Source: Thiomicrorhabdus indica (GTDB lineage Bacteria; Pseudomonadota; Gammaproteobacteria; Thiomicrospirales; Thiomicrospiraceae). From it: DNA of 64,000 bases. Positions 1 to 64,000 of the stretch are shown in pieces (the stretch's first letter is position 1; each line of letters starts with the position of its first letter). Under the pieces are notes generated by a model. That model had not been told where the DNA came from, did no database searches, and worked only from the letters and a program-made list of their open reading frames with translations. The DNA is taken from assembly GCF_004293625.1 (NCBI RefSeq), contig NZ_CP033040.1, positions 682,001-746,000 on the forward strand, written 5' to 3'. The translations under genes and the position numbers were made by a program.

Positions 1-945
1 GGGTTTATTAACACTGAAGATTCTAGCTTGTTTAAGCCTAATGCCAGAGCAAGTTTAAAGGGGATTAGTTCGTTTACTTTAGGAGTTAATCAACGAACTT
101 TTGCGCCTTACGATGGTTCGCAAAGTGGTGTTTATAAGCATTTAAATTTGGTATTAAATAATCAGAGTCTTTATGTGCATTTGGCGAATCATTCGGAATT
201 AGAAGCTGAAATTTTAATGAGTCTGCAAGCGATTTATGGCAAACCTTATGTGCAATCCTTGCAAGATTATTTAAGTCATCCAGCGCCTGAAATAACTGAG
301 GTTGATGGATATTCAAAACAAATTACAGTGCCTTTTAATAATGGCTATGTTTTGGTATCGCCAGTGTTTAATCACCATAATTTGCAAGTGTTTAGTCGAT
401 TGCGCTATGAGAAAGGTAAGTTAATAGATTTGAACGAAAAGTTTTTGGGCGGTACTAAGCCTGGCAACGTTTCTTATACGAATTTATTGGGAGGGGGAGC
501 TTTAAACCAATTTAAGATGCCGTTTCCAAAAGAGAGTGCTGCTAATCAACGTGCTTTATATGTGTTGGCAACTAAAGGACATTTAGTTTTATCTGAGCTA
601 CGTGGGCTTTTGAATCAAGCTGCAAAAGTTATGAGTAATTCTGAGATACCTAAATTGCAACGCGAAAAAATGGCACAACAATCCTCTTGGTTGCTTTTGC
701 AATTTGCTGTTTCTCAAGTAGAGATGTTGTGGTTGAATCAAGAAAATTTCCCCATAAAGCCGGCATTGTTGCAGATTTTTCAGGGGATTTTTGCTCCAAA
801 ATCCAAAGGATTAGGAAAAGCCGACGTGATGGCATTTTGGCAGGAATTAATTTTGCAATCGATGCGAAATCAAGACTATGCCAAAGCGTGTTTAACCGAG
901 CAGTTTGTTACAGCGTTAAAAGAAGAGGTGACTCGCTATGCCTAA
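1..945 (+). CDS. csy1: Type I-F CRISPR Cas8f/Csy1, 3' part
   Basis: Large subunit of the type I-F surveillance complex (Csy/Cascade), which recognises the PAM and holds the 5' handle of the crRNA. The frame is open from the first base, so the 5' end lies outside the window; about 314 residues are visible, whereas known Csy1 proteins exceed 400. The visible part has the hallmark block FLGGTKPGNVS (about residue 149 of the visible part), matching the GGTKPQNIS block I recall from Csy1. It is preceded by a VPFNNGYVLVSPVF stretch like the Csy1 'GGYHLLAPLF' segment. The next three genes are Csy2-4 homologues in canonical order, and the stop overlaps the next start by 8 bases. cas1 and cas2-3 would be expected upstream, out of view. 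The sequence is divergent, so the family call rests on the motif plus context. Confidence 0.85.
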   Translation, partial: GFINTEDSSLFKPNARASLKGISSFTLGVNQRTFAPYDGSQSGVYKHLNLVLNNQSLYVHLANHSELEAEILMSLQAIYGKPYVQSLQDYLSHPAPEITEVDGYSKQITVPFNNGYVLVSPVFNHHNLQVFSRLRYEKGKLIDLNEKFLGGTKPGNVSYTNLLGGGALNQFKMPFPKESAANQRALYVLATKGHLVLSELRGLLNQAAKVMSNSEIPKLQREKMAQQSSWLLLQFAVSQVEMLWLNQENFPIKPALLQIFQGIFAPKSKGLGKADVMAFWQELILQSMRNQDYAKACLTEQFVTALKEEVTRYA

Positions 946-1798
946 GTTATTTTTTGTGATGAAAGACGTACAAGTTGAAGGGGCTAATGCAACTACCAGT
1001 TATTTAACGAATGCTTATCCAACTTCGTCCATTTTAGGTATGGCAGAAGCCTTTGCCTTTCAGCTAAAACAGTCTGATTTAGCGGATGAATTGCTTGAAG
1101 AACCTGTTCAGGCCTTGTCGATTATCAAGCACTTTGAGTTTCAAGCGGGTAAAAAAGCTTTTCCAGCATTTCATAAATCTGGAGGGGCTGCTCATAAAAG
1201 TATGAGTCCGAGTGAGATTACATTGAGTGAATCCTTATGTAATTTTACAGCCACTTTGGTATTTGCGATTTCGTTTCACCGAGGTGTAGACGTTGAGGAT
1301 GAGTTATTGCCGAAGTGGCAGACATTTTTGCAAAGAGCGCGTGTTGCTGGTGGAAAAATCACCAATCTAGAGAAGGTGCAAATGGATTTAGTTTTTCGTT
1401 CTGTCAGTAGTTTAGAAGAGGCATTAACTTATGAAAAAGGTTGGGTGGTTGAAGATGCCAGCGATGAGTTCGAGACAGTGGTTGAAGAGTTTGATGTGAC
1501 CGAAGCGGTTCGTCAGTTTACTTTTACCTACATCGCAGAAGAGACAGTTAATGGTGTAAAGCAGAAACATTACTCTAAAAAACAAAAAGGATGGTATTTC
1601 TTAGATTTACTGGGTTACCAGTTTCTTGAAGAGCCAAGAAAACGAAATGGTACGCGATTTGATCAGCCTCATGTGTTTGCAGAGCCGGTCGTGACCGCGA
1701 AAAAGTTGTCTTACTTTCGTCTAAACCGTTTAGATGAATTATTTTGGCAATGGCATAACGCAAAGGAGAGTGTCTGGTTAACACAAGTTGAATTGTAG
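938..1798 (+). CDS. csy2: Type I-F CRISPR Cas5f/Csy2
   Basis: Cas5-type RAMP subunit that caps the 5' end of the crRNA together with Cas8f. The N-terminus (VMKDVQVEGANATTSYLTN, then a small-residue turn and an LGMAEAFAFQL helix) corresponds to the Csy2 opening 'LPRLSIQNANAISSP...GFVHALQRR' as I remember it. A RVAGGKI segment near residue 135 and a KGWYFLDLLGYQFL segment near 210 match other Csy2 landmarks. Length 286 is slightly short for the family (about 300-330). The ATG at 938 has a GAGGTG Shine-Dalgarno sequence and overlaps csy1, showing translational coupling. It is followed by a gap of about 110 bases before csy3. Confidence 0.85.
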   Translation: MPKLFFVMKDVQVEGANATTSYLTNAYPTSSILGMAEAFAFQLKQSDLADELLEEPVQALSIIKHFEFQAGKKAFPAFHKSGGAAHKSMSPSEITLSESLCNFTATLVFAISFHRGVDVEDELLPKWQTFLQRARVAGGKITNLEKVQMDLVFRSVSSLEEALTYEKGWVVEDASDEFETVVEEFDVTEAVRQFTFTYIAEETVNGVKQKHYSKKQKGWYFLDLLGYQFLEEPRKRNGTRFDQPHVFAEPVVTAKKLSYFRLNRLDELFWQWHNAKESVWLTQVEL

Positions 1799-1908
1799 GC
1801 AATTGAGTAAGAGGTTTCACCGTAAAGGTGGTTTGTATATGTATTTGATGATTTCGTCCTTTGTCAAACATCGCTTTGATAATGGACGCTTTAATAGGAT
1901 TTATAGAA

Positions 1909-2877
1909 ATGGCGAAAAAATTACCGACATTACTTTCTTTAACGGGCGCAATTGATCCTTCGCACGCCTTAATGTTTGGCTCATCTGGATTCGATGGGGA
2001 ATTAATACCGTTGGAGATTCAACAGCGTTCGGTTTTAGGAACGCTTGGCGCACATGCTGAGTTAAAAAAAATCGAAGAAAAAACTAAAAAGGGAGACCCT
2101 GTCAGTCCAGATGGGAACCCGCAAACTGTGGATGGCTGTTTTTTGGATTACGAACAAGATACCTTGCATGTAAAAGGTACGATTCGAATCGTGAATATGA
2201 TTGATGCTATTAATTGTAACGATGGAGAGGTATTGGCATTGCTTAAGAGTTATTACCTTGCTGATGAACAAACACCTTATTTTGAGGAAATTGCCAAGCG
2301 TACTTTAATTCAGTTTGTAAAAGGGGCGCCTCTTCACCGCAATGGACGAGCAAAGAATATTCAATTGAGTCTGAAGACAGAAACGCTTTCAATGGATTTG
2401 GCTGTGAATCCACGTTTAGATTTTTCAGCGGATTTAGCTGAATTACACGCTCAATTACCAGTGCTTTCTGAGACCTTAGTTCAGGCTTTGCAAGGTGGTG
2501 TGGAAGAGATCGTTTTATTGAAGTATCACTATCGAATCGAGTTAGGAGAAGGACAGGAGGTTTATCCTTCGGAAGAGTTTGTGGACGGCTCAAGCGATAA
2601 AACGTTGTTTAGAGTTCGGGGTAATCAGGCAGGAATGCACACCCAAAAAATCGGCAATGGTTTAAGAACCATTGACACTTGGTATGAAGATAATGCGATG
2701 CATGCAATTCCAGTTGATCCTTACGGACCTGACAAGCGTTTTGGCTGCCTTAGACGTGCTAAAAACCATGTATTCGATGCTTTATCAAAGCTGATCAATG
2801 AAAAACCTATGGATAGCAACGAACAACATTATTTAATTGCCTCGATGATTCGTGGCGGTGTTTACAGCGCGAAGTAA
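1909..2877 (+). CDS. csy3: Type I-F CRISPR Cas7f/Csy3 backbone
   Basis: Cas7-type RAMP that polymerises along the crRNA spacer to form the backbone of the I-F complex. It is the clearest member of this operon. The N-terminal LSLTGAIDPSHALM, the EGQEVYPSEEF segment, KIGNGLRTIDTWY, PVDPYG and the C-terminal EQHYLIASMIRGGV all match the Pseudomonas aeruginosa Csy3 sequence as I recall it. The frame is open from a TTG at 1861, but ATG 1909 has an AGGA motif 9 bases upstream and gives the expected N-terminus (MAKKLPTLLS); this gives about 322 residues. It lies between csy2 and csy4, with a small GAGGCT/AGCCTC stem in the 66-base gap to csy4. Confidence 0.93.
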   Translation: MAKKLPTLLSLTGAIDPSHALMFGSSGFDGELIPLEIQQRSVLGTLGAHAELKKIEEKTKKGDPVSPDGNPQTVDGCFLDYEQDTLHVKGTIRIVNMIDAINCNDGEVLALLKSYYLADEQTPYFEEIAKRTLIQFVKGAPLHRNGRAKNIQLSLKTETLSMDLAVNPRLDFSADLAELHAQLPVLSETLVQALQGGVEEIVLLKYHYRIELGEGQEVYPSEEFVDGSSDKTLFRVRGNQAGMHTQKIGNGLRTIDTWYEDNAMHAIPVDPYGPDKRFGCLRRAKNHVFDALSKLINEKPMDSNEQHYLIASMIRGGVYSAK

Positions 2878-2943
2878 TCTCACCGGAACGATTCTATTTT
2901 TTAGGGTTCAGCGAGGCTGAGCCTCTACTTTTATAGGTGTATT

Positions 2944-3501
2944 ATGAAAAAATTAATTTTAAGCTCGGTCTTTCCCGAAGACGACGGTATGTTTTTTCAC
3001 AATAAGGTGTTTCGTATTTTGCATCGTTTTTTGCGAGAAACAGAGCAGTCTATTCTCTTAGGTATGGCAAAAAATGAATTTGGTAAAGTCGATCACGGTG
3101 CTCTGTTTTTTTATGCGGACAAAAAAGTATTGGATCAGTTTTGTGCTGTACCTGACATGGTAAAGATTCTAGAGCGCAATATTTATGATCAATGTATTGA
3201 GGATGTGGCGGAGCAAGAGCCGGTATTAATGCGTGTTTCGAATTATAACCCTGTCAAAAAAGCGAAAGCTAGGCATCAGTATTGGATACAAAAATTTGGT
3301 GAAATTGATCCAGCTATTGCTAAGCAAAAAGCCAATTTACAGACTTTAATTCAATATTATCGAAACAAGCAAAGTGCGGAACGTGAGGTCTATTTTTTAG
3401 CTCACAAAAATGGCAAGCAGCTTGGAATTCACGCTCAAGCACAGTTGGCAAACCCTCGTGAATTAACCAGTAATTCCTATGGGTTATCGCAGCGGTTTTG
3501 A
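2944..3501 (+). CDS. csy4: Type I-F CRISPR endoribonuclease Cas6f/Csy4
   Basis: Processes the pre-crRNA and stays bound to the 3' hairpin of each crRNA. 185 residues, close to the 187 of P. aeruginosa Csy4. His27 in VFRILHRFL aligns with the catalytic His29 helix, and the C-terminal SNSYGLSQRF aligns with the Csy4 CYGLS end, so Tyr179 would match Tyr176. A lysine-rich helix (about 104-117) sits where Csy4 has its RNA-binding arginine helix. Odd: in the block FLAHKNGKQ (about 151-159), aligned on the glycine, the two serines of 'RSQSTG' (including catalytic Ser148) appear as Ala and Lys. That alignment is by eye. Start ATG 2944 follows an AGGTG motif. No CRISPR repeats follow the gene. Confidence 0.85.
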   Translation: MKKLILSSVFPEDDGMFFHNKVFRILHRFLRETEQSILLGMAKNEFGKVDHGALFFYADKKVLDQFCAVPDMVKILERNIYDQCIEDVAEQEPVLMRVSNYNPVKKAKARHQYWIQKFGEIDPAIAKQKANLQTLIQYYRNKQSAEREVYFLAHKNGKQLGIHAQAQLANPRELTSNSYGLSQRF

Positions 3502-3509
3502 ATCGTGAG

Positions 3510-3536
3510 AGGGTACGATTAGATAAATCGTACCCT
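3510..3536. terminator. Hairpin between convergent csy4 and purH
   Basis: A perfect 11-bp stem (3510-3520 with 3526-3536) closes a 5-base AGATA loop, between the stop of csy4 and the stop of purH. There is no strong U-tract on either side, so it is at best a weak or factor-assisted terminator. It occurs once, so it is not a CRISPR repeat array. Confidence 0.5.
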
Positions 3537-3561
3537 ACAGAGGAGTCATCGGACTATTAAT

Positions 3562-5121
3562 TTAGTGCTTAAAGTGACGCATGCCTGTAAAGACCATGGC
3601 GATACCGTGTTCATTTGCGGCATCAATGACTTCTTGATCACGCATTGAACCACCTGGGTGAATCACTGCGGTGATGCCTGCTTCGGCTGCGGCATCAATA
3701 CCGTCGCGGAATGGGAAGAAAGCATCGGATGCCATAACAGAACCTGGAACTTCTAAACCTTCGTCTGCCGCTTTAATGCCAGCAATTTTAGCTGAATATA
3801 CACGGCTCATTTGACCGGCACCGACACCAATTGTCATGCCGTCTTTAACATAAACAATTGCGTTAGATTTAACGAATTTTGCTACTTTCCAAGCAAACAT
3901 TAAGTCAGTCATTTCTTTATCTGTTGGGGCACGTTTAGTGACGATTTTTAAATCGTCGGCAGCAACTGTGCCTAAATCACGATCTTGAACCAATAACCCG
4001 CCGGTAACTTTTTTGTAGTCGTACGCTTTGTGCTGACCATTAAATTCACCACACTCTAATAGGCGTACATTTTTCTTTTCAGCAATGGCTGCTTTCGCCG
4101 CGTTTGAAACGGTAGGTGCAATAATGACTTCAACAAACTGACGATCCACAATCGCTTTGGCTGTTTCTTCATCGAGTTCAGTGTTGAAAGCGATAATGCC
4201 ACCAAATGCGGAGGTTGGGTCGGTTTTAAAAGCACGATCATAGGCTTCAAACTGAGTTGTTCCAATTGACACACCACAAGGGTTGGCGTGCTTGACGATT
4301 ACACAAGCTGTTTCGTCAAAGGTTTTTACCAGTTCAAGAGCTGCATCGGTATCAGCGATATTGTTGAAAGATAGCTCTTTTCCTTGGATTTGGGTTGCCG
4401 TTGAAATCGATGCTTCTTGTGGGTTGCGTTCAGTGTAGAAAGCCGCTTCTTGGTGAGGGTTTTCGCCGTAACGCATGGTTTGCTTTTTCACATACTGAGT
4501 ATTGTAGGTACGTGAGAAGTTATCGCCTTCTTCTGCAAACATTTTGCCGAAGTAGTTTGAAATCGCGCCATCGTAACGTGAAGTTTGCTCGAATGTTTTA
4601 ATCGCTAGATCAAAACGAGTGGCGTGAGATAGTTGACCGTCGTTGTCAGACATCTCTGCAAGAATACGACCATAGTCAGCAGGATCGGTGACAACAGCAA
4701 CGTCATTGTGATTTTTCGCCGCGGAACGCAACATGGTTGGACCACCGATATCGATGTTTTCAATTGCATCTTCTAGTGAACAATCCGTCTTCGCGACTGT
4801 TGCTTCAAATGGGTAAAGGTTCACCACCACCATATCAATGGCATCAATTCCATGCTCAGCCATCACTGCATCGTCTTTGCCACGACGACCTAAAAGCCCA
4901 CCGTGAATTTTTGGGTGCAACGTTTTTACACGACCGTCCATCATCTCTGGAAAACCTGTGTATTCAGATACTTCTGTCACCGGTAAGCCCGCTTCAGAAA
5001 GTACTTTGTAAGTACCGCCGGTTGAAAGAATGGCAACGCCCATGTCGCTAAGAGATTTGGCAAATTCAAGAATGCCGTTTTTGTCAGACACGCTGATTAA
5101 AGCACGACGAACTGGTTTCAT
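3562..5121 (-). CDS. purH: PurH, AICAR transformylase / IMP cyclohydrolase
   Basis: Bifunctional enzyme for the last two steps of de novo purine synthesis: formylation of AICAR by 10-formyl-THF, then ring closure to IMP. The N-terminal MGS-like cyclohydrolase domain (about 1-195) opens with [17 protein letters not shown] and contains STGGTYK and [13 protein letters not shown]. The C-terminal transformylase domain carries VKHANPCGV (about 278-286), the family's Lys-His and PCG motifs, and ends [13 protein letters not shown]...[11 protein letters not shown]. 519 residues is the usual length. It follows fis on the same strand after about 170 bases, the common gammaproteobacterial arrangement. 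Confidence 0.98.
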
Positions 5122-5294
5122 GGTTTTTCTCCAAAAAGTTTAAAAGTAATTAGGTGTTTGATGTATTCATAAATCAGGGTTGTGATTGGCTTAAACTGCC
5201 ACGCAGAATAAGGGGTGATTGCGTCGAACGACCATGACGGTGAACATTACTTTTTAATCTATCACCGGTCGGATATGATCACTTTCCATAACCT

Positions 5295-5546
5295 CTAAGA
5301 TTCGATTAGCTGATATTTGAGCATTTTTTTACGCAAAGTATTACGGTTAATTCCAAGCATTTTTGCGGTTTGGCTTTGATTGAAGTCGTTCTGTTTCAAC
5401 ACGGCCTCAAGTAAAGGTTTTTCCACTTGTGCGATGACAGTTTCATATAAATCACACGTATTTTGGTCTTGTAAATTCTGAAAGTAGGTTTCCAGTGTTG
5501 CGGTTACCTGAGCACTTAAAGAAATTGAATGATGTGTTTTGCCCAT
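5295..5546 (-). CDS. fis: Fis-family nucleoid/DNA-binding protein
   Basis: Small Fis-type DNA-bending protein, 83 residues. The C-terminal helix-turn-helix reads FNQSQTAKMLGINRNTLRKKMLKY (about 56-79), essentially the Fis/NtrC C-terminal HTH. It lies directly downstream of dusB (41-base gap), the conserved dusB-fis pair of Gammaproteobacteria, and is probably cotranscribed with it. Somewhat shorter than the 98-residue E. coli protein at the N-terminus. In E. coli Fis controls rRNA promoters and chromosome structure; the same role here is inferred from homology and synteny. Confidence 0.93.
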   Translation of the reverse strand: MGKTHHSISLSAQVTATLETYFQNLQDQNTCDLYETVIAQVEKPLLEAVLKQNDFNQSQTAKMLGINRNTLRKKMLKYQLIES

Positions 5547-5587
5547 AATTTTCGAATGCTTATTTCGATTGCTTTGAGCCCTCTGCG

Positions 5588-6565
5588 TTAGCGAGGGGCA
5601 AAAAGTTGCTTAATTAAATCAAGTTGTGTTTGTGCTTGATCAAGTTGGTTAAATTGGCGGCGAATTGCTTGATGATTTTCGATACCGGCCGGTGAGTTTT
5701 GCAGATACCAGCCGAAATGTTTTCGTGCAATTCGAGGGCCAAGAATGTCGCCATACAGAGAATGTAGTCCCTGAATATGTTTGAGTAAGGTGCTGAAAAA
5801 TTCTAACTCTGTTGGGCCTGCAAGCATCTCGCCTGTCGTTAGGTAATGATTTGTTTCACGAAACAACCACGGATTGCCTTGGGTTGCTCGTCCAATCATC
5901 AGGCCGTCAGCACCGGTGTATTTTAATACAAATTCTGCTTGCTCGGGGCTGCAAATATCACCATTTGCAATCACAGGAATCGATACGGTTTGTTTTACTT
6001 TTTTTATGGTGTCGTATTCAGCATTTCCTTGAAATTTTTCTGCTCGGGTTCTGCCATGAATTGTGATGGCATCAAGCTCACATGCTTCAGCAATTTGTGC
6101 AATATCAACGGCATTTTTGTGTTCAGAGTCCAAGCCTGTTCGGATTTTGACGGTAACAGGAACATCGACCATGTTTTTAACTTGCGTGAAAATTTCTTGT
6201 ACTTTATCTGGATGACCCATTAAGACTGAACCTGCGGCAACGGAGCAGACCTTTTTGGCCGGACAGCCCATATTGAGATCAATAATTTGCGCACCATTTT
6301 CAACTTGCCAAGCAGCGGCCTCAGCGAGTTCTTCAGGATTTGTCCCTAAAAGTTGAATCGCACGCGGTTCTGGATCATTGAGATTGACATGGCGAGTCGA
6401 GGATTTTTTCGATTCCCAAAGTTCTTTTTTTGACGCAACCATTTCGGCAAGGGTATAAGCTGCGCCATTTTGCCGACAAATTTCTCGAAAAACGGCATCG
6501 GTAATCCCAGCCATTGGCGCGAGTACAAGAGGATTGTCAAATTGATAAGGGCCGATTTTTAGCAT
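5588..6565 (-). CDS. dusB: tRNA-dihydrouridine synthase B
   Basis: FMN-dependent reductase that makes dihydrouridine in the tRNA D-loop. TIM-barrel protein of 325 residues beginning LKIGPYQFDNPLVLAPMAGITD. The active-site segment is DLNMGCPAKKVC (about 95-106, first Cys catalytic), followed by VKIRTGLD (about 139-146), ITIHGRTR (about 167-174) and the phosphate-binding GADGLMIGRA (about 217-226). It is upstream of fis on the same strand, the standard operon. One ACCGGCCGGT palindrome falls in the gene (5684-5693), encoding Pro-Ala-Gly. Confidence 0.97.
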   Translation of the reverse strand: MLKIGPYQFDNPLVLAPMAGITDAVFREICRQNGAAYTLAEMVASKKELWESKKSSTRHVNLNDPEPRAIQLLGTNPEELAEAAAWQVENGAQIIDLNMGCPAKKVCSVAAGSVLMGHPDKVQEIFTQVKNMVDVPVTVKIRTGLDSEHKNAVDIAQIAEACELDAITIHGRTRAEKFQGNAEYDTIKKVKQTVSIPVIANGDICSPEQAEFVLKYTGADGLMIGRATQGNPWLFRETNHYLTTGEMLAGPTELEFFSTLLKHIQGLHSLYGDILGPRIARKHFGWYLQNSPAGIENHQAIRRQFNQLDQAQTQLDLIKQLFAPR

Positions 6566-6724
6566 ATTTACCGATGTTGAATATTAGAAAGTCTTGTAAA
6601 GTTTTCTGGAAAAGGGATGCAGTACAAAGAGAATTTTCCCGCACAGATTCGGGTATAAAAGCGATCTTAGGTGAGCTTGTGATGTCTTTTCCAAAAAACC
6701 TTTCAGGTCTAAACCAAATTAGGG

Positions 6725-7600
6725 TTAAACCTTATGTCCACTTAGTCTAGCCCATTCGTCCGTTGTGGCAAGTTCACTAAGTTCAAAGCCAAATTTTTTA
6801 TAGTGTTCAATCAATTCATCTGCCTGAGTGGTCAATAAGCCTGAAAGCACTAACTCACCACCGGATTTTACTAAGCGTTCAAATTCGCTTGCCAGCTCTT
6901 TTAATGGGCCAGAAAGAATGTTCGCGATGAGTAGATCGACCGGCTCGGAATTAAAATTTTGAACCAATGCAAAATCAATGGAGGCATGGTTTCGTTCAGC
7001 GTTTTGTTCTGACGCTTGAATGGCTTGCGGATCAATATCTGTTCCTGAGACCTTGGTGGCTCCAAGCTTTTGAGCGGCTAATGCTAAAATTCCAGAGCCA
7101 CAACCGTAATCAATCACGGTTTTACCGGCCGGGGGATTTGTGTCTAACCATTCTAAACACATCGCGGTGGTTGGGTGAGTGCCTGTGCCGAACGCCATGC
7201 CGGGATCCAACATGAGGTTAATAGCTTGGGCGTTGGGTGCTTTGTGCCAGCTTGGCACAATCCAGAGATTTTGACCAAATTGCATCGGTTGAAATTGATC
7301 CATCCACTCCCTAACCCAGTCTTTGTCTTCAATTGCTTCAACTTTAAAGTAATGGTCTTTAAGGTCTGGCATATTCGCTTGAATGGTTTCAACAATAAGT
7401 TTGGCATTGGTCTCAGCATCAAACAGTGACATAACTTTTGTGAGTGACCAGATGGGGGTTGTGCCAAGTTCTGGTTCGTAAATCGGTTCGTCTTGTGCAT
7501 CCATAAATGTGACAGATACCGCTCCGATTTCCGTCATCATATCGGATAAAGGTTCTGCAACGGGTTCAGCTACGTCTGTGGTGATTTGAATCCATGCCAT
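6725..7600 (-). CDS. prmA: Ribosomal protein L11 methyltransferase
   Basis: SAM-dependent enzyme that trimethylates lysines and the N-terminus of L11. 291 residues with the PrmA N-terminal substrate-recognition domain (about 1-110), a linker with MLDPGMAFGTGTHPTT (about 131-146) and the class I methyltransferase motif VIDYGCGSGILALAA (about 162-176). NILSGPL (about 221-227) is the family's catalytic NI-type motif. ATG 7600 has a strong GGAGG sequence at the usual distance. It lies between accBC and dusB but is separated from accC by a terminator, so it probably has its own promoter. A near-palindrome (ACCGGCCGGG, 7124-7133) encodes PPAG. Confidence 0.97.
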   Translation of the reverse strand: MAWIQITTDVAEPVAEPLSDMMTEIGAVSVTFMDAQDEPIYEPELGTTPIWSLTKVMSLFDAETNAKLIVETIQANMPDLKDHYFKVEAIEDKDWVREWMDQFQPMQFGQNLWIVPSWHKAPNAQAINLMLDPGMAFGTGTHPTTAMCLEWLDTNPPAGKTVIDYGCGSGILALAAQKLGATKVSGTDIDPQAIQASEQNAERNHASIDFALVQNFNSEPVDLLIANILSGPLKELASEFERLVKSGGELVLSGLLTTQADELIEHYKKFGFELSELATTDEWARLSGHKV

Positions 7601-7629
7601 GATTTTGCCTCCAACAAGGAAATATAGTT

Positions 7630-7639
7630 ACCGGCCGGT
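7630..7639. repeat. ACCGGCCGGT palindrome, intergenic copy
   Basis: Perfect 10-bp palindrome in the prmA leader, about 30 bases upstream of the prmA start, flanked as TTACCGGCCGGTAA (14 bp, also fully palindromic). One of the five copies outside genes. Confidence 0.9.
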
Positions 7640-7686
7640 AATGTTTAAGGTCGTTTTGAATGAATGAGAGATAGAGTGCTTTTAAG

Positions 7687-7720
7687 AAAAAACCACAAGG
7701 TTTGACGCCTGTGGTTTTTT
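7687..7720. terminator. Intrinsic terminator after accC
   Basis: AAAAAACCACAAGG (7687-7700) pairs with CCTGTGGTTTTTT (7708-7720), with one bulged A and a short loop. The A/T tracts on both sides make it able to act in either direction. It sits 23 bases past the accC stop and ahead of prmA. Confidence 0.88.
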
Positions 7721-7742
7721 GTAAAAATCTAGTTTTTACAGT

Positions 7743-9095
7743 CTAGACTAGGTGTTCAAGACGGTTTTCAAGGTAGTGGATGTTTTGACCACCTTCGACA
7801 AAACCTCCATCATTCATGATTTCACGCTGCATGTTAATGTTGGTCTCAATCCCTTGAATAATCATTTCTGAAAGAGCGGTGTTCATTCGAGCTATCGCTG
7901 TTGAACGGTCGCTACCAAAACTAATTAATTTGCCAATCATTGAGTCATAAGTGGATGGAACCGTATATCCGGTGTAAATGTGAGAATCCCAGCGAACCCC
8001 TAAACCACCGGCTAAATGCAAACGTTCGATTTTACCCGGTGAAGGCATAAAGTTTTTTGAAGGGTTTTCAGCATTCACTCGACATTCAATTGCATGGCCG
8101 GTGAGTTTAATGTCTTCTTGTTTTAGAGTCAGAGGTTTGCCCATTGCAATTTCAATTTGCGCTTTAACCAAGTCAATGCCGGTGACCATTTCTGTAACAC
8201 AGTGTTCGACTTGCAGACGGGTGTTCATCTCAATGAAATAGAACTCACCATTTTCATATAGGAATTCAAAGGTTCCAGCTCCGCGGTAATTAATATCTAA
8301 ACAGGCTTTAACGCATGCAGAACCGATTCTTTCACGTTGTTCTGGTGTTACACCCGGTGCAGGGGCTTCTTCAACGACCTTTTGGTGGCGGCGCTGCATT
8401 GAACAATCACGTTCACCAAGATGAATTGCATTGCCTTGACCATCCGCCAAGATTTGGATTTCTACGTGACGTGGGTTCTCTAAGAACTTTTCCATGTAAA
8501 CTTCTGGGTTTCCGAAAAAGTTATTGGCTTCGGTACTGGTTAAAACCACGGATTTCAATAAGTTGGCTTCTGTATGAACGACGCGCATGCCGCGGCCACC
8601 ACCACCACCGGCTGCTTTAATGATGACTGGATAACCAATTTCTTTGGCAATTCTTAGATTTTCTGCATCATTTTTGGGGTCTAGTGGGCCGCCAGAACCT
8701 GGAACTGTCGGTACGCCAGCGGCTTTCATTGCTTTGATTGCTGCAACTTTGTCGCCCATCATGCGAATGGTGTCTGCTTTAGGGCCGATAAAAGCAAAAC
8801 CTGATTCTTCAACTCGTTCGGCAAAGTCGGCATTTTCTGACAAAAAGCCATAGCCAGGGTGAATAGCTTCTGCATCGGTCACTTCTGCCGCAGCAATTAA
8901 GGCTGGAACATTTAAGTAACTTTGAGCGGAAGGGCCGGGGCCAATGCAAACGGTTTCGTCGGCCAGTAAAACATGTTTTAGGTTGGCATCTTCAGTGGAG
9001 TGGACAGCAACTGTTTTAATGCCAAGTTCTTTACAGGCACGCAATACACGCAAGGCGATCTCACCGCGGTTAGCAATTAGAATTTTTTCAATCAT
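7743..9095 (-). CDS. accC: Acetyl-CoA carboxylase, biotin carboxylase
   Basis: ATP-dependent carboxylation of biotin on AccB, the first half-reaction of fatty acid synthesis. An ATP-grasp enzyme: [19 protein letters not shown] at the N-terminus, glycine-rich [13 protein letters not shown] loop (about 159-171), [14 protein letters not shown] (about 288-301) and a C-terminal biotin carboxylase domain. The frame is open upstream to 9116, but ATG 9095 is preceded by AGAGG and gives the conserved start [12 protein letters not shown], so 450 residues. Cotranscribed with accB, 29 bases upstream, and ended by the terminator at 7687-7720. Confidence 0.98.
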
Positions 9096-9124
9096 TTGGA
9101 ACCTCTTAAATGGCAATATGTGGC

Positions 9125-9589
9125 TTATTCAATAACAAACAGCACTTGGCCATATTCAACTGGTTCACCATTGACTCCCAAGATTTGTTTAATGGTTCCA
9201 GCTGTATCTGCTTCAATTGGGTTCATGATTTTCATTGCTTCAAGAATACATAGAGTGTCACCGACAGAAACCGTATCACCTACTTTTACAAATGGGTCGG
9301 AATCTGGAGACGGTGCTTCATAGAAAGTTCCAACCATTGGTGAGGTGATTTTGTGTCCTGATATTTCCGCAGGTGCTGCGTCAGTTGAAGCCGGAGATGC
9401 TGGCGTCGGATCCATTGCCGGTGTTTGTGGCGCAGCGGCTGCCATAGGAGCGGCCATTGGGGCTTGGATGTAGGTTGGTTCTTGAGAGCGTGTAATACGG
9501 ATATTGTGTTCGCCTTCTTTAATTTCGATTTCAGCAATATCTGATTGTTCGACAATTTCAATCAATTTGCGAATAGAGCGAATGTCCAT
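9125..9589 (-). CDS. accB: Biotin carboxyl carrier protein AccB
   Basis: Carries the biotin that shuttles carboxyl groups from AccC to the carboxyltransferase. 154 residues: N-terminal helical [23 protein letters not shown], an Ala/Pro-rich flexible linker (about 38-75), and a biotinyl domain with [14 protein letters not shown] (about 111-124), the lysine of AMKIM being the biotinylation site. ATG 9589 follows AAAGGATA. It lies between aroQ and accC, the common aroQ-accB-accC order. Confidence 0.98.
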
Positions 9590-9626
9590 ATGAGTATCCT
9601 TTCTTGGTTTTGTTATCTGACCGATA

Positions 9627-9636
9627 CCGGCCGGTA
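9627..9636. repeat. ACCGGCCGGT palindrome, intergenic copy
   Basis: Perfect copy flanked T...A in the short aroQ-accB gap, about 40 bases upstream of the accB start. Confidence 0.9.
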
Positions 9637-9667
9637 AATAATTTTTACTTATCGTTTTTGTAACGTT

Positions 9668-10105
9668 TTACAGTGTCTTTTCGACCGCATATTGCAAAGC
9701 TAGTTCATAGCCTTTTGTGCCTAATCCGGCAATCACGCCTTGGGCTAAATCCGAAAAATACGAATGTGCGCGGAAAGCTTCGCGTTGATGGATATTACTA
9801 ATGTGAACTTCAATAAACGGAATAGCAACCGTTGCCAGTGCATCTCGAATCGCGATGCTTGTATGCGTGAAAGCGGCTGGATTAATGATAATAAAATCCG
9901 TGCCGTCATCCATTGCGAGATGGATACGTTCAATGAGTTCAAACTCGGCATTACTTTGGAAGTGTGAGAGGTCCACGTCAAATTCGTCGGCGAGAACTTC
10001 CAAGTTTTCGATGATATCTTCCAGCGTGTCGGAACCATAAATTCCAGGTTCACGTCTGCCAAGCATATTCAGATTTGGGCCATTTAAGACAAGAATAGAA
10101 GCCAT
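9668..10105 (-). CDS. aroQ: Type II 3-dehydroquinate dehydratase
   Basis: Third step of the shikimate pathway. Small flavodoxin-like fold of the dodecameric type II enzyme: [21 protein letters not shown] (catalytic Arg and Tyr region) at the N-terminus, [16 protein letters not shown] (about 73-88) and [17 protein letters not shown] (about 95-111). The frame extends to a TTG at 10117, but the purine motif abuts that codon, so ATG 10105 (MASILVLNG) fits better, giving about 145 residues. First gene of aroQ-accBC. Confidence 0.96.
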
Positions 10106-10117
10106 AGGCGGTGGCAA

Positions 10118-10387
10118 TTCCTTTAGTGAGGCGTTGAAAACAGTCGAAAGAGTGAATTGTTAATCCCTTATTTTCATGAGGATTAAACAAAATGTGACGA
10201 AATTATAAACGATAGGGACAGTTAAAACTATTTATAAAATCGGTAAATTTCATGAAAAGTATTGAATTGCGGTAAAAGTCCGTGAAAACTCATAAAATCG
10301 TGGTGAGTAGATGTTTAATCTGTTTATGAGGACAAGTAGTGAGTACACCCCATGAATTTGATCATCATGAGGTGTTTGAGAAGTTTT
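10118..10387. other. Intergenic region, aroQ promoter and dsbD 3' end
   Basis: About 270 AT-rich bases between aroQ and dsbD. A stem of ACACCCCATG (10345-10354) with CATGAGGTGT (10366-10375), one mismatch, lies just past the dsbD stop and may help end that transcript; there is no U-tract. The aroQ-accBC promoter should be here but I do not see a convincing -35/-10 pair. No gene is visible. Confidence 0.5.
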
Positions 10388-12679
10388 TTACTTTTGGAAT
10401 GCGTTTGTAATGATTTGTGTAAAGTCTTCGGCATTTTTAAAGCCAACAACACGTTGCGCTTTTTGTTCCGAACCATTCTCGAAAAACAGGATGGCTGGAG
10501 GCCCAACGATTCCAAAACGTTTCATCAATTCCTTGTCGATCTCATCATTTGCGGTCACGTCGGCTTTTAGCAAGGTTACGCCTGAAAGTGCAGCTTGAAC
10601 TTGTGCGTCTGAAAAGGTGAATTGTTCCATCTCTTTACAACTGATACACCAATCTGCATAGAAATCGAGCATGATTGGTTGTCCGGTTGCAACGATTTTG
10701 TCTAAATCTTCAGAACTCTTAATTTTTTGGAAAGCGAGTTTTTGCTCAGTCGCAGCAGCGTTTCCACCACCTTGAAGAACTTTTAATGGTTGCAAGGTGT
10801 CTTTAGAACCGGCCAGCATACCAATGAATAATGCTAAACCGTAAATAAACATAACGAGTCCAAAACCTTTGAAGAGTTTGAACCAGCCTGATTTATCAGC
10901 AACTGAGTTGAAGGCTCCGATATAGACAGCAGAGGTAATCAGCAGCAATGCCCAAAGTGTCATGGTAATTTCAGCTGGCATAATGCGGCTTGCCATCCAG
11001 ATGGCGACACCAATTAGCATGACGCCGAATACTGCTTTCACATTGTCCATCCATGCACCGGCTCGTGGGAGAAGTTTGCCGGCCGATGTTCCCAAGAGTA
11101 ATAAAGGAACGCCCATACCAATACTCATTGCAAATAGAGCGGTTCCGCCCAGAAGCGCATCACCGGTTTGCCCTATATAAATCAGTGCACCAGCCAAAGG
11201 AGGCGCGACGCAAGGTCCGACAATTAAGGCAGATAAGAAGCCCATAATAGCAACGCCAGTGAGTTTTCCGCCTTCTTGTTTGTTGGAGATATTGGTTAGT
11301 TTAGATTGAACTGAGCTAGGTAGTTGTAACTCATAGAAACCAAACATGGACAGTGCTAGCAGAACAAAGATCACACTGAATGAGCCAATGATCCAAGGAT
11401 TTTGGAAAGCCGCTTGTAGGTTTTCACCGAATAGACCGGCTAAAACACCGGCAACGGTGTAAGTAATGGACATGGCCAAAACGTAAACCAGTGACATGGT
11501 AAAGGCACGGCGAGTGGTGATTTGGTCACCTTGCCCAGCAATAATGCTCGACAGGATTGGAATCATTGGGAATACGCAAGGCGTCAGTGACAGTAATAAA
11601 CCGAACACAAAGAAGGTCAGGATCACAATCCATACACTGCTGTTTTTGAGTGTGTCGGCAATTTGATCTGTTTCAGAAAGTTCACCGGCCGGTTGCGTTT
11701 GTGCCGTTGCGAGAACCGGTGTTGCAGATGTGTTTTCTGTGATTTGATCTGCACTGACAGTAAATGTTTTTCTCTCGGGTGGATAACAAACCCCTGCGTC
11801 TGCAGAACAACCTTGATATTCAACTTCAACATTCACTGTGCCGGTTAGGCTTGAAAAAGGCAGAGTGGCTTGTAACTGATTATGGAAAACGTTCGTTCTG
11901 CCGAAAACGGGATCATCTATTTCGATCGCTTCTGGAAGCTGTAAGGCACCGAGTTGTGCGTCACCTTCGATAATTTTGGTTTTAATTTTATCTCTGTAAA
12001 GGTGATAGCCTTGTGCAATGTTCCAGCTAAGGACGACTTGGCCGTTTTCGATGGTTTGCAAGAATTGGAAAGCCTTATCGGCCGGTAAAAGTTCGTTCGA
12101 AGCGTTACCACTTTGTAATAGATTGTTTAGTTCACCCAGTGAAGAAAAGCTTGAAGGGTTACCGGCCGGTGATGTTTGTGCAGTTTTTTCGGGTAAATCG
12201 ACAAAGAATTTACGAGTTTGCGGAGGGTAACATACGCCTAATTTATCCGCACAACCTTGGTATTTAATGGTGAGTTCAGTACGTGTTACATCACCGTCAT
12301 AGGCTATTTTGGCAATGGCTTTTTGATTGAATACTTCGGTTTTACCAAAAATTGGATCATCGACGCTTTTAGTTTTTGAAAAACTTGCCGGTTGTAGAGT
12401 GATATTGGTGGCCGTAAAAGACATTTTGTCTTTATAGAGTTTATAGTCATCGGCAATTTTCCATTCAACCTTGATTTTACCGTCTTCAACGGAAGGCTCA
12501 AGCAGTTCAAAAGCTTCATCTACTTGCAGCAAGTCAGCTTGAGATGTGGCCGGTAAAAAAATGATCAGAGCCATCATTAAGCCAGCAAACCACATATTTA
12601 TTGCAGTATATAAGTTAGAACGAACAGCAGAATCTGCCATAGTCGTTTTGTGTTGTAAATAAGAATTTGCTTCAGCCAT
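10388..12679 (-). CDS. dsbD: Thiol:disulfide interchange protein DsbD, two alpha domains
   Basis: Moves electrons from cytoplasmic thioredoxin through the inner membrane to periplasmic DsbC-type partners and cytochrome c maturation. A signal-like hydrophobic stretch is followed by two consecutive DsbD-alpha domains: about 50-162 with YQGCADKLGVCYPP and about 200-310 with YQGCSADAGVCYPP, each with its own cysteine pair. Then come the eight-helix transmembrane domain with SLTPCVFPMIPIL (Cys about 368) and a C-terminal thioredoxin domain with WCISCK (Cys about 678 and 681). Most DsbD proteins have one alpha domain (about 565 residues in E. coli); this one has about 763. The start is uncertain: 12724, 12679 and 12640 are all in frame and none has a strong ribosome-binding site. 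Two palindrome copies (11684, 12161) encode PAG. Confidence 0.95.
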   Translation of the reverse strand: MAEANSYLQHKTTMADSAVRSNLYTAINMWFAGLMMALIIFLPATSQADLLQVDEAFELLEPSVEDGKIKVEWKIADDYKLYKDKMSFTATNITLQPASFSKTKSVDDPIFGKTEVFNQKAIAKIAYDGDVTRTELTIKYQGCADKLGVCYPPQTRKFFVDLPEKTAQTSPAGNPSSFSSLGELNNLLQSGNASNELLPADKAFQFLQTIENGQVVLSWNIAQGYHLYRDKIKTKIIEGDAQLGALQLPEAIEIDDPVFGRTNVFHNQLQATLPFSSLTGTVNVEVEYQGCSADAGVCYPPERKTFTVSADQITENTSATPVLATAQTQPAGELSETDQIADTLKNSSVWIVILTFFVFGLLLSLTPCVFPMIPILSSIIAGQGDQITTRRAFTMSLVYVLAMSITYTVAGVLAGLFGENLQAAFQNPWIIGSFSVIFVLLALSMFGFYELQLPSSVQSKLTNISNKQEGGKLTGVAIMGFLSALIVGPCVAPPLAGALIYIGQTGDALLGGTALFAMSIGMGVPLLLLGTSAGKLLPRAGAWMDNVKAVFGVMLIGVAIWMASRIMPAEITMTLWALLLITSAVYIGAFNSVADKSGWFKLFKGFGLVMFIYGLALFIGMLAGSKDTLQPLKVLQGGGNAAATEQKLAFQKIKSSEDLDKIVATGQPIMLDFYADWCISCKEMEQFTFSDAQVQAALSGVTLLKADVTANDEIDKELMKRFGIVGPPAILFFENGSEQKAQRVVGFKNAEDFTQIITNAFQK

Positions 12680-12884
12680 AAGAGTACCCGTTAAATAAGG
12701 ATTTAATTTTTTTGTGTAGCGCATTTTATACCACTAACAAGCGTTCGAAAAAGTGAATCATTTTGGATTAATACATAAAATTTATTAACATGCTCTAAAA
12801 GAAATTTATGGTTTGTGGAATAATAATCTGTCAAATTGAATTGCAAAGTTCAAAAGAGGCAAGTAAGCACAAAAGGTGAGTCCT

Positions 12885-13364
12885 ATGAAATTTTTATTGT
12901 TTTTTATTGTCATTCCTCTGATTGAGTTATATGTATTGATTCAGGTCGGTTCAGAGTGGGGTGCCTTAAATGTGGTTTTATGGACGGTTGTCGGTGCGAT
13001 TCTGGGGTTGGTTTTAATGCGTCAGCAAGGTTTGGCGACTATGCAAGAGGCGCAATTGGCAATGGTCAAAGGAGAGCCAGTGCAAGGTGCACTCATGAAT
13101 GGTGTCTTTGTATTTTTAGGAGGATTACTGCTGTTTTTGCCAGGCTTGATTTCGGATGTGATTGGATTGATTCTGTTAGTACCGTTTATTCGAAGTGCAA
13201 TGATTTCTCAAGCTGTCAAAGGTATGAATCAGCGTGGAAAAAATCGCGCTCATAGAGGTCAAAGTAATGTCTATGATGGTGATTGGCAAGAGAAGCAGCC
13301 TGAGTCACCAAAGGTTTTGGAAGGTGAAGTGGTTTCTAATTCAAAGGATTCTAAAAAAGACTAG
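12885..13364 (+). CDS. fxsA: FxsA family inner-membrane protein
   Basis: Small integral membrane protein of the FxsA family, linked in E. coli to phage F exclusion; the cellular role is unclear. N-terminal FLLFFIVIPLIELYVLIQVGSEWG is the family signature, followed by VVGAILGLVLMRQQGL and a helix around residues 75-105, then a polar tail of about 50 residues rich in Gln, Lys and Ser. ATG 12885 has AAGGTGAG ahead of it; an in-frame GTG at 12876 overlaps that motif and is less likely. It is divergent from dsbD. Confidence 0.92.
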   Translation: MKFLLFFIVIPLIELYVLIQVGSEWGALNVVLWTVVGAILGLVLMRQQGLATMQEAQLAMVKGEPVQGALMNGVFVFLGGLLLFLPGLISDVIGLILLVPFIRSAMISQAVKGMNQRGKNRAHRGQSNVYDGDWQEKQPESPKVLEGEVVSNSKDSKKD

Positions 13365-13387
13365 AGCCGTAGTTTGTCGAAAATTGA

Positions 13388-13419
13388 CCAGAGGGTCGAA
13401 TGTCTGTTCGACTCTCTGG
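13388..13419. terminator. Terminator-like stem between fxsA and SDR gene
   Basis: CCAGAGGGTCGAA (13388-13400) pairs with TTCGACTCTCTGG (13407-13419), 13 bp with one G-U pair and a 6-base loop, between convergent stops. No U-run follows, so function as a terminator is inferred only from location. Confidence 0.55.
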
Positions 13420-13440
13420 GAAGTATTAGAAACCAAGAGG

Positions 13441-14289
13441 TTATTCAAAGGTTTCGTTTTCTATTAAATCTGTATATCCCAACCGATAGTTCGGAAATTT
13501 AAATTCATAACCACTTTCTAAAAGACGTGCGTTAGAAATTTTCTTATTACTACGCATTAGACGAGAATTCTCGGTGGGTTCCATATGTTCGATTTCTGGA
13601 ACTGACAATTGCTCTGCCAACCAGCTATAAACTTCGCATGATAAGCTAGGTTCACAGTCCACACCTAAGTAAATATTTTCCAGTTTAGCGCCAGAAACGT
13701 CTAGGTTCAGCAGGTGTGCTAAAACCCCAACACAATCATCTGAGTGGATACGATTGCTCCATACATCTTCCATGCAGTGAGCTTTGCCTTCTCTTACCAA
13801 ATCAATTAAATGTGTTCGTCCAGGACCATAGATGCCACCTAAACGAATAATTGTGGTTGGAGTAGAGCTACTAAGTGCTAGTTCTTCACCTTCAAGAATG
13901 CGTTTGGTAGAAAAACTGTGTGGATCTGTCGGACTTTCTTCATTCACGACTTCTCCGTCATTTTGTGAAAAAACCGATGTGCTGGAGATAAAGAACAAAC
14001 GCTTGATGTTTTTATCTTGCAAACCATTTAAGAGATTTTTCAGGTTTAGAACATACGCATTGTAGTAGGCGCTGTCTTTGTATTTCCCAGCGGTAGGCAT
14101 AAAAAATGCGTAATCGATTTCATCTGGTAATTGTTCGATTTTGTGATTTAAGTCAGCTTCAATCGCATGCAAATTGTCGGGCACATATTCGGTAGTGCGG
14201 CGCAAACCGTAAACGGTGTGCTCTTGAGCGAGCTGTTGTCCTAATTGACAGCCTATACTGCCACATCCTGCGATTAGAATGGATGCCAT
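13441..14289 (-). CDS. NAD(P)-binding extended-SDR family protein (YeeZ-like)
   Basis: Rossmann-fold protein of the NAD-dependent epimerase/dehydratase superfamily. ILIAGCGSIGCQLGQQLA at the N-terminus is a GxxGxxG dinucleotide loop and FISSTSVFSQNDGEVVNEESP (about 98-118) is the family's S/T-containing active-site strand. The catalytic YxxxK is not obvious; the matching position reads SFSTKRILEGE, as in YeeZ-type atypical SDRs. RLGGIYGPGR (about 150-159) is the usual core block. The first in-frame start encodes MIMAS; ATG 14289 is chosen because IL.AGCGSIG follows at once. Substrate unknown. Monocistronic by position. Confidence 0.85.
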   Translation of the reverse strand: MASILIAGCGSIGCQLGQQLAQEHTVYGLRRTTEYVPDNLHAIEADLNHKIEQLPDEIDYAFFMPTAGKYKDSAYYNAYVLNLKNLLNGLQDKNIKRLFFISSTSVFSQNDGEVVNEESPTDPHSFSTKRILEGEELALSSSTPTTIIRLGGIYGPGRTHLIDLVREGKAHCMEDVWSNRIHSDDCVGVLAHLLNLDVSGAKLENIYLGVDCEPSLSCEVYSWLAEQLSVPEIEHMEPTENSRLMRSNKKISNARLLESGYEFKFPNYRLGYTDLIENETFE

Positions 14290-14421
14290 AATCAAATCCT
14301 TTTAATTGAGAGACGGTCGATGAAACAGTCTCTATTTAAAGCGACAATTTTTGAAGATTCAAGGGATTTCTCGGTTGAATTATATAGTCAGTGTTTTGCT
14401 TAAGGATTAGGTATTCGTAAC

Positions 14422-15126
14422 TCATTGGTTTTGAGGTTGCAATTTAAGAGCCGCTTGACGAATGCGCATTAACACTGCTTGTCTGACTTCATTGGGTACA
14501 GTAAAAATATCATTAAAAGTGCCCATTTGTTCGTTGATTTTCTTTTGTTGGTAGTTTTGGATTGCGCTGTCGGGAACTTTGAAGCTTGAATCGCAATATC
14601 CATCGGTAATTTCCGCTAATATTTCTGGGCGTTTTTGCATCATGCGTTCGATGTCACCTATGAACGCCTCGGTGTTAAAAATTATCCGACTTTTGGTGGC
14701 TAGGGTAACGGATGCATATTCGTTGGCTTTGAAATCTTTATGGTTGATGATTCTGGCGACAATAGATTTTTGGTCATCAGGCACAAAAGGTTCAATGGCA
14801 CGCATGAATTCACGCTTTTCCAAGCGCATCATTTGTTGTATGGCTTTGTGCTTGGCTTCTTTGATTTGGTTTTGAAAAATAAGTGCATAAACAATGCCGG
14901 CTAAAATGGTGCAAGAAAAGGTAATTGCGAGTAAAACTAAGGCTGATGCCTCTAATACGATTAACCAGATGACAGCTAGAATAGCGAGAAGAACAAGCCA
15001 AGAGAGTCCGTTGATTAAAATTCCTTTTGTGTGCATATACCAAGGATAGTAGCGTTCTGGATTCAGAATGTTAGTGTCCATCTCCATTAAATAATTGATG
15101 GCTTCAAGATAATCAAACTTTTTCAT
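14422..15126 (-). CDS. Uncharacterised two-helix membrane protein
   Basis: No family recognised. About 234 residues from the chosen ATG 15126 (MKKFDYLEAINYLM). A cytosolic N-terminal segment of about 35 residues is followed by two adjacent hydrophobic helices (GLSWLVLLAILAVIWLIVL and ALVLLAITFSCTILAGIVYALIF, about 41-85). The rest, about 145 residues, is charged and largely helical, and ends with a segment rich in Gln (NEQMGTFNDIFTVPNEVRQ onward). The open frame runs on to 15210, but the extra 28 residues look unlike a coding start. No obvious partner; the neighbours on both sides are unrelated. Confidence 0.7.
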   Translation of the reverse strand: MKKFDYLEAINYLMEMDTNILNPERYYPWYMHTKGILINGLSWLVLLAILAVIWLIVLEASALVLLAITFSCTILAGIVYALIFQNQIKEAKHKAIQQMMRLEKREFMRAIEPFVPDDQKSIVARIINHKDFKANEYASVTLATKSRIIFNTEAFIGDIERMMQKRPEILAEITDGYCDSSFKVPDSAIQNYQQKKINEQMGTFNDIFTVPNEVRQAVLMRIRQAALKLQPQNQ

Positions 15127-15217
15127 AGGCAGGCTTTTTAAAATTTTTATTGATTTTAAGCGATTTTCACGGGGAATGTATTCTTTAACGGCTAGGCAGA
15201 ATAGATGCAAATTTTAT

Positions 15218-15227
15218 GCCGGCCGGT
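15218..15227. repeat. Near-palindrome GCCGGCCGGT
   Basis: One mismatch from ACCGGCCGGT, in the gap between the membrane protein gene and the SprA-like gene. Possibly a decayed copy of the iterated palindrome. Confidence 0.6.
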
Positions 15228-15388
15228 AAGAAAGTAAGTGACTTCTGGATGAAAATTTAAATTTTATATCGTTTTGGGGTTAGAAAAAGAACGCTGAAAA
15301 ACTTCTAAGTTATTGATAAAATGGAAGTATAGAGAGGAAAGTCTAGCTTGGGTTCCTAATTTTTGACAGCTCCTCTAGAGGGGGAAAG

Positions 15389-16153
15389 ATGTTAGACATC
15401 GGTGGTTTATCAAATTTTGCAACGATTAGTCGTCAGCAACCTGCTGGAATGGTTGAGGCTGAAAGAATTGTTCGTGAGCAAGAAAAAGCCAGCATTGTCT
15501 CTAATAACTCTCAATCAAGTAGCTCTATTCCGGTTAAAGATAATCAAGACCTTAATACCTCACCAAGTCAGCGCATTAATGATACAAGTGGAGTCAATGC
15601 GCAATCTCGGATGAATGCCCAAGATGACGAGCAATCCTCCCAAGAGCAACAAATGAAAATTGACCAAGTGGTTTCACAGCTGAAAGCACGTGATCGGGAA
15701 GTTCGTGCGCATGAACAAGCGCATTTAGCGGTCGCTGGTCAATATGCAACAGGTTTGAGCTACACTTATCAATCTGGACCCGATGGAAAACGTTATGCCA
15801 TTGGTGGAGAGGTGGGGATTGATACTTCTGCCGTATCAGGAGACCCAGAAGCGACCATTCAGAAAATGATGGTGGTACAAAGTGCAGCAATGGCGCCTGC
15901 CCAGCCCTCTGCGCAAGATTATCGAGTGGCTTCATCTGCTAGACAAGCGATGGCTGAGGCTCGTGCAGAGCTCTCTGCACAGCAAATGGAAGCCTCCCAA
16001 AGCAGTAGCAATGTCAGTAATTCAGAGAAAGAGGTTGTTGACAATGAAGAGACTCAGCAACCAGGGATGATTGCTGATAGAGCCGCATTTGAGACGAGAT
16101 TACAAATGCCGACTGGACATGAAATGGTGGCAGATTTAGTTAATCCAAGTTAA
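15389..16153 (+). CDS. SprA-related putative metalloprotease
   Basis: Member of the SprA-related / putative metalloprotease CJM1_0395 family. The diagnostic core is ARDREVRAHEQAHLAVAGQYATG (about 108-130), with HEQAH as a zincin HExxH motif, then YTYQSGPDGKRYAIGGEVGIDTS and PEATIQKM. Flanking parts are Ser/Gln/Asn-rich and low complexity (about 15-100 and 195-235). No signal peptide is evident. ATG 15389 follows a GAGGGGGAAAG sequence, a strong ribosome-binding site. Activity has, to my knowledge, not been shown for the family, so 'metalloprotease' is a motif-based label. Confidence 0.9.
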   Translation: MLDIGGLSNFATISRQQPAGMVEAERIVREQEKASIVSNNSQSSSSIPVKDNQDLNTSPSQRINDTSGVNAQSRMNAQDDEQSSQEQQMKIDQVVSQLKARDREVRAHEQAHLAVAGQYATGLSYTYQSGPDGKRYAIGGEVGIDTSAVSGDPEATIQKMMVVQSAAMAPAQPSAQDYRVASSARQAMAEARAELSAQQMEASQSSSNVSNSEKEVVDNEETQQPGMIADRAAFETRLQMPTGHEMVADLVNPS

Positions 16154-16477
16154 TCACAGGTCATTGATTTGACAGAACGTTTGTTGCATAGTGTCCATCA
16201 GGTTTAAAATTTTCGGGTCTCGGATTTTGCACAAAATTTTGCTTCCTTCTCGACGTGACGTAATGATTTCCTTTTCTCGCAAGATGTCGATGTGTTGAGA
16301 AATATTACTTTGTGTTGTGCCGACTTGTTTCACAATATCCATTACAGGTAATTCCTGACCGCCGATGACGCAAAGAATTTTTAGTCTCAATGGATGTCCC
16401 ATCGCTTTGAGCGCCTTCGATGCTTTGCTAATGTTTTCTTCTTTCATTTCAAATGGCGATTCTGATTGAGTGCTCAT
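16154..16477 (-). CDS. ArsR-family repressor, SqrR/BigR-like
   Basis: Winged-helix ArsR/SmtB repressor, 107 residues. The recognition region is VGTTQSNISQHIDILREKEIITSRREGSKILC (about 52-83). It lacks the ELCVC metal box of ArsR/SmtB. Instead Cys36 (in LKILCVIGG) and Cys102 (in TFCQIND) are 66 residues apart and in the same sequence settings as the cysteine pairs I recall in BigR (42/108) and SqrR (41/107), which form a tetrasulfide on sensing persulfide. A third cysteine is at 83. ATG 16477 has AGGA four bases upstream; the longer frame to 16489 is disfavoured. The gene points away from ctpA and converges with the SprA-like gene; no sulfide oxidation gene is next to it. Confidence 0.88.
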   Translation of the reverse strand: MSTQSESPFEMKEENISKASKALKAMGHPLRLKILCVIGGQELPVMDIVKQVGTTQSNISQHIDILREKEIITSRREGSKILCKIRDPKILNLMDTMQQTFCQINDL

Positions 16478-16746
16478 AAATCCTATCACTATATAACTGT
16501 ATTATTGTTTAAGTATATTCTTACTTAGTTATTCAGCATCTATTCTAGAAAAAGCCTGGCAAACTGTCACTTAAACTTAATTTATACTGCACAAGAAATT
16601 TTTTGCTTTAATAAATCAAATCGCCAAGTCACGTGATAAGAATTGAACTTTGGAAAGTAACAATCATTTCGTGCATAATGACTTTTCATTGTCAAAATAA
16701 TAAAAGCAAATACGCAAAAAACCAAAAAAATGTCCTAGGAGAAACT

Positions 16747-18090
16747 GTGGCAACTTCCAAATTTACAAAAACCTTGTTAGTCGGCTCTGGTGTGGTGCTC
16801 GGAGCCTTGATTGCGGTGGGCACAAATGTCATGGCAAATAAGCAGGTGGATTCTGAGGCGCAGAGCCCTGGTATTCCTCTGGAGGATCTTCAGGCATTTG
16901 CGGAAGTCTATGAACGTATTTCAACCGACTATGTGGACGTAATTGATGATAAAAGTCTGATTGAAGGCGCGATTAGCGGCATGTTGTCCAGTTTGGATCC
17001 GCATTCTGCTTATTTGCCACCTGTTGATGCGAAAGAGATGGAAGAGCATACCAGGGGTGAGTTTGGCGGCTTAGGTATGGAAGTCGGTATGGAAGATGGC
17101 TTTGTCAAAGTTGTTTCGCCTATTGATGACACACCAGCTCAGAGAGCCGGAATCATGGCGGGTGATTTAATTGTCAAATTAGGCAATGAACCGGTTAAAG
17201 GAAAAAGTCTAAGCGAAGCGGTTGATATTATGCGTGGCAAGCCAGGCACCCAGCTAGAGTTGACCATTGTCCGAAAAGGGGAAGATAAGCCTTTAAAAAT
17301 TGAGCTGACACGGGCTATTATTAAGGTACGAAGTGTTCGTCAGCGTATGTTACCTGAAGGGATTGGCTATGTTCGAATCTCTCAGTTTCAAATGCGAACA
17401 GGGCCGGATTTAATCAAAGCCATTGATACGTTGGAAGAAGAGAATAAAGGTGAATTAAGTGGCCTGGTTTTGGATTTGCGTAATAATCCAGGGGGCGTTT
17501 TAAATGCTGCGATTCAAGTATCGGATGCATTTTTGAATGATGGTTTAATTGTCTATACTGAAGGTCGCATCCGTAATTCACAAATGCGCTTTGAAGCCGA
17601 AGAAGGGGATGTCATGGATGGCAAACCTGTCGTTATTATTGTGAATGAAGGTTCTGCCTCAGCGTCTGAAATCGTTTCAGGAGCACTTCAAGATCAGAAG
17701 CGTGCAATTGTTGTGGGTCGTGATACCTTTGGTAAGGGGTCTGTGCAAACCTTGTTACAGTTAAATAATAATGCTGCGATTAAGCTGACGACTGCGAGAT
17801 ATTTTACGCCCAATGGACGTTCTATCCAGGCTGAAGGTATTAAACCAGATGTTGAAATTGAACGAGTTAAGGTAGAAAAGGTCGAAGAATCTGCGATTGG
17901 AAATATAAAAGAAAAAGATTTAGCTGGTCACCTTGAAAGTGAACAAGAGGCGACTGAAGAGAAAAGTGAAGAATCAGCAGAAAACAAAGCGATGAAAGAG
18001 ACTCAAGAGCTTTTGGATAAAGATTTTGAATTAAATGAAGCGCTTCGTGTTGCTAAGACAATGATTCTTGCGCAGAAAATGCAAAAATAA
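16747..18090 (+). CDS. ctpA: C-terminal processing peptidase CtpA (S41)
   Basis: Periplasmic tail-specific serine protease. An N-terminal hydrophobic segment (LLVGSGVVLGALIAVGTNVMA) acts as signal/anchor. A PDZ domain follows (about 95-180, GGLGMEVGMEDGFVKVVSPIDDTPAQRAGIMAGDLI). The S41 catalytic core has NEGSASASEIVSGALQDQKRAIVVG...GKGSVQ, supplying the Ser and Lys of the dyad. The C-terminus is acidic and Glu-rich (about 380-425). The frame is open from 16633, but GTG 16747 has AGGAG at the right distance and gives a normal signal sequence, so 448 residues. Ended by a good terminator. Confidence 0.95.
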   Translation: MATSKFTKTLLVGSGVVLGALIAVGTNVMANKQVDSEAQSPGIPLEDLQAFAEVYERISTDYVDVIDDKSLIEGAISGMLSSLDPHSAYLPPVDAKEMEEHTRGEFGGLGMEVGMEDGFVKVVSPIDDTPAQRAGIMAGDLIVKLGNEPVKGKSLSEAVDIMRGKPGTQLELTIVRKGEDKPLKIELTRAIIKVRSVRQRMLPEGIGYVRISQFQMRTGPDLIKAIDTLEEENKGELSGLVLDLRNNPGGVLNAAIQVSDAFLNDGLIVYTEGRIRNSQMRFEAEEGDVMDGKPVVIIVNEGSASASEIVSGALQDQKRAIVVGRDTFGKGSVQTLLQLNNNAAIKLTTARYFTPNGRSIQAEGIKPDVEIERVKVEKVEESAIGNIKEKDLAGHLESEQEATEEKSEESAENKAMKETQELLDKDFELNEALRVAKTMILAQKMQK

Positions 18091-18110
18091 GATCGCAATA
18101 AATCAATATG

Positions 18111-18132
18111 GCCCGCTTATGCGGGCTTTTTT
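18111..18132 (+). terminator. Intrinsic terminator of ctpA
   Basis: GCCCGC TTAT GCGGGC followed by TTTTTT: a perfect 6-bp GC stem, a 4-base loop and a U-run, 20 bases after the ctpA stop. Confidence 0.93.
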
Positions 18133-18179
18133 GACTGTGTAGAATATTTAGAATCTGTATTTTTCTTATGGAGAAAGTG

Positions 18180-18734
18180 ATGCCTAAAGTTTTAGTTCCC
18201 TTGGCGCAAGGGTGTGAAGAGTTAGAAGCGGTTACTATTACCGATATTTTAGTGCGAGCAGATATTGAGGTGGTGACCGCTAGCTTGGACAATGAAAAAG
18301 TGATTCAGGCGAGTCGAGGAATGCAGTTGATTGCTAAGACGACGCTGGCTGACGTAGAAAATGAAGTGTTTGATTTGATTGTGTTGCCAGGTGGTTTGCC
18401 AGGGGCTGACCATTTGCAGAATGATGTGCGATTGCAAAAAATGCTCCAAAAAAATATCCAGCAACAACGTTATGTGGCTGCGATTTGTGCAGCGCCTAAG
18501 GCGCTTGTTGCGGCTGGATTGTTGGATGGAAAACAAGCCACCAGTTTTCCAGGCGTGATTGATGAAAACCCGGCACCGAATATGCAATACCTCGAACAAG
18601 CTGTGGTTCAAGATGGTCAAGTGATTACGTCTCGTGGCCCCGGCACTGCTATGGATTTTGCATTGCACTTAGTTGAGTTATTGCAAGGAAAGGCTGTGAG
18701 AGATTCAGTTGAATCCGTTTTGCAAAGAGTTTAA
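18180..18734 (+). CDS. DJ-1/YajL family protein
   Basis: 184-residue DJ-1/PfpI superfamily protein of the YajL (ThiJ) group. PLAQGCEELEAVTITDILVRADIEV supplies the conserved acidic residue (Glu of CEELEA). The nucleophile-elbow cysteine is in VAAICAAPKAL (about 101-111), and SRGPGTAMDFAL (about 147-158) is the family's C-terminal motif. Known members act as redox chaperones or glyoxalase-like enzymes; which applies here cannot be told. Start ATG 18180 has GGAG upstream; the in-frame ATG at 18168 overlaps it. Two bases separate it from the following glycosyltransferase, so they are probably cotranscribed. Confidence 0.93.
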   Translation: MPKVLVPLAQGCEELEAVTITDILVRADIEVVTASLDNEKVIQASRGMQLIAKTTLADVENEVFDLIVLPGGLPGADHLQNDVRLQKMLQKNIQQQRYVAAICAAPKALVAAGLLDGKQATSFPGVIDENPAPNMQYLEQAVVQDGQVITSRGPGTAMDFALHLVELLQGKAVRDSVESVLQRV

Positions 18735-18736
18735 GT

Positions 18737-19687
18737 ATGCAAAAAATCTTTATTTCTGTTGCTTCATTTGTGGATCCTTATTTGCCGTTTACGGTTCAAA
18801 ATGCGTGTGAGTCGGCAAAGCATCCTGAAAACTTGGTGTTTGGAGTGGTAGATCAAGCGCCAGATAATCGTAGAAAAACATTGCAAGCATTGGAGTTGTC
18901 AGCTGAGATTCGATATATCCATATTGATCCGGTGGAAAGTCGCGGAGTTTGTTGGGCTCGTTCATTGGTCCAGTCGCTTTATCAGAATGAAGCCTATTAT
19001 CTGCAAATCGATTCTCATACCTATTTCGAAAAAGATTGGGACATTCGGCTGATTGAGCAATTGAACTCATTAAATGATATGCACGCAAAGCCGATTTTGT
19101 CGATCTATCCATATGGATTTGAGTTTGAAGAAGACCGGCCGGTGGTAAAGGTTCGAGTAGGTGGCCTGACAACTTTGGTGTTAAGAGTGAAGCCTAATGA
19201 AGCTCTTGAGGAAAAAAATCCTGTTTTGCATTTTAGGGCTGAACATCAGAAAATCAGGGAACCTGTGTTGGGATTCCATTTAGCTGGCGGGTTTATTTTT
19301 ACCTTTGGTCAGTTTGTTAATGAGGTGCCTTATGATCCAAGGCTGTATTTTCATGGTGAAGAACAGAGTTTGGCCGTTAGAGCTTATACACACGGTTGGG
19401 ATATTTTTCATCCGCCAGAAATTCCGCTTTATCATCTTTATAAGCAACCTGAAAACGCTTACATAACGCATCATTGGCATAAGGATTGGGATCAACAACG
19501 GGATTATGCTTGGCATGAATTGCGTGCCAGCGCAGTGGAGCGTTTAATTAAATTACTCTATCAGCAGCAAGATCTTGGCGCGTATGGGGTCGGCTCTGAG
19601 CGAACTTTGCAACAGTTTGCTGAATTTTCAGGCATTGATTATTTACGGCAAACGATGAATTTTGAGCATTTACCGAAAACTTTATAA
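18737..19687 (+). CDS. GlcNAc-transferase family glycosyltransferase
   Basis: 316-residue protein resembling the glycosyltransferase (GlcNAc) family PF11397, related to Skp1 GlcNAc-transferases. It opens KIFISVASFVDPYLPFTVQNA, then YYLQIDSHTYFEKDWD (about 86-101, with a D-x-H/D metal-type motif) and AGGFIFTFGQFVNEVPYDPRLYFHGEEQSLAVRAYTHGWD (about 179-218), where FxGEE is typical of the family. YHLY and HHWHKDWDQ follow. No membrane segment; probably cytoplasmic. Acceptor unknown. It starts 2 bases after the DJ-1 gene. A palindrome copy (19134) encodes RPV. Confidence 0.85.
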   Translation: MQKIFISVASFVDPYLPFTVQNACESAKHPENLVFGVVDQAPDNRRKTLQALELSAEIRYIHIDPVESRGVCWARSLVQSLYQNEAYYLQIDSHTYFEKDWDIRLIEQLNSLNDMHAKPILSIYPYGFEFEEDRPVVKVRVGGLTTLVLRVKPNEALEEKNPVLHFRAEHQKIREPVLGFHLAGGFIFTFGQFVNEVPYDPRLYFHGEEQSLAVRAYTHGWDIFHPPEIPLYHLYKQPENAYITHHWHKDWDQQRDYAWHELRASAVERLIKLLYQQQDLGAYGVGSERTLQQFAEFSGIDYLRQTMNFEHLPKTL

Positions 19688-19780
19688 GTAATAGTCATTC
19701 GCTTGTTGGTAAAAACGGTTGGCTAGCTCGGATAAGTTGCGAAAATTTTTTGTTTCTTAAACCAACCGTCCCAAAGCACA

Positions 19781-22700
19781 TTATTCTGTGTCAGCGCTGC
19801 CAAATCCACCACCACCGGGTGTTTGCATAATTAAAGTGTCGCCAGCTTCAAAGCTTTCGCTGAATGTGCTTGGCAGCCATTTGATTGAAGTCTTACCGGC
19901 CGGTAGCTTTCCATGTTTGCTGGTTTTACCAGATTCTCCCCCTTGCATTCCATAGGGAGGAATTTGCCGGTGATTACTCAATACGGATACCATCATGGGT
20001 TGTAAAAATTCGATATGACGTTCGCAGCCGTTTCCACCTGAGTATTTTCCTTTTCCGCCACTATTTTTACGAATCGCAAATTTTTTTAAACGAACTGGGT
20101 AGCGTTGTTCAAATATTTCTGGGTCGGTAAGTCGAGAATTGGTCATGTGGCTATGCACTGCATCTTCCCCCTTGTAATTTTTTCCAGCGCCTGTGCCTCC
20201 GCACAATGTTTCATAGTATTGCCAAGTCTTATCACCAAAGGTGAGATTGTTCATGGTGCCTTGTGAGGCCGCCTGAATTTGCAAGGCACCATAAAGGGCA
20301 TCAGTGACCACTTGTGATGTTTCAACGTTTCCAGCCACGACAGCGGCAGGATAGTTAGGATGTAAAATGCTTCCGGTCGGTACAATTAATTCGATAGGAC
20401 GTAAGAAACCATCATTGAGTGAAATATCCTGATTGATTAATGTTCGCAAGACATACAGTGTCGCTGCGCGAGTGATGGCAAAAGGGGCGTTGAAGTTGTT
20501 ATTTTGCTGTTCACTGCTGCCAGAGAAATCAATGGTGGCGGTCTGAGAGGTTTGATTTATTCTGACCTCGACACATACTTGTGAACCTTGATCTGTCTGA
20601 TAACAAAATTCACCTGATGAGAGTTGTGGCAAGAGTGCTTTGACCTGTGCTTCAGAGTGTTCTAAAACAAAGTTCATGTAGGCTTTTACTTCTTGCAGAC
20701 TGGTTTGGCGACAAAGTTGTTGGAGTCCATTGATCCCTGCTTGATTTGCGGCAATTTGAGCCTGTAAATCATTCCAATTTTGTTGCCAGTTTCTGGCTGG
20801 GTATTGGGCTTGTAAAAATCTGGTTTTCAGAGTGCTAGATTGTTCTTTTCCAGCCAATAGGACAGGAACGCAATCCAGTAATACTCCTTCGTGTTCAATA
20901 TGTGTGCTGTCAGCTGGCATGGAGCCAGGTGTGAGCCCTCCTACATCCGCATGATGCCCGCGTGAGGCGACATAAAACGCGCACTTGTCATCAATAAAAA
21001 CGGGTGAAATCACCGTAATATCTGGCAGATGCGTTCCTCCGGCGTAAGGATTGTTGAGCGCGTAGGCATCACCGGATTGTAATTGATTGCCATGTCGCTG
21101 AATCAGTGTTTTGACGGATTCGCCCATTGAGCCAAGGTGCACGGGAACGTGTGGGGCATTGGCAATTAATTGACCTGACTGATCGAAGAGTGCACAACTA
21201 AAATCGAGGCGTTCTTTGATATTTACCGAATGCGCGGTTTTAGCGAGAATTGCACCCATTTGCTCGGCAATTGACATAAAACGATGATTATAAAGTCCAA
21301 GTTTAATCGGATCAGGTTTAAATATTTTTTTGTTATTTTGCGAAATTTGAGCACTTTTTGTAGAATTTAACTCTGGTTTTACAGCATTTTGTGTCAGCTG
21401 TAGTTGTCCGTCAGCAAGCAGTTTTGTATTCCAACCGGCCGGTAAATAAATGGTTCCTGTCGTTTCTAGGATTAATGCGGGACCTCTAAGCGTTTGTGAC
21501 TGTGTGATTGCGTTGCGTTGATACACAAGAGTGTCCTGCCAAGCACCGTTCGCATAAGTTTGAACAGTTTCAATTGGCTTGGCGCTGTGGGGGCTAGTGT
21601 TTGGCAAACTGTCGGCTTGGTGCGCTTGATTAAGTACTTCAATAGTAATGCTGTGAACCACAATATCTGCATCGAGTTGAAAGCCAAAGCGTTGCTGGTG
21701 TTGTTCTGAAAACAACATGGCGTAGTCCGTTTGCCAGTCAATAAATTGGATGTCCAGACTGGTATCGTTGCCTTGATAGTGCAGATGCAAAGTCATTTTT
21801 TCTTCAGCGACTTCTGAGTTTTGCGCTTGCAGTTCTTTGATAGCCGTTTGGCGTTGTGTTTGGATCAGTGGTTTAAGTTGAGGTAGTTCGGTGATATGAA
21901 TCGAATAGGATTGAGTATTCATAACCGAGTTTTGTGCCAACCCCATACCATAGGCTGAAAGTACGCCTGAGTAGGGGTGCAATAACACGGATTGAATTCC
22001 CAGTTTTTCTGCGACTAAGCAGGCATGTTGACCGCCAGCACCGCCAAAACTTACAAGTGTGTAGTCGTGCAAATCATAACCACGTTGTGTGGAAATTGTT
22101 TTGACCGCATTGGCCATATTTTCAATCGCAATATCCAGTGCGCCTTGCGCCAAATTTTCAGGTTCCATTGATAAGGCGTTGGCCATTTCCGCAAACTTGT
22201 TACGCACAGCAATCATATCCAGTGCTTGATCGGCGTTTTCACCGAATACACTAGGAAAGTGACTTGGTTGAATTCTGCCGAGCAAGACATTGGCATCGGT
22301 GACCGTTAAAGGGCCACCTCGACGATAGGCTGTTGGGCCGGGATTCGCTCCGGCGGATTCTGGTCCAACTCGCACTTCACCTTGTTGTAAAGTGATAATG
22401 GATCCGCCACCAGCGGCAACAGTGTGAATGTCCAGCATTGGCACGCGCATTTGTACACCTGCGACTTCGTTGTCAAAGTTGCGTTGCAATTGACCGGCAT
22501 AATGAGAGACATCGGTTGATGTTCCACCCATATCAAATCCGATGATTTTGTCGATTCCTGCATGTTGTGAGGTTTTGACTGCGCCGATAATGCCACCGGC
22601 TGGTCCTGAAAGAATGGCATCTTTTCCTTGAAAAGTCTTGGCTTGACATAAGCCACCGTGTGATTGCATAAATTGCAAATCAACATTTGGGAGTTGTTTG

Positions 22701-23383
22701 GCCACTTGTTGCACATAACGATGAAGTACGGGGCTTAAATACGCATCAACCACCGTGGTTCGACCACGAGATACATATTTAACGAGCGCGGACGTTGCAG
22801 AGGAAGTGGAAATTTGAGAAAAGCCGATTTCTTTGGCCCAAATTGCAATCTGTTTTTCGTGTTCTGGATTCAAATAACTGTGCAGTAAAACTATGGCAAG
22901 GGCGTTGAAGCCTTGCTGCTTTAAGCTCTTGAGGCCTTGTTTGATTGCTGCTTCAGCTAGGGGCTGAATTTCTTCCCCTTCTGCATTTAACCGGCCGGTT
23001 ACTTCTAAGATTTGTTGATAAAGCGGTTTTGGGGTTCTGACATTCAGCGCAAAAATGTCTGGACGGTTTTGGTAGCCAATTTTAAGTGCATCCGCAAAAC
23101 CCTGATTTGTGATTAGGGCAACTGGTTCGCCTTTTCTTTCCAATAGTGCATTGGTGGCCACTGTGGTTCCCATTTTGACCGATTTAATGTTTTCAACCGG
23201 AATGGAATGGTCTGTGGGCACTTTTAGAAAATGGCGGATCCCTGCGATGGCAGCATCTTGATAGTGCTCGGGGTTTTCTGACAAAAGTTTGTGGGTCAAC
23301 AAATTCCCTTCGGGCGTTTTGGCAACAACGTCGGTAAAGGTGCCGCCACGATCAATCCAAAATTGCCATTGTTTTTTGTTCAT
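19781..23383 (-). CDS. 5-oxoprolinase, fused HyuA-HyuB type
   Basis: ATP-dependent ring opening of 5-oxoproline (pyroglutamate) to glutamate, or a related hydantoinase. 1200 residues, as expected for the fused eukaryote-like form. The HyuA half (about 1-640) has FWIDRGGTFTDVVAKTPEG, MGTTVATNALLERKGE, SGPAGGIIGA and GFDMGGTSTDVSHY. The HyuB half (about 690-1200) has MGAILAKTAHSVNIKERLDFSCALFD, LNNPYAGGTHLPDITVISPVF, GHHADVGG and ends with GGNGCERHIEFL and QTPGGGGFG. Monocistronic, with unrelated neighbours. Contains three palindrome copies in two frames (PAG at 19895 and 21434, TGR at 22990). Substrate choice within the family is inferred from the fused architecture. Confidence 0.94.
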   Translation of the reverse strand: MNKKQWQFWIDRGGTFTDVVAKTPEGNLLTHKLLSENPEHYQDAAIAGIRHFLKVPTDHSIPVENIKSVKMGTTVATNALLERKGEPVALITNQGFADALKIGYQNRPDIFALNVRTPKPLYQQILEVTGRLNAEGEEIQPLAEAAIKQGLKSLKQQGFNALAIVLLHSYLNPEHEKQIAIWAKEIGFSQISTSSATSALVKYVSRGRTTVVDAYLSPVLHRYVQQVAKQLPNVDLQFMQSHGGLCQAKTFQGKDAILSGPAGGIIGAVKTSQHAGIDKIIGFDMGGTSTDVSHYAGQLQRNFDNEVAGVQMRVPMLDIHTVAAGGGSIITLQQGEVRVGPESAGANPGPTAYRRGGPLTVTDANVLLGRIQPSHFPSVFGENADQALDMIAVRNKFAEMANALSMEPENLAQGALDIAIENMANAVKTISTQRGYDLHDYTLVSFGGAGGQHACLVAEKLGIQSVLLHPYSGVLSAYGMGLAQNSVMNTQSYSIHITELPQLKPLIQTQRQTAIKELQAQNSEVAEEKMTLHLHYQGNDTSLDIQFIDWQTDYAMLFSEQHQQRFGFQLDADIVVHSITIEVLNQAHQADSLPNTSPHSAKPIETVQTYANGAWQDTLVYQRNAITQSQTLRGPALILETTGTIYLPAGWNTKLLADGQLQLTQNAVKPELNSTKSAQISQNNKKIFKPDPIKLGLYNHRFMSIAEQMGAILAKTAHSVNIKERLDFSCALFDQSGQLIANAPHVPVHLGSMGESVKTLIQRHGNQLQSGDAYALNNPYAGGTHLPDITVISPVFIDDKCAFYVASRGHHADVGGLTPGSMPADSTHIEHEGVLLDCVPVLLAGKEQSSTLKTRFLQAQYPARNWQQNWNDLQAQIAANQAGINGLQQLCRQTSLQEVKAYMNFVLEHSEAQVKALLPQLSSGEFCYQTDQGSQVCVEVRINQTSQTATIDFSGSSEQQNNNFNAPFAITRAATLYVLRTLINQDISLNDGFLRPIELIVPTGSILHPNYPAAVVAGNVETSQVVTDALYGALQIQAASQGTMNNLTFGDKTWQYYETLCGGTGAGKNYKGEDAVHSHMTNSRLTDPEIFEQRYPVRLKKFAIRKNSGGKGKYSGGNGCERHIEFLQPMMVSVLSNHRQIPPYGMQGGESGKTSKHGKLPAGKTSIKWLPSTFSESFEAGDTLIMQTPGGGGFGSADTE

Positions 23384-23546
23384 TGCATTCCCACTTTCAA
23401 ATCTTGTCTGATGTTTGCGGTATTATAGGCAGTTGAATGAAAAACTTAAAACTGACCGGCTTGCAAACCTTTCTTATCTTTAGTGAGATTGGTAATGACC
23501 TAAAAACCTTAAACATCCACCTTAAACATCAAATGTTGCTTTGACT

Positions 23547-24548
23547 ATGACTGATTCCCCAAACTTACCAAGCACTTCTGCTTTAAAAATTATTGGCCAT
23601 TGGCGTTTTTGGTTACGTTGCGCAGTGCGTTTTAAAAATCAAAAAGGCACGGACGCCGTTGCGATTTTAGCCTACACCTCTCTGGTTGGTATTGTGCCTA
23701 TGCTCGCTGTGATGTTAGCGTTGTTTTCGGTGTCGAGTTATTTTGAAGCCTTTGAGAGTTTGGTGATGGATCAAGTGGTTACCAACTTAATGCCGAGTTC
23801 TCAGCCTGTGATTCAGGAATATCTCTTGGCGTTTTCGGTGCAGGCAACCAACTTAAAAGGCCCTGGTTTAGTGGTGATGTTCTTAACAACTCTAATGCTT
23901 CTATGGAAAGTGGATCAAAAGCTGAATGATTTATGGCCTCAAAGTCGAAAGCGTCGCTGGTGGGTGAGTATCCTGCATTACATGGGTGTCAGTCTTTTAG
24001 GTCCAATTTTATTGGGGTTGAGCTTGGTGGTGAGTTCAGCAATTTTGGCTTTGCCTATGGTGAGTGATACGACGCCGTTAATTGAAAAACTTCTCTTTGG
24101 TTTGAAAATCTTACCTGTGTTATTGGCTTGGCTGGGTTTTAGCCTGCTATTTAAGTTTGTGCCAGCTTGTAAAGTTTCGACCAAAGCGGCATTTGTCGGT
24201 GGCTTTTTGGCTATGGTGCAGATGGAAATTTTGAAAATAGGGTTTGCAACTTACGTAAAACTTTTCCCAACCTATGATTTGATTTATGGGGCTTTTGCTG
24301 CAGTGCCATTATTTCTTCTTTGGCTCTATTCGGTTTGGTTTATTGTCATTTGGAATGGAGCCGTCGTTGCCACCTTAAGTGATCATCTGACTTTAGGAAA
24401 ACAGACAAAACAACGCAAAGAGAAGGTCGAAGTAAAAGACGCGAATGGTTCTGAATTTGAAAGTTCAAGAAGCTCAAAACTTGATACTGAAGTGAAGGAG
24501 CATTTTTCGGCTGAACATAAATCTCGCACAGAACTCGATAAACTCTAA
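23547..24548 (+). CDS. YihY/virulence factor BrkB family membrane protein
   Basis: Polytopic inner-membrane protein of the YihY (formerly RNase BN/BrkB) family. GTDAVAILAYTSLVGIVPMLAVMLALFSV (about 36-64) is the family's first helix region; five to six hydrophobic segments follow, and YGAFAAVPLFLLWLYSVWFIVIWNGAVV (about 247-274) is the conserved C-terminal pair. A charged tail of about 50 residues, rich in Lys, Glu and Ser, is cytoplasmic. Function unknown in the family. ATG 23547 is preferred over the in-frame TTG at 23541. The stop overlaps the start of the next gene by one base. Confidence 0.92.
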   Translation: MTDSPNLPSTSALKIIGHWRFWLRCAVRFKNQKGTDAVAILAYTSLVGIVPMLAVMLALFSVSSYFEAFESLVMDQVVTNLMPSSQPVIQEYLLAFSVQATNLKGPGLVVMFLTTLMLLWKVDQKLNDLWPQSRKRRWWVSILHYMGVSLLGPILLGLSLVVSSAILALPMVSDTTPLIEKLLFGLKILPVLLAWLGFSLLFKFVPACKVSTKAAFVGGFLAMVQMEILKIGFATYVKLFPTYDLIYGAFAAVPLFLLWLYSVWFIVIWNGAVVATLSDHLTLGKQTKQRKEKVEVKDANGSEFESSRSSKLDTEVKEHFSAEHKSRTELDKL

Positions 24549-25606
24549 TGCATTCGGCCGATTCTAATACAAAGTCATTGCAGTTAAGTACTTCAAGCAA
24601 TTTCCCTAAGCGTCATTTTGGTGTTTTGCTGTTGCTTTGCATTCCAGCAGTGTTTATTCATCTGGTAGTGGGGTATGAAGGGTTTGGATACCAAGCATTT
24701 AGTCTAGGGTTGCAACAGGGGTTTTCTGAATCTCAGTTATTTGTTTTGTATGAATTACGTCTGCCACGAACGGTGATTGCCATGATTGTGGGCGCAGGGT
24801 TAGCGGTGGCAGGTGTTGCGCTTCAAGCGTTGTTTCGAAACCCACTTGCCGAACCGGGATTGATTGGCGTTTCAAGCAGTGCTGCATTTGGCGCGGTGAT
24901 GATAATGGTCATTGGTGGTGCGCTTTGGAGTCAGGTCTCGCACTGGCAAGTCGCAATGTCAGCGTTTGTGTTTGGGATTGCTTCAACACTGTTAATTTAT
25001 CGTTTAGCGGAGCGTTCTGGGCAGACAGATGTCGCCTTAATGCTGTTAGCCGGCGTCGCTGTGAATGCTTTAATGGGTGCTGGCACTCAAATGATGATGA
25101 GTATTGCGGATTTAATTGAACTGCGAAATGTCACTTTTTGGTTAATGGGGTCTTTAGCCAACTTATCTTGGTCTTCTGTTGCTTGGGTTTCTGTTGTGGT
25201 AGCCGTTTCGACTATTTTTCTATGGCGAATGGTACGAGATATGAATGCTTTTGTGCTGGGTGAAAGTAGCGCACGTTTTATGGGGTATAACACTCAAAGG
25301 TTTAAATGGCAGGTGATTTTTTTCAGTGCTTTGATGGTGAGTTCAGCAGTCGCTTTTGTCGGAGTGATTGGCTTTGTCGGTTTAGTTGTGCCTCATATCG
25401 TTCGCTTGTGGGTGGGTGCAGATCATCGTTGGGTTTTGCCTTTAAGCGCTCTGGCGGGTGCGTTGTTGTTGGTACTAGCTGATTGGTTTGCAAGGGTTTT
25501 GATTTATCCTTTGGAGTTGCCTATTGGTCTACTTATGGCTTTTTTAGGGGCTCCTTTCTTTTTATGGATGCTATTAAAACGTCGTCATGGTAGGTTTTCA
25601 GCATGA
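24548..25606 (+). CDS. hmuU: FecCD-type ABC permease, heme/iron family (HmuU-like)
   Basis: Inner-membrane permease of the BtuC/FecCD family, 352 residues, about nine to ten helices. LRLPRTVIAMIVGAGLAVAGVALQALFRNPLAEPGLIGVSSSAA (about 70-113) is the family signature, and FVGVIGFVGLVVPHIVRLWVGADHRWVLPLSAL (about 268-300) carries the ATPase-coupling loop. Coupled to the ATPase gene by a 4-base overlap, and to the YihY gene upstream by one base. No periplasmic binding protein or TonB receptor gene is adjacent. Iron siderophore or B12 transport is an alternative; the pairing with an HmuV-like ATPase favours heme. Confidence 0.85.
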   Translation: MHSADSNTKSLQLSTSSNFPKRHFGVLLLLCIPAVFIHLVVGYEGFGYQAFSLGLQQGFSESQLFVLYELRLPRTVIAMIVGAGLAVAGVALQALFRNPLAEPGLIGVSSSAAFGAVMIMVIGGALWSQVSHWQVAMSAFVFGIASTLLIYRLAERSGQTDVALMLLAGVAVNALMGAGTQMMMSIADLIELRNVTFWLMGSLANLSWSSVAWVSVVVAVSTIFLWRMVRDMNAFVLGESSARFMGYNTQRFKWQVIFFSALMVSSAVAFVGVIGFVGLVVPHIVRLWVGADHRWVLPLSALAGALLLVLADWFARVLIYPLELPIGLLMAFLGAPFFLWMLLKRRHGRFSA

Positions 25607-26439
25607 GCATTCGTTGTGAAAATTTAAGTTACGTGGTGAGTGATAAAAACGCGCAACGGATGCTTTTAGCGCAAATAGATTCTGAATTTCAGGGAGGCAA
25701 AATTCATGTCATTCTTGGTCAGAATGGGGCCGGTAAATCAACATTATTGAAAGTGTTATCCAGAGAAATTGAAGGTTTCCAAGGAAATGTTTTATGGAAT
25801 GGAAAGCCTTTGGAACAAAAGAGTCTTCAATCTTTGGCTATTGAACGAGCGGTTGTTGAACAGAAGTCTTCTCTGGCATTTGATTTCACTGTGTGCCAGT
25901 TTGTCAGTTTAGGGCTTGAAGTTCAGTTTAGTAGTGAGTTATTGGATACGTATCACCGGCCGGTAGACTTTGAACAACGTTTGCGGCAAATTTTACGAAC
26001 CTGCGACTTACTGTCGTTTGCAGAGCGTTCGGTGTTAAGTCTGTCGGGTGGTGAATTCCAACGTGTGCAAATCGCCCGAGCAATTGCTCAGATTTGGCCG
26101 CTTGAGTTCGATGAGCAGTCAACTCCTGATTTTTCAGGGCGCTGGTTGTTTTTGGATGAATGGAATTCGGGTTTAGATATTGCCCATCAGCAGTGCTTTG
26201 CATCGCTTTTGCGTACATGGGCTGAAGCAGGGCTGGGTGTCATTATGGTTGTGCATGAACTCCCTTTAGCAATGCAGTTGGCGGATGAGGTGATGTTATT
26301 AAAAAACGGAGAGGTTTTTGCTCAGGGTAGACCTGATGATGTTTTCACTGACTCGGTCCTGGGAGAGGGATTGCAAATGCAACTGCAGCAACTGACCACT
26401 GAAACTGGGCAAAAGGTTTTTTTGCCCAAGTATATTTGA
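25603..26439 (+). CDS. hmuV: Heme-type ABC transporter ATPase (HmuV-like)
   Basis: ATP-binding subunit, 278 residues. Walker A is GQNGAGKST (about 38-46), the signature loop is LSLSGGEFQRVQIARAIAQ (about 145-163) and Walker B is WLFLDEWNSGLD (about 182-193), where the usual 'DEPTSALD' reads DEWNSGLD. The H-loop is VVHE (about 215-218). The linker between the signature and Walker B is lengthened (EFDEQSTPDFSGRW), as in HmuV. Overlaps hmuU by 4 bases. Palindrome copy at 25955 encodes RPV. Confidence 0.87.
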   Translation: MSIRCENLSYVVSDKNAQRMLLAQIDSEFQGGKIHVILGQNGAGKSTLLKVLSREIEGFQGNVLWNGKPLEQKSLQSLAIERAVVEQKSSLAFDFTVCQFVSLGLEVQFSSELLDTYHRPVDFEQRLRQILRTCDLLSFAERSVLSLSGGEFQRVQIARAIAQIWPLEFDEQSTPDFSGRWLFLDEWNSGLDIAHQQCFASLLRTWAEAGLGVIMVVHELPLAMQLADEVMLLKNGEVFAQGRPDDVFTDSVLGEGLQMQLQQLTTETGQKVFLPKYI

Positions 26440-26447
26440 AAAGTTAT

Positions 26448-27650
26448 TTAGAGTGTTTCAATGGCTTGCAAAACTAATTGCTTGGCTTTTGAAAAATCAA
26501 CCTTACCATTGAGCTCCAACACCGGAACTTTGGAAAGATACTTTAGATAATCGCTTTCCGTTGGAATAACGCCGTTTTTTAGGAAGTTGCCATGTGCATC
26601 ACTGTAAAACGGCCCCGGACTTTTCATTAGCGCCGGTAATAAGTAAGGTGATTCCGTCAGTGACGTTATTTTTAACTGGGTAGGTTCCTTAGTAACGGGT
26701 TTCCAATTCAAGATAATCATTGCATCTAAAGTCGTTTCCGGCTGGTAGCAATTTTCCCAAAAAATTTCATCAACAGGGGCATCAAATTTGTGTTCAAGTG
26801 CACGCAGCTCTTCAGTAGGAAGTGCTAAAAACACTTGGCGTTGTGCATCACTCATTAACGAATGAAGTCTTGGATTATGAACAATGGTTCCTGGATTGAT
26901 ACGGGGTTGTTTGGGAATCCCTCGCAAAGTTAACCGGCCGGTTATATTGGGACTAATCAAAACCCGGTCGTTACTAATAAAGTGCTGCCCAGATTCCAGT
27001 AGATGTAACATTAAGGTTGACTTGCCACCACCAGATAGCCCTGCGACTGCAATTCCTTTGTTATTGATTTGAAGTGCGGCCGCGTGTCCTAACAACCAAT
27101 TTTGACGTAAGTGCTGATTTAGGTACTGGGTCAAAATAAAGTTGATGATTTGATTTGGATGCGACTCGGCTGGGCCAAAGGCCATTGCAGGTGGTTGATG
27201 ATCGTTTGTTTTGCCAATTGCAGGTTGCACAAAGAGCATGTCGGTTTTGACTTTGTGTAACAGACGAACAGTTTGTCCTTGGTAGTCCAAATCAAAAATT
27301 GCATCTTTGCGACCACTCTTTCCCGCTTCTCGAGTCCAGTCTACCCAAGGTATTTGTTCAATTAATTCTAATTGCTGTTGGGTTTCATTCAGTTCAAATG
27401 TCTGATGAACTCTGTTTGTAGGTGTTTGTGTGACAAGCTTGCCAAAATAGCGGGCAAGTTCAGCCATCAGTGCTTCACTGTTAGTTTTTAGATGATAACA
27501 AGCATTTGGTAACTCAAAATAAAGGCTCTGAGTTGCAGAGCCTTTTGTTTCACAGATAAGTTTGGTCAGTTTTTTTTGTATGTTTGGGTTTGAGGTCATC
27601 CAGTCGTTATTCCACAATGTTTTTAGTCGTTTGAAGATCTTGGATAACAT
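26448..27650 (-). CDS. HprK-related kinase B (GAK system)
   Basis: Protein related to HPr kinase/phosphorylase, of the type named HprK-related kinase B. The kinase core is at about 185-250: GHAAAL (His189), P-loop AGLSGGGKST (203-212) and SNDRVL (226-231, acidic Walker B-like residue Asp228). The C-terminal 150 residues have no motif I know. No HPr or PTS gene lies nearby, so HPr is an unlikely substrate. Last gene of a six-gene minus-strand cluster; the frame overlaps the ATP-grasp gene by 44 bases. ATG 27599, 7 bases after the ATP-grasp stop, is an equally good start (MTSNPNIQ). Palindrome copy at 26933 encodes TGR. Confidence 0.85.
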   Translation of the reverse strand: MLSKIFKRLKTLWNNDWMTSNPNIQKKLTKLICETKGSATQSLYFELPNACYHLKTNSEALMAELARYFGKLVTQTPTNRVHQTFELNETQQQLELIEQIPWVDWTREAGKSGRKDAIFDLDYQGQTVRLLHKVKTDMLFVQPAIGKTNDHQPPAMAFGPAESHPNQIINFILTQYLNQHLRQNWLLGHAAALQINNKGIAVAGLSGGGKSTLMLHLLESGQHFISNDRVLISPNITGRLTLRGIPKQPRINPGTIVHNPRLHSLMSDAQRQVFLALPTEELRALEHKFDAPVDEIFWENCYQPETTLDAMIILNWKPVTKEPTQLKITSLTESPYLLPALMKSPGPFYSDAHGNFLKNGVIPTESDYLKYLSKVPVLELNGKVDFSKAKQLVLQAIETL

Positions 27651-28515
27651 GGTCTACGTAGGCCTTGGCCATGTCAATGCCAAGACCTTCTTTTGCACCT
27701 TTAAAACCACCAAATGCCGACACTTCAAAACAGACAGGCCCTAGTTCTGTTTCGGCAATATCAACAGTCGTGTAGGTCAAATCAAATTGAGCTTGGGCTC
27801 TGTGCGCCATTTGAATGATTTCATCACTGGGTTCAACTTTAGCGTATTTTCCACCCGAATTAATGGTGGTGTTCCAACTTTCACCATTGCCAACACGGGC
27901 ATAAGTTCCCTGGTATTCGCCATTTAAAAATACGACACCCATATCGTGACCAGGAAGTTTTAGTTTTTGCTGAATATAGAAGAACTGATGGGTGTCGTAG
28001 AATTCTTGTAAAGCTTGACGAATTTTTTTATCGTTTTGATCCGAACTTATCACCTGCATGCCTCGTGCTTTGGTGGAGAAGAGTGGTTTTAAAACCACTT
28101 CGCCAAAGGCTTTCACTGCTGAAATAGCGGCATCCATATCTTCTGTAATCAGAGTTTTAGGCATTGGGATTTTGGCTTTTGCCAAAGATACGGTACAACT
28201 CATGCGGTCAACTAGCCGAATGATTTCAGAGGGTTTGGAATAGATTTTGACACCGCAAGATTCTACAAAACGTAGAATTTCCAAACGGTCGATTACCATG
28301 GGACTGTAAGTTTGAGAAATTTTTTTAATGATAATAGCATCGAGTTTGCAGAGACATTCGTCTTCAAAGGTGACTGCCGGAGTTGATAAATCGGCAACAA
28401 CCTTTTCAATGTCTATGACGCATCGAAAACCGGTTTTCGCCTCGATTTCATCGGCTAATACTTCGGTTGACCATTTTCCAGGTATACCGACAACGCCTAT
28501 TTTTAAACTAGTCAC
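27607..28515 (-). CDS. GAK-system ATP-grasp enzyme
   Basis: 302-residue ATP-grasp protein resembling RimK/glutathione-synthase folds and the family annotated as 'GAK system ATP-grasp enzyme'. The N-terminal region starts KIGVVGIPGKWSTEVLADEIE. VVLKPLFSTKARGMQV (140-155) has the ATP-binding lysine, and TTVDIAETELGPVCFEVSAFGG (249-270) has acidic metal ligands and ends in a variant of the usual E-x-N motif. The expected reaction is ATP-dependent ligation of an acid to an amine; the substrates are unknown. GTG 28515 has AAAGGA 8 bases ahead and overlaps the preceding gene by 8 bases. Confidence 0.87.
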   Translation of the reverse strand: MTSLKIGVVGIPGKWSTEVLADEIEAKTGFRCVIDIEKVVADLSTPAVTFEDECLCKLDAIIIKKISQTYSPMVIDRLEILRFVESCGVKIYSKPSEIIRLVDRMSCTVSLAKAKIPMPKTLITEDMDAAISAVKAFGEVVLKPLFSTKARGMQVISSDQNDKKIRQALQEFYDTHQFFYIQQKLKLPGHDMGVVFLNGEYQGTYARVGNGESWNTTINSGGKYAKVEPSDEIIQMAHRAQAQFDLTYTTVDIAETELGPVCFEVSAFGGFKGAKEGLGIDMAKAYVDHVIQDLQTTKNIVE

Positions 28516-30142
28516 TTAAAAGTTCCTTTGGTAGCTGATAGTGTTTTTGTTGCTCTTCTGTAAGATTAATCAGTTGTTCCAGCAAATATCGCCCTTTAAA
28601 AAGCATCGACTTGGCGTGTTTTTTATCTAGTACAAAGCGTGTTGAGCTTATGAAGGAGCGTGAAAGTCCGAGTGCCATGCGTTTGGCATAGTCATGGTCT
28701 TGATGTTGTTCTGCGTAATGTGCCCCAAAGTCATAGATGGCTTCCATGGAAAGTTGAATGCTTTTACGGATTTTCGGGTCGTAGATTTTCAAACGATAGA
28801 AAGAAACCATTAATACTGATAAATCTTGGGTGAAATCGTGATATTCCGAGCGGTGTAAATCAATAAAGCTGATGTCGTTTTTTTCAATGTCATACAAAAT
28901 GTTGTCGACATTAAAATCGCCATGTATGTAAACGGCATTTGCAGGTTTGATCTTTTTCTCTAGCTGAGCCGCTTTTTTTATGAGTGTTTCAAGCGAAGCT
29001 TGTTGAGCTGATCCAATTCGAAGACCTTTGCCAGAAAGGTTAAATTCAGGATGTACCGCATAAACGCTTTTCAAGCGTTTTTGAAGCTGCGGCATAAAAC
29101 TGGTGGGAATTCCTTGAGTCTGTTCTGTTGTTTGCCAAATATCAGTTAAGGTCTCAAATAGTCGATTAAGACCATTTTTGAGGGTTTTTCGGTCTTCGAG
29201 CAGCAGTTTTTCAAATGTTTTTCCTGTTAAATATTCGAATAATAGCGCCGCTTTATCGCCTTGTTTTTGGTATGAATACACCTCGGGTGCAATGCCAGGA
29301 AATTTCTCATGCCAGCTTTCAATACCGATTTTTTCTTCTAGAAGCTTGTCCTTTTGACCCTCTTTGAAAATTGCCAAGATTTCTTCTTGAGCTTCGCTGG
29401 CTGAAGTGACTCCAGAAATTGTACAGCCGGATTTGGTCTCGCCCATGGAGTGAATGGTAATGGCGGGGTCTTCGAGGTCATAATCGATTTTTGACAGGCT
29501 TTCGCTCAGAGTGTGGTAACGATCAATTTGGATAAATTGACCGAGTTTGCCCGATAAAATGCCTTCGCCGACTTTCAGGAGTGTTTCGGCCATGGCCTCA
29601 ATATCTTTTACAATAAAACTACTCTGCATTAGGGCTTGGCTATTTTGTCCTGTTTTTAAGCGATCTTGATAACGTTTAATTTGTTGATCGCAAAGTTTTT
29701 CAATGCGGCTTTGGAATTTGCATAAATCAATCGATAAAGATAATTCATCACTTTCAATGGCTGGTTCAATCAAGGATAAACCATTATTTAGCAGCTCCAA
29801 TGCTGTCAAGATTCGTTTTTTTTGAATGAGTTTAATTGAACGACATTTTTTTAAGCCATAGCTCAATCCTTCCAATTGGCTGGAAAGGTTCTTCAAACTG
29901 TAGGAAATGTGTTCATAGCCTTGAATTTGCGGCTGAAAGCTTGGCTCTAACTCTCGACCAGCACTAAAACAGCGGTTGAGTATATTGACGTGAGCATTCT
30001 CAATATAGTCAATTCTCTGTTGGCTTTTTTCAAATAATGAAAGGTCTGATTCTTGGATGCCGTCCGTAATCGCCTGCAACTGTTTTTGCAGATCGATGAG
30101 TAAGAAGCGCAAGCTTTCATAGATGGCAGAAATTTGGTGCAT
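28508..30142 (-). CDS. Phosphotransferase (APH-like) with helical N-terminus
   Basis: 544 residues in two parts. About 1-205 is helical, PhoU-like in appearance, with a regular pattern of Leu, Lys and Glu. About 240-544 is an aminoglycoside-phosphotransferase/choline-kinase-like fold: AALLFEYLTGKTFEKLL (298-314), the Brenner motif HGDFNVDN (407-414) with catalytic Asp, and FIDLHR (426-431) in place of the usual IDFE/IDWE metal motif. It lies between the amphi-Trp and ATP-grasp genes and overlaps the latter. Sugar or small-molecule phosphorylation is likely; true antibiotic resistance is not implied. Confidence 0.82.
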   Translation of the reverse strand: MHQISAIYESLRFLLIDLQKQLQAITDGIQESDLSLFEKSQQRIDYIENAHVNILNRCFSAGRELEPSFQPQIQGYEHISYSLKNLSSQLEGLSYGLKKCRSIKLIQKKRILTALELLNNGLSLIEPAIESDELSLSIDLCKFQSRIEKLCDQQIKRYQDRLKTGQNSQALMQSSFIVKDIEAMAETLLKVGEGILSGKLGQFIQIDRYHTLSESLSKIDYDLEDPAITIHSMGETKSGCTISGVTSASEAQEEILAIFKEGQKDKLLEEKIGIESWHEKFPGIAPEVYSYQKQGDKAALLFEYLTGKTFEKLLLEDRKTLKNGLNRLFETLTDIWQTTEQTQGIPTSFMPQLQKRLKSVYAVHPEFNLSGKGLRIGSAQQASLETLIKKAAQLEKKIKPANAVYIHGDFNVDNILYDIEKNDISFIDLHRSEYHDFTQDLSVLMVSFYRLKIYDPKIRKSIQLSMEAIYDFGAHYAEQHQDHDYAKRMALGLSRSFISSTRFVLDKKHAKSMLFKGRYLLEQLINLTEEQQKHYQLPKELLSD

Positions 30143-30199
30143 GAATGTGACCTGTGAATGAAAGAGTAACGATCAAATAAAACGTTGCAAATTTTGACG

Positions 30200-30511
30200 T
30201 TATTTTTTGGTTTTTTTCTTGGAAGTATTTTTGGCTTTCTTCGCTTTAATAAACAGAGGTGCATTATCAGCGTCCTCGTCATTTTTTTGTTTCCATTCAA
30301 GCTTTAAACGAAGTGATTGCTCATTTTTGCCTTTTTTGGCACGAATACTCATTAACGTTAGGTTTTGAGGGTTTAAAATTTGCGTGTCTTCTTCATCAGA
30401 GATTAAAATTTCACCCTTTACAATACCTTCGGATAAAGCGTTCAAATAATTCACAACGGATTCTTTATCCTGCAAGGATTCGTGCTCAAAATATTCTGTT
30501 TTCTTGGCCAT
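30200..30511 (-). CDS. amphi-Trp domain protein (GAK system)
   Basis: 103-residue protein. The first 70 residues (TEYFEHESLQDKESVVNYLNALSEGI..., ending RLKLEWK) match the small amphi-Trp domain that I know as a marker of the GAK gene set, named for an amphipathic region ending near a conserved Trp (Trp73 here). The C-terminal 25 residues are strongly basic (KAKKAKNTSKKKTKK), suggesting contact with nucleic acid or an acidic polymer. ATG 30511 follows GGGAGAG. 21 bases separate it from the metallophosphoesterase upstream. Confidence 0.82.
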   Translation of the reverse strand: MAKKTEYFEHESLQDKESVVNYLNALSEGIVKGEILISDEEDTQILNPQNLTLMSIRAKKGKNEQSLRLKLEWKQKNDEDADNAPLFIKAKKAKNTSKKKTKK

Positions 30512-30532
30512 ATTACTCTCCCAGAACCCTAT

Positions 30533-31774
30533 TCAGGCAGACTGAACACTCGGGCGAAATTGCTTAGGGGCCGGCAAGTCGTTACAAAGGGCGTTTACCG
30601 AGCCATCAAGAGAAAATATAGTAACAGATTCGCCAAAAGTGTTAAGTCCTCTTTTTGCTCGACAGTTTTGGTTGAGTTCGGTGTCACATTCGAAGTTCAA
30701 AATGCCTTCTCGAAGATACAGTTTTTGGCCATCAGTATGACTTCGATGTCCATTTACAATGGCATAAATCCCTTGTTCTTTGAGTGCTTTGGCACCTTTG
30801 CGAGTAAAGGCAAAATTTTTGTCACGGTATTTAGTGCGGACAACGTTGCCATAAGAGCTATAGTAAATTTCAAAAATCTTACCTGCCATTAAGGTTTGCT
30901 GAAAAACATTATTTAATTCATCGCATGGATCACGTAATTCGCTGAATAATTCTGCGATTTCATCATCCAATCCTGCATGACAGAAAAGATAGTTTCCGCT
31001 TCGATGGAGTAGTTTCAGTTCTTGAAAAAACCAAGCAAATTCACCGGCCGGTTCAATAAACAGTTGTTGTGCGAATTTAATTGCTTGATATAGGTGTTTA
31101 GGCTCCATATCAAGCTCGAAGCAGGCATCAAAAATATCACGTTGTTTTTTGCGAATCTGTTTGAATTCTTTTGCTAATTGTTTCTCATTCAAAGTGTTTT
31201 TTGAGAACTCTGCAAATGAATCAAACCACTGTTGTGGTGGCGTTAGTTTTTCAATCGCTTGAGCATTTGTAACAGGGCAGGGGTGTAGGTTCAGTTGGTA
31301 ATAATCAAAGACTTCTTTAAAGAAAGCGACGGTTTTGCGACCCATGCGCACAATAAAATGCACTTGGCGCATATCATCTGTATGTTCCAGTGCAATCATC
31401 CCTGCTAATACTCGGATATCATGATTCCCTGCTAATAGCACCAAATCGATTCCTGTTTCACGCAATTTGGCTAACAATTGGAATAGTTTAAGATTGCTTG
31501 GGCCTTTGTCAAAGCAGTCACCACCAATAATAATTTGCGATTTCTTAGCGTTTTCGGTGAGTGTAATGTTCTGCAAATCACTTTGCGCATGGATTAACTG
31601 GCTCAATTTCAGGGAGCGTAAAAACGCGTTTGCATCAGCATGTAAGTCGCAAAAAAAATAGGCTTTTTTATTGGGCTTGATTAGATGTTCAAGTTCAAAA
31701 TCTTGAGTCGATTCAGGAATCCAGTTTTGGAAATTTTCAATGTTTGCATCGTTTTGTAATGTGTGAGTTGTCAT
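30533..31774 (-). CDS. Calcineurin-like metallophosphoesterase
   Basis: 413 residues with a complete PPP/metallophosphoesterase motif set: FCDLHAD (41-47, in place of GDxHG), GGDCFDKGPS (84-93), AGNHDIR (115-121), CHAGLDDE (265-272) and NGHRSHTDG (341-349). The insert between 130 and 260 is long, and the fold most resembles Ser/Thr phosphatases of the PPP type. ATG 31774 follows AAGGAG, a strong site. It is within the GAK-like cluster, 10 bases from the histidine phosphatase, so it may remove a phosphate added by one of the cluster kinases. Palindrome copy at 31043 encodes PAG. Confidence 0.88.
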   Translation of the reverse strand: MTTHTLQNDANIENFQNWIPESTQDFELEHLIKPNKKAYFFCDLHADANAFLRSLKLSQLIHAQSDLQNITLTENAKKSQIIIGGDCFDKGPSNLKLFQLLAKLRETGIDLVLLAGNHDIRVLAGMIALEHTDDMRQVHFIVRMGRKTVAFFKEVFDYYQLNLHPCPVTNAQAIEKLTPPQQWFDSFAEFSKNTLNEKQLAKEFKQIRKKQRDIFDACFELDMEPKHLYQAIKFAQQLFIEPAGEFAWFFQELKLLHRSGNYLFCHAGLDDEIAELFSELRDPCDELNNVFQQTLMAGKIFEIYYSSYGNVVRTKYRDKNFAFTRKGAKALKEQGIYAIVNGHRSHTDGQKLYLREGILNFECDTELNQNCRAKRGLNTFGESVTIFSLDGSVNALCNDLPAPKQFRPSVQSA

Positions 31775-31784
31775 GAAAAACTCC

Positions 31785-32540
31785 TTAATCTAACCATTGC
31801 ATGATTTCTGAGGTCAGCTGTGTTTCACTGATACTGCGGTGGACGGTGAAGTCTGCCGTTTCGGGGGTGAAATGAGGGCGGATTTTCCAATTGCCGGCCA
31901 TATGCAGAAACTTCTGTTGCGCTGCATCCCATTTAAAAAACATCGGTGAGGCATAATGCATTGAGTATTGCTTGATTTGCTCAAATTCTAAAATGCCCAT
32001 TAAATGTGCTGCATGGCGAAAACTTGCGCCATGACCGATAAAAATTTGAAGTTGGCTGTGGTTAGCGGGCTTGCTGAGCTGCTGTTGGATGAAGTTAGCA
32101 ACTCTTTCTCCTGCGTCCATGAGCGACTCAGCACCATCAAAAGGCAGTCGATAATATGAGTCGGATTTCCAAGTAAAACCTGGGTGTTCAAATCGTGGGT
32201 CCGAATGTAGGATTTCATCGATTTCTTTCACACTTAGGTTTGCCAATGCTCCAACTGAGCGTTCGTTAAGTGCTGAGTCCGATTCAATATTTGGGGGTGT
32301 CGAGAAGTTTTCGGCTAAGACTCGAGCGGTTTCCCATGCGCGTAGTAGATTTGAGCAGAAGATTTTTTCAGGTAAATTGAGTGCATGATTGTTTGCAAAT
32401 TCAATAATCTTTTGAGCTGCTAACTGACTTTGTTCAATGCCATGAATATCTAATGCATAAGGTTGCCATGCACTAGGTACATTCGGTTTTTGATGGTAAC
32501 TGCCGTGACGCAGAAAGGCGAAAATGTAATCTTGGTTCAT
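31785..32540 (-). CDS. Histidine phosphatase family protein
   Basis: 251-residue phosphoglycerate-mutase-like phosphatase. FAFLRHGSYHQ (8-18) has the RHG with the phospho-accepting His12. CSNLLRAWETARVLAE (about 62-77) supplies the second Arg, NERSVG (about 90-95) the Glu and FIGHGASFRHAAHLMG (about 177-192) the second His. First gene of the GAK-like cluster and likely closest to its promoter, in the gap of 160 bases downstream of nrdB. Confidence 0.88.
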   Translation of the reverse strand: MNQDYIFAFLRHGSYHQKPNVPSAWQPYALDIHGIEQSQLAAQKIIEFANNHALNLPEKIFCSNLLRAWETARVLAENFSTPPNIESDSALNERSVGALANLSVKEIDEILHSDPRFEHPGFTWKSDSYYRLPFDGAESLMDAGERVANFIQQQLSKPANHSQLQIFIGHGASFRHAAHLMGILEFEQIKQYSMHYASPMFFKWDAAQQKFLHMAGNWKIRPHFTPETADFTVHRSISETQLTSEIMQWLD

Positions 32541-32558
32541 TTGTCCATTTTAAAAACT

Positions 32559-32568
32559 ACCGGCCGGT
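32559..32568. repeat. ACCGGCCGGT palindrome, intergenic copy
   Basis: Perfect copy flanked CTACCGGCCGGTAG (14-bp palindrome), about 20 bases upstream of the histidine phosphatase start, in the probable promoter region of the GAK-like cluster. Confidence 0.9.
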
Positions 32569-32700
32569 AGGAAATGAACGTTTTTTAATGCTTTAATGAC
32601 AGTAATATGAAAATGGATCGAGTGGTAGCTTAGCCCGATCTTAGGCTAAGCAAGTAAAACGTGTTTGCTAGGACTTGGTCTTTAAGCCTAATGGATTTGA

Positions 32701-33834
32701 TTATAAATCAAAGTCGCTAAAGTCTGAGCTATCGACTTTGGAGTCGACTTGACCAACCAAATAAGATGAGATTTCTGATTCTTGTGGTGCGACTTGAACA
32801 TTATCTGAAACCAACCAGTTATTCATCCAAGGCAATGGATTACTTCTATTTTCGAAAATAGGGTCAAGGCGAACCGCTTTCATGCGTACATTGGTGATGT
32901 ACTCAACATAGTCTTTCAAAATTGAAGCATTTAGGCCAATCATTGAACCGTCTTTAAACAGATAATCTGCCCACTGCTTTTCTTGTTCCGCTGCTTGGCG
33001 GAAAATTTCAATGGTCGCTTCTTTTTGTTCTTTGACAATAATCGCCATTTCTGGATCATCTTTGCCGTCCGCCATAAGATTCATCATGTTTTGTGTGCCT
33101 GACAGGTGAAGCGCTTCATCGCGAGCAATCAATTTAATGACTTTTGCGTTACCTTCCATCAGAGAGCGTTCGGCAAAACTAAATGAGCAAGCAAATGAGA
33201 CATAGAATCGAATGGCTTCTAATACATTGACCGAAACCAGTGTGAGATAGAGCTGAGTTTTGATTTGTTTACGGAACGCATCATTTTTTTGCAAATCAAT
33301 TGCTTCAGCATACATTTTATTGGTCAATGCAATCAATTCGTCATAGTGCGAGGTTACCGCCAATGCGCGTTTGGTAATTTCTTCGTTATCGACGATATCA
33401 TCAAATACTTCAGAAGGGTTGGTGAAGATATTGCGGATAATATGTGTGTATGAACGCGAGTGAATTGTCTCGGAAAATGCCCAAGTCTCAATCCAGGTTT
33501 CAAGCTCTGGCAGAGAAACTAACGGCAATAGAGCGACGTTAGGAGAACGGCCTTGAACCGAATCCAAGAGGGTTTGGTATTTTAGGTTTGAGACAAACAC
33601 GTGTTGTTCGTTGTCAGGAAGTTGTTGGTATTGGGCACGATCGGTTGAAATATCAACTTCTTCAGGGCGCCAAAAAAATGAAAGCTGTTTCTCGATTAAT
33701 TTTTCAAAGAATGGAAATTTCTGCTGATCATAGCGAGCAACATTGACGTTTTGACCAAAAAACATTGGTTCTTTCATTGCATCGTTATGCCCTTGGCAAA
33801 AAGTTGAGTAGGTATTTTTTTCTTGGCAACTCAT
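32701..33834 (-). CDS. nrdB: Class Ia ribonucleotide reductase, beta subunit
   Basis: Small subunit carrying the di-iron tyrosyl radical that starts ribonucleotide reduction by Nrd[31 protein letters not shown] and [11 protein letters not shown] closely match E. coli NrdB, and the iron ligand segments ([35 protein letters not shown]) are intact. The C-terminus ending [10 protein letters not shown] is the NrdA-binding tail. The frame extends to 33885, but ATG 33834 has AAGGA upstream and aligns with the E. coli start; 377 residues. nrdA is 27 kb away on the same strand. No NrdR boxes are seen in front of this gene. Confidence 0.97.
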
Positions 33835-33947
33835 ATCCGTTTTCCTTGAATCTGTTCCATCGAAATGACCCGCTATTTTACTCACAAATGAGAGGCATTG
33901 TCATTTAAATTCATCTTGTCAGTTCGGAGTCATTTTTTACTCAGGAT

Positions 33948-35699
33948 TTACCGGCCGGTATTTTCTGTTCTGGCATTTGTCTGAGTCGTGTCATGAGAGT
34001 CAAGGTTTTCTTGTTCTTGCGCGGTGATTTCTGCCTCATCAAGATTGGAAAAAAGTTTGAAATTATCCTCAAAGTTATCAAGACCGTATCTTGCTAACGT
34101 TTTGAGGGGTTGGAATTGCAGTTCACTTAAATAGATAGCCTTGTTATGTTGATTCGCTAAACTTGCGAAGCGACGCAGAGCTGCGAGCCCTCCGGAGTCG
34201 AGAATAGTAACGGAGTCCATTTGCAAAATAATCCCTTTTTTGTCGGTTAGATCACCAGCTAGCTCGTCGAAAATCCGTTCCGCAGCGGCAAAGAATAAAG
34301 GTCCTTGAATGCGATACATTCCCCAATCTTCAGGCAGCAACTCGCTGTGATAACGTTTGCTGAGATGGATGTCTTGTACTTTGGTCATTTCAGCGATTTC
34401 TTTGACGAATAAAATTGAGGCTAATACCATTCCGGCAATTACAGCAGTCACCACATCAAACAGTAAAATCATCGCGAAACAGCTTAGATAAACCCAGGTG
34501 TCGCTGTCGATGTTTTTCATTAATCCTAGCGCTCGGGAGAAGTTGCTCATTTTCCATGCAACTAATATCAAAAGTGCCGACATAGCTGGCATAGGTAAAT
34601 GCACCAGTAAATCCGCTAAGAAGAAAATGGCAAATAGGACAACCACCGAGTGAAACATGGAGGCAATAGGTGAAACTGCGCCGGCCTTGAGGTTGGTGAT
34701 AGAGCGAGCGATTCCTCCTGTAGAACCGAAACCTCCAAACAGAGAGGAAAATATATTGCCTAATCCTTGCCCGAAAAGCTCACTGTTCGGTGAGTGACGA
34801 TTACCAGATTCGTTGTCAAGTACAACTGCGCTAAAGAGAGATTCCATTGCACCCAGTAGAGCTAATACAAAGGCCATAGGTAAGAGTATTTTGAGCATTT
34901 CCCAAAGTTCTGGGTAGCTCATGATTAATAGGTTTTCTGTAAGCCAGTCGCCTTTAAAGTTTGGTAAAACATGTGGAATTTCACCAAACAAATCGCCAAC
35001 TGTCAGAATTTGCGCCCCTTGCTGATTCCAGTAATAGGTAAGGATACTGGCTAAGATTAATCCTGGAAGGTGTCCAGGGAAACGCCATTTCATCTGTGCC
35101 CAAACAATCATGAAGATGGCGGTTCCAAAACCGATCGTAGCGGTTTGCCAGTGAGCATCCGTAAGGTTTTGTGCCATTATTAAAAGTCGTTCCCAAAAAT
35201 TACTGGGGAGTTGGTCAAGTGGAAGGCCAAAAAAGTCTTTCATCTGTAACAGAATAATTAATGTGGCAATGCCGGTGGTAAAACCCAAGGTAATGGGTTG
35301 CGGTATGTATTCAATCCAGCGTCCAAAACGGAAATAGGCAATGAGCAATAATAATAGGCCTCCGATGAATGAGACAAAGACCACGCCAAACAGACCGTAA
35401 GCCTCGGCAGCAGGAATCAGTAAAATGACAAAAGAGGATGTCGGCCCAGCAACACTGTAGCGAGAACCGCCAAACAGGGCGGTAAAAAAACCTGCAACAA
35501 TTGCGGTGTATAGTCCGTAAATTGGAGAAATACCAATACCCGTGGCTAAGGCCATAGAAATCGGAATCGCCATAATCCCGACTGTAAAGCCGGCTATTAA
35601 GTCTTTGCTTAACGCTTGTCGGTCATACCCCTCTTTTTGCAAATAGTCGCGAAGAGCATAGCCGATTTTTAAATTTGTCGATTGAGTGGACTGTGGCAT
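33948..35699 (-). CDS. SulP family anion transporter with STAS domain
   Basis: 583 residues: a SLC26/SulP membrane domain (about 25-435, ten or more helices) with DLIAGFTVGIMAIPISMALATGIGISPIYGLYTAIV near the start and GGFGSTGGIARSITNLKAGA (about 318-337), the family's half-helix motif. A cytoplasmic STAS domain follows (about 455-560) with IILQMDSVTILDSGGLAALRRF, including the DSGG block. Transports sulfate, bicarbonate or another anion; in an autotroph bicarbonate is a real alternative and sequence alone does not decide. 113 bases upstream of nrdB. A palindrome copy overlaps its last codons (33950, TGR then stop). Confidence 0.92.
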   Translation of the reverse strand: MPQSTQSTNLKIGYALRDYLQKEGYDRQALSKDLIAGFTVGIMAIPISMALATGIGISPIYGLYTAIVAGFFTALFGGSRYSVAGPTSSFVILLIPAAEAYGLFGVVFVSFIGGLLLLLIAYFRFGRWIEYIPQPITLGFTTGIATLIILLQMKDFFGLPLDQLPSNFWERLLIMAQNLTDAHWQTATIGFGTAIFMIVWAQMKWRFPGHLPGLILASILTYYWNQQGAQILTVGDLFGEIPHVLPNFKGDWLTENLLIMSYPELWEMLKILLPMAFVLALLGAMESLFSAVVLDNESGNRHSPNSELFGQGLGNIFSSLFGGFGSTGGIARSITNLKAGAVSPIASMFHSVVVLFAIFFLADLLVHLPMPAMSALLILVAWKMSNFSRALGLMKNIDSDTWVYLSCFAMILLFDVVTAVIAGMVLASILFVKEIAEMTKVQDIHLSKRYHSELLPEDWGMYRIQGPLFFAAAERIFDELAGDLTDKKGIILQMDSVTILDSGGLAALRRFASLANQHNKAIYLSELQFQPLKTLARYGLDNFEDNFKLFSNLDEAEITAQEQENLDSHDTTQTNARTENTGR

Positions 35700-35798
35700 A
35701 ACATTACATTTAGGTGGCGGCGTTTATAAATTTTGAAAAATAAGTTTTGGGAAGAATTGTTTTTAAGTAATGCTTGAAATTATGCCAGAGTTAACGGG

Positions 35799-36518
35799 TT
35801 ATTTGCTTGCCTTAAAACAATTACCGGCCGGTAACCATTGATGAATTTGCTGTTGAGTTTCTGGAAGTACAAAATATTCTCCAAAGCAAGGGGGACAGTT
35901 GACGGAAATTTCTTGATGGTTCCAATCAAATTCCAATGCAAAAGCGTGTAGATAGCCACGATCAAACTCACTAGCCTGTTTGGCTTCTTGATAGCGCTTA
36001 TCCCCTAGAATAGGTGAGCCTAAACTTTTCAATGCTACTCGCAATTGATGGGTTCTTCCAGTGTGCGGTTTAAGAAGAAATAACCGTAGTTTTGGGCGAA
36101 TTGAGGTAGAAATAAATTGTGTCACTGCAGGGTTATGCTTGGTTGGCAATAATTTATAGTTTCCACGACGCGCAGCCTCCATGTCTCCTTTTATCCATCC
36201 CTGTTTTTTTTTCGGTTTTTGGTTGGCAAGTGCTAAATAATATTTCTGGATTTGGTGGTTTTGAAATAGTTCACTGAATTTCGCAGCCGCTTCAGAACTT
36301 TTTGCAAAAATTAACAAACCAGAGGTCATTTTGTCGAGTCGATGCACCGACCATAGTTTTTCAATATTGAGAGCTTTTGCTGCCCAATCAGCGACGCCTA
36401 AAATATAACCGTTTTGGGTTTGCTTGCCATGAAAATTCATACCGGCCGGTTTATTGATAATTACAAAATCCGGATGATCATAAACTAAGTTGTTTGGTTC
36501 AAAATGAGGGAGTTGCAT
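35799..36518 (-). CDS. RluA-family RNA pseudouridine synthase (TruC-like)
   Basis: About 239 residues, no S4 domain, of the RluA family. FVIINKPAGMNFHG (about 18-31) is followed by the catalytic block SVHRLDKMTSGLLIFAKS (about 59-76, Asp of HRLD) and LRLFLLKPHTGRTHQLRVALKSLGSPILGDKRY (about 146-178). TruC (tRNA U65) is the nearest type by size; the target RNA is not certain. ATG 36518 is preferred over ATG 36524 because GGAG lies 7 bases before it and only 1 before the other. Two palindrome copies (35823, 36441) encode PAG. Confidence 0.9.
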   Translation of the reverse strand: MQLPHFEPNNLVYDHPDFVIINKPAGMNFHGKQTQNGYILGVADWAAKALNIEKLWSVHRLDKMTSGLLIFAKSSEAAAKFSELFQNHQIQKYYLALANQKPKKKQGWIKGDMEAARRGNYKLLPTKHNPAVTQFISTSIRPKLRLFLLKPHTGRTHQLRVALKSLGSPILGDKRYQEAKQASEFDRGYLHAFALEFDWNHQEISVNCPPCFGEYFVLPETQQQIHQWLPAGNCFKASK

Positions 36519-36537
36519 TGTCATGCTCCAAAAGAAG

Positions 36538-36572
36538 AAAAAGCGACTTGGAAAAGCCCAAGTCGCTTTTTT
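36538..36572. terminator. Bidirectional terminator after ask
   Basis: AAAAAGCGACTTGG with CCAAGTCGCTTTTTT: an 11-bp GC-bearing stem and a 6-base loop, with A/T runs on both sides. It ends the ectoine operon on the minus strand, about 50 bases after the ask stop. Confidence 0.93.
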
Positions 36573-36623
36573 AAGCGTCGATAAAAATCATTTTATCTTA
36601 GGGTCTGTTAAAGGTAACTGAGC

Positions 36624-38078
36624 CTAATGTTTGGCAATTGCGTTGCCATGATTATGCACTTCAATTAAAGTTTCATGCAGGGCTTTGACAGCGGTGGGGT
36701 AGCAATCGGCATCAACAAAAATCTGCATTTCAACCTGACGCGTATTTTGGTGCATCGCTTCAATATTGATACCTTTATCTGCCAAGCTGCTTGTTGCTTG
36801 AGCCAATAATCCTTGAACACGCATATTTGAACCCATTGCGGATACCATGCAGAGTTTGCTAGTAGTAATTTGTGCTGATGGAAAAGCTTCTTTTAGTTGG
36901 CTAGTTGCACGACTTACTTTTTTCAAAGAACCATCAATGTATAAAGTGATGGTATTGGCATTGAAGTCTTTGGAAACCACTTGGCACTGAAGGCGTTTGG
37001 TAATTTTTAGAATATGCATTTCATAGTCATTGACCTGATTCACCATTTCTTGGTCAAAAATCTCGACGGCGATCAAGCGCTCCATGCCGGCGATGATTTC
37101 AACCATTGGCTGTTCTGATTTATAGTCTGCGGTAATCAGTGTTCCGTGGTGGTCAGGCTCGAATGTATTCATAATGCGCAGTGGAATATTTGCTTGACGC
37201 AAGCCTTTACCAGCACGAGGGTGAATAGCTTCCATGCCTAAGTTTGCCAGTTGGTCGGCAATGTCATAGCTCGTTTTCCCAATTGGCACTGCGCTATCTT
37301 CACCGACTAGACGAGGGTCTGCTGATGATAGGTGAAATTCTTTGTGAATTACGGCTTCGGCTGCCTTTAACATCACGGCAATACGGCTAAAGGTCATTTC
37401 AGAATAACCGCGATCAAAAGTCGAGATTAAGTTTTCTGAACAGTGGGCATAACCGGTGACAATTGGCAAAGTCGTTGTGAAATCAATATCTGCAAAGGCT
37501 TTTAAAATGTGTTCATCGAGTGGCATTTTTTCGTTATTATCCCAGCCCGATAGGTCGATAAAGGCGGTATCAACCCCATGATTTTTAAGTAGTTCGGCTA
37601 AATTGTAGGCTGAATGAGCCTCTCCTATTGACGCTAAAAGTTCACGTACAGTGAGCAAGTGTTCACTCAGTTCAAAGTGGCCGTGGCTACAAATATCATG
37701 CAGATTGATTAGTACTTCGCGGGTATCAGTGATACGCTCGTCAATAAATGCATTGGCGTGCTTAAGTTGCTCGGAGTTTGAGAATAACTCTGAGTTAATT
37801 TTAAGTAGTTCCGCTCGAAGAGTTTCAAGTGACTCTTGCCAGGCGCTGTTATTGTCACCACGCGCAAATAAACCGTAAACACCTGGTTCGCCAGTTTTTT
37901 TGTGTTCAAGTAAAAGGTTGGTGACGCCGCCATAAGCCGATACAACAAATGCTCGGTTATATGGAGTTTCTGGGTACAAAATAATATTGTCACGCACCGC
38001 TTCATAGGCACTCATTGAGGTACCACCGATTTTTTCAACACTTAAGTTAGCTGGTGCGGAGTTTTCTGAATTTGACAT
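36624..38078 (-). CDS. ask: Aspartate kinase of the ectoine operon (Ask_Ect type)
   Basis: Phosphorylates aspartate, supplying aspartate-semialdehyde for ectoine synthesis. 484 residues. The N-terminal kinase domain has SVEKIGGTSMSAYEAVRD (KxGGTS, about 14-31), TGYAHCSENLISTFDRGYSEMTFSRIA (about 209-235) and FHLSSADPRLV. ACT repeats follow, with CMVSAMGSNMRVQGLLAQATSSLADKGINIEAMHQN (about 403-438). Specialised aspartate kinases linked to ectABC tend to be less feedback-inhibited; that property is known for the group, not shown here. It lies 368 bases after ectC, a longer gap than usual, and may have its own start signals. Confidence 0.93.
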   Translation of the reverse strand: MSNSENSAPANLSVEKIGGTSMSAYEAVRDNIILYPETPYNRAFVVSAYGGVTNLLLEHKKTGEPGVYGLFARGDNNSAWQESLETLRAELLKINSELFSNSEQLKHANAFIDERITDTREVLINLHDICSHGHFELSEHLLTVRELLASIGEAHSAYNLAELLKNHGVDTAFIDLSGWDNNEKMPLDEHILKAFADIDFTTTLPIVTGYAHCSENLISTFDRGYSEMTFSRIAVMLKAAEAVIHKEFHLSSADPRLVGEDSAVPIGKTSYDIADQLANLGMEAIHPRAGKGLRQANIPLRIMNTFEPDHHGTLITADYKSEQPMVEIIAGMERLIAVEIFDQEMVNQVNDYEMHILKITKRLQCQVVSKDFNANTITLYIDGSLKKVSRATSQLKEAFPSAQITTSKLCMVSAMGSNMRVQGLLAQATSSLADKGINIEAMHQNTRQVEMQIFVDADCYPTAVKALHETLIEVHNHGNAIAKH

Positions 38079-38446
38079 GATTTGTACAGTCTCGTAAATA
38101 ATTGTTTAAAAAGGGAATCTCATTGAATGAGCACCCATTAAAAAATGGGCGCTATTTTACCGATTGTCAGCAATCTTGTGAATGCTTAGTTTCATTAATT
38201 TTCACAAAACCTATTGTTGTGATGGCGTGCAAAATCAATTAAAAAGAAGCTATGCCCAAAAGAGTTTTGAGCTTAATACAGCTATACAAACATCGGTTCA
38301 GTGCAATCTGTCATGAATGGTTTATCAGTCATTTTGAGATTTAAGGTGAGGGGCGTGTCTGCTTAAATGCGTAGCGAGTCTTTCAAACTAAGGACAGAGT
38401 GAATAGCCTTAGTTCAAAAGCAACGGTGAAAATATTGTCGGGAGTA
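38079..38446. other. ectC-ask intergenic region
   Basis: 368 bases without a gene. GCACCCATT / AATGGGCGC (38131-38152) forms a stem with an A/T loop, about 55 bases upstream of ask, which could act as an attenuator or processing site in the ask leader. No clear promoter hexamers or open frame with a ribosome-binding site are seen. Confidence 0.45.
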
Positions 38447-38845
38447 TTACGACTCGGCTGGCAGATTGTAAGAGCCATCTTTGTCATGCGTCTCACGACC
38501 TGTTACCGGTGGATTGAAAACACAAACCATCCGCATTTGCACACCTTTGTTGGCACTTAGAATGTGTTGGTCATGTTGATCCAGTGCGTAAACCGTACCT
38601 TCTTTAATTTCGTGGGTAATGCCGGTGGCTTTGTCGTAAATCTGACCTTCACCCTCAATGCAGTACACTGCTTCTAAGTGGTTTTTATACCAAAGATGTA
38701 AATCTTCACCGGCTTTGATCAGGGTATCGTGTAGAGAAAATCCCATACCGTCTTTGGCTAGTAATAAGCGGCGGCTAGTCCACTGTTTTGAATCTACGTC
38801 TGAGTCTGTGCCAATAATGTCGTCGTATAAATTTCTTACAATCAT
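38447..38845 (-). CDS. ectC: L-ectoine synthase
   Basis: Cyclises N-gamma-acetyl-diaminobutyrate to ectoine. 132-residue cupin: [41 protein letters not shown] at the N-terminus is typical of EctC, and [22 protein letters not shown] (about 50-71) carries the metal-binding Glu and Tyr. [11 protein letters not shown] and [23 protein letters not shown] complete the fold. Third gene in ectABC; ectD (hydroxylase) is absent, so ectoine rather than 5-hydroxyectoine is the predicted product. Confidence 0.97.
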
Positions 38846-38989
38846 TTTTCGTCCTAAAGTTTTTAAATCATCTTCTTAAACGGGTAAATTGGATAAAACA
38901 ATTTCATACTGTGATTCATAAAGGCTTTATGGCAAGCCTTTATGAGGTTGTGTATCGATTTGTTTGTTCAGTGTTTTTTGTGAGACTGC

Positions 38990-40255
38990 TTAGTAGTCTG
39001 CTTTATTACTGCAAGTTTCAATGGCATTTTTCAAAATATCAAAACCTTCGTGAATCAGCTCTTCGGTGATGACGAGAGGGCCTAAGAATTTAATGACATT
39101 ACTTTCCGAACCTGCGGTTTCAATAACAAGACCGTTTTCAAAGCACTCAGAGCAGATATTTCCACAAAGCTCAGCATCGCGGAATTCTATTCCCCAGATA
39201 AAACCAAGACCGCGCACATCCTTAGTAAGATGTGGGAACGTTAAAGCCAAATCTTGCATACGCTCTTCGATAATTTTCGATTTTGCTTTGACTTCATTTG
39301 AGAAACTATCATCAGACCAATATTCATTGATGGCTGTCGTTGATGCCACAAAGGCAAGGTTATTTCCACGGAAAGTCCCAGAGTGTTCACCCGGAGACCA
39401 TTTATCCAACTCTGGTTTCATAAGCACTAAAGACATCGGGTGACCACCGCCAATCGATTTAGATAGCGTTACGATATCTGGTTGAATGCCTGCACGTTCA
39501 AAGCTAAAGAAGTCACCTGAACGGCCATTACCAACCTGAATGTCATCGGCAATCATTAAGATGTCAAAGTCATCACAGATTTTGCGTAGTTTTTTCAACC
39601 ATTCAGCATCCGCTACGTTAATGCCACCTTCTGCTTGGATGGTCTCTAATACGATTGCTGCTGGCAATTCTGTTCCCGAAGAGTTGTCTTCTAGAATTTT
39701 GCGAAGATACGCAATTGTATCGACTTTATCGCCAAGGTAATTATGGAAAGGCACTTGATAGGTGTAGCCAGGAACGCCATAGCTGTCATCATGGTAATAC
39801 TGGTTCCCAGTAATACTCAGAGACCCCATAGACATGCCATGGAAACCATTGGTGAAACTCATTACCTGTTTACGACCTTTGACTTTACGCGCAATTTTTA
39901 AAGCGGTTTCAATGGCATTGGTTCCCGTTGGGCCAACAAACTGCAGCTTGTAGTTTAAGTGACGAGGCTGCAAAATTTTGGTGACAAAGCTTTCAATAAA
40001 GTCTTTTTTCGCCACTGTTCCCATGTCTAAAGCGTGACCGATACCATCGTTTTGCAGATAATTAATTACGGCTGAGTTAATGTGTTCGTTGTTGTGGCCA
40101 TAGTTTAGCGCTCCAGCACCAGCGAAAAAGTCGATATAGCGTTTTCCTTCGGTGTCCCAAATTTCCGCATTTTTCGATTTTTCAAAGACGGTTGGAAAAG
40201 AGCGAATGTAACCACGAACTTCGGATTCATAAGTGTTAAATATTTCTAAAGGCAT
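38990..40255 (-). CDS. ectB: Diaminobutyrate-2-oxoglutarate transaminase
   Basis: PLP class III aminotransferase converting aspartate-semialdehyde and glutamate to 2,4-diaminobutyrate. 421 residues: FEKSKNAEIWDTEGKRYIDFFAGAGALNYGHNN at the N-terminus, FVGPTGTNAIETALKIAR (about 107-124), MIADDIQVGNGRSGDFFSFERAG and the PLP lysine in TLSKSIGGGHPMSLVL (about 263-278). HSGTFRGNNLAF is the family's substrate loop. It stands between ectA and ectC with gaps of about 110-145 bases. Confidence 0.97.
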   Translation of the reverse strand: MPLEIFNTYESEVRGYIRSFPTVFEKSKNAEIWDTEGKRYIDFFAGAGALNYGHNNEHINSAVINYLQNDGIGHALDMGTVAKKDFIESFVTKILQPRHLNYKLQFVGPTGTNAIETALKIARKVKGRKQVMSFTNGFHGMSMGSLSITGNQYYHDDSYGVPGYTYQVPFHNYLGDKVDTIAYLRKILEDNSSGTELPAAIVLETIQAEGGINVADAEWLKKLRKICDDFDILMIADDIQVGNGRSGDFFSFERAGIQPDIVTLSKSIGGGHPMSLVLMKPELDKWSPGEHSGTFRGNNLAFVASTTAINEYWSDDSFSNEVKAKSKIIEERMQDLALTFPHLTKDVRGLGFIWGIEFRDAELCGNICSECFENGLVIETAGSESNVIKFLGPLVITEELIHEGFDILKNAIETCSNKADY

Positions 40256-40362
40256 AGTGTCCTCGTTTGTAAATGTAGTGTTTTTATTATTGTTAAACGT
40301 AATAAAAATAGTTGTAATTCTTATTACGATTTTATGAATTTAGTTGTGTGACTTGTCTTAAA

Positions 40363-40926
40363 TTAAGTCATAAGTTTGTCGTGTAAAAAGTCGTTTAAAG
40401 TTTCACCGGCCGGTGCAAAAAGCTTGTATTCATCTTCCGCTTCGTGGTCGCTGCCAACAAAGTGTTCTTCGGTCAGGAATTTTGAGACTTCAAGCTGTAA
40501 ACCAAAATATTTGCCCAAACTTTTAAAGACGCCTTGAGATGCAAGGTTGCTTGGACTAATGGTGCAACTTATGGTTAATAGCTTTGACTGACGTTGCCTT
40601 TGTAGCTCTATTGCTTGTGTAATCTGTTGGCGAACCAGTGCCTTAGCAACGCCTTGCCCACGACCGTTTTCGCCGACCACTAGCTGCCAAACAAACAGTT
40701 CGGTTGGTGCGTCGGGGCGCATGTACCCTGAGACAAAGCCTAGAATTTCTCCATCTCTTTCTGCGACTACACACGTGTCTGCAAAGTGTGAGCTTTGCAA
40801 GAAATAGAGGTAGCTGGAATTCAAATCCAGTGGAGGAGAATTCTTGATCAATTGGTGAATGTGAATGCCATCTGCAAGTGTGGGACGGCGATAAATAATC
40901 GTTAAGTTATCGGTATCAGACTCCAT
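40363..40926 (-). CDS. ectA: Diaminobutyrate acetyltransferase
   Basis: GNAT acetyltransferase making N-gamma-acetyl-diaminobutyrate. IIYRRPTLADGIHIHQLIKNSPPLDLNSSYLYFLQSSHF (about 9-47) is the EctA opening, and FVWQLVVGENGRGQGVAKALV (about 77-97) contains the acetyl-CoA Q/RxxGxA loop. The frame opens at a GTG at 40935; ATG 40926 (MESDTDNL) is preferred, giving 187 residues, though neither has a strong ribosome-binding site. First gene of ectABC-ask. Palindrome copy at 40405 encodes PAG. Confidence 0.95.
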   Translation of the reverse strand: MESDTDNLTIIYRRPTLADGIHIHQLIKNSPPLDLNSSYLYFLQSSHFADTCVVAERDGEILGFVSGYMRPDAPTELFVWQLVVGENGRGQGVAKALVRQQITQAIELQRQRQSKLLTISCTISPSNLASQGVFKSLGKYFGLQLEVSKFLTEEHFVGSDHEAEDEYKLFAPAGETLNDFLHDKLMT

Positions 40927-41480
40927 AATAATCACAATCTAAGGTTAAAGATGAATCTTTGACCAATCGCATTTGGGTCGTAAACTGACCTCGAACAAAA
41001 TAAGTTTTGAAAAATACAAAAGACGTATAGAACTCATTGGTATCCATGAAATCGATCATGGCATGAGTCTTTCGATTGATCCTGAGCAATGCCCTAGGGA
41101 ATAGACTTGACCGATTTTGACGGTCTAAAAATGTGCGTCTAAACGCAGAAGACAGCAATGTAATTGCAGTTGAATAAAAGATAATAAATCTTTGGGGTAG
41201 TTAAAAACGTCCCTTATGTTAACAAACTCAGAGATTATGTCAACTGTCAATAGTTTTAGGTGGTGTGTCTTGGCATTGATAAAATTTATTGAGTGGACAT
41301 TATTTTTTGTTGTCGTAATATCCTTAAAAAATTTACCGGTTTATAAAAAACTGTTACTTTCAGTAGGGTGAAGGTATTGGGTTGATGAGTAACTATTCAA
41401 TTCTGGAAAAACCATCGTTAAAAATGAGAAGTGTTAGGGGTCGTTGAAAACTAATTTGACAGACTTCTAGGGGGTGGGGT
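40927..41480. other. Regulatory region between ectA and hydrolase
   Basis: About 550 bases between divergent genes. It holds the candidate ectA promoter at 41216-41243 and a leader of nearly 300 bases. An 80-codon frame on the minus strand (40916-41158) overlaps the ectA start but has no ribosome-binding site or family likeness, so I do not call it a gene. No ectR-type regulator is present. Confidence 0.5.
41216..41243 (-). promoter_or_regulatory. Candidate sigma-70 promoter of ectABC
   Basis: On the minus strand TTGACA (41243-41238) is followed after 16 bases by TAACAT (41221-41216). A second TTGACA lies 7 bases further upstream (41250-41245). This would leave a leader of about 280 bases to ectA. 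Osmotically induced ect promoters often have close-to-consensus elements, but this one is predicted only from hexamers. Confidence 0.45.
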
Positions 41481-42377
41481 GTGAATGATCTGATTAGTAC
41501 GAATTTTGTTAAGTCTTTTTTGTTATCAAGTTTTTTCGTCTTGTTTTTGTCTATCAGCACTGTGCAAGCTGAGACTGTGACTAATGTGATTCCTTCTCTA
41601 GGTTTGATGGCACAAGCGGAGTATAAAAAAGGCGATTCGCGCAAGCCGGTTGCTTTGATTGTCCATGGTTTTTTGACTACAAATCAATTCCATACGGTGA
41701 AAGCAATGAGTCAAGCCTTAAATGATGTGGGCGTGGCCACGCTAAGCCCTACTTTGACTTTGGGAATTGAGCAGCGAAAAGAGTCGGTAAAATGCCAGGC
41801 AATCCACACTCATACTCTAGAGGAGGACGTTGCTGAACTTGATGCGTGGGTGCAATGGTTGAAGAAACAAGGTCATGAAAAGATTATCTTGGTTGGGCAT
41901 TCAAGTGGTAGCTTAGACGTTCTAGAATATTTTAATCGTTACTCTGATAAATCTGTGGTGTCTGGTATATTCACAAGTATGTTTTATTTGAGTGGTCCTG
42001 AATTGGGAACATCAAGTGATGAGATGACATTTGCTAAAAATGCAGTTGCTTCGAACCAAAAAAAATTACGCAAATATCATCTGAAATTTTGCCAAGGGGA
42101 TTATTTGTCGACACCTGAATCGTATTTGTCTTATGTGCGTTTGACACGTGATTATGTCATTGAGTCAATGAAGAATCTTGGCATTCCGACGACGACAATA
42201 ATGGGTGGTAAAGATAAGCGTTATCAAAGTGTTGGCCAAAATTGGCTCGATGACTTGAGAAGTACACCAACCCAGTTGGTAATCGTAGCAGGCGCTAATC
42301 ATTTTTTTTCAAGTGAATATGAATTTGATCTTCAAGATCGACTGGTTGAGTCAATTCATAAACTCATTGATCAATGA
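41481..42377 (+). CDS. Secreted alpha/beta hydrolase
   Basis: 298 residues with a signal peptide (FLLSSFFVLFLSISTVQA, cleavage near residue 30). The hydrolase core has PVALIVHGFLTTNQFH (about 56-71, oxyanion HG), the nucleophile elbow VGHSSGS (Ser in GHSSG, about 134-140), a candidate acid in MGGKDKRYQ and the final His in VAGANHFFSSE (about 270-280). Substrate unknown; a periplasmic esterase or lipase-like enzyme is likely. GTG 41481 follows a G-rich stretch (GGGGGTGGGGT) that serves as ribosome-binding site. 34 bases before the GGDEF-EAL gene, so possibly cotranscribed. Confidence 0.85.
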   Translation: MNDLISTNFVKSFLLSSFFVLFLSISTVQAETVTNVIPSLGLMAQAEYKKGDSRKPVALIVHGFLTTNQFHTVKAMSQALNDVGVATLSPTLTLGIEQRKESVKCQAIHTHTLEEDVAELDAWVQWLKKQGHEKIILVGHSSGSLDVLEYFNRYSDKSVVSGIFTSMFYLSGPELGTSSDEMTFAKNAVASNQKKLRKYHLKFCQGDYLSTPESYLSYVRLTRDYVIESMKNLGIPTTTIMGGKDKRYQSVGQNWLDDLRSTPTQLVIVAGANHFFSSEYEFDLQDRLVESIHKLIDQ

Positions 42378-42411
42378 TCCATTAAGTAATTTCTGAAGTG
42401 AAGGAACTACG

Positions 42412-44643
42412 TTGAAAATTCCAGAAGGACTCATTCGACCGATTCGATTTTATTTTGCTGTTTTTTTAACCTTGTCAATTTTGGGACTCTTGATTATTAA
42501 TTTTAAACTCTATAATCAAGGTGAGCAAATTCGAAAGGCTGTGGTGGAAAAAAACCAGGAGCAGGCGGCTCTTGAAATGCAGCGAGTTTTAACCTTTTCA
42601 TTGAATGACTTGCAGAGTAAGCTTCGCAAAATTTCTGAATGGGATGAGGTTTTCCAGCAGTTGCGAGACCCAAGTTATTATTTTTTCTGGCATGACGAAC
42701 GAATGCAAGAGAGTCGTTATTTTCATCCGTCTTTTTCTAATCTTGAACTTTATAACGCTGAAAAAACTTTGTTAATGCCAGCATCACCTTCCAAAGGTTA
42801 TGACAGCTCACTTCCCCAGACAATTGACAATTTGCAATCCATGGTTGTCTTTCGGGATTACAACCCTCCGCATTTGAATATTTATGAACCTATTTATCAA
42901 CGTGGAAGCCGAAACGTGATTGGTTATGTCGGTGTGTCGGTTGATATTGTCGACTATCTCCTCCGAGAGAACACGTTCTATCATATTGAAAAGACTTCGA
43001 TACGTCTTCATGGTTCTGGATCGGTTTCAAGTCGCGAAATTCAGGAACTTATCCAATTTAAGCCTGTACAAAACCCTGTAAGTGATGAGCTTTGGGAGCT
43101 AATTAAAAGTTTTATGATGGACATGTTTGTGTTTTTATCCATGGCCACGATTTTGATGTACTTTATTTTCAATTTGGCGTTTTACTCTCCTATTCAAATG
43201 TTGTCGCTCTATATTGAACGTCTGCAAAAACGAAGTGGAGAGATCAAGCCTCCAGAAGAGCGATTCCTTTTAAAAGAATTTGAACAGCTCAAGCAATCAA
43301 TCTATTTGTATCATCAAAACTTAAATAGAGCTCAAGCTAAGCTTGATGAGCAAAATCAAATCGTCTGGGATCAGGCACGTCGTGATGTCTTAACAAACAT
43401 ATATAATCGCCGCGCATTTGATGAAGCTTGGAATGGGGTTCTTTATCAGTATGCAAAAGATCCGATTTCTACGACATTTATTTTGTTCGACTGCGATTTC
43501 TTTAAAGCATTAAATGATACATATGGTCATGAAGTTGGGGATGAAGTCATTCGATTGACGGCCAAAACGATTCAAGATCATCTGCCACTGGAGTCGCCAG
43601 CCTATCGTATTGGTGGGGATGAATTTGCAGTGATTATTCAGAATAAATCAGCGCAAGAAATTCAGCAGATTGCGCAGGTTTGCTTAACCGCTTTGGCAAA
43701 TGCAAATTTCGCCCAGCTAGGGGTTAAAGAGATGGTGACTTTTAGTGTGGGTATCAGCCAAGCGGTTCCCGAGGAAAATAATGATGTCGCTAGTTTGCCA
43801 AGACAAGCTGATATTGCGATGTATAAGGCAAAGCAGTCGCCACAAAATAAGATTCAGGTTTACCATCAACTGCTTGATCGAGAAGCTCAAAGTTTAGTGT
43901 CAAATCAAGTCGTTACCACCGTAATGAAGGCGGTAGAATCAGGTGTTGGAATTGCGATGCATTATCAACCAATTGTTAATATGCAGACGTCTGGTATGTA
44001 TTATGAAAGCTTGGTACGTTTGCAGGATGAAGATGGCAGCATGGTTTTTCCAAACGATATTTTTAGTGTCGTTAACCGCCGCCGTTTAGAGGTGGACTTT
44101 GACCAACAGGTTATTAAAAAGGTCGTCGAAGATTTGCAAAATGGTGTGATTCCCAAAAACACAGGGGTTTCTGTCAATGTATCCGCAAAGACTTTGTTAC
44201 AGCCCGCGTTCGTCTCACTGTTTGATTCTATGGAGGCTTATTTAAACGACTATAAACTGGTGATTGAGGTGACCGAAAATTCGCTTGTTGATCATATGGA
44301 GTATGCAAAAGATGTGTTGAATGAGTTACGAGAAAAAGGCTTTAAAATCGCTTTAGATGACTTTGGTAGTGGCTATTCATCTATTCGTTATTTAGCACAC
44401 ATGCCGGTTGATATTATCAAGTTCGATAGAAGTTTGGTGTTGGCGTTATGTGAAGGAGATTCAAAAACTCGTAAGATTGTACAATCGACGGCGAGCATGA
44501 TTCTTGAGGCAAATTACCAACTGGTTATGGAAGGGATTGAAGATGAAGCGATGCAAGCCACTTCGCTTGAAGCGGGCGCGACGCATATCCAGGGGTATCT
44601 GCTTGGTAAGCCTTCAAGAGAGCCACAGTCGGTATCGTTGTAG
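42412..44643 (+). CDS. Membrane GGDEF-EAL cyclic-di-GMP protein
   Basis: 743 residues. Helix 1 (about 13-34), a periplasmic sensor domain (about 35-235, CHASE4-like in having LRKISEWDEVFQQL), helix 2 (about 236-258), a linker helix, GGDEF domain (about 315-480, intact YRIGGDEFAV) and EAL domain (about 500-743). In the EAL domain the namesake motif reads ESL (YYESLVRL); the downstream NVSAKTLL, EVTENSLVD, ALDDFGSGYSSIRYL and KFDRSLV blocks are kept. So diguanylate cyclase activity is likely and phosphodiesterase activity possible. Start is TTG 42412, chosen because AAGGA lies 7 bases upstream and no ATG follows before the first helix. Confidence 0.92.
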   Translation: MKIPEGLIRPIRFYFAVFLTLSILGLLIINFKLYNQGEQIRKAVVEKNQEQAALEMQRVLTFSLNDLQSKLRKISEWDEVFQQLRDPSYYFFWHDERMQESRYFHPSFSNLELYNAEKTLLMPASPSKGYDSSLPQTIDNLQSMVVFRDYNPPHLNIYEPIYQRGSRNVIGYVGVSVDIVDYLLRENTFYHIEKTSIRLHGSGSVSSREIQELIQFKPVQNPVSDELWELIKSFMMDMFVFLSMATILMYFIFNLAFYSPIQMLSLYIERLQKRSGEIKPPEERFLLKEFEQLKQSIYLYHQNLNRAQAKLDEQNQIVWDQARRDVLTNIYNRRAFDEAWNGVLYQYAKDPISTTFILFDCDFFKALNDTYGHEVGDEVIRLTAKTIQDHLPLESPAYRIGGDEFAVIIQNKSAQEIQQIAQVCLTALANANFAQLGVKEMVTFSVGISQAVPEENNDVASLPRQADIAMYKAKQSPQNKIQVYHQLLDREAQSLVSNQVVTTVMKAVESGVGIAMHYQPIVNMQTSGMYYESLVRLQDEDGSMVFPNDIFSVVNRRRLEVDFDQQVIKKVVEDLQNGVIPKNTGVSVNVSAKTLLQPAFVSLFDSMEAYLNDYKLVIEVTENSLVDHMEYAKDVLNELREKGFKIALDDFGSGYSSIRYLAHMPVDIIKFDRSLVLALCEGDSKTRKIVQSTASMILEANYQLVMEGIEDEAMQATSLEAGATHIQGYLLGKPSREPQSVSL

Positions 44644-44652
44644 CGTTTCTTG

Positions 44653-44784
44653 CTACTTAGCAACTTCTTGTTGCGTGTTTTGGTTTGCTTGGGAAATCGC
44701 CACCTCAATGGCTAAGACTTGGATCTTAATTAAGTCTTTTTTACGAGATTCAAAAACTTGTTTAATGATTTGAAAACGGCTCAT
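44653..44784 (-). CDS. Small 43-residue protein, unknown
   Basis: A short frame in the gap between the GGDEF-EAL gene and uup. ATG 44784 has an AGGAAAG ribosome-binding motif 5 bases upstream, and the frame ends at TAG 44653. The product begins MSRFQIIKQVFESRKKDL and continues IKIQVLAIEVAISQ with a Gln/Asn-rich tail. It is predicted helical and amphipathic and has no family I recognise. The frame runs against the last 130 bases before uup's 3' end, converging with the GGDEF-EAL gene. The good ribosome-binding site is the main support. Confidence 0.45.
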   Translation of the reverse strand: MSRFQIIKQVFESRKKDLIKIQVLAIEVAISQANQNTQQEVAK

Positions 44785-44915
44785 GATTACTTTCCTATTG
44801 AATTTTTCATATTTGGTTTATTCAGGATTTAGCATAAGCCGTGCCAAATTTAAGTGTCGTATTTTTGGCAGATTCTAACTGACGAATTTTACTCGTCAAA
44901 TTCTCTGTTTTAGCT

Positions 44916-46856
44916 TTATTCAAGCATTGATTCCAGTTCTTCCCAACGTTCAAATGCGGCTTCTAACTCATTCTCTTTGGCTTGCAATTCTGCCAACTTT
45001 GCTTGCACAGTTTCTTGATCTTTTGAATAGAAGTCCGGTTGAGTCATTTCTTCATTGAGAGTTTCAATTTCGGCCTCCAAATCTTCCAATAACTTAGGCA
45101 AAGCATCATATTCGCGTTGGTCTTTGTAGCTGAGTTTTTTCTTTGGCTTGTGAGTGCTGGTTGCTGGTTTTTGTGCCGTAGACGGTTTACCTCCGGCCGG
45201 TGAAGGTTTACTGTTGGATGAATTAGCGGGTTTATCCGCTTTTGCGGTTTCAAGATAACGGACTGGGCGTTGACGAAGCCAGTCGTCATAGCCTCCGACG
45301 TATTCATTGACATCACCTGGCGCATCAAACACTAGGGAGCTTGTACACACATTGTTCAGAAACTCACGGTCGTGACTGACAATTAACACGGTACCAGGGT
45401 AGTTCATGAGCAACTCTTCTAAGAGTTCAAGTGTTTCGACATCCAAGTCGTTGGTCGGTTCATCGAGAATTAACAGGTTGGAGGGTTTGGCAAATACCCG
45501 AGCCAATAATAGGCGATTTCTTTCTCCTCCTGAAAGGGCTTTTACCGGCTGGCGAGCGCGATCAGGTGAAAATAAGAAATCTCCTAAATAGCCCATAACG
45601 TGTTTACGTTGGCCATTGATTTCAACATGGTCGCTTTCTTCCAAGACACTTTCAACCACTGGCAAGTTTTCATCAAGTTGTGCGCGGTGTTGGTCAAAAT
45701 AGGCAATTTTTAGATTGGTGCCCAATTTGATTTTGCCAGCTTGCGGCTCAAGTTTGCCAAGTAGTAGGTTTAAGAGAGTTGATTTACCGCAGCCGTTTTG
45801 GCCAATGATTCCAACTTTATCACCGCGCATAATCACGCTTGTAAGGTCGCTCACAATTGGCTTGTTCGGGAAGTTAAATGTCAATCCGGTAATTTCAATG
45901 ACTTGTTTTCCAGAGGTTGCAGCGGTGTTAGTTTGTAAGTTGGCTTTACCTTGTTGACTGCGACGGGCTTTATGTTCCTCACGCAGTTTTTCTAATGCCC
46001 GAACACGACCTTCATTACGCGTTCTGCGGGCTTTGATTCCTTGGCGAATCCAAGTCTCTTCTTGCGCCAGTTTTTTGTCAAACTCGGCATTTTGCTTTGC
46101 CTCAGCCTCGAGCCATTCTGTTTTTCGTTGCAGATAAGTTTGGTAGTCACATTCCCAGTTAGAAAGATTGCCTCGATCCAATTCGACAATGCGGTTTGCT
46201 ATGGCTTGTAAAAATGAACGGTCATGCGTGATAAATACCAAAGCGCATCGAATTGAAGTTAAGAAACCTTCCATCCATTGAATTGATGGAATATCCAAGT
46301 GGTTTGTTGGCTCATCCAGCAGTAAGATATCCGGTTCTTGGACAAGCGCTTTTGCAAGTAACACTCGACGTTTCATACCGCCGGAAAGGGTTGAAAATTC
46401 GACATCAGCCGCTAATCCGAGTTTGGAGATGACTGTGTCGACTTTTTGATTCAACTCCCAGCCATTTTTTGCCTCGACTTCTTGCTGAATTTGTGTGAAG
46501 TGGTTGAGCGTCTCTTCGGAGGTGTCGGATTGAAGCTTCAGGCTTAATTTGTGGAATTTATCCAGCAAGGGTGCAATCTCTCCCAAGCCTTGCGCAATAA
46601 TGTGGAACACTGACCCGTGAGTGTCATGTGGCACTTCCTGTTGTAGTTTTGCAATGCGCAAGCCATCTTGCAAAATGCGGCTGCCATCATCGGCTTGAAT
46701 GGCTCCTTCGATGACTTTGAGAAGGGTTGATTTGCCTTCACCATTTCGCCCGACAATACAGACTCGATCATTGGGTTCAATTTGCAAACTGATTTTGTTG
46801 AGCAGTGGAGCTGCACCAAAACTGAGTTGAATGTCGCGAAGGTGAAGCAATGCCAT
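44916..46856 (-). CDS. uup: ABC-F ATPase Uup
   Basis: Soluble ABC-F protein acting on the ribosome or on replication intermediates. 646 residues, two ATPase domains: Walker A GRNGEGKST (about 36-44), signature LSGGMKRRVLLAKAL, Walker B ILLLDEPTNHLD; then GQNGCGKST (about 349-357), LSGGERNRLLLARVFA and LLILDEPTNDLD. A linker helix rich in Arg/Lys lies between them (about 240-300). The C-terminal coiled coil (about 560-646, Glu/Leu-rich), absent from EttA, marks Uup. ATG 46856 follows AAGGA. A near-palindrome (45192) falls in the flexible linker ahead of the coiled coil. Confidence 0.95.
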   Translation of the reverse strand: MALLHLRDIQLSFGAAPLLNKISLQIEPNDRVCIVGRNGEGKSTLLKVIEGAIQADDGSRILQDGLRIAKLQQEVPHDTHGSVFHIIAQGLGEIAPLLDKFHKLSLKLQSDTSEETLNHFTQIQQEVEAKNGWELNQKVDTVISKLGLAADVEFSTLSGGMKRRVLLAKALVQEPDILLLDEPTNHLDIPSIQWMEGFLTSIRCALVFITHDRSFLQAIANRIVELDRGNLSNWECDYQTYLQRKTEWLEAEAKQNAEFDKKLAQEETWIRQGIKARRTRNEGRVRALEKLREEHKARRSQQGKANLQTNTAATSGKQVIEITGLTFNFPNKPIVSDLTSVIMRGDKVGIIGQNGCGKSTLLNLLLGKLEPQAGKIKLGTNLKIAYFDQHRAQLDENLPVVESVLEESDHVEINGQRKHVMGYLGDFLFSPDRARQPVKALSGGERNRLLLARVFAKPSNLLILDEPTNDLDVETLELLEELLMNYPGTVLIVSHDREFLNNVCTSSLVFDAPGDVNEYVGGYDDWLRQRPVRYLETAKADKPANSSNSKPSPAGGKPSTAQKPATSTHKPKKKLSYKDQREYDALPKLLEDLEAEIETLNEEMTQPDFYSKDQETVQAKLAELQAKENELEAAFERWEELESMLE

Positions 46857-46890
46857 AAATTAAGTCCTTAAATTATTTAGTCGACTATAT

Positions 46891-46900
46891 ACCGGCCGGT
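46891..46900. repeat. ACCGGCCGGT palindrome, intergenic copy
   Basis: Perfect copy flanked TATACCGGCCGGTAAA, 35 bases upstream of the uup start in the uup / sensor-kinase divergent region. A second copy is 123 bases away at 47014. Confidence 0.9.
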
Positions 46901-46992
46901 AAAAATAAATTTTTGCAGATTATAAACGATAGGATTTATAAAGGGTTAAAACGGGTCAAAACAGCTCGAAGCAACGTAAAAACGTATCGGCA

Positions 46993-47009
46993 TTGCATAA
47001 TCTTTGCAA
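46993..47009 (+). promoter_or_regulatory. Direct repeat, putative response-regulator site
   Basis: TTGCAT N5 TTGCAA (half-sites 46993 and 47004, 11 bases apart, one helical turn). The same spacing and sequence recur in front of the spy-like gene (49339-49355). It lies about 70 bases upstream of the sensor kinase start. Tandem half-sites one turn apart are typical of OmpR/PhoB-family regulators, so autoregulation by the adjacent response regulator is inferred. Confidence 0.55.
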
Positions 47010-47013
47010 CTTT

Positions 47014-47023
47014 ACCGGCCGGT
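47014..47023. repeat. ACCGGCCGGT palindrome, intergenic copy
   Basis: Perfect copy, flanked TTTACCGGCCGGTAAT, about 55 bases upstream of the sensor kinase start and 4 bases after the putative operator, so it lies in or next to the promoter. Confidence 0.9.
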
Positions 47024-47077
47024 AATCATTTATGATGAAATTGGTCGTTTGAGTGGGTGAGTTGAGCTTGGTGCATT

Positions 47078-48502
47078 ATGGGTATTCGAACAAAAGTTAT
47101 TCTGTTTTTATTGGGGTTTGGATTTGTCATTTTGGCAACATTGCTCTGGAGTAATCAATTTGTTTTGCACAAAACCATGTTGCACTATGTTGATCAGAGG
47201 GACCAGCAACGTTTAGAACGTTTGCAAACTAACTTCCAGATTTTTCTTCAATATGAACCTTTCAGTAAAGCCATTGAGGTACCAGAGCCGCAGTGGCGAA
47301 AAATCCTACATCTTTCGCACCGTATTGATTTAAAGCAGATGCCGAGCATGATTCCTTTAGTGCTTCGTGAACCCCGTAGACGTTCGCCGCCTCCGGACGA
47401 GTTTGAGCGTCGAGTGAGCTTGTTGACGCCAGAGGGGCAAGTTGTTTATGGGCCACAAATCGATAAAGCTTGTCATAAGTTACCGGTCTATCTCGGCGAT
47501 CAACCGATTGCTTTGATTGCTTATGCTCCATTACAAGAACTTATTCAGCAGGCAGACATTGAATATGCTCAATCACAATTGCGAGTTTTGACGATTGGTG
47601 CGATTTTGATTACTGGGTTGGCATTGATTTTACTGTGGCCTTTAGCCAACCACTTTTTAACGCCAATCCGCCAATTGAATAAAGCCATGCATCGCTTAGC
47701 CAGTGGAGATTTGACCGGCCGGTTAAATGTTCAGCGTAAAGATGAGTTTGGAACTTTGCAAAGGGATTTCAATTACTTAGCTAAAACGTTGGAAGCTGCA
47801 CAACAGAGTCGAAACCAATGGGTGGCAGATATTTCGCATGAATTGCGTACGCCTTTAACCGTTTTAAATGGCTCGATTGAAGCTATGAGTGATGGTATCC
47901 GGCCAATGAATGCCGAAAATCTCCAAAAATTGAAGCAAGAAGTTTCGGTGTTGCAACGACTTATTGAGGATCTTTATCACTTAAGCTTAAGTGATGTTGG
48001 TGCTTTGCAGTATTCTATGGAGAAGCTCGACTGGAATGGTTTGATTGCTCAAGTTGTGACCTCTATGCAAGATAAAGCGCGGCATAAAGGTTTGAAAATT
48101 CAAACGAATATAGCATCGAATGCGTGGGTCTTTGGTGACCGCAATCGTTTAAATCAGATGCTAAGTAATCTTCTGAAAAACTCTATGGATTACACAGACT
48201 CCTTGCAGCAAAACGGGAAGCCAGGTGTCATTGAAGTGAAGCTTATGGAAAACCCTGAGGAATCGGAATGGATTTTAGAAATTAACGATAGTGCTCCAAG
48301 CGTCGATGAGGCAGAATTAAAGAATTTAACACAGCGGTTTTATCGCACAGAGCCTTCTCGAAATCGTCGCACAGGTGGCGCGGGGCTTGGCTTGGCGATG
48401 GTGAGCCAAATTGTCCAAGCACATTCAGGAAGCATGCATTTAAGTCAATCAAAATTGGGTGGCTTAAGTGTGAAAATTCAATTTCCAAATTTAATTGATT
48501 AG
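47078..48502 (+). CDS. Sensor histidine kinase, BaeS/CpxA-like
   Basis: 474 residues: helix 1 (about 8-28), a periplasmic domain (about 29-168, rich in Arg and Pro around 98-112), helix 2 (about 170-190), HAMP (about 190-240), HisKA with VADISHELRTPLTVL (phospho-acceptor His254) and HATPase (DRNRLNQMLSNLLKNSMDYTDS, ..GGAGLGLAMV). The HisKA block and the following SIEAMSDGIRP closely resemble BaeS. It lies 14 bases before its response regulator and upstream of a Spy-like gene, the Bae/Cpx target, so envelope or metal stress sensing is likely. Palindrome copy at 47714 encodes TGR in the HAMP domain. Confidence 0.93.
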   Translation: MGIRTKVILFLLGFGFVILATLLWSNQFVLHKTMLHYVDQRDQQRLERLQTNFQIFLQYEPFSKAIEVPEPQWRKILHLSHRIDLKQMPSMIPLVLREPRRRSPPPDEFERRVSLLTPEGQVVYGPQIDKACHKLPVYLGDQPIALIAYAPLQELIQQADIEYAQSQLRVLTIGAILITGLALILLWPLANHFLTPIRQLNKAMHRLASGDLTGRLNVQRKDEFGTLQRDFNYLAKTLEAAQQSRNQWVADISHELRTPLTVLNGSIEAMSDGIRPMNAENLQKLKQEVSVLQRLIEDLYHLSLSDVGALQYSMEKLDWNGLIAQVVTSMQDKARHKGLKIQTNIASNAWVFGDRNRLNQMLSNLLKNSMDYTDSLQQNGKPGVIEVKLMENPEESEWILEINDSAPSVDEAELKNLTQRFYRTEPSRNRRTGGAGLGLAMVSQIVQAHSGSMHLSQSKLGGLSVKIQFPNLID

Positions 48503-48516
48503 AAGGTGTAAGTTTA

Positions 48517-49248
48517 ATGGCGGATCTGAGTCATTCCTCCGCAGTCTCTCCAGTACTGCGTGAGAAAATTTTATTGGTAGAAGATGAACCTGAAATTGCA
48601 CAGCTTCTGATTGATTATTTGGAGTCTTATGGCTACCAAACGCAGCATTTTTTGTCTGGTGAAGGTGTTCATGATTGGTTAGCTGAAAACCAAGCTGATT
48701 GTGTGTTGTTAGATATTATGTTGCCAAATGCGGATAAATTTGGCGATGGTTTGCAGTTATGTCGTGAAATTCGTCAAACAAGTCAAGTGCCGATTATGAT
48801 GTTAACCGCTAAAGTGGAGGAGATTGATCGAATTCTTGGGTTGGAATTAGGCGCGGATGATTATGTGTGTAAGCCGTTTAGCCCCCGTGAGGTCATTGCC
48901 AGAGTGAAAGCCTTGCTTCGCCGCAGTCACTTGTCTAAAACGAAAAGTGGTCCCCCAAGTGAATGGCATTTGGATGAGGCAACTTATCAAGTTCATTATC
49001 ATCAAAACCACGTTGAATTATCAGCCGTTGAATTTGCAATTATGCGAACCCTCTCGTCGGCAGAAGGAACGATTTTTTCGCGCTCTCAGTTGATTGATTC
49101 CATTTATAACGATCATCGAGTGGTATCTGACCGAACGATTGACAGCCATATTAAAAAGTTACGTCAAAAATTAGCGGCAACCTTTGGCGAAAATGAATGG
49201 ATACAGTCGGTATATGGTGTGGGTTATAAGTTTGTTATGGTGGATTAG
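48517..49248 (+). CDS. OmpR-family response regulator, BaeR-like
   Basis: 243 residues. Receiver domain (about 17-135): acidic pair in LLVEDEPE, phospho-Asp66 in VLLDIMLPN, Thr/Lys region MLTAKVEE and the C-terminal LGADDYVCKPFSPREVIARVKALLRR. The winged-helix DNA-binding domain (about 145-240) has FAIMRTLSSAEGTIFSRSQLID, DRTIDSHIKKLRQKL and VYGVGYKF. An N-terminal extension of about 15 residues precedes the receiver. AAGGTG upstream of ATG 48517. Cotranscribed with the kinase; likely binds the TTGCA repeats at 46993 and 49318-49355. Confidence 0.94.
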   Translation: MADLSHSSAVSPVLREKILLVEDEPEIAQLLIDYLESYGYQTQHFLSGEGVHDWLAENQADCVLLDIMLPNADKFGDGLQLCREIRQTSQVPIMMLTAKVEEIDRILGLELGADDYVCKPFSPREVIARVKALLRRSHLSKTKSGPPSEWHLDEATYQVHYHQNHVELSAVEFAIMRTLSSAEGTIFSRSQLIDSIYNDHRVVSDRTIDSHIKKLRQKLAATFGENEWIQSVYGVGYKFVMVD

Positions 49249-49317
49249 TGCTTGAATATTTCTCTATAGTCAGGCTTTTTGAGCATGAAAATAAAACTCA
49301 ATCATTGACCTAATAGG

Positions 49318-49355
49318 TTGCACAAATAAACAATTTCCTTGCATAAAGTTTGCAC
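49318..49355 (+). promoter_or_regulatory. TTGCA direct repeats upstream of spy-like gene
   Basis: Three half-sites: TTGCAC (49318), TTGCAT (49339) and TTGCAC (49350), at 21 and 11 base steps, so all on one face of the helix. The pair TTGCAT N5 TTGCAC matches the repeat in front of the kinase operon (46993-47009). It is 75-110 bases upstream of the spy-like start. Predicted binding site for the adjacent OmpR-family regulator. Confidence 0.58.
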
Positions 49356-49430
49356 TTTGTTTTTTCACAATAGAAATCAAGCGGAAAGGCATGTTGGCCT
49401 ATCGCGGGTGTTGAAACAAGGAGAAGTAAA

Positions 49431-49880
49431 ATGAATAAATTTACAAAAGTTGCAGGAATTATCGCTCTAGCCTCTGTGACAGGTTTAGCGGTTGCAGGTG
49501 GTTATGGCTGTGGCATGAAAGGTGAGCAATTTAGTCAAAAAGCAGAATATTGCCAAATGATGAAAGGTGAGCGACAAGGGTTTCACCATAAAATGCATCA
49601 TGGTAAATCATGTGATGCCAAATTTGGCCATCAAAAAAATATGACGGCTGAAAAACGAGAAGCGTTAATGCAGTTAAAAGTCGAAAACAAGTTAGAGCGA
49701 ATGACTCGACATCTTGATTTGACGGAGGAACAGCAATCGGAGATTCGTTCGATTATGCAAACTACGCAACAGAAAAAGTTTGAGTTAAAACAGCAAGTGC
49801 GTGAACAAATTGATAAAGTGTTAACCGACGAACAAAAACAACAACGTGAAGCGTTTCGTCAATCTCATAGAAAATCATAA
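49431..49880 (+). CDS. Spy/CpxP-family periplasmic protein
   Basis: 149 residues with a signal peptide (VAGIIALASVTGLAVAGG, cleavage near residue 23). The mature protein is rich in Lys, Gln, His and Met. A Cys/His-rich stretch (about 24-75, including CQMMKGERQGFHHKMHHGKSC) could bind copper or zinc. It is followed by the Spy/CpxP helical core, with LDLTEEQQSEIRSIMQTTQQKK (about 96-117) and LTDEQKQQREAFRQ near the end, the LTxxQ repeats of the family. Strong AAGGAG site. It lies 180 bases after the response regulator, behind its predicted operator. Chaperone or metal-stress role inferred. Confidence 0.88.
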   Translation: MNKFTKVAGIIALASVTGLAVAGGYGCGMKGEQFSQKAEYCQMMKGERQGFHHKMHHGKSCDAKFGHQKNMTAEKREALMQLKVENKLERMTRHLDLTEEQQSEIRSIMQTTQQKKFELKQQVREQIDKVLTDEQKQQREAFRQSHRKS

Positions 49881-49902
49881 GATAGAACAAAATTAAAAAA
49901 TC

Positions 49903-49940
49903 ACCGCCGTTTGGTTTCGCTGGCCATTCGGCGGTTTGTT
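49903..49940 (+). terminator. Terminator of spy-like gene
   Basis: ACCGCCG (49903-49909) pairs with CGGCGGT (49929-49935), with further pairing inside (TGG/CCA), followed by TTGTT. A-rich on the 5' side. 22 bases after the stop. Confidence 0.75.
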
Positions 49941-49942
49941 AT

Positions 49943-50206
49943 GGAACCTCTGATTGAATCAGATTAATTTCTGGCAACGCCAAATTTTTCAGGTCAAGGC
50001 GTGAAGTTGCAGGAATGTCTAGACCTTGCAAAACTTCGCAATGCAGAAATGATAAATTTGGCTAAGCCCCTATGGGCGAGGACTTCTAGTCCGATTCTTT
50101 GTTGTTGTGACCCTTGATCTTAGAATAACTAAGGTCGGCGTGCCACGCCTAAAATAATCGGACTAGAAGTCTCGCAGAATTTCAATTTGATTCAATCAGA
50201 GATTCC
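49943..50206. repeat. 264-bp nested inverted-repeat element
   Basis: Outer arms 49943-49965 and 50184-50206 are complementary over 23 bases with 2 mismatches (core CTCTGATTGAATCA). Inner arms at about 50077-50096 and 50155-50175 (core GACTTCTAGTCCGATT) are also nearly perfect, and further small stems lie between. The whole fills the gap between the spy-like gene and the cytochrome b561 gene, and its right arm ends 18 bases before that start. No open frame of note inside. It looks like a MITE or a repetitive intergenic palindromic unit; copies elsewhere cannot be tested here. Confidence 0.7.
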
Positions 50207-50223
50207 TTATGGAGGAGAGAAAC

Positions 50224-50772
50224 ATGGATACACCAACAGCATTGAGCAAACAAACTATTGTTTTGCACTGGATTGTCGCGATAGGGATGATTGTTATGTT
50301 AGCGGTCGGAGTTTACATGGAAGAAAATAAAGCGTATGAGCTTTATCCATTGCATAAATCGTTTGGCGTGTTAATTGTGGTGTTTGTTTTATGGCGAATC
50401 TATTGGCGTGCCAAAAATGGTTGGCCTACGCCTGTTCGTCAATACCGGCCGGTAGAAATTAAACTCTCCAAAATCGTTCATTGGTTATTGATTATCGGAA
50501 CGATTCTAATGCCAATTTCGGGCATGATGATGTCTGGTTTAGGTGGGCATGGGATTCCGTTATTTGGGTTGGAATTGGTAGCAAGAAATCCTGATCCAGC
50601 TGATCCATCAAAAGTTATTGCATTGAATGAGACGCTGGCTCAAGCAGGTAAAGCGATGCATGGTTTAGGTGGCAATGTTTTGATTGCCGCAGTGCTGTTG
50701 CATATTGCTGGCGCGCTTAAACATCACATGATTGATAAAGATAATACGCTTAAGCGAATGATTGGGAAATAG
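50224..50772 (+). CDS. Cytochrome b561 family protein
   Basis: 182 residues, four transmembrane helices, di-heme cytochrome b561/CybB type. Histidines in LSKQTIVLHWIVAIGMIV (helix 1), LYPLHKSFGVLIVVFVLWRIYWR (helix 2) and the last helices (KIVHWLLIIGTILMPISG; HGLGGNVLIAAVLLHIAGALKHH) are the expected heme ligands. Accepts or passes electrons in the inner membrane; the E. coli homologue uses quinol and superoxide. The frame opens at 50209 but ATG 50224 has GGAGGAGAG at the right distance. Palindrome copy at 50444 encodes RPV. Confidence 0.92.
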   Translation: MDTPTALSKQTIVLHWIVAIGMIVMLAVGVYMEENKAYELYPLHKSFGVLIVVFVLWRIYWRAKNGWPTPVRQYRPVEIKLSKIVHWLLIIGTILMPISGMMMSGLGGHGIPLFGLELVARNPDPADPSKVIALNETLAQAGKAMHGLGGNVLIAAVLLHIAGALKHHMIDKDNTLKRMIGK

Positions 50773-50778
50773 AAACTA

Positions 50779-50943
50779 TTAGAGAGCTTTGCACGAGATA
50801 ATAATTAACCAAAATTGGCTAAAATCCTGCCGAGCTTTGTTAAAAATCTTGCGAATAGCTAGCTATTCCCTGCACTTTTTGCCTAGCTCAACAGAATCTT
50901 TTCTCAATTTATGCTTTAACTCTTACTCGTGCAAAGCTCTCTA
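50779..50943. repeat. 165-bp inverted-repeat element
   Basis: Arms 50781-50797 and 50926-50942 are perfect 17-base complements (AGAGAGCTTTGCACGAG); one further pair extends them. CTATTAG occurs at both ends (50776-50782 and 50941-50947), overlapping the arms, and could mark a target duplication. The middle has a perfect 16-base palindrome, GAATAGCTAGCTATTC (50853-50868). No open frame. MITE-like or a structured intergenic repeat. Confidence 0.72.
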
Positions 50944-50955
50944 TTAGCATGATTG

Positions 50956-51058
50956 AATTATCAGTATGCGTTTTTAAAAGACGCTGCAAGTTCGTCCAAG
51001 AACGCTCTTGTTCGCCATCCATGGCTTACAAAGCTTTTAAAAACGCATTCTGATAATT
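50956..51058. repeat. 103-bp inverted-repeat element
   Basis: Arms 50956-50980 and 51034-51058 are complementary over 25 bases with 1 mismatch (core GCGTTTTTAAAAG). The 53-base centre includes GCCATCCATGGC (51014-51025), an imperfect palindrome. It begins 13 bases after the previous element ends. Transcribed in either direction it would make a long hairpin. Confidence 0.72.
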
Positions 51059-51189
51059 TTGAACGGTTTCAATTTTGGCTCTGTAAATTTTCTGATGGTT
51101 ATGTGACTTTGTTCACACTCTAAAAACCGACAATAATCAGATTTCTCTAATAGTTTTTCCGTCGCTGATTCAAGTTATAACAGGAATTA

Positions 51190-51400
51190 AAGAAAAGGGC
51201 GGTTAAATGCTGAGCGTTTTCCCTTTCGCAGAGATTGGTTAAATTCACTTAGCGTACGCATGCCGCTTTATGACAAACTTGTTCGATGCTTGCTTGCAAG
51301 CAAGTTGTGAGGCATAGGCGTGCCAGCTTAGTGAATTACCAAGAACGAAGAGGTGTGCCCTTTCTTTCGCCTATTTCTTTGGGCACGCAAAGAAATAGGC
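51190..51400. repeat. Compound palindromic element
   Basis: Imperfect arms at 51237-51264 and 51311-51340 (core ATTCACTTAGC / GCTTAGTGAAT) surround a perfect 16-base palindrome CTTGCTTGCAAGCAAG (51289-51304). At the right end GCCTATTTCTTTG (51369-51381) and CAAAGAAATAGGC (51388-51400) form a perfect 13-bp hairpin with a GGCACG loop. GAAAAGGGC near 51192 is complementary to GCCCTTTC near 51357, so the whole unit may fold on itself. Confidence 0.65.
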
Positions 51401-51469
51401 AATGTAAAAAATTTATAGAACTTATTTCTTGTTAATGAACTTAAGTTAATTTTTATCGTCTTCAGTGAT

Positions 51470-52198
51470 TTATTTCTGTCTGCGATCTAGACAATAAATC
51501 AAATTGGCCGTTGAGCGCATGAGATAGGCGTTTTGTTTTTTAGCAAAACGTTTTTGGTTTTCCCAGTAATTTCGAATTTGTGCGGTTTCTTCGGTGGGCT
51601 CCATTATTCGATTTTGATCAAACCGATTCCACAAGTTAAAAATCAACCGGCCGGTAGGTTTTAAACACGGTTGTAGGTTTTGATGGAAATCAACATTGCA
51701 TAGCTCAGAAGGAATCCCTTGGCTATCAAATAGGTCAACCATAATACAATCATAGGCAAACTCTACATTGTCTTCACATTGCTGAGCCAGTTCATCGATA
51801 AAAGCTATGGCATCGGCTTGAACGGATTCGATTTCTGGTACATCTGGAAGTTGAAAATATTTGTAAGCCGCATCAATCACAATCTGGCGAAGTTCAACAA
51901 TGGTCATCTGTAAATTTGGCAAACTGTGATAAAGATGATGTGCCATTGTGCCGCCGCCCATGCCAAGCATTAATACTCGATAGTTTTTGGGATGTTTTAA
52001 ATCAAGATAGTGGTCATTGACAAGCGCCACCATTTTTTGCTGATATTCAAAGTTTAGCGTCATTGGCGCGTTGCGATAGATGCAGCTTTGCTCAACAGGG
52101 GAGTCGAAATGCATCTTTCGAACTGTGCGAGTCTCAATCACACTGAGCTCTCCAAATTCATCACGTGCTTTATGAATGACTGTTCCACCATATTTCAC
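51470..52198 (-). CDS. Spermidine-synthase-like methyltransferase-fold protein
   Basis: 242 residues of the spermine/spermidine synthase superfamily. FGELSVIETRTVRKMHFDSPVEQSCIYRNAP at the N-terminus replaces the usual substrate loop. VLMLGMGGGTMAHHLYHSLPNLQMTIVELRQIVIDAAYKYFQLP (about 74-117) is the nucleotide-binding GxGxG and acidic strand end, and DCIMVDLFDSQGIPSEL (about 148-164) the motif near the active site. True aminopropyltransferase residues (GGGDGG..E) are only partly kept, so polyamine synthesis is doubtful. Overlaps the thioredoxin-like gene upstream by 4 bases. Palindrome at 51646 encodes TGR. Confidence 0.85.
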   Translation of the reverse strand: MKYGGTVIHKARDEFGELSVIETRTVRKMHFDSPVEQSCIYRNAPMTLNFEYQQKMVALVNDHYLDLKHPKNYRVLMLGMGGGTMAHHLYHSLPNLQMTIVELRQIVIDAAYKYFQLPDVPEIESVQADAIAFIDELAQQCEDNVEFAYDCIMVDLFDSQGIPSELCNVDFHQNLQPCLKPTGRLIFNLWNRFDQNRIMEPTEETAQIRNYWENQKRFAKKQNAYLMRSTANLIYCLDRRQK

Positions 52199-52782
52199 GG
52201 TGTCACCTCTTGGGTTGTTGGAGCTGAATTAGTGAGGCTAGACCACCAAAGTCGTAGACGTAGCCCAAGCTCGGAACTAAAACCGACTTCAATGAATTCA
52301 ATTTCACCTTTTGCATTGACAATGAAATCTGCTGGGACGGCTCTTGCACCAAAAGCTTGCATCCATTTGCCATCAAAGTCATTGACGATGAAGTTGGGTG
52401 TGAGTTGGTTTTGTTCTGCATAATCTAGTATGGCTTGATTGTCGCCTGATTGTGTCGCGATACTAATCACCGTGTAGTCATTTGCAATGGATTCAACATT
52501 GTCACTGGTGAATTTACAGATGGGACACCAAGTCGCCCAAATATGAATCAAAACCGGTTCTCCTTGTGCGTTGATTGCTTGTAAGTCAATACTTTCGCCA
52601 GTGATGCTTTCTAAACGCATCTCAGGTGCTTTGCCTTCGATCACATCTCCCTGAAAAAATGGGCGCAAAGCTAAATAAATGGCAAAAAACACCATGACGG
52701 TCAGCAGGTTTTTGCCCCAACTCTTTTGCCAAAAGGAGGGAGGCGAAGGTTTTGATTCCGGTGTGTTTTGCGAATCGGACAT
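52195..52782 (-). CDS. Membrane-anchored thioredoxin-like (TlpA/protein disulfide) protein
   Basis: 195 residues. A Pro/Ser-rich cytosolic start, one anchor helix (LLTVMVFFAIYLALRPFF, about 26-43) and a periplasmic thioredoxin fold with VLIHIWATWCPICKFTSDNVESIA (about 76-99, redox CPIC) and the cis-Pro region FGARAVPADFIVNAKGEI (about 142-159). Similar to ScsD/TlpA-type oxidoreductases that reduce or form disulfides in exported proteins. It precedes and overlaps the spermidine-synthase-like gene by 4 bases, so the two are cotranscribed. Confidence 0.9.
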   Translation of the reverse strand: MSDSQNTPESKPSPPSFWQKSWGKNLLTVMVFFAIYLALRPFFQGDVIEGKAPEMRLESITGESIDLQAINAQGEPVLIHIWATWCPICKFTSDNVESIANDYTVISIATQSGDNQAILDYAEQNQLTPNFIVNDFDGKWMQAFGARAVPADFIVNAKGEIEFIEVGFSSELGLRLRLWWSSLTNSAPTTQEVTP

Positions 52783-52857
52783 AGGTGTTCACCACTTGGT
52801 AGAAATTTAATAAACGGGAAGCTATTATAAGGCCCAAACTATATTTAGGAGCAGACA

Positions 52858-53490
52858 ATGCAAGCAGATTTTTGGCATGAGATGTGGGAAAGCGGCGTGG
52901 TCGGTTTTCATCAGAAAGAGATTAATCAGTTTCTTCAAGATTTTTGGCCAAAGCTTGAATTGCAAGGCAACGAAGAAATTTTAGTTCCTCTTTGCGGTAA
53001 GTCGTTAGATATGCTTTGGCTTAAACAACAAGGGCATAAAGTACTCGGTGTGGAGTTGTCGCAAAAGGCTTTGGATGAATTTTTAGAAGAAAATAATTTG
53101 CCAGAACAGCCAACCAATCATCCGGCATTTTGTGGGTATGAGTTGCCGGAAATGCGTTTATTGTGTGGAGACTTTTTCCATTTGTCGGCTGAAGATTGTC
53201 AAGATGTGAAAGCAATCTATGACCGAGCTGCGATTGTGGCTTTGCCACCTAAAATGCGCAAGGATTATGCAGCGCACCTTCAAGAAATCCTACCGGCCGG
53301 TACAAAAATTTTAATGGTGATTATGGAGTATGATCAAAGCCAAATGGCTGGCCCGCCGTTTTCAGTCAAAGAGACTGAGATTGCAGCCTTATTTGCGGAT
53401 TATCAAATTGAGCATTTGACAGAAATTGAGTTCCAGCGCAAAGGATGTCCGGTGAATGAAAAAGTGTTGCTTTTATCGCCCAAAATTTAA
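52858..53490 (+). CDS. tpm: Thiopurine S-methyltransferase family protein
   Basis: 210-residue SAM-dependent methyltransferase of the bacterial TPMT type. FWHEMWESGVVGFHQKEINQFLQDFWP at the N-terminus is characteristic, then ILVPLCGKSLDMLWLKQQGHKVLGVELSQKALDEF (about 41-75, SAM motif I) and AIYDRAAIVALPPKMRKDYAAHL (about 121-143). In bacteria the family is associated with selenium and tellurium methylation; the native substrate is unknown. ATG 52858 follows TAGGAG. Palindrome copy at 53292 encodes PAG. Confidence 0.94.
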   Translation: MQADFWHEMWESGVVGFHQKEINQFLQDFWPKLELQGNEEILVPLCGKSLDMLWLKQQGHKVLGVELSQKALDEFLEENNLPEQPTNHPAFCGYELPEMRLLCGDFFHLSAEDCQDVKAIYDRAAIVALPPKMRKDYAAHLQEILPAGTKILMVIMEYDQSQMAGPPFSVKETEIAALFADYQIEHLTEIEFQRKGCPVNEKVLLLSPKI

Positions 53491-53502
53491 ATCAATAGGG
53501 CT

Positions 53503-56500
53503 TTAATTGCTGACGGTTTGGTTTCGGCCGCCTTGTTTGGCTTTGTAAAGACGCTCATCTACACGTTTGTAAAGCGATTCTTCGGTATCTCCAGATCGAG
53601 CCATACCGACACCGAGGCTGATTGTGAGTGACTGTTGGTTTTCGATTTTAATGTTGTCTTCCACATAGATGCGTATTTTCTCGGCAAAATGAATAGCAGA
53701 TTCTAGGTTGGTGTTACAGAGTAAAATAGCGAATTCTTCTCCCCCCATCCGGTAACAAAGATCGGTTTGGCGCATCATTTTTTGCAGAGAACTGCCCAGC
53801 TTAATTAAAACCTGATCACCGGCATAGTGACCAAATTGGTCATTAATAGATTTGAAACGGTCGATATCGAACATAACTAAGGCAAATGGTGTGTCATAAC
53901 GATTAAAGAGTGCGAACAGTTCTTGAACTTTCTCATAATACGCTTTTCGATTCTGTAACTGCGTTAATGGGTCGGTGATACTTTGATGATTGAGTTTCTG
54001 TATCAACTCATAGTACTCGCTGACATCTTGTGAAGTTAATAGCAGTTGTTTTCCATTCGGCATCAGTGAAATTGACGAGCGAACTCTGACCCAGTGACCA
54101 TCTTTATGGTGACAGAAGCGTTCAAAGTTTTCATAGTGACCGGTTTCTTTTACTTGTTTCTTTACCTCTAATAAGGTCTGATGAGCATCTTCTCTGGTCA
54201 AATCTGAGCAGCTAAGCGTTTTAAACTCCTCTTCAGTGTAACCAAGCATGCGCGAATATTGGGGGTTGGTGTAGGTAAATTTGGTGTCTAAATCCGTTAG
54301 AGCAATGCTTTCTAATGAGTTTTGCAGAATAGCTTCTAGCTCTTGTTTCTGTTCGGTAATTAAACGTTGGATGTGTTTTTGTTCACTGATGTCGCGTTGC
54401 GAGGCAAATAAGTAGGCTTTACCATCCATTTCAATTCGACTAGTCGAAAGTTGTACATCGATAATTTCGCCGTTTTTGCGTGTATGTTGCGTTTCAAAAA
54501 CACCAGGGTTACGAATGAAATTAGCAATGACTTCGGGTATTTTTGAGTTGGGCAAGAATTTATCCCAAAGAGAAATGTGTTGGTGTGCCAATTCTTTTTT
54601 GGTGTAGCCTAAATTTTCGGCAAAGGATTGATTAAATAAAACTAAATTGCCGTTTGCATCGACCAAGTGAATTCCATCAGAAATATTTTCTAAAAGGTAT
54701 TCAAACTTTTGACGTTCAGCTTTCAGGCTATTTTCATGGGCTTTTTGTTCTGATAAATCACGAGCTGAAGCATAGAAAAACGTTTGATTATCAATTTCAA
54801 TTGTTTTGACACTGACATGAACAGGAAAGGTCGAACCATCTTTACGCTTGAATTTGCTTTCAAATTGGTAGGTTTGATCTTTGGATGTGATTAATTTATC
54901 CATGCGAGGCTGGGTGGGTTGCAAATCCCAATCGCTAATTGTTAATTTCTCTAGTTCTTCTCTTGAATAACCAATCATCTTCACAAAAGCATCGCTGACA
55001 TTAACGATTTTGCCTTGATCGTCGACAACATGAAGTCCATCAGTCGCCGAATTAAGTAAAAGTTCATAGTGGTTTTTTTGACCGCGTAATTTAGTCGTCA
55101 AGGATTCTAGGCTTTGGTTTTGAGCAAGCAGTTTTTTGTGGATTTTATTGAGTTTCAAGTTTTGCAGCCATGCGATAAGGATAACTAAACTAAGCGGGAT
55201 AAAAATGCTTAGAAAGCCTTTCCAATCTAGCTGAGTAGAGTAGTCGACCTGAAAATGTTTGCGTTGCATAGTTTGCAGGGTTGCATTTGGAATGGTTTCA
55301 ATGGTCTTTTTTAGAATACTTTGTAGGATTGGCAAATCAGGGTGAACCGCCATGGCAATATTTTGTGTATAAGGAAGTTTCGCGCCAATGACAAGATTGA
55401 CATAACCTTGTTCTCGAATGGTGTGACCAATGACGGCTAAGTTATCGATATAGCCATCGGCTTGCCCTTCGGCAACTAATTTCAGTCCTTCAACAGGTGT
55501 GTTGACGAAAAACAATTCTGAGTCTGGATAGGCATTCGAAATATAATCGTGTGATGCGTAGGATTTAACGACAGCAATGCGTTTGTGGTTTAACTGATCT
55601 AGTCTTCGAATTTCATGACCTTTGCGAGTCGCTACTACGCCTGGAAGCGTTAAGTAACCATCCGTAAACAGAAACTTTTTTTCACGTTCGGTCGTAATAG
55701 TCATTGCTGAAAGCACATCGATTTTTCCGGCTGAAAATTCTTCGAGTGTTTCTGCCCAACTTTTTTCAGGGTCATACAAAAATTTTACGCCTAGGCGTTT
55801 TTCCAAATAGTGAATGAGTTCTCCCGAAACACCATCTAGTTTAGATTGCGAATTGACGAATTCAACAGGAAGCCAGTATGGGTCAATTCCTAGCTTGAGA
55901 ACTGGGTTGGCATCCAACCAACGCCTTTCTTGTAGGCTTAAATGCAAATCATGGCGATCATAGTTATAAAGCGCGTGTTCAATATTTGGGGTTTTTTCAA
56001 GAAGTCCTTGGTTGGCAAGAAGTTTTTGAATGTATTCAAATCGTCCAGCATCTAAGGTACCAATAGGCGTTTGCTCTGGGTCAATCATCTTTTCGATGGT
56101 ATGAGCTTCAAGTAACAGCTGGTTTAAAGTTTTACCGGCCGGTTGATAAGTGTCTAGAATCCATTGTGCAACTTCTTCTTTATGGTTTAAGGCATATTCC
56201 CAACCTTTAAGGACTGCTGTGCGCATCGCCTGAAGCCGTTTGGGATGGTTTTGTTTTTCGGAGAGCGTTGTAAATAACATGTCACCGTAAAGGTCTATGC
56301 CATACTGAGCGGGGTTAATAACGTGTGTCTCGATACTTTTAGACTGGTAGTAATAACCTTCATTGGTCAGGTAGCCTGCATAGGCATCGATATCGTCTCT
56401 TAGAATCAAATTGGGATTGTTTTTGGGTTTGATACGAACTAGTTCTGCTTGAATATTAAAATGATTAAGCAATGCTAGGATGGATATCCCATCGGTATCT

Positions 56501-56964
56501 TTTTGATAAAAACCAATGCGTTTGTTTTCTAAGTCTCGCGCCGTACGAATATTGGAATCTTTAAGAGTGAATAGTACTTGGGGAGAGTTCTGGAAAATGG
56601 GTGCAACGATATAGATCGGGCTTTGATTCGCAAGATATTGCAACAAAACCGTATCGGCAATTCCATATTCGGCTTCGCCATCTAATACTTGTTGAATGTT
56701 GTTTTTAAATAAATCACGTGGTTTTAGAGTGACATCGAGTCCCTGTTCAGTAAAAAAACCTTTGTACAGCGCGGCGTAGTAACCGGCAAATTGAAATTGA
56801 TGTTGCCATTTGAGCTGAATCGAGACTTTTTCTGTATGGGGTAATGAAGGGTTCGTTTGATCGTTTGCTTGGACGATTCCCGACAGACAGATGAAGAGAG
56901 AAATTAACGTTGTAGTGATAGTTCTGAAATAAGCGAGTTGGATATTGGACAAGGCTTTCAGCAA
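53503..56964 (-). CDS. Double-SBP PAS-GGDEF diguanylate cyclase
   Basis: 1153 residues. A signal helix (about 15-33), then an NMT1/THI5-like binding domain (about 45-310; IQLKWQHQFQFAGYYAALYKGFFTEQGLDVTLKP), then an SBP_bac_3 domain (about 350-580; LKLGIDPYWLPVEFVN, GELIHYLEKRLGVKF, LFTDGYLTLPGVVATRK). One membrane helix follows (about 603-621), then three PAS/PAC units (about 650-985) and GGDEF (about 990-1150) with the active RMGGEEFAILL. It should sense two periplasmic ligands and make cyclic-di-GMP. Start is TTG 56964, with GGTGA upstream; no ATG occurs before the signal helix. Palindrome copy at 56134 encodes PAG. Confidence 0.93.
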   Translation of the reverse strand: MLKALSNIQLAYFRTITTTLISLFICLSGIVQANDQTNPSLPHTEKVSIQLKWQHQFQFAGYYAALYKGFFTEQGLDVTLKPRDLFKNNIQQVLDGEAEYGIADTVLLQYLANQSPIYIVAPIFQNSPQVLFTLKDSNIRTARDLENKRIGFYQKDTDGISILALLNHFNIQAELVRIKPKNNPNLILRDDIDAYAGYLTNEGYYYQSKSIETHVINPAQYGIDLYGDMLFTTLSEKQNHPKRLQAMRTAVLKGWEYALNHKEEVAQWILDTYQPAGKTLNQLLLEAHTIEKMIDPEQTPIGTLDAGRFEYIQKLLANQGLLEKTPNIEHALYNYDRHDLHLSLQERRWLDANPVLKLGIDPYWLPVEFVNSQSKLDGVSGELIHYLEKRLGVKFLYDPEKSWAETLEEFSAGKIDVLSAMTITTEREKKFLFTDGYLTLPGVVATRKGHEIRRLDQLNHKRIAVVKSYASHDYISNAYPDSELFFVNTPVEGLKLVAEGQADGYIDNLAVIGHTIREQGYVNLVIGAKLPYTQNIAMAVHPDLPILQSILKKTIETIPNATLQTMQRKHFQVDYSTQLDWKGFLSIFIPLSLVILIAWLQNLKLNKIHKKLLAQNQSLESLTTKLRGQKNHYELLLNSATDGLHVVDDQGKIVNVSDAFVKMIGYSREELEKLTISDWDLQPTQPRMDKLITSKDQTYQFESKFKRKDGSTFPVHVSVKTIEIDNQTFFYASARDLSEQKAHENSLKAERQKFEYLLENISDGIHLVDANGNLVLFNQSFAENLGYTKKELAHQHISLWDKFLPNSKIPEVIANFIRNPGVFETQHTRKNGEIIDVQLSTSRIEMDGKAYLFASQRDISEQKHIQRLITEQKQELEAILQNSLESIALTDLDTKFTYTNPQYSRMLGYTEEEFKTLSCSDLTREDAHQTLLEVKKQVKETGHYENFERFCHHKDGHWVRVRSSISLMPNGKQLLLTSQDVSEYYELIQKLNHQSITDPLTQLQNRKAYYEKVQELFALFNRYDTPFALVMFDIDRFKSINDQFGHYAGDQVLIKLGSSLQKMMRQTDLCYRMGGEEFAILLCNTNLESAIHFAEKIRIYVEDNIKIENQQSLTISLGVGMARSGDTEESLYKRVDERLYKAKQGGRNQTVSN

Positions 56965-57152
56965 GATTCAATCACCAGATTTTGTAAACAAAAAATACAT
57001 TTTTAAGAGTAAGCGAATACTTAAGAAATTATATGCCAATAAATCTCGTAGGTGTATTTTTATTGATTGGTTCTTTGTTTAGAGTCTGGTTTTTTAACTG
57101 AGTGTAAGCTTTTCCTACTGTGCTCGACTTCTATAGTTCTGAACTCTTTCTG

Positions 57153-57812
57153 TCACGGCATAATTTCAGAGTATTTATGAAATGCTGGAAAACCTTGCGG
57201 ATCGATTTTACTGAGCTTTGGACTCACGTAGGTCGCGCACATGGGAATAGCAATTCCATATTGCTGAGCAGTTTGCAGGGCTTTGATATTGTCGTCAATT
57301 AGCATGGTTCTTGCAGGGTTGTAAGAGTGAATATGTTGAATCTCAGACCAAATGCGAATGTCTTCCTTAGGAATACCTATGTCATGTGCCGAGATCATAG
57401 TATCAAAGTAACGTCCGATAGCTGTCATTTCTAGTTTTAGAGCCAAACTATCTCGGTGAGCATTCGTCACCATGACGACATCTTTTCGATGGGCGCGTAA
57501 TGCCGCTAGGAATTCTAAAACTTCTGGATGGACTTTGATTTGGTGTTTAAACTCTTTTTTAAGTTCGGCAATATTGATGCCTAACTTTTCTGTCCAAAAG
57601 TCCAAGCAATACCAGTTTAGCGTGCCTGAATGGGAATTAATCTCTTTATGAATTTTGGCTTTTGCTGAACGAATTGAAATATGTTTTTTATAAGCGTAAG
57701 CCTCGGGAAGGGCTTCCATCCAAAAATGGTAATCAAAATGGAGGTCAAGCAAAGTACCATCCATATCAAGCAAAACCGTGTCGATTTGATTCCAGTCTAA
57801 CTGAGCGTCCAT
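57153..57812 (-). CDS. yrfG: GMP/IMP nucleotidase YrfG-type HAD phosphatase
   Basis: 219-residue HAD-superfamily hydrolase. DTVLLDMDGTLLDLHFDYHFW (about 11-31) is motif I with the nucleophile Asp, VMVTNAHRDSLALK (about 112-125) motif II and GIPKEDIRIW with MLIDDNIKALQTA (about 185-197) motif IV. HFDYHFWMEALPEAYA matches the YrfG cap region, and the family dephosphorylates purine nucleotides. ATG 57812 is preferred over the in-frame TTG 57818 because AAGG lies 7 bases upstream. Divergent from nudE. Confidence 0.9.
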   Translation of the reverse strand: MDAQLDWNQIDTVLLDMDGTLLDLHFDYHFWMEALPEAYAYKKHISIRSAKAKIHKEINSHSGTLNWYCLDFWTEKLGINIAELKKEFKHQIKVHPEVLEFLAALRAHRKDVVMVTNAHRDSLALKLEMTAIGRYFDTMISAHDIGIPKEDIRIWSEIQHIHSYNPARTMLIDDNIKALQTAQQYGIAIPMCATYVSPKLSKIDPQGFPAFHKYSEIMP

Positions 57813-57881
57813 TGGCAAGCCTTAATCCTTCGCGTATGATATTTTTTCAAAAGTGTGCTGAGTGTATCGAATTGAGGGGAT

Positions 57882-58430
57882 ATGAGTCAAAAATTACCGA
57901 GTATTTTGGCGGAAAAAATCGCGGCAAAGTCGAAAGTTTTTACCGTACAGGCGCAACACATTGAGTTTTCAAACGGAACATCAGTGCATTATGAGCGCTT
58001 ATTGGGTTCGGCGAATGGTGCGGTTTTGATTGTCCCCATCACAGAAAATGATGAATTTATGCTTATCCGTGAATACGGTGCAGGTGTTGGACGCTATGAG
58101 TTAGGGTTTCCAAAAGGCAAGATAGATCCTGGCGAAACTTGGAAAGAGGCAACGATTCGTGAAAGCCAAGAAGAAATTGGTTACCGGCCGGTAAACATTG
58201 AACTGTTAGAAAGTGTGAGTTTAGCCTCTGGGTACATGACTCACTTTACACATATTGTTTTGGCTAAAGGGTTAAGTCCTGCTTTCGCAGAAGGTGACGA
58301 ACCAGAGCCGCTGGAAGTGCTTACGTGGCCAATAGATGACTGGCAAAATCTGATTGTCGAACCGGAGTTTTCAGAAGGGCGAGCCTATGCCGCGATTTTA
58401 TTAGTTCTTAAACGTTTAGGAAAAATTTAA
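57882..58430 (+). CDS. nudE: ADP-sugar/dinucleotide Nudix hydrolase NudE
   Basis: 182 residues. The Nudix box GFPKGKIDPGETWKEATIRESQEEIGY (about 76-102) fits Gx5Ex7REUxEExGU with ..RESQEEIG. NudE of E. coli cleaves ADP-ribose, NADH and Ap3A. The gene overlaps cysQ by one base (stop/start shared), as in other Gammaproteobacteria (nudE-cysQ). GAGGGG upstream of ATG 57882. Palindrome copy at 58183 encodes RPV within the C-terminal side of the Nudix box. Confidence 0.95.
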   Translation: MSQKLPSILAEKIAAKSKVFTVQAQHIEFSNGTSVHYERLLGSANGAVLIVPITENDEFMLIREYGAGVGRYELGFPKGKIDPGETWKEATIRESQEEIGYRPVNIELLESVSLASGYMTHFTHIVLAKGLSPAFAEGDEPEPLEVLTWPIDDWQNLIVEPEFSEGRAYAAILLVLKRLGKI

Positions 58431-59314
58431 TGCAAGAATCTATTCCTCATTCTCAATTACAGCTTTGGCTACCACAGGTTGCCCAGATTGCTTTACAGGC
58501 CGGTCGTTTGATTTCGCAAATGTATCGAGAGAATCAGCAGCAAGCATTTCTAGATGTTGAAAAGAAAAAAGACGGCACACCTGTGACCGAGGCCGACCTG
58601 CAGGCTGACCGGTTAATTTCTCAGGCACTTAAGGTTTTGACGCCAAACATCCCTTTGGTGACCGAAGAAAGTGTCGCTAAGGTGCCTTATGAACAACGCC
58701 AAAACTGGTCAACGTTTTGGTTGGTTGATCCTATGGATGGCACCAAAGAGTTTATTGAAGGCACTGGTGAGTTCAGTGTGAATATTGCACTTGTGGTTAA
58801 TCACCGGCCGGTATTAGGCGTGGTGTATGGTCCAGAAGTGGGGCGCTTGTACTGTGCGATTGAAGGTGCGCAGTCCATTGCCACTGATGCCGATGTGTAT
58901 CAATTGGATATAGACAATTTGGATATGTTGCGGTTTTTGCAGGCAGCTGAAATGATTCAAACAGCACCACTGAACCCCAAACACCCAACTAAAGTGGCCG
59001 TTAGTCGCCGACACGGCGGGCGAACGGAATTGTTTATGTCGGAGTTAAATAAACCACAAACGGTCAAGATGGGGTCGGCTTTAAAGAGTTGTTTGGTAGC
59101 GGAGGGAAAAGCGCATGTGTATCCTCGTTTCGGTCCAACCTCTCTTTGGGATACCGCTGCGTCGCAAGTGATTGTACAGCAAGCAGGAGGCGCAATTATT
59201 AACGCCGCAGGACACGCTTTGGAATATGTGCAAACACCAAACCTACTCAACCCGTTCTTTCTGGTTATTTGCGACCCTCAAGCGCAATGGCCGAAAATCC
59301 CGGAAATTATGTAA
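58430..59314 (+). CDS. cysQ: 3'(2'),5'-bisphosphate nucleotidase CysQ
   Basis: Removes the 3'-phosphate of PAP, a by-product of sulfate assimilation. 294 residues of the inositol-monophosphatase family: DGTPVTEADLQADRLI (about 47-62), PLVTEES (about 77-83), FWLVDPMDGTKEFIEGTGEFSVNIALV (about 98-124; Mg-binding WxVDPxDGT) and the C-terminal SLWDTAASQVIVQQAGG (about 239-255). Translationally coupled with nudE. Palindrome copy at 58803 encodes RPV. Confidence 0.95.
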   Translation: MQESIPHSQLQLWLPQVAQIALQAGRLISQMYRENQQQAFLDVEKKKDGTPVTEADLQADRLISQALKVLTPNIPLVTEESVAKVPYEQRQNWSTFWLVDPMDGTKEFIEGTGEFSVNIALVVNHRPVLGVVYGPEVGRLYCAIEGAQSIATDADVYQLDIDNLDMLRFLQAAEMIQTAPLNPKHPTKVAVSRRHGGRTELFMSELNKPQTVKMGSALKSCLVAEGKAHVYPRFGPTSLWDTAASQVIVQQAGGAIINAAGHALEYVQTPNLLNPFFLVICDPQAQWPKIPEIM

Positions 59315-59364
59315 AATCAGAGGTTGTAGAGTTGTTTTTGGAAAAACAGGAGTTGAATTAGTTA

Positions 59365-60567
59365 TTATTTTGTGTGTGCTTGTGTTTTATAAAACTGCCT
59401 GAAACCAAGTTCAGAAAGAATTATCCTTTCAATTAACAACTCCCAATCTTGACTCAATTTAAACAACTTTGAATTATCCATGTCATCTCCATGGGCAATT
59501 TCATTTCGTAGATTAATTAACTCTTTGATTGGTTTTAAATCAGAAATTGGAATACCAAGTTTTTGAATCCCTTTTGCTTTTTCTGCATCTTTTTTTATTA
59601 AATTTTGATGTTTTAAAACTTTCTCTAGCAATGAGTTCCATAAAATAATATTTGTATTTACTGAGTACTCAAGGCCAGAAATATAAGCTAAGCAAAGTTC
59701 AGATTTATATTGAATATCATCAACAGTTGCGTTTCGAAGAATTACTTCAAAAGCTTCGGGGAAAACATAAGGCTCGACAAGAGGGAAATCGTTTTTGGCA
59801 GAATAGAGTACTTGGCGAGTATTAAAAATTTCATAATAGTTTTCATTGCTAATAAAATTGGCTTGGTGCCAATTTATTTTTTTCCGCTCTAAGAATGAAA
59901 CGACCGAAAATATGAATCGTGCGATAGGTTTTATTTGCCTATTGAAACCTAACACAGTATTCACTTTTTTTTTGGTGGTAAGCTCTAGGACAAATGTTTC
60001 ATCACTGTTAGTGTATTTATCTGTCCTAATCGACTCAATCCCCAAATTACTCAGAGTTTTGACTTCGATATCATGAGAATACAACCTCTTTAGTTCACCA
60101 TTGTAATGAGCCATTGTTGAAATATGAGAGTTTAGCAATTTACTAGGAGTGTAAAACAGTGTGAAAGCTTGTTCTTCTAGATACTGTTCGGGGTCAGTTT
60201 TTTGTTTAGATATAGCATGGGATGGCCAACGATATTTAAAAAATCCTTCTTCCCAGTTTTCTGCGTAAATTTTCACTCTGCTATGTGAAAATTGAAGCTT
60301 CTTGAACAAGTAGAAACCATAAGGGATGGGATCTTCAAGAGTTGTTCTGGGAATTGTTAAATTGATTGATTTATCATTTTGGGGGACTAGGTAATGTTCA
60401 AGCCTTTTATATTCAGCAAGTTCTCTGGCCAAAATAAAAACGTGCGGCTCCTCTTGCTCAAAGCTTTTTGGAAACCAAACTAAACAGCGAATAGTAAATT
60501 TCGGATTACCGTCTAGATAACCATTAAAATGCTTGTATTCTTCTATTGGTTTTTCAAGAAAATTCAC
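59365..60567 (-). CDS. HEPN-type protein, ApeA-like (putative defence)
   Basis: 400-residue protein with no close family I can name. The N-terminal about 250 residues are beta-rich and carry no catalytic motif. The C-terminal part (about 270-395) is helical and contains LINLRNEIAHGD, an R-x4-H motif (Arg354, His359) of HEPN ribonuclease domains. The layout, a long beta-rich front and a C-terminal HEPN, recalls ApeA-type abortive-infection proteins. The gene is AT-rich compared with neighbours, rich in Lys, Asn and Ile, and stands alone between cysQ and nrdA without a cotranscribed partner. The start codon is GTG 60567 and has no clear ribosome-binding site. Defence role is inference. Confidence 0.65.
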   Translation of the reverse strand: MNFLEKPIEEYKHFNGYLDGNPKFTIRCLVWFPKSFEQEEPHVFILARELAEYKRLEHYLVPQNDKSINLTIPRTTLEDPIPYGFYLFKKLQFSHSRVKIYAENWEEGFFKYRWPSHAISKQKTDPEQYLEEQAFTLFYTPSKLLNSHISTMAHYNGELKRLYSHDIEVKTLSNLGIESIRTDKYTNSDETFVLELTTKKKVNTVLGFNRQIKPIARFIFSVVSFLERKKINWHQANFISNENYYEIFNTRQVLYSAKNDFPLVEPYVFPEAFEVILRNATVDDIQYKSELCLAYISGLEYSVNTNIILWNSLLEKVLKHQNLIKKDAEKAKGIQKLGIPISDLKPIKELINLRNEIAHGDDMDNSKLFKLSQDWELLIERIILSELGFRQFYKTQAHTK

Positions 60568-60786
60568 TAAACATCTACTTTTTAAAATATTTCAGCTTTT
60601 GTAGCACTTCCGAAAATGCATTAATCAAAATATCTGATACTTAATTTTGCAATTGTTCTATTTTTGAGCATTCTTTATAGTTATGCACGAGTACATGGAG
60701 TTGAGGATTTCTGGAACATCGCCAAACGGCATTTATAGAAATTAATGGGCTGCTGCTACTTATCTAGAACAGCCTAATAGTCTTTC

Positions 60787-63054
60787 CTACAGCTTACAAG
60801 CCCCACCAGCACAACCATCGTCTTCTTGGTTGTCGTCCGCACCGTCTCTCGTGTTGTGATAATACAGTGTTTTTAGTCCCATTTTGTAAGCATAAAGCAA
60901 GTCTTGTAGAATCAGTTTGATTGGAACTTTATCTTCATTAAAGCGGGCAGGATCGTAATTCGTGTTGGACGAAATTGCTTGATCGACAAATTTCTGCATA
61001 ATCCCAACCAATTGCAAATATCCCTGGTTATTCGGAATATGCCATAGCAATTCATAATCATCACGATGCTCTTTAAAGCCTGGAACCACTTGTTTCAGAA
61101 TCCCGTCTTTTGATGCTTTAACCGATACATAACCGCGAGGAGGTTCAATTCCATTGGTTGAATTAGTGATTTGCGAAGACGTTTCACACGGCATTAATGC
61201 GGTTAATGTTGAATTACGAAGCCCGTGAGACTTAATTTCTTCTCGTAAAGTCTCCCAGTCTAAGTGCAGCGGTTCATTGCAAATCGTATCGACATCTTTC
61301 TTATAGGTATCAATCGGTAATACGCCTTGCGCATAAGTTGTCTCTGCAAAGTAATCGCAAGGTTTCGTCTCTTTTGCAAGGTTATTTGACGCTTTCAATA
61401 GATAGTATTGAATCGCTTCAAAAGTTCGGTGAACTAAACCATTAGCGGAGCCGTCAGAATATTTGGTTTGGTTTTTGGCCAAATAATACGCCAAATTGGT
61501 TACGCCCACACCCAACGTTCGACGTCCCATACTGGCGTGTTTGGCAGCAGGTACAGGGTAGTCTTGGTAATCCAATAGACTATCCAACGCTCGAACAATT
61601 AAATCGGATAGTTTTTCCAATTCATTTAGATTTTCCAGTGCTCCCAAGTTGAAGGCGGAAAGCGTACAAAGTGCGATTTCACCATTAGGATCTTCCACGG
61701 AATTCAATGGCTTGGTCGGTAGAGCGATTTCCAGACATAGATTCGATTGATGAACTGGCGCGACTTTCGCATCAAACGGACTGTGTGTGTTGCAGTGATC
61801 AACGTTTTGAATGTAAATACGACCCGTTTGCGCACGCTCTTGTGCCACTTGAGTAAATAACTCAATCGCTTTAATTTGTTTCTTGCGAATATTCGGATCG
61901 GCTTCGTAAAGTACATAAAGGCGTTCAAACTCTTCTTGATCTGCAAAGAAAGCTTCATAAAGACCGGGGACATCCGATGGGCTGAACAGAGTGATCATGC
62001 CGCCTTGTAACATGCGTTGGTACATAAGCTTGTTGATTTGCACACCGTAGTCTAAATGGCGCGCGCGGTTTTCTTCAACCCCGCGGTTATTTTTCAGCAC
62101 TACTAAAGATTCGACTTCTAAGTGCCAAATAGGGTAGAACAAGGTCGCGGCACCGCCACGAACACCACCTTGAGAACAGGACTTTACGGCAGTTTGGAAG
62201 TGTTTAATAAACGGAATCATACCCGTGTGGTAGGCTTCACCACCACGGATTTCAGAGCCGAGCGCACGAATACGACCAACGTTCACACCAATCCCTGCGC
62301 GTTGTGACACATATTTCACAATCGACGATGACGTAGCATTAATGGAATCCAGTGAGTCACCACATTCAATTAATACACAAGAGCTGAACTGACGTGTTGG
62401 CGTACGCACCCCAGACATAATTGGTGTTGGTAAAGAAAGTTTAAACAGCGACGCAGCATCGTAGAAATCTTTCACATATTGCATACGAGCATCTTTTGGA
62501 TAGTGACCAAATAGACACATCGGAATCAGCATATAAATAAACTGCGGGCTTTCGTAGATTTGCTTGGTGACACGGTTTTGCACCAGGTATTTCCCTTCAA
62601 GCTGTTTCACAGCCGCGTAACTGAAGTTCATGTCGCGGCTATGGTCCATATAGTCGTTCAGTTCTGTAAATTCGTCATCACTGTAATCGGCTAAAATCTG
62701 TTTGTCGTAAACACCTTTATCGGTCATTGTTTTGACGTGGTCTTGTAGGTGCGGCGGTTCAAAACGGCCAAACGCTTTTTTGCGCAAATGGAAAATGGCA
62801 AGGCGTGCGGCTAAGTGCTGATAGTCTGGTGCGGTTTCAGAGATCAAGTCGGCTGCTGACTTAATAATTGTCTCGTGAATGTCTGCAGTTTTAATGCCTT
62901 CGTAGAACTGAATGTGAGAGCGAAGTTCTACCTCTGACACGGATACATCTTCAAGGTCTTTTGCTGCCCAAGAAATAACTCGGTGGATTTTCTCAAGATC
63001 GATGGGTTCTTGACTGCCGTTGCGCTTGGTTACAAGTATGTTTGATTGGCTCAT
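60787..63054 (-). CDS. nrdA: Class Ia ribonucleotide reductase, alpha subunit
   Basis: Catalytic subunit reducing ribonucleoside diphosphates. 755 residues: N-terminal ATP-cone (NILVTKRNGSQEPIDLEKIHRVISWAAKDLE, about 5-90), the core with FSSCVLIECGDSLDSI (redox Cys), the NVDHCNTHSPFD and SNLCLEIALPT blocks that hold active-site and redox cysteines, and the C-terminal tail DDGCAGGACKL with the shuttle cysteine pair. AGG upstream of ATG 63054. nrdB is not adjacent. The upstream region has two NrdR boxes and DnaA boxes. Confidence 0.98.
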   Translation of the reverse strand: MSQSNILVTKRNGSQEPIDLEKIHRVISWAAKDLEDVSVSEVELRSHIQFYEGIKTADIHETIIKSAADLISETAPDYQHLAARLAIFHLRKKAFGRFEPPHLQDHVKTMTDKGVYDKQILADYSDDEFTELNDYMDHSRDMNFSYAAVKQLEGKYLVQNRVTKQIYESPQFIYMLIPMCLFGHYPKDARMQYVKDFYDAASLFKLSLPTPIMSGVRTPTRQFSSCVLIECGDSLDSINATSSSIVKYVSQRAGIGVNVGRIRALGSEIRGGEAYHTGMIPFIKHFQTAVKSCSQGGVRGGAATLFYPIWHLEVESLVVLKNNRGVEENRARHLDYGVQINKLMYQRMLQGGMITLFSPSDVPGLYEAFFADQEEFERLYVLYEADPNIRKKQIKAIELFTQVAQERAQTGRIYIQNVDHCNTHSPFDAKVAPVHQSNLCLEIALPTKPLNSVEDPNGEIALCTLSAFNLGALENLNELEKLSDLIVRALDSLLDYQDYPVPAAKHASMGRRTLGVGVTNLAYYLAKNQTKYSDGSANGLVHRTFEAIQYYLLKASNNLAKETKPCDYFAETTYAQGVLPIDTYKKDVDTICNEPLHLDWETLREEIKSHGLRNSTLTALMPCETSSQITNSTNGIEPPRGYVSVKASKDGILKQVVPGFKEHRDDYELLWHIPNNQGYLQLVGIMQKFVDQAISSNTNYDPARFNEDKVPIKLILQDLLYAYKMGLKTLYYHNTRDGADDNQEDDGCAGGACKL

Positions 63055-63194
63055 AATTTACCTGTGTATAAAAAATATCCGTGTGGAAAAGGCCGAATGA
63101 TAAAAAATTAAAAATATCAGTCGCTTAGCGTCGTAAAACAAACTGGAAGCTAAGTTTAAACAGTAACTTCTGGTGTTTTACTACCTTGGAAATT

Positions 63195-63237
63195 ACTAGA
63201 TATAGTTTTCAATTGCTTTGAGTCCACAGAATATAGT
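63195..63237 (-). promoter_or_regulatory. Pair of NrdR boxes upstream of nrdA
   Basis: ACTAGATATAGT (63195-63206) and ACAGAATATAGT (63226-63237) both resemble the core of the NrdR consensus (acaCwATATaTwGtgt). Their centres are 31 bases apart, the three-turn spacing known for functional NrdR box pairs. They are 140-185 bases upstream of the nrdA start. NrdR would repress at high dATP. Confidence 0.78.
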
Positions 63238-63276
63238 GGAATTTCCAAACTCTTGCAACTAGGATTTTTTCACAGA

Positions 63277-63366
63277 TTATTCACAGCCCAGAAAGGAAAA
63301 ATTTGTGGAAATGGTCGCTAAGTCTTTTATTTCCAAGGAAAGCACCTTCGAAAAACCTGTGGATAA
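63277..63366. promoter_or_regulatory. DnaA boxes upstream of nrdA
   Basis: TTATCCACA, an exact DnaA box, lies on the minus strand at 63358-63366, and TTATTCACA (one mismatch) on the plus strand at 63277-63285. DnaA control of nrd is known in E. coli. Here the sites lie 40-160 bases beyond the NrdR boxes. An origin is not suggested, as dnaA/dnaN/gidA genes are absent. Confidence 0.55.
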
Positions 63367-63560
63367 CTTTGTTAATAGTTATTTTTTTGTGAGATAAAAT
63401 TTTTTACTGAATTCTTAAAAAAAATTGTTGAAATCTCAATGGGTTTAGGGTTGATTTTGGCGTGAAATTTGAACAGCTGTAAACTGGTTGTAAAAAGAGT
63501 CTTACAGCTTCGAACTGTCTCAAACTACATGATTTGTCCGTTATGGCTTTTTCGGTCGGT

Positions 63561-63989
63561 TTAAAATGAGTGGATACATGATTTAACTACGCCCCAAATG
63601 ACCATTTCACTATTTTCTGTTACAGGGATTGGAGGGTAATTTGGATTTTCTGGGGCTAAAAATGTCCCTTTATCATTCACGACAAGGCGTTTTACAGTGA
63701 GTTCACCATCGAGTGCTGCAATGACAATTTTGCCTGGCGTAGGATTTTCACTGCGATCAACAATCAAAATGTCACCTTCGTAAATGCCTATATCTTGCAT
63801 AGAGTCGCCTTGAACACGAAGCAAAAAAGTAGCTTCTTTGTTGCGAACTAGCTTTTCATTTAAATCGAGATAGGTTTCGATGTAATCGTCTGCCGGAGAG
63901 GGAAAGCCTGCGACCACTTTATGAGAATAAAGCGGTAGCTGATAAGATTCATATTCTCCGTCGTTTGAAGGCTCTTCGATTTGCGGCAC
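63561..63989 (-). CDS. umuD: UmuD-like S24 autoprotease, no umuC
   Basis: 142 residues of the LexA/UmuD S24 family. The cleavage site is Ala-Gly in VVAGFPSPADDYIE (about 25-38), very like UmuD's CGFPSPAADYVE. The catalytic Ser is in VQGDSMQDIGI (about 79-89) and the Lys in GELTVKRLV (about 115-123). There is no N-terminal HTH as in LexA. Self-cleavage on RecA filaments would give UmuD'. GTG 63989 is the start used, but the frame stays open to the window edge, so a few more residues may exist. No umuC follows; the next gene is nrdA. Confidence 0.88.
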   Translation of the reverse strand: MPQIEEPSNDGEYESYQLPLYSHKVVAGFPSPADDYIETYLDLNEKLVRNKEATFLLRVQGDSMQDIGIYEGDILIVDRSENPTPGKIVIAALDGELTVKRLVVNDKGTFLAPENPNYPPIPVTENSEMVIWGVVKSCIHSF

Positions 63990-64000
63990 AATCAGTTGCA

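Follow-up and report, generated by a model that had tools for sequence, protein, structure and literature searches.

What has written the palindrome ACCGGCCGGT over and over into the chromosome of Thiomicrorhabdus indica? In the window, a stretch of 64,000 nucleotides (G+C 41.6%), 26 exact copies are found between positions 5684 and 58812, each on both strands by symmetry (Table 1). The expectation from 100 dinucleotide shuffles is 0.02 copies, and none of the 100 shuffles reaches 26. An earlier note on this DNA had given 26 copies against about 0.02 expected, and recount and shuffling returned both figures. Its observation is correct, and understated: the whole genome, a single contig of 2,829,883 bp, harbors 1025 copies (362 per Mb), vs. 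one of the reversed pattern. The extension TACCGGCCGGTA is present in 11 of the 26 window copies and is found 372 times (vs. 0) in the whole genome; given 1025 copies of ACCGGCCGGT, the invariant unit is therefore ACCGGCCGGT and not the 12-mer headlined in the earlier note. Many of the counts below are based on a 1.264-Mb sample, consisting of the window and 60 stretches of 20 kb. In this sample, the comparison with a Markov model that had been proposed as a check gives 477 copies vs. 0.7 expected (second-order model), and the one-mismatch copies number 137, of which 84 deviate at end positions.

Table 1. Exact copies of ACCGGCCGGT in the window and the genes or gaps that harbor them
Feature	Position	Context
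Motif copy	5684..5693	coding, SPAG frame, gene 5588-6565 (-)
Motif copy	7630..7639	intergenic
Motif copy	9626..9635	intergenic, genes 9125-9589 (-) / 9668-10105 (-)
Motif copy	11684..11693	within DsbD gene 10388-12724 (-)
Motif copy	12161..12170	within DsbD gene 10388-12724 (-)
Motif copy	19134..19143	coding, gene 18737-19687 (+); DRPV vs. TQPV in G020 orthologue
Motif copy	19895..19904	within hydantoinase/oxoprolinase gene 19781-23383 (-)
Motif copy	21434..21443	within hydantoinase/oxoprolinase gene 19781-23383 (-)
Motif copy	22990..22999	within hydantoinase/oxoprolinase gene 19781-23383 (-)
Motif copy	25955..25964	coding, HRPV, gene 25603-26439 (+)
Motif copy	26933..26942	coding, TGRL, gene 26448-27599 (-)
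Motif copy	31043..31052	coding, EPAG, metallophosphoesterase gene 30533-31774 (-)
Motif copy	32559..32568	intergenic
Motif copy	33950..33959	extreme 3′ end, SulP permease gene 33948-35699 (-)
Motif copy	35823..35832	within pseudouridine synthase gene 35799-36524 (-)
Motif copy	36441..36450	within pseudouridine synthase gene 35799-36524 (-)
Motif copy	40405..40414	coding, APAG, gene 40363-40926 (-)
Motif copy	46891..46900	divergent gap, ABC-F gene 44916-46856 (-) / histidine kinase gene 47078-48502 (+)
Motif copy, second of two	47014..47023	divergent gap, ABC-F gene / histidine kinase gene
Motif copy	47714..47723	within histidine kinase gene 47078-48502 (+); TGRL vs. QKRT in G020
Motif copy	50444..50453	coding, YRPV, gene 50224-50772 (+)
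Motif copy	51646..51655	coding, TGRL, gene 51470-52198 (-)
Motif copy	53292..53301	coding, LPAG, gene 52858-53490 (+)
Motif copy	56134..56143	within PAS-GGDEF sensor gene 53503-56964 (-)
Motif copy	58183..58192	coding, gene 57882-58430 (+); YRPV vs. G020 HLPK, neighbourhood 80% identical
Motif copy	58803..58812	within inositol monophosphatase-family gene 58430-59314 (+)

The copies are not a by-product of protein sequence. Among 267 coding copies in the sample, 184 are read as xPAG, 45 as xRPV, and 38 as TGR, in agreement with the earlier description of three reading frames of unrelated proteins. As many as 204 of the 477 copies (43%) are intergenic, and codon use of the PAG, RPV, and TGR tripeptides therefore cannot account for them. 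Together with the reversed control and the excess over expectation, this leaves practically no probability for chance, base composition, or codon use as the cause, and nothing was found in favor of such a reading. The comparison of orthologous sites, another proposed check, also rules out codon use: residues encoded by the motif are 50% identical to those of the orthologues in a related genome, G020, vs. 73% (sd 3.6) for control stretches, and relatives hold about 5 of the 10 motif bases at orthologous sites. That orthologues in relatives are often without the encoded residues bears out the claim that the force acts on DNA and not on protein. Since 46 of 57 coding sites align to G020 gap-free within 3 residues, the sites arose in place, chiefly through base substitutions that are costly to the encoded proteins. 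Indels adjoin the other 11 of the 57 sites, vs. 3% in controls, so that substitution need not be the origin of every copy. These indels, the high copy number, and the intergenic enrichment are what a small mobile palindromic element (REP/MITE-like) inserting its copies would leave, but the gap-free alignments largely refute such insertion, and the flanks are graded preferences rather than a fixed repeat; this origin is very improbable. The density of the motif neither rises nor falls steadily with codon typicality.

The full site is a symmetric palindrome of about 24 bp: the core is accompanied by AAAnTTT on each side, and the two A/T sides are independent and equal, as expected of a site without orientation, which the earlier note had supposed. 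An asymmetric core with a one-sided tract was rejected, as the log-likelihood gain of a two-orientation mixture is 92.3 vs. 73–93 in 10 pairing-broken controls. A polar sequence of the Chi or KOPS type was likewise rejected, because the core is self-complementary and the flanks are equal, leaving no orientation bias.

At the gene scale, copies concentrate immediately behind genes. In the sample, intergenic density is 0.76–2.16 per kb, highest in convergent gaps and lowest in divergent gaps, vs. 0.26 per kb in coding sequence. Past the stop codon, density is 3.3 per kb at 20–40 bp and 0.5–0.7 beyond 100 bp. Adjacent pairs 16–29 bp apart are found 19 times vs. 3.4 in simulations, and of the 22 pairs no more than 40 bp apart, every one faces the 3′ end of a gene, vs. 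76% of intergenic bases. The predicted stems of pair hairpins range from −18.7 to −25.0 kcal/mol, and such hairpins may terminate transcription. At the larger scale, the spacing comparison suggested earlier shows copies more even than chance: variance/mean per 20 kb is 0.72 vs. 1.15 simulated, a value as low being reached in 0.4% of 500 simulations. In a conjugative element, only 3 copies are found in 40 kb (L047 and L236) vs. about 14.5 expected. Even spacing, the low density in divergent gaps, and a twofold symmetric 24-bp site with contacts about a helical turn apart are suited to the dimer of an abundant chromosome-organizing or regulatory protein, bound about once per 2.8 kb and selected in cis. 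Such a protein is nevertheless an improbable cause: selection at about a thousand sites must override protein sequence, 7 close relatives manage without the ACCGGCCGGT motif, and the conjugative element is poor in sites. In addition, close pairs at 18–30 bp lie behind genes and on visual inspection have no obvious helical phasing, which fits hairpins better than protein cooperation.

A palindrome of related form is widespread in the genus, which the earlier note could not see from the window alone. ACCGGCCGGT itself is found in 0–15 copies in each of 61 other genomes of the family, and among 369 genomes of the class including the source, the 12-mer ACCGGCCGGTAA has 757 matches in the source and no more than 6 in each of the others. 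Outside the source's sub-clade, CAGGCCTG (often as ACCAGGCCTGGT) is found in 15 of 24 genus members sampled, labels that are tentative at 1–8 copies per genome. In 167 kb from these 24 members, in samples as small as about 2.5–18 kb per genome, CAGGCCTG is observed 54 times vs. 2.9 expected, and those close to the ABC-F gene could be shared through common descent. The CAGGCCTG dialect shares with the ACCGGCCGGT site the GGCC centre, A at dyad+8, and TTT at dyad+10–12, and dialects cluster on the tree.

The closest analogue named in the earlier note was cyanobacterial HIP1, and in form the comparison is fair. Like HIP1, the motif is a GC-rich palindrome at hundreds per Mb; the mismatch profile is steep and deviates at the ends (PMC4390886; PMC1939737, Table 6), and alternate HIPs are described as replacing HIP1 in single genomes, one of them on rCCGGy (Elhai 2015, PMC4390886). 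HIPs are tied to cognate methyltransferases, but no match to PF00145 or PF01555 was found in the one-contig genome, in a search confined to these two families. An m5C or m4C methyltransferase was accordingly rejected as the cause, and in this respect the suggestion of a methyltransferase target is not supported. Among the 15 CAGGCCTG bearers, 8 have a PF00145 match, as one would expect of sites that owe their origin or upkeep to the modification or repair of DNA and have no uptake role, and 7 have none. Elhai's model of methyl-directed mismatch repair requires the cognate enzyme, so the missing families weaken this account, and TTT at dyad+10–12 seems to go beyond the needs of a short methyltransferase site; we regard an element of this type as unlikely. 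The parts of the HIP1 accounts compared here (PMC4390886) describe neither terminator pairing nor sparsity in conjugative elements. HIP1 itself, to our knowledge, is still unexplained.

A mark for DNA uptake or recombination fits best among the options listed in the earlier note, judging from these patterns. That note set the motif apart from the uptake sequences of Neisseria and Haemophilus; this holds for the lack of orientation, but the motif resembles them in most of the other features tested. USS are directional, with AT tracts on one side only, and their core is unrelated to the present one. Yet USS of Pasteurellaceae combine a short strict core with A/T tracts and evolve by point mutation, as is mainly the case here (PMC7811141). 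DUS of Neisseriaceae are directional and 10–12 nt long, and both DUS and USS are described as non-palindromic (PMC1939737), in contrast to the perfect palindrome with symmetric flanks found here. The nearest palindromic precedent is Simonsiella muelleri, with 1294 DUS arranged as overlapping dyad-symmetric pairs (PMC3630211). Strict DUS copies number about a thousand or more, as for ACCGGCCGGT, and their dialects likewise follow phylogeny around a constant centre, wadDUS differing by a single inserted T (PMC3630211). Inverted DUS and USS pairs act as terminators in the same arrangement as the motif pairs (PMC1852404). Atypical DUS distribution is reported to have revealed conjugative elements (PMC7371117). 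DUS are described as commonest where the core genome is permissive and as lacking in genes of recent acquisition, many recent DUS arising from recombination and not point mutation (PMC2397512). Spacing of USS is even in one account (PMC1939737) and uneven in another (PMC7811141). The mismatch profile here (137 to 477) is steeper than the one-mismatch counts given for DUS and USS, 438 to 947 (PMC1939737) or 1 to 1.15–1.45 (PMC3630211), although kingDUS, with 21% extra at one mismatch, is similarly steep (PMC3630211).

There is another palindromic mark tied to uptake, RAATTY in Campylobacter, a short and very common site at which uptake depends on methylated adenine. We know of no iterated long palindrome in that system.

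How might an uptake mark accumulate? On the evidence of sequence, the balance tips slightly toward a palindromic DNA-uptake tag for self-recognition, divided into dialects, that has built up through biased uptake and recombination. ACCGGCCGGT would be the species' dialect of a self-complementary uptake sequence that much of the genus shares. The site would be recognized by a DNA receptor on the cell surface, probably symmetric or dimeric and part of a machine resembling a type IV pilus; its preferred DNA would carry GGCC flanked by ACC/GGT arms, with A/T tracts roughly a helical turn away. Kin DNA bearing the site would be taken up and recombined more often, and mutations creating or repairing sites would be preferentially copied back, a molecular drive. 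The resident chromosome would then fill evenly with copies, chiefly at places where they do the least harm to proteins and promoters, and neighboring copies might be reused as terminator hairpins. The receptor, the bias of uptake, and recombination as the driving force are inferred parts of this scheme, as is termination by the hairpins. ComEC and two tandem PilT-family genes are present in the source genome; sister species in which no dialect is known have them just as well, so this machinery does not track the motif. In 8 clade genomes, no PilQ-type secretin scored above the cut-off of the family. There is an MSHA-type pilus locus, its secretin split over two reading frames in the source genome, and N-methyl pilins are listed there, none linked to the motif in the way of a sequence-specific receptor pilin such as ComP or the predicted ComN. 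A first cluster considered for type IV pilus minor pilins as the receptor proved to consist of type II secretion-like pseudopilins, in our own naming, and was set aside.

Strong sequence preference in DNA uptake has been described for two bacterial families (PMC7811141). It is about as likely as not that the motif represents a third family of uptake sequences, beyond those of Pasteurellaceae and Neisseriaceae: a palindrome recognized by a symmetric receptor, with genus-wide dialects that keep the GGCC centre and TTT contacts 10–12 bp from the dyad but differ in the letters between; ACCGGCCGGT would then be a dialect of recent origin in a sub-clade otherwise without the probably ancestral CAGGCCTG. 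If so, a third group with a palindromic tag that forms dialects would provide an independent case for questions of tag origin, drive versus selection, and the receptor, and dialects would predict which species are able to exchange DNA. Even without an uptake role, whatever has written a thousand copies into one species at such a cost, and a different palindrome into its cousins, calls for explanation.

Papers containing the ACCGGCCGGT string are unrelated, judged by titles and abstract openings; none of the matches listed for CCAGGCCTGG is relevant, and in wider literature searches no title among the matches listed describes the motif. The extended form has 0 matches in viral_contigs, and the paired form with one fixed spacing is found there in 1 contig, of 67% G+C. 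In genome_contigs, from which the source genome may be absent, the extended form is found in 11 stretches, one site each.

The 26 exact copies of ACCGGCCGGT that the earlier note counted in the window are confirmed against 0.02 expected from dinucleotide shuffles, and the single contig of the window's own genome (G000; 2,829,883 bp) carries 1025 copies, with one occurrence of the reversed pattern. The excess holds on the genome scale: in a sample made up of the window and 60 stretches of 20 kb at even spacing (1.264 Mb, 45% of the genome), 477 copies were found where a second-order Markov model predicts 0.7. By the same model and sample, one-mismatch copies number 137 against 19.7, 84 of them deviating at the two end positions, and two-mismatch copies are close to expectation (282 vs. 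266.5). Sixty-one other genomes of the family contain 0–15 copies each; the sister species G013 and G024 show a mild excess (15 each, against 3 and 2 reversed controls). The 12-mer ACCGGCCGGTAA has 757 matches in G000, and none of the other genomes in a set of 369 from the class (G000 included) has more than 6.

Genes in this sample were predicted with our own caller, which gave 993 genes and 81% coding sequence. Of the 477 copies, 267 fall in coding sequence, 204 between genes and 6 on edges, and their density is 0.26 per kb in coding sequence, 0.76 in divergent, 1.04 in tandem and 2.16 in convergent gaps, with a maximum of 3.3 per kb at 20–40 bp 3′ of stop codons. Adjacent copies 16–29 bp apart number 19, all intergenic, against 3.4 (sd 1.9) in simulations (n = 500) that kept the coding and intergenic rates, and none in the sample lie closer than 16 bp, where 3.6 are expected. 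All 22 pairs up to 40 bp apart lie on the 3′ side of a gene, 21 of them no more than 62 bp from its end; because tandem and convergent gaps make up about 76% of intergenic sequence, this placement alone is a modest excess, and nearness to the 3′ end is the stronger sign. The pairs have predicted hairpin stems of −18.7 to −25.0 kcal/mol and variable T-tails (1 to 7 T in 8); three of the 22 (two in L019 and one in L024, stretches of G000) have near-identical surroundings and are not independent. The same stretches hold three very large genes with near-identical ends, a paralogous family in which the same motif-pair hairpin follows the stop codon by 22 bp. Apart from close pairs, the copies are spaced too evenly for chance: variance/mean of counts per 20 kb is 0.72 vs. 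1.15 simulated (a value this low in 0.4% of 500 runs), and the coefficient of variation of the gaps is 0.91 vs. 1.01 (1% as low).

Outward from the core, both sides read A, A, A in the G000 copies (0.59, 0.59, 0.54) and then become mixed; positions +5 to +7 are T-rich (0.45, 0.57, 0.58), G is rare at +5 and +6 (0.06), and composition beyond is near background. Coding copies have the same pattern, somewhat weaker. The left and right flanks are independent (r = 0.025), in agreement with the earlier description of a motif without orientation. Equal and independent flanks make the unit a symmetric site about 24 bp long; allowing one side to be strong and the other weak gave no better fit than in the control.

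An orthologue (≥50% identity, with half or more of the query aligned) was available within 900 kb of G020, a sub-clade relative, for 57 of the 267 coding copies. Identity of the residues encoded at the motif is 50.4%, against 72.7% (sd 3.6%; 200 draws) in random windows of the same genes; for example, where the relative has PQEG and NSEG, G000 reads PPAG and SPAG, in neighbourhoods that are 88% identical. Across 7 relatives, 99 pairs give 50.3% vs. 69.4% in the control. The motif thus overrides protein sequence, in line with the earlier note's view that selection is on DNA rather than protein. About 5 of the 10 motif bases are present at the relative's orthologous site. Low residue identity, together with 46 of the 57 G020 alignments being gap-free within 3 residues, argues that the motif was written mostly by substitution, and the 11 gapped sites (control, 3%) argue that sites also prefer, or originate at, positions prone to indels.

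A second palindrome, CAGGCCTG, was found in loci of 24 members of the genus that fall outside the G000 sub-clade: 54 copies in 167 kb vs. 2.9 expected, with at least one in 15 members and at least two in 13. The sub-clade's seven other members have 2 in 46 kb (0.7 expected), one each in G020 and G026 at a shared position, and in larger samples G020 (0.96 Mb) and G000 (1.26 Mb) have 8 each. The frequent form ACCAGGCCTGGT differs from ACCGGCCGGT by an additional A and T next to the GGCC centre; further forms are ACAGGCCTGT and GCAGGCCTGC. Counted from the dyad, A at +8 is common to ACCGGCCGGT and CAGGCCTG (0.54 and 0.65), as are T at +10, +11 and +12 (0.45/0.57/0.58 and 0.58/0.70/0.56) and the rarity of G at +10 (0.06 and 0.02). 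On an ABC-F protein tree (27 rows), tentative dialect labels need 8 changes vs. 13.2 shuffled (none of 200 shuffles as low), and the clade of G000, in whose 7 other members no dialect was seen, is supported 100/100. A dialect copy lies 20–66 bp 3′ of the ABC-F stop codon in 7 of the 27, as a pair 24 bp apart in G008. No comparably iterated palindrome was found in the DNA sampled from G024 (100 kb), G031 (80 kb), G026 (60 kb), G014, G013 and G011 (20 kb from each) or G020 (0.9 Mb); the nearest are ACAACGTTGT (four in the 100 kb of G024) and GAGCGCTC (four in the 20 kb of G014, stretch L142). Stretch L142 is without CAGGCCTG, likewise a G021 locus (L113) with three GGCGCGCC in 4.9 kb; these are possibly other dialects, local repeats or composition. 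G020 stretches L125–L129 and L158–L197 contain the non-palindromic 10-mers GTAATGGTAC (29 vs. 0.9 expected) and AATGGTACCG (31 vs. 2.5), perhaps a dispersed repeat.

Stretches L047 and L236 of G000 belong to an integrated conjugative element, nearly motif-free (3 copies in 40 kb vs. about 14.5 at the genome mean; L047 and L063 were selected for low motif count, L236 for another reason). The element also encodes a reverse transcriptase-like protein, best matching the group II intron type below cut-off. No copy lies in the initial 10.6 kb of the next stretch, L048, L063 begins with what looks like an acquired iron-uptake island, and L056 has a 12.4-kb motif-free stretch with a pilin cluster. A reading of sparsity as a mark of foreign DNA is countered by codon typicality, across whose quintiles motif density shows no steady trend (0.31, 0.26, 0.20, 0.23, 0.35 per kb).

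Coordinates of features in G000 (L, sampled stretches)
Feature	Position	Strand	Content
Window	G000 682001-746000		
Predicted double-sensor diguanylate cyclase-like protein	window 53503-56964	-	1153-aa sensor; NMT1 and SBP_bac_3 ligand domains, three PAS stretches, GGDEF
Very large gene	L019:1217-7729		
Very large gene	L019:9222-16517		
Very large gene	L024:5610-10277		
L047	G000 1833001-1853000		2 motif copies in 20 kb; TraG, TraC, TraD-type conjugation proteins; TrbI match below cut-off
L236	G000 1857001-1877000		4 kb beyond L047; 1 motif copy; PFGI-1-class PilL2 protein over cut-off; pilus-type ATPases, type IVB-like secretin below cut-off
MSHA-type secretin	L054:15158-16947		split over two reading frames
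Candidate iron-uptake island	L063:1-16274		motif-free; TonB receptor, two ABC transporters, MFS gene; HmuY-like protein nearby

Because of the traits shared with the uptake sequences of Neisseriaceae (DUS) and Pasteurellaceae (USS), and because no HIP1-type cognate enzyme was found in the two protein families searched, we place first, with a slight leaning in its favour, the reading of ACCGGCCGGT as a palindromic DNA uptake sequence with dialects, under which uptake, a receptor and competence would be presumed. Published work describes high copy number in DUS or USS (PMC1939737, PMC3630211), A/T tracts and point-mutational origin in USS (PMC7811141), paired copies at gene 3′ ends in both (PMC1852404), and atypical distribution in conjugative elements (PMC7371117) and phylogenetic dialects (PMC3630211) in DUS; the present motif shows these traits, sparsity in conjugative DNA in one element. 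USS spacing is reported as even in PMC1939737, and its distribution is called uneven in PMC7811141. Symmetry is the departure, for which the dyad-paired DUS of Simonsiella are a partial precedent (PMC3630211). The cyanobacterial palindrome HIP1, named by the earlier note as closest analogue, is alike in form and in the steep mismatch profile (PMC4390886, PMC1939737), but the analogy does not extend to a cognate enzyme: searches of G000 with PF00145 and PF01555 found no methyltransferase. Of the 58 genomes covered by the PF00145 search, 20 have a match; among the 15 dialect bearers, 8 have a match (that of G016 below cut-off) and 7 have none (G005, G010, G015, G018, G022, G025, G027).

As for machinery relevant to an uptake sequence, ComEC is present in G000 (36 of 40 genomes searched), PilT-family genes occur there as two in tandem (at least one over cut-off in 8/8 genomes), and PilQ is over cut-off in none of the 8. 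An MSHA-type locus of G000 encodes an MshE-domain ATPase, a T2SSF protein, a TPR protein and a secretin, whose split is either a sequencing error or a real break; the G020 secretin (L238) is one open frame of about 570 aa.

The G+C content is 41.6% in G000 vs. 45–50% in the seven nearest relatives sampled, though the motif is GC-rich. GATC is scarce in the G000 sample, at 0.60 of Markov expectation (AGATCT, 110 vs. 310), and nearly normal in G020 (0.92); the scarcity possibly reflects restriction enzyme avoidance.
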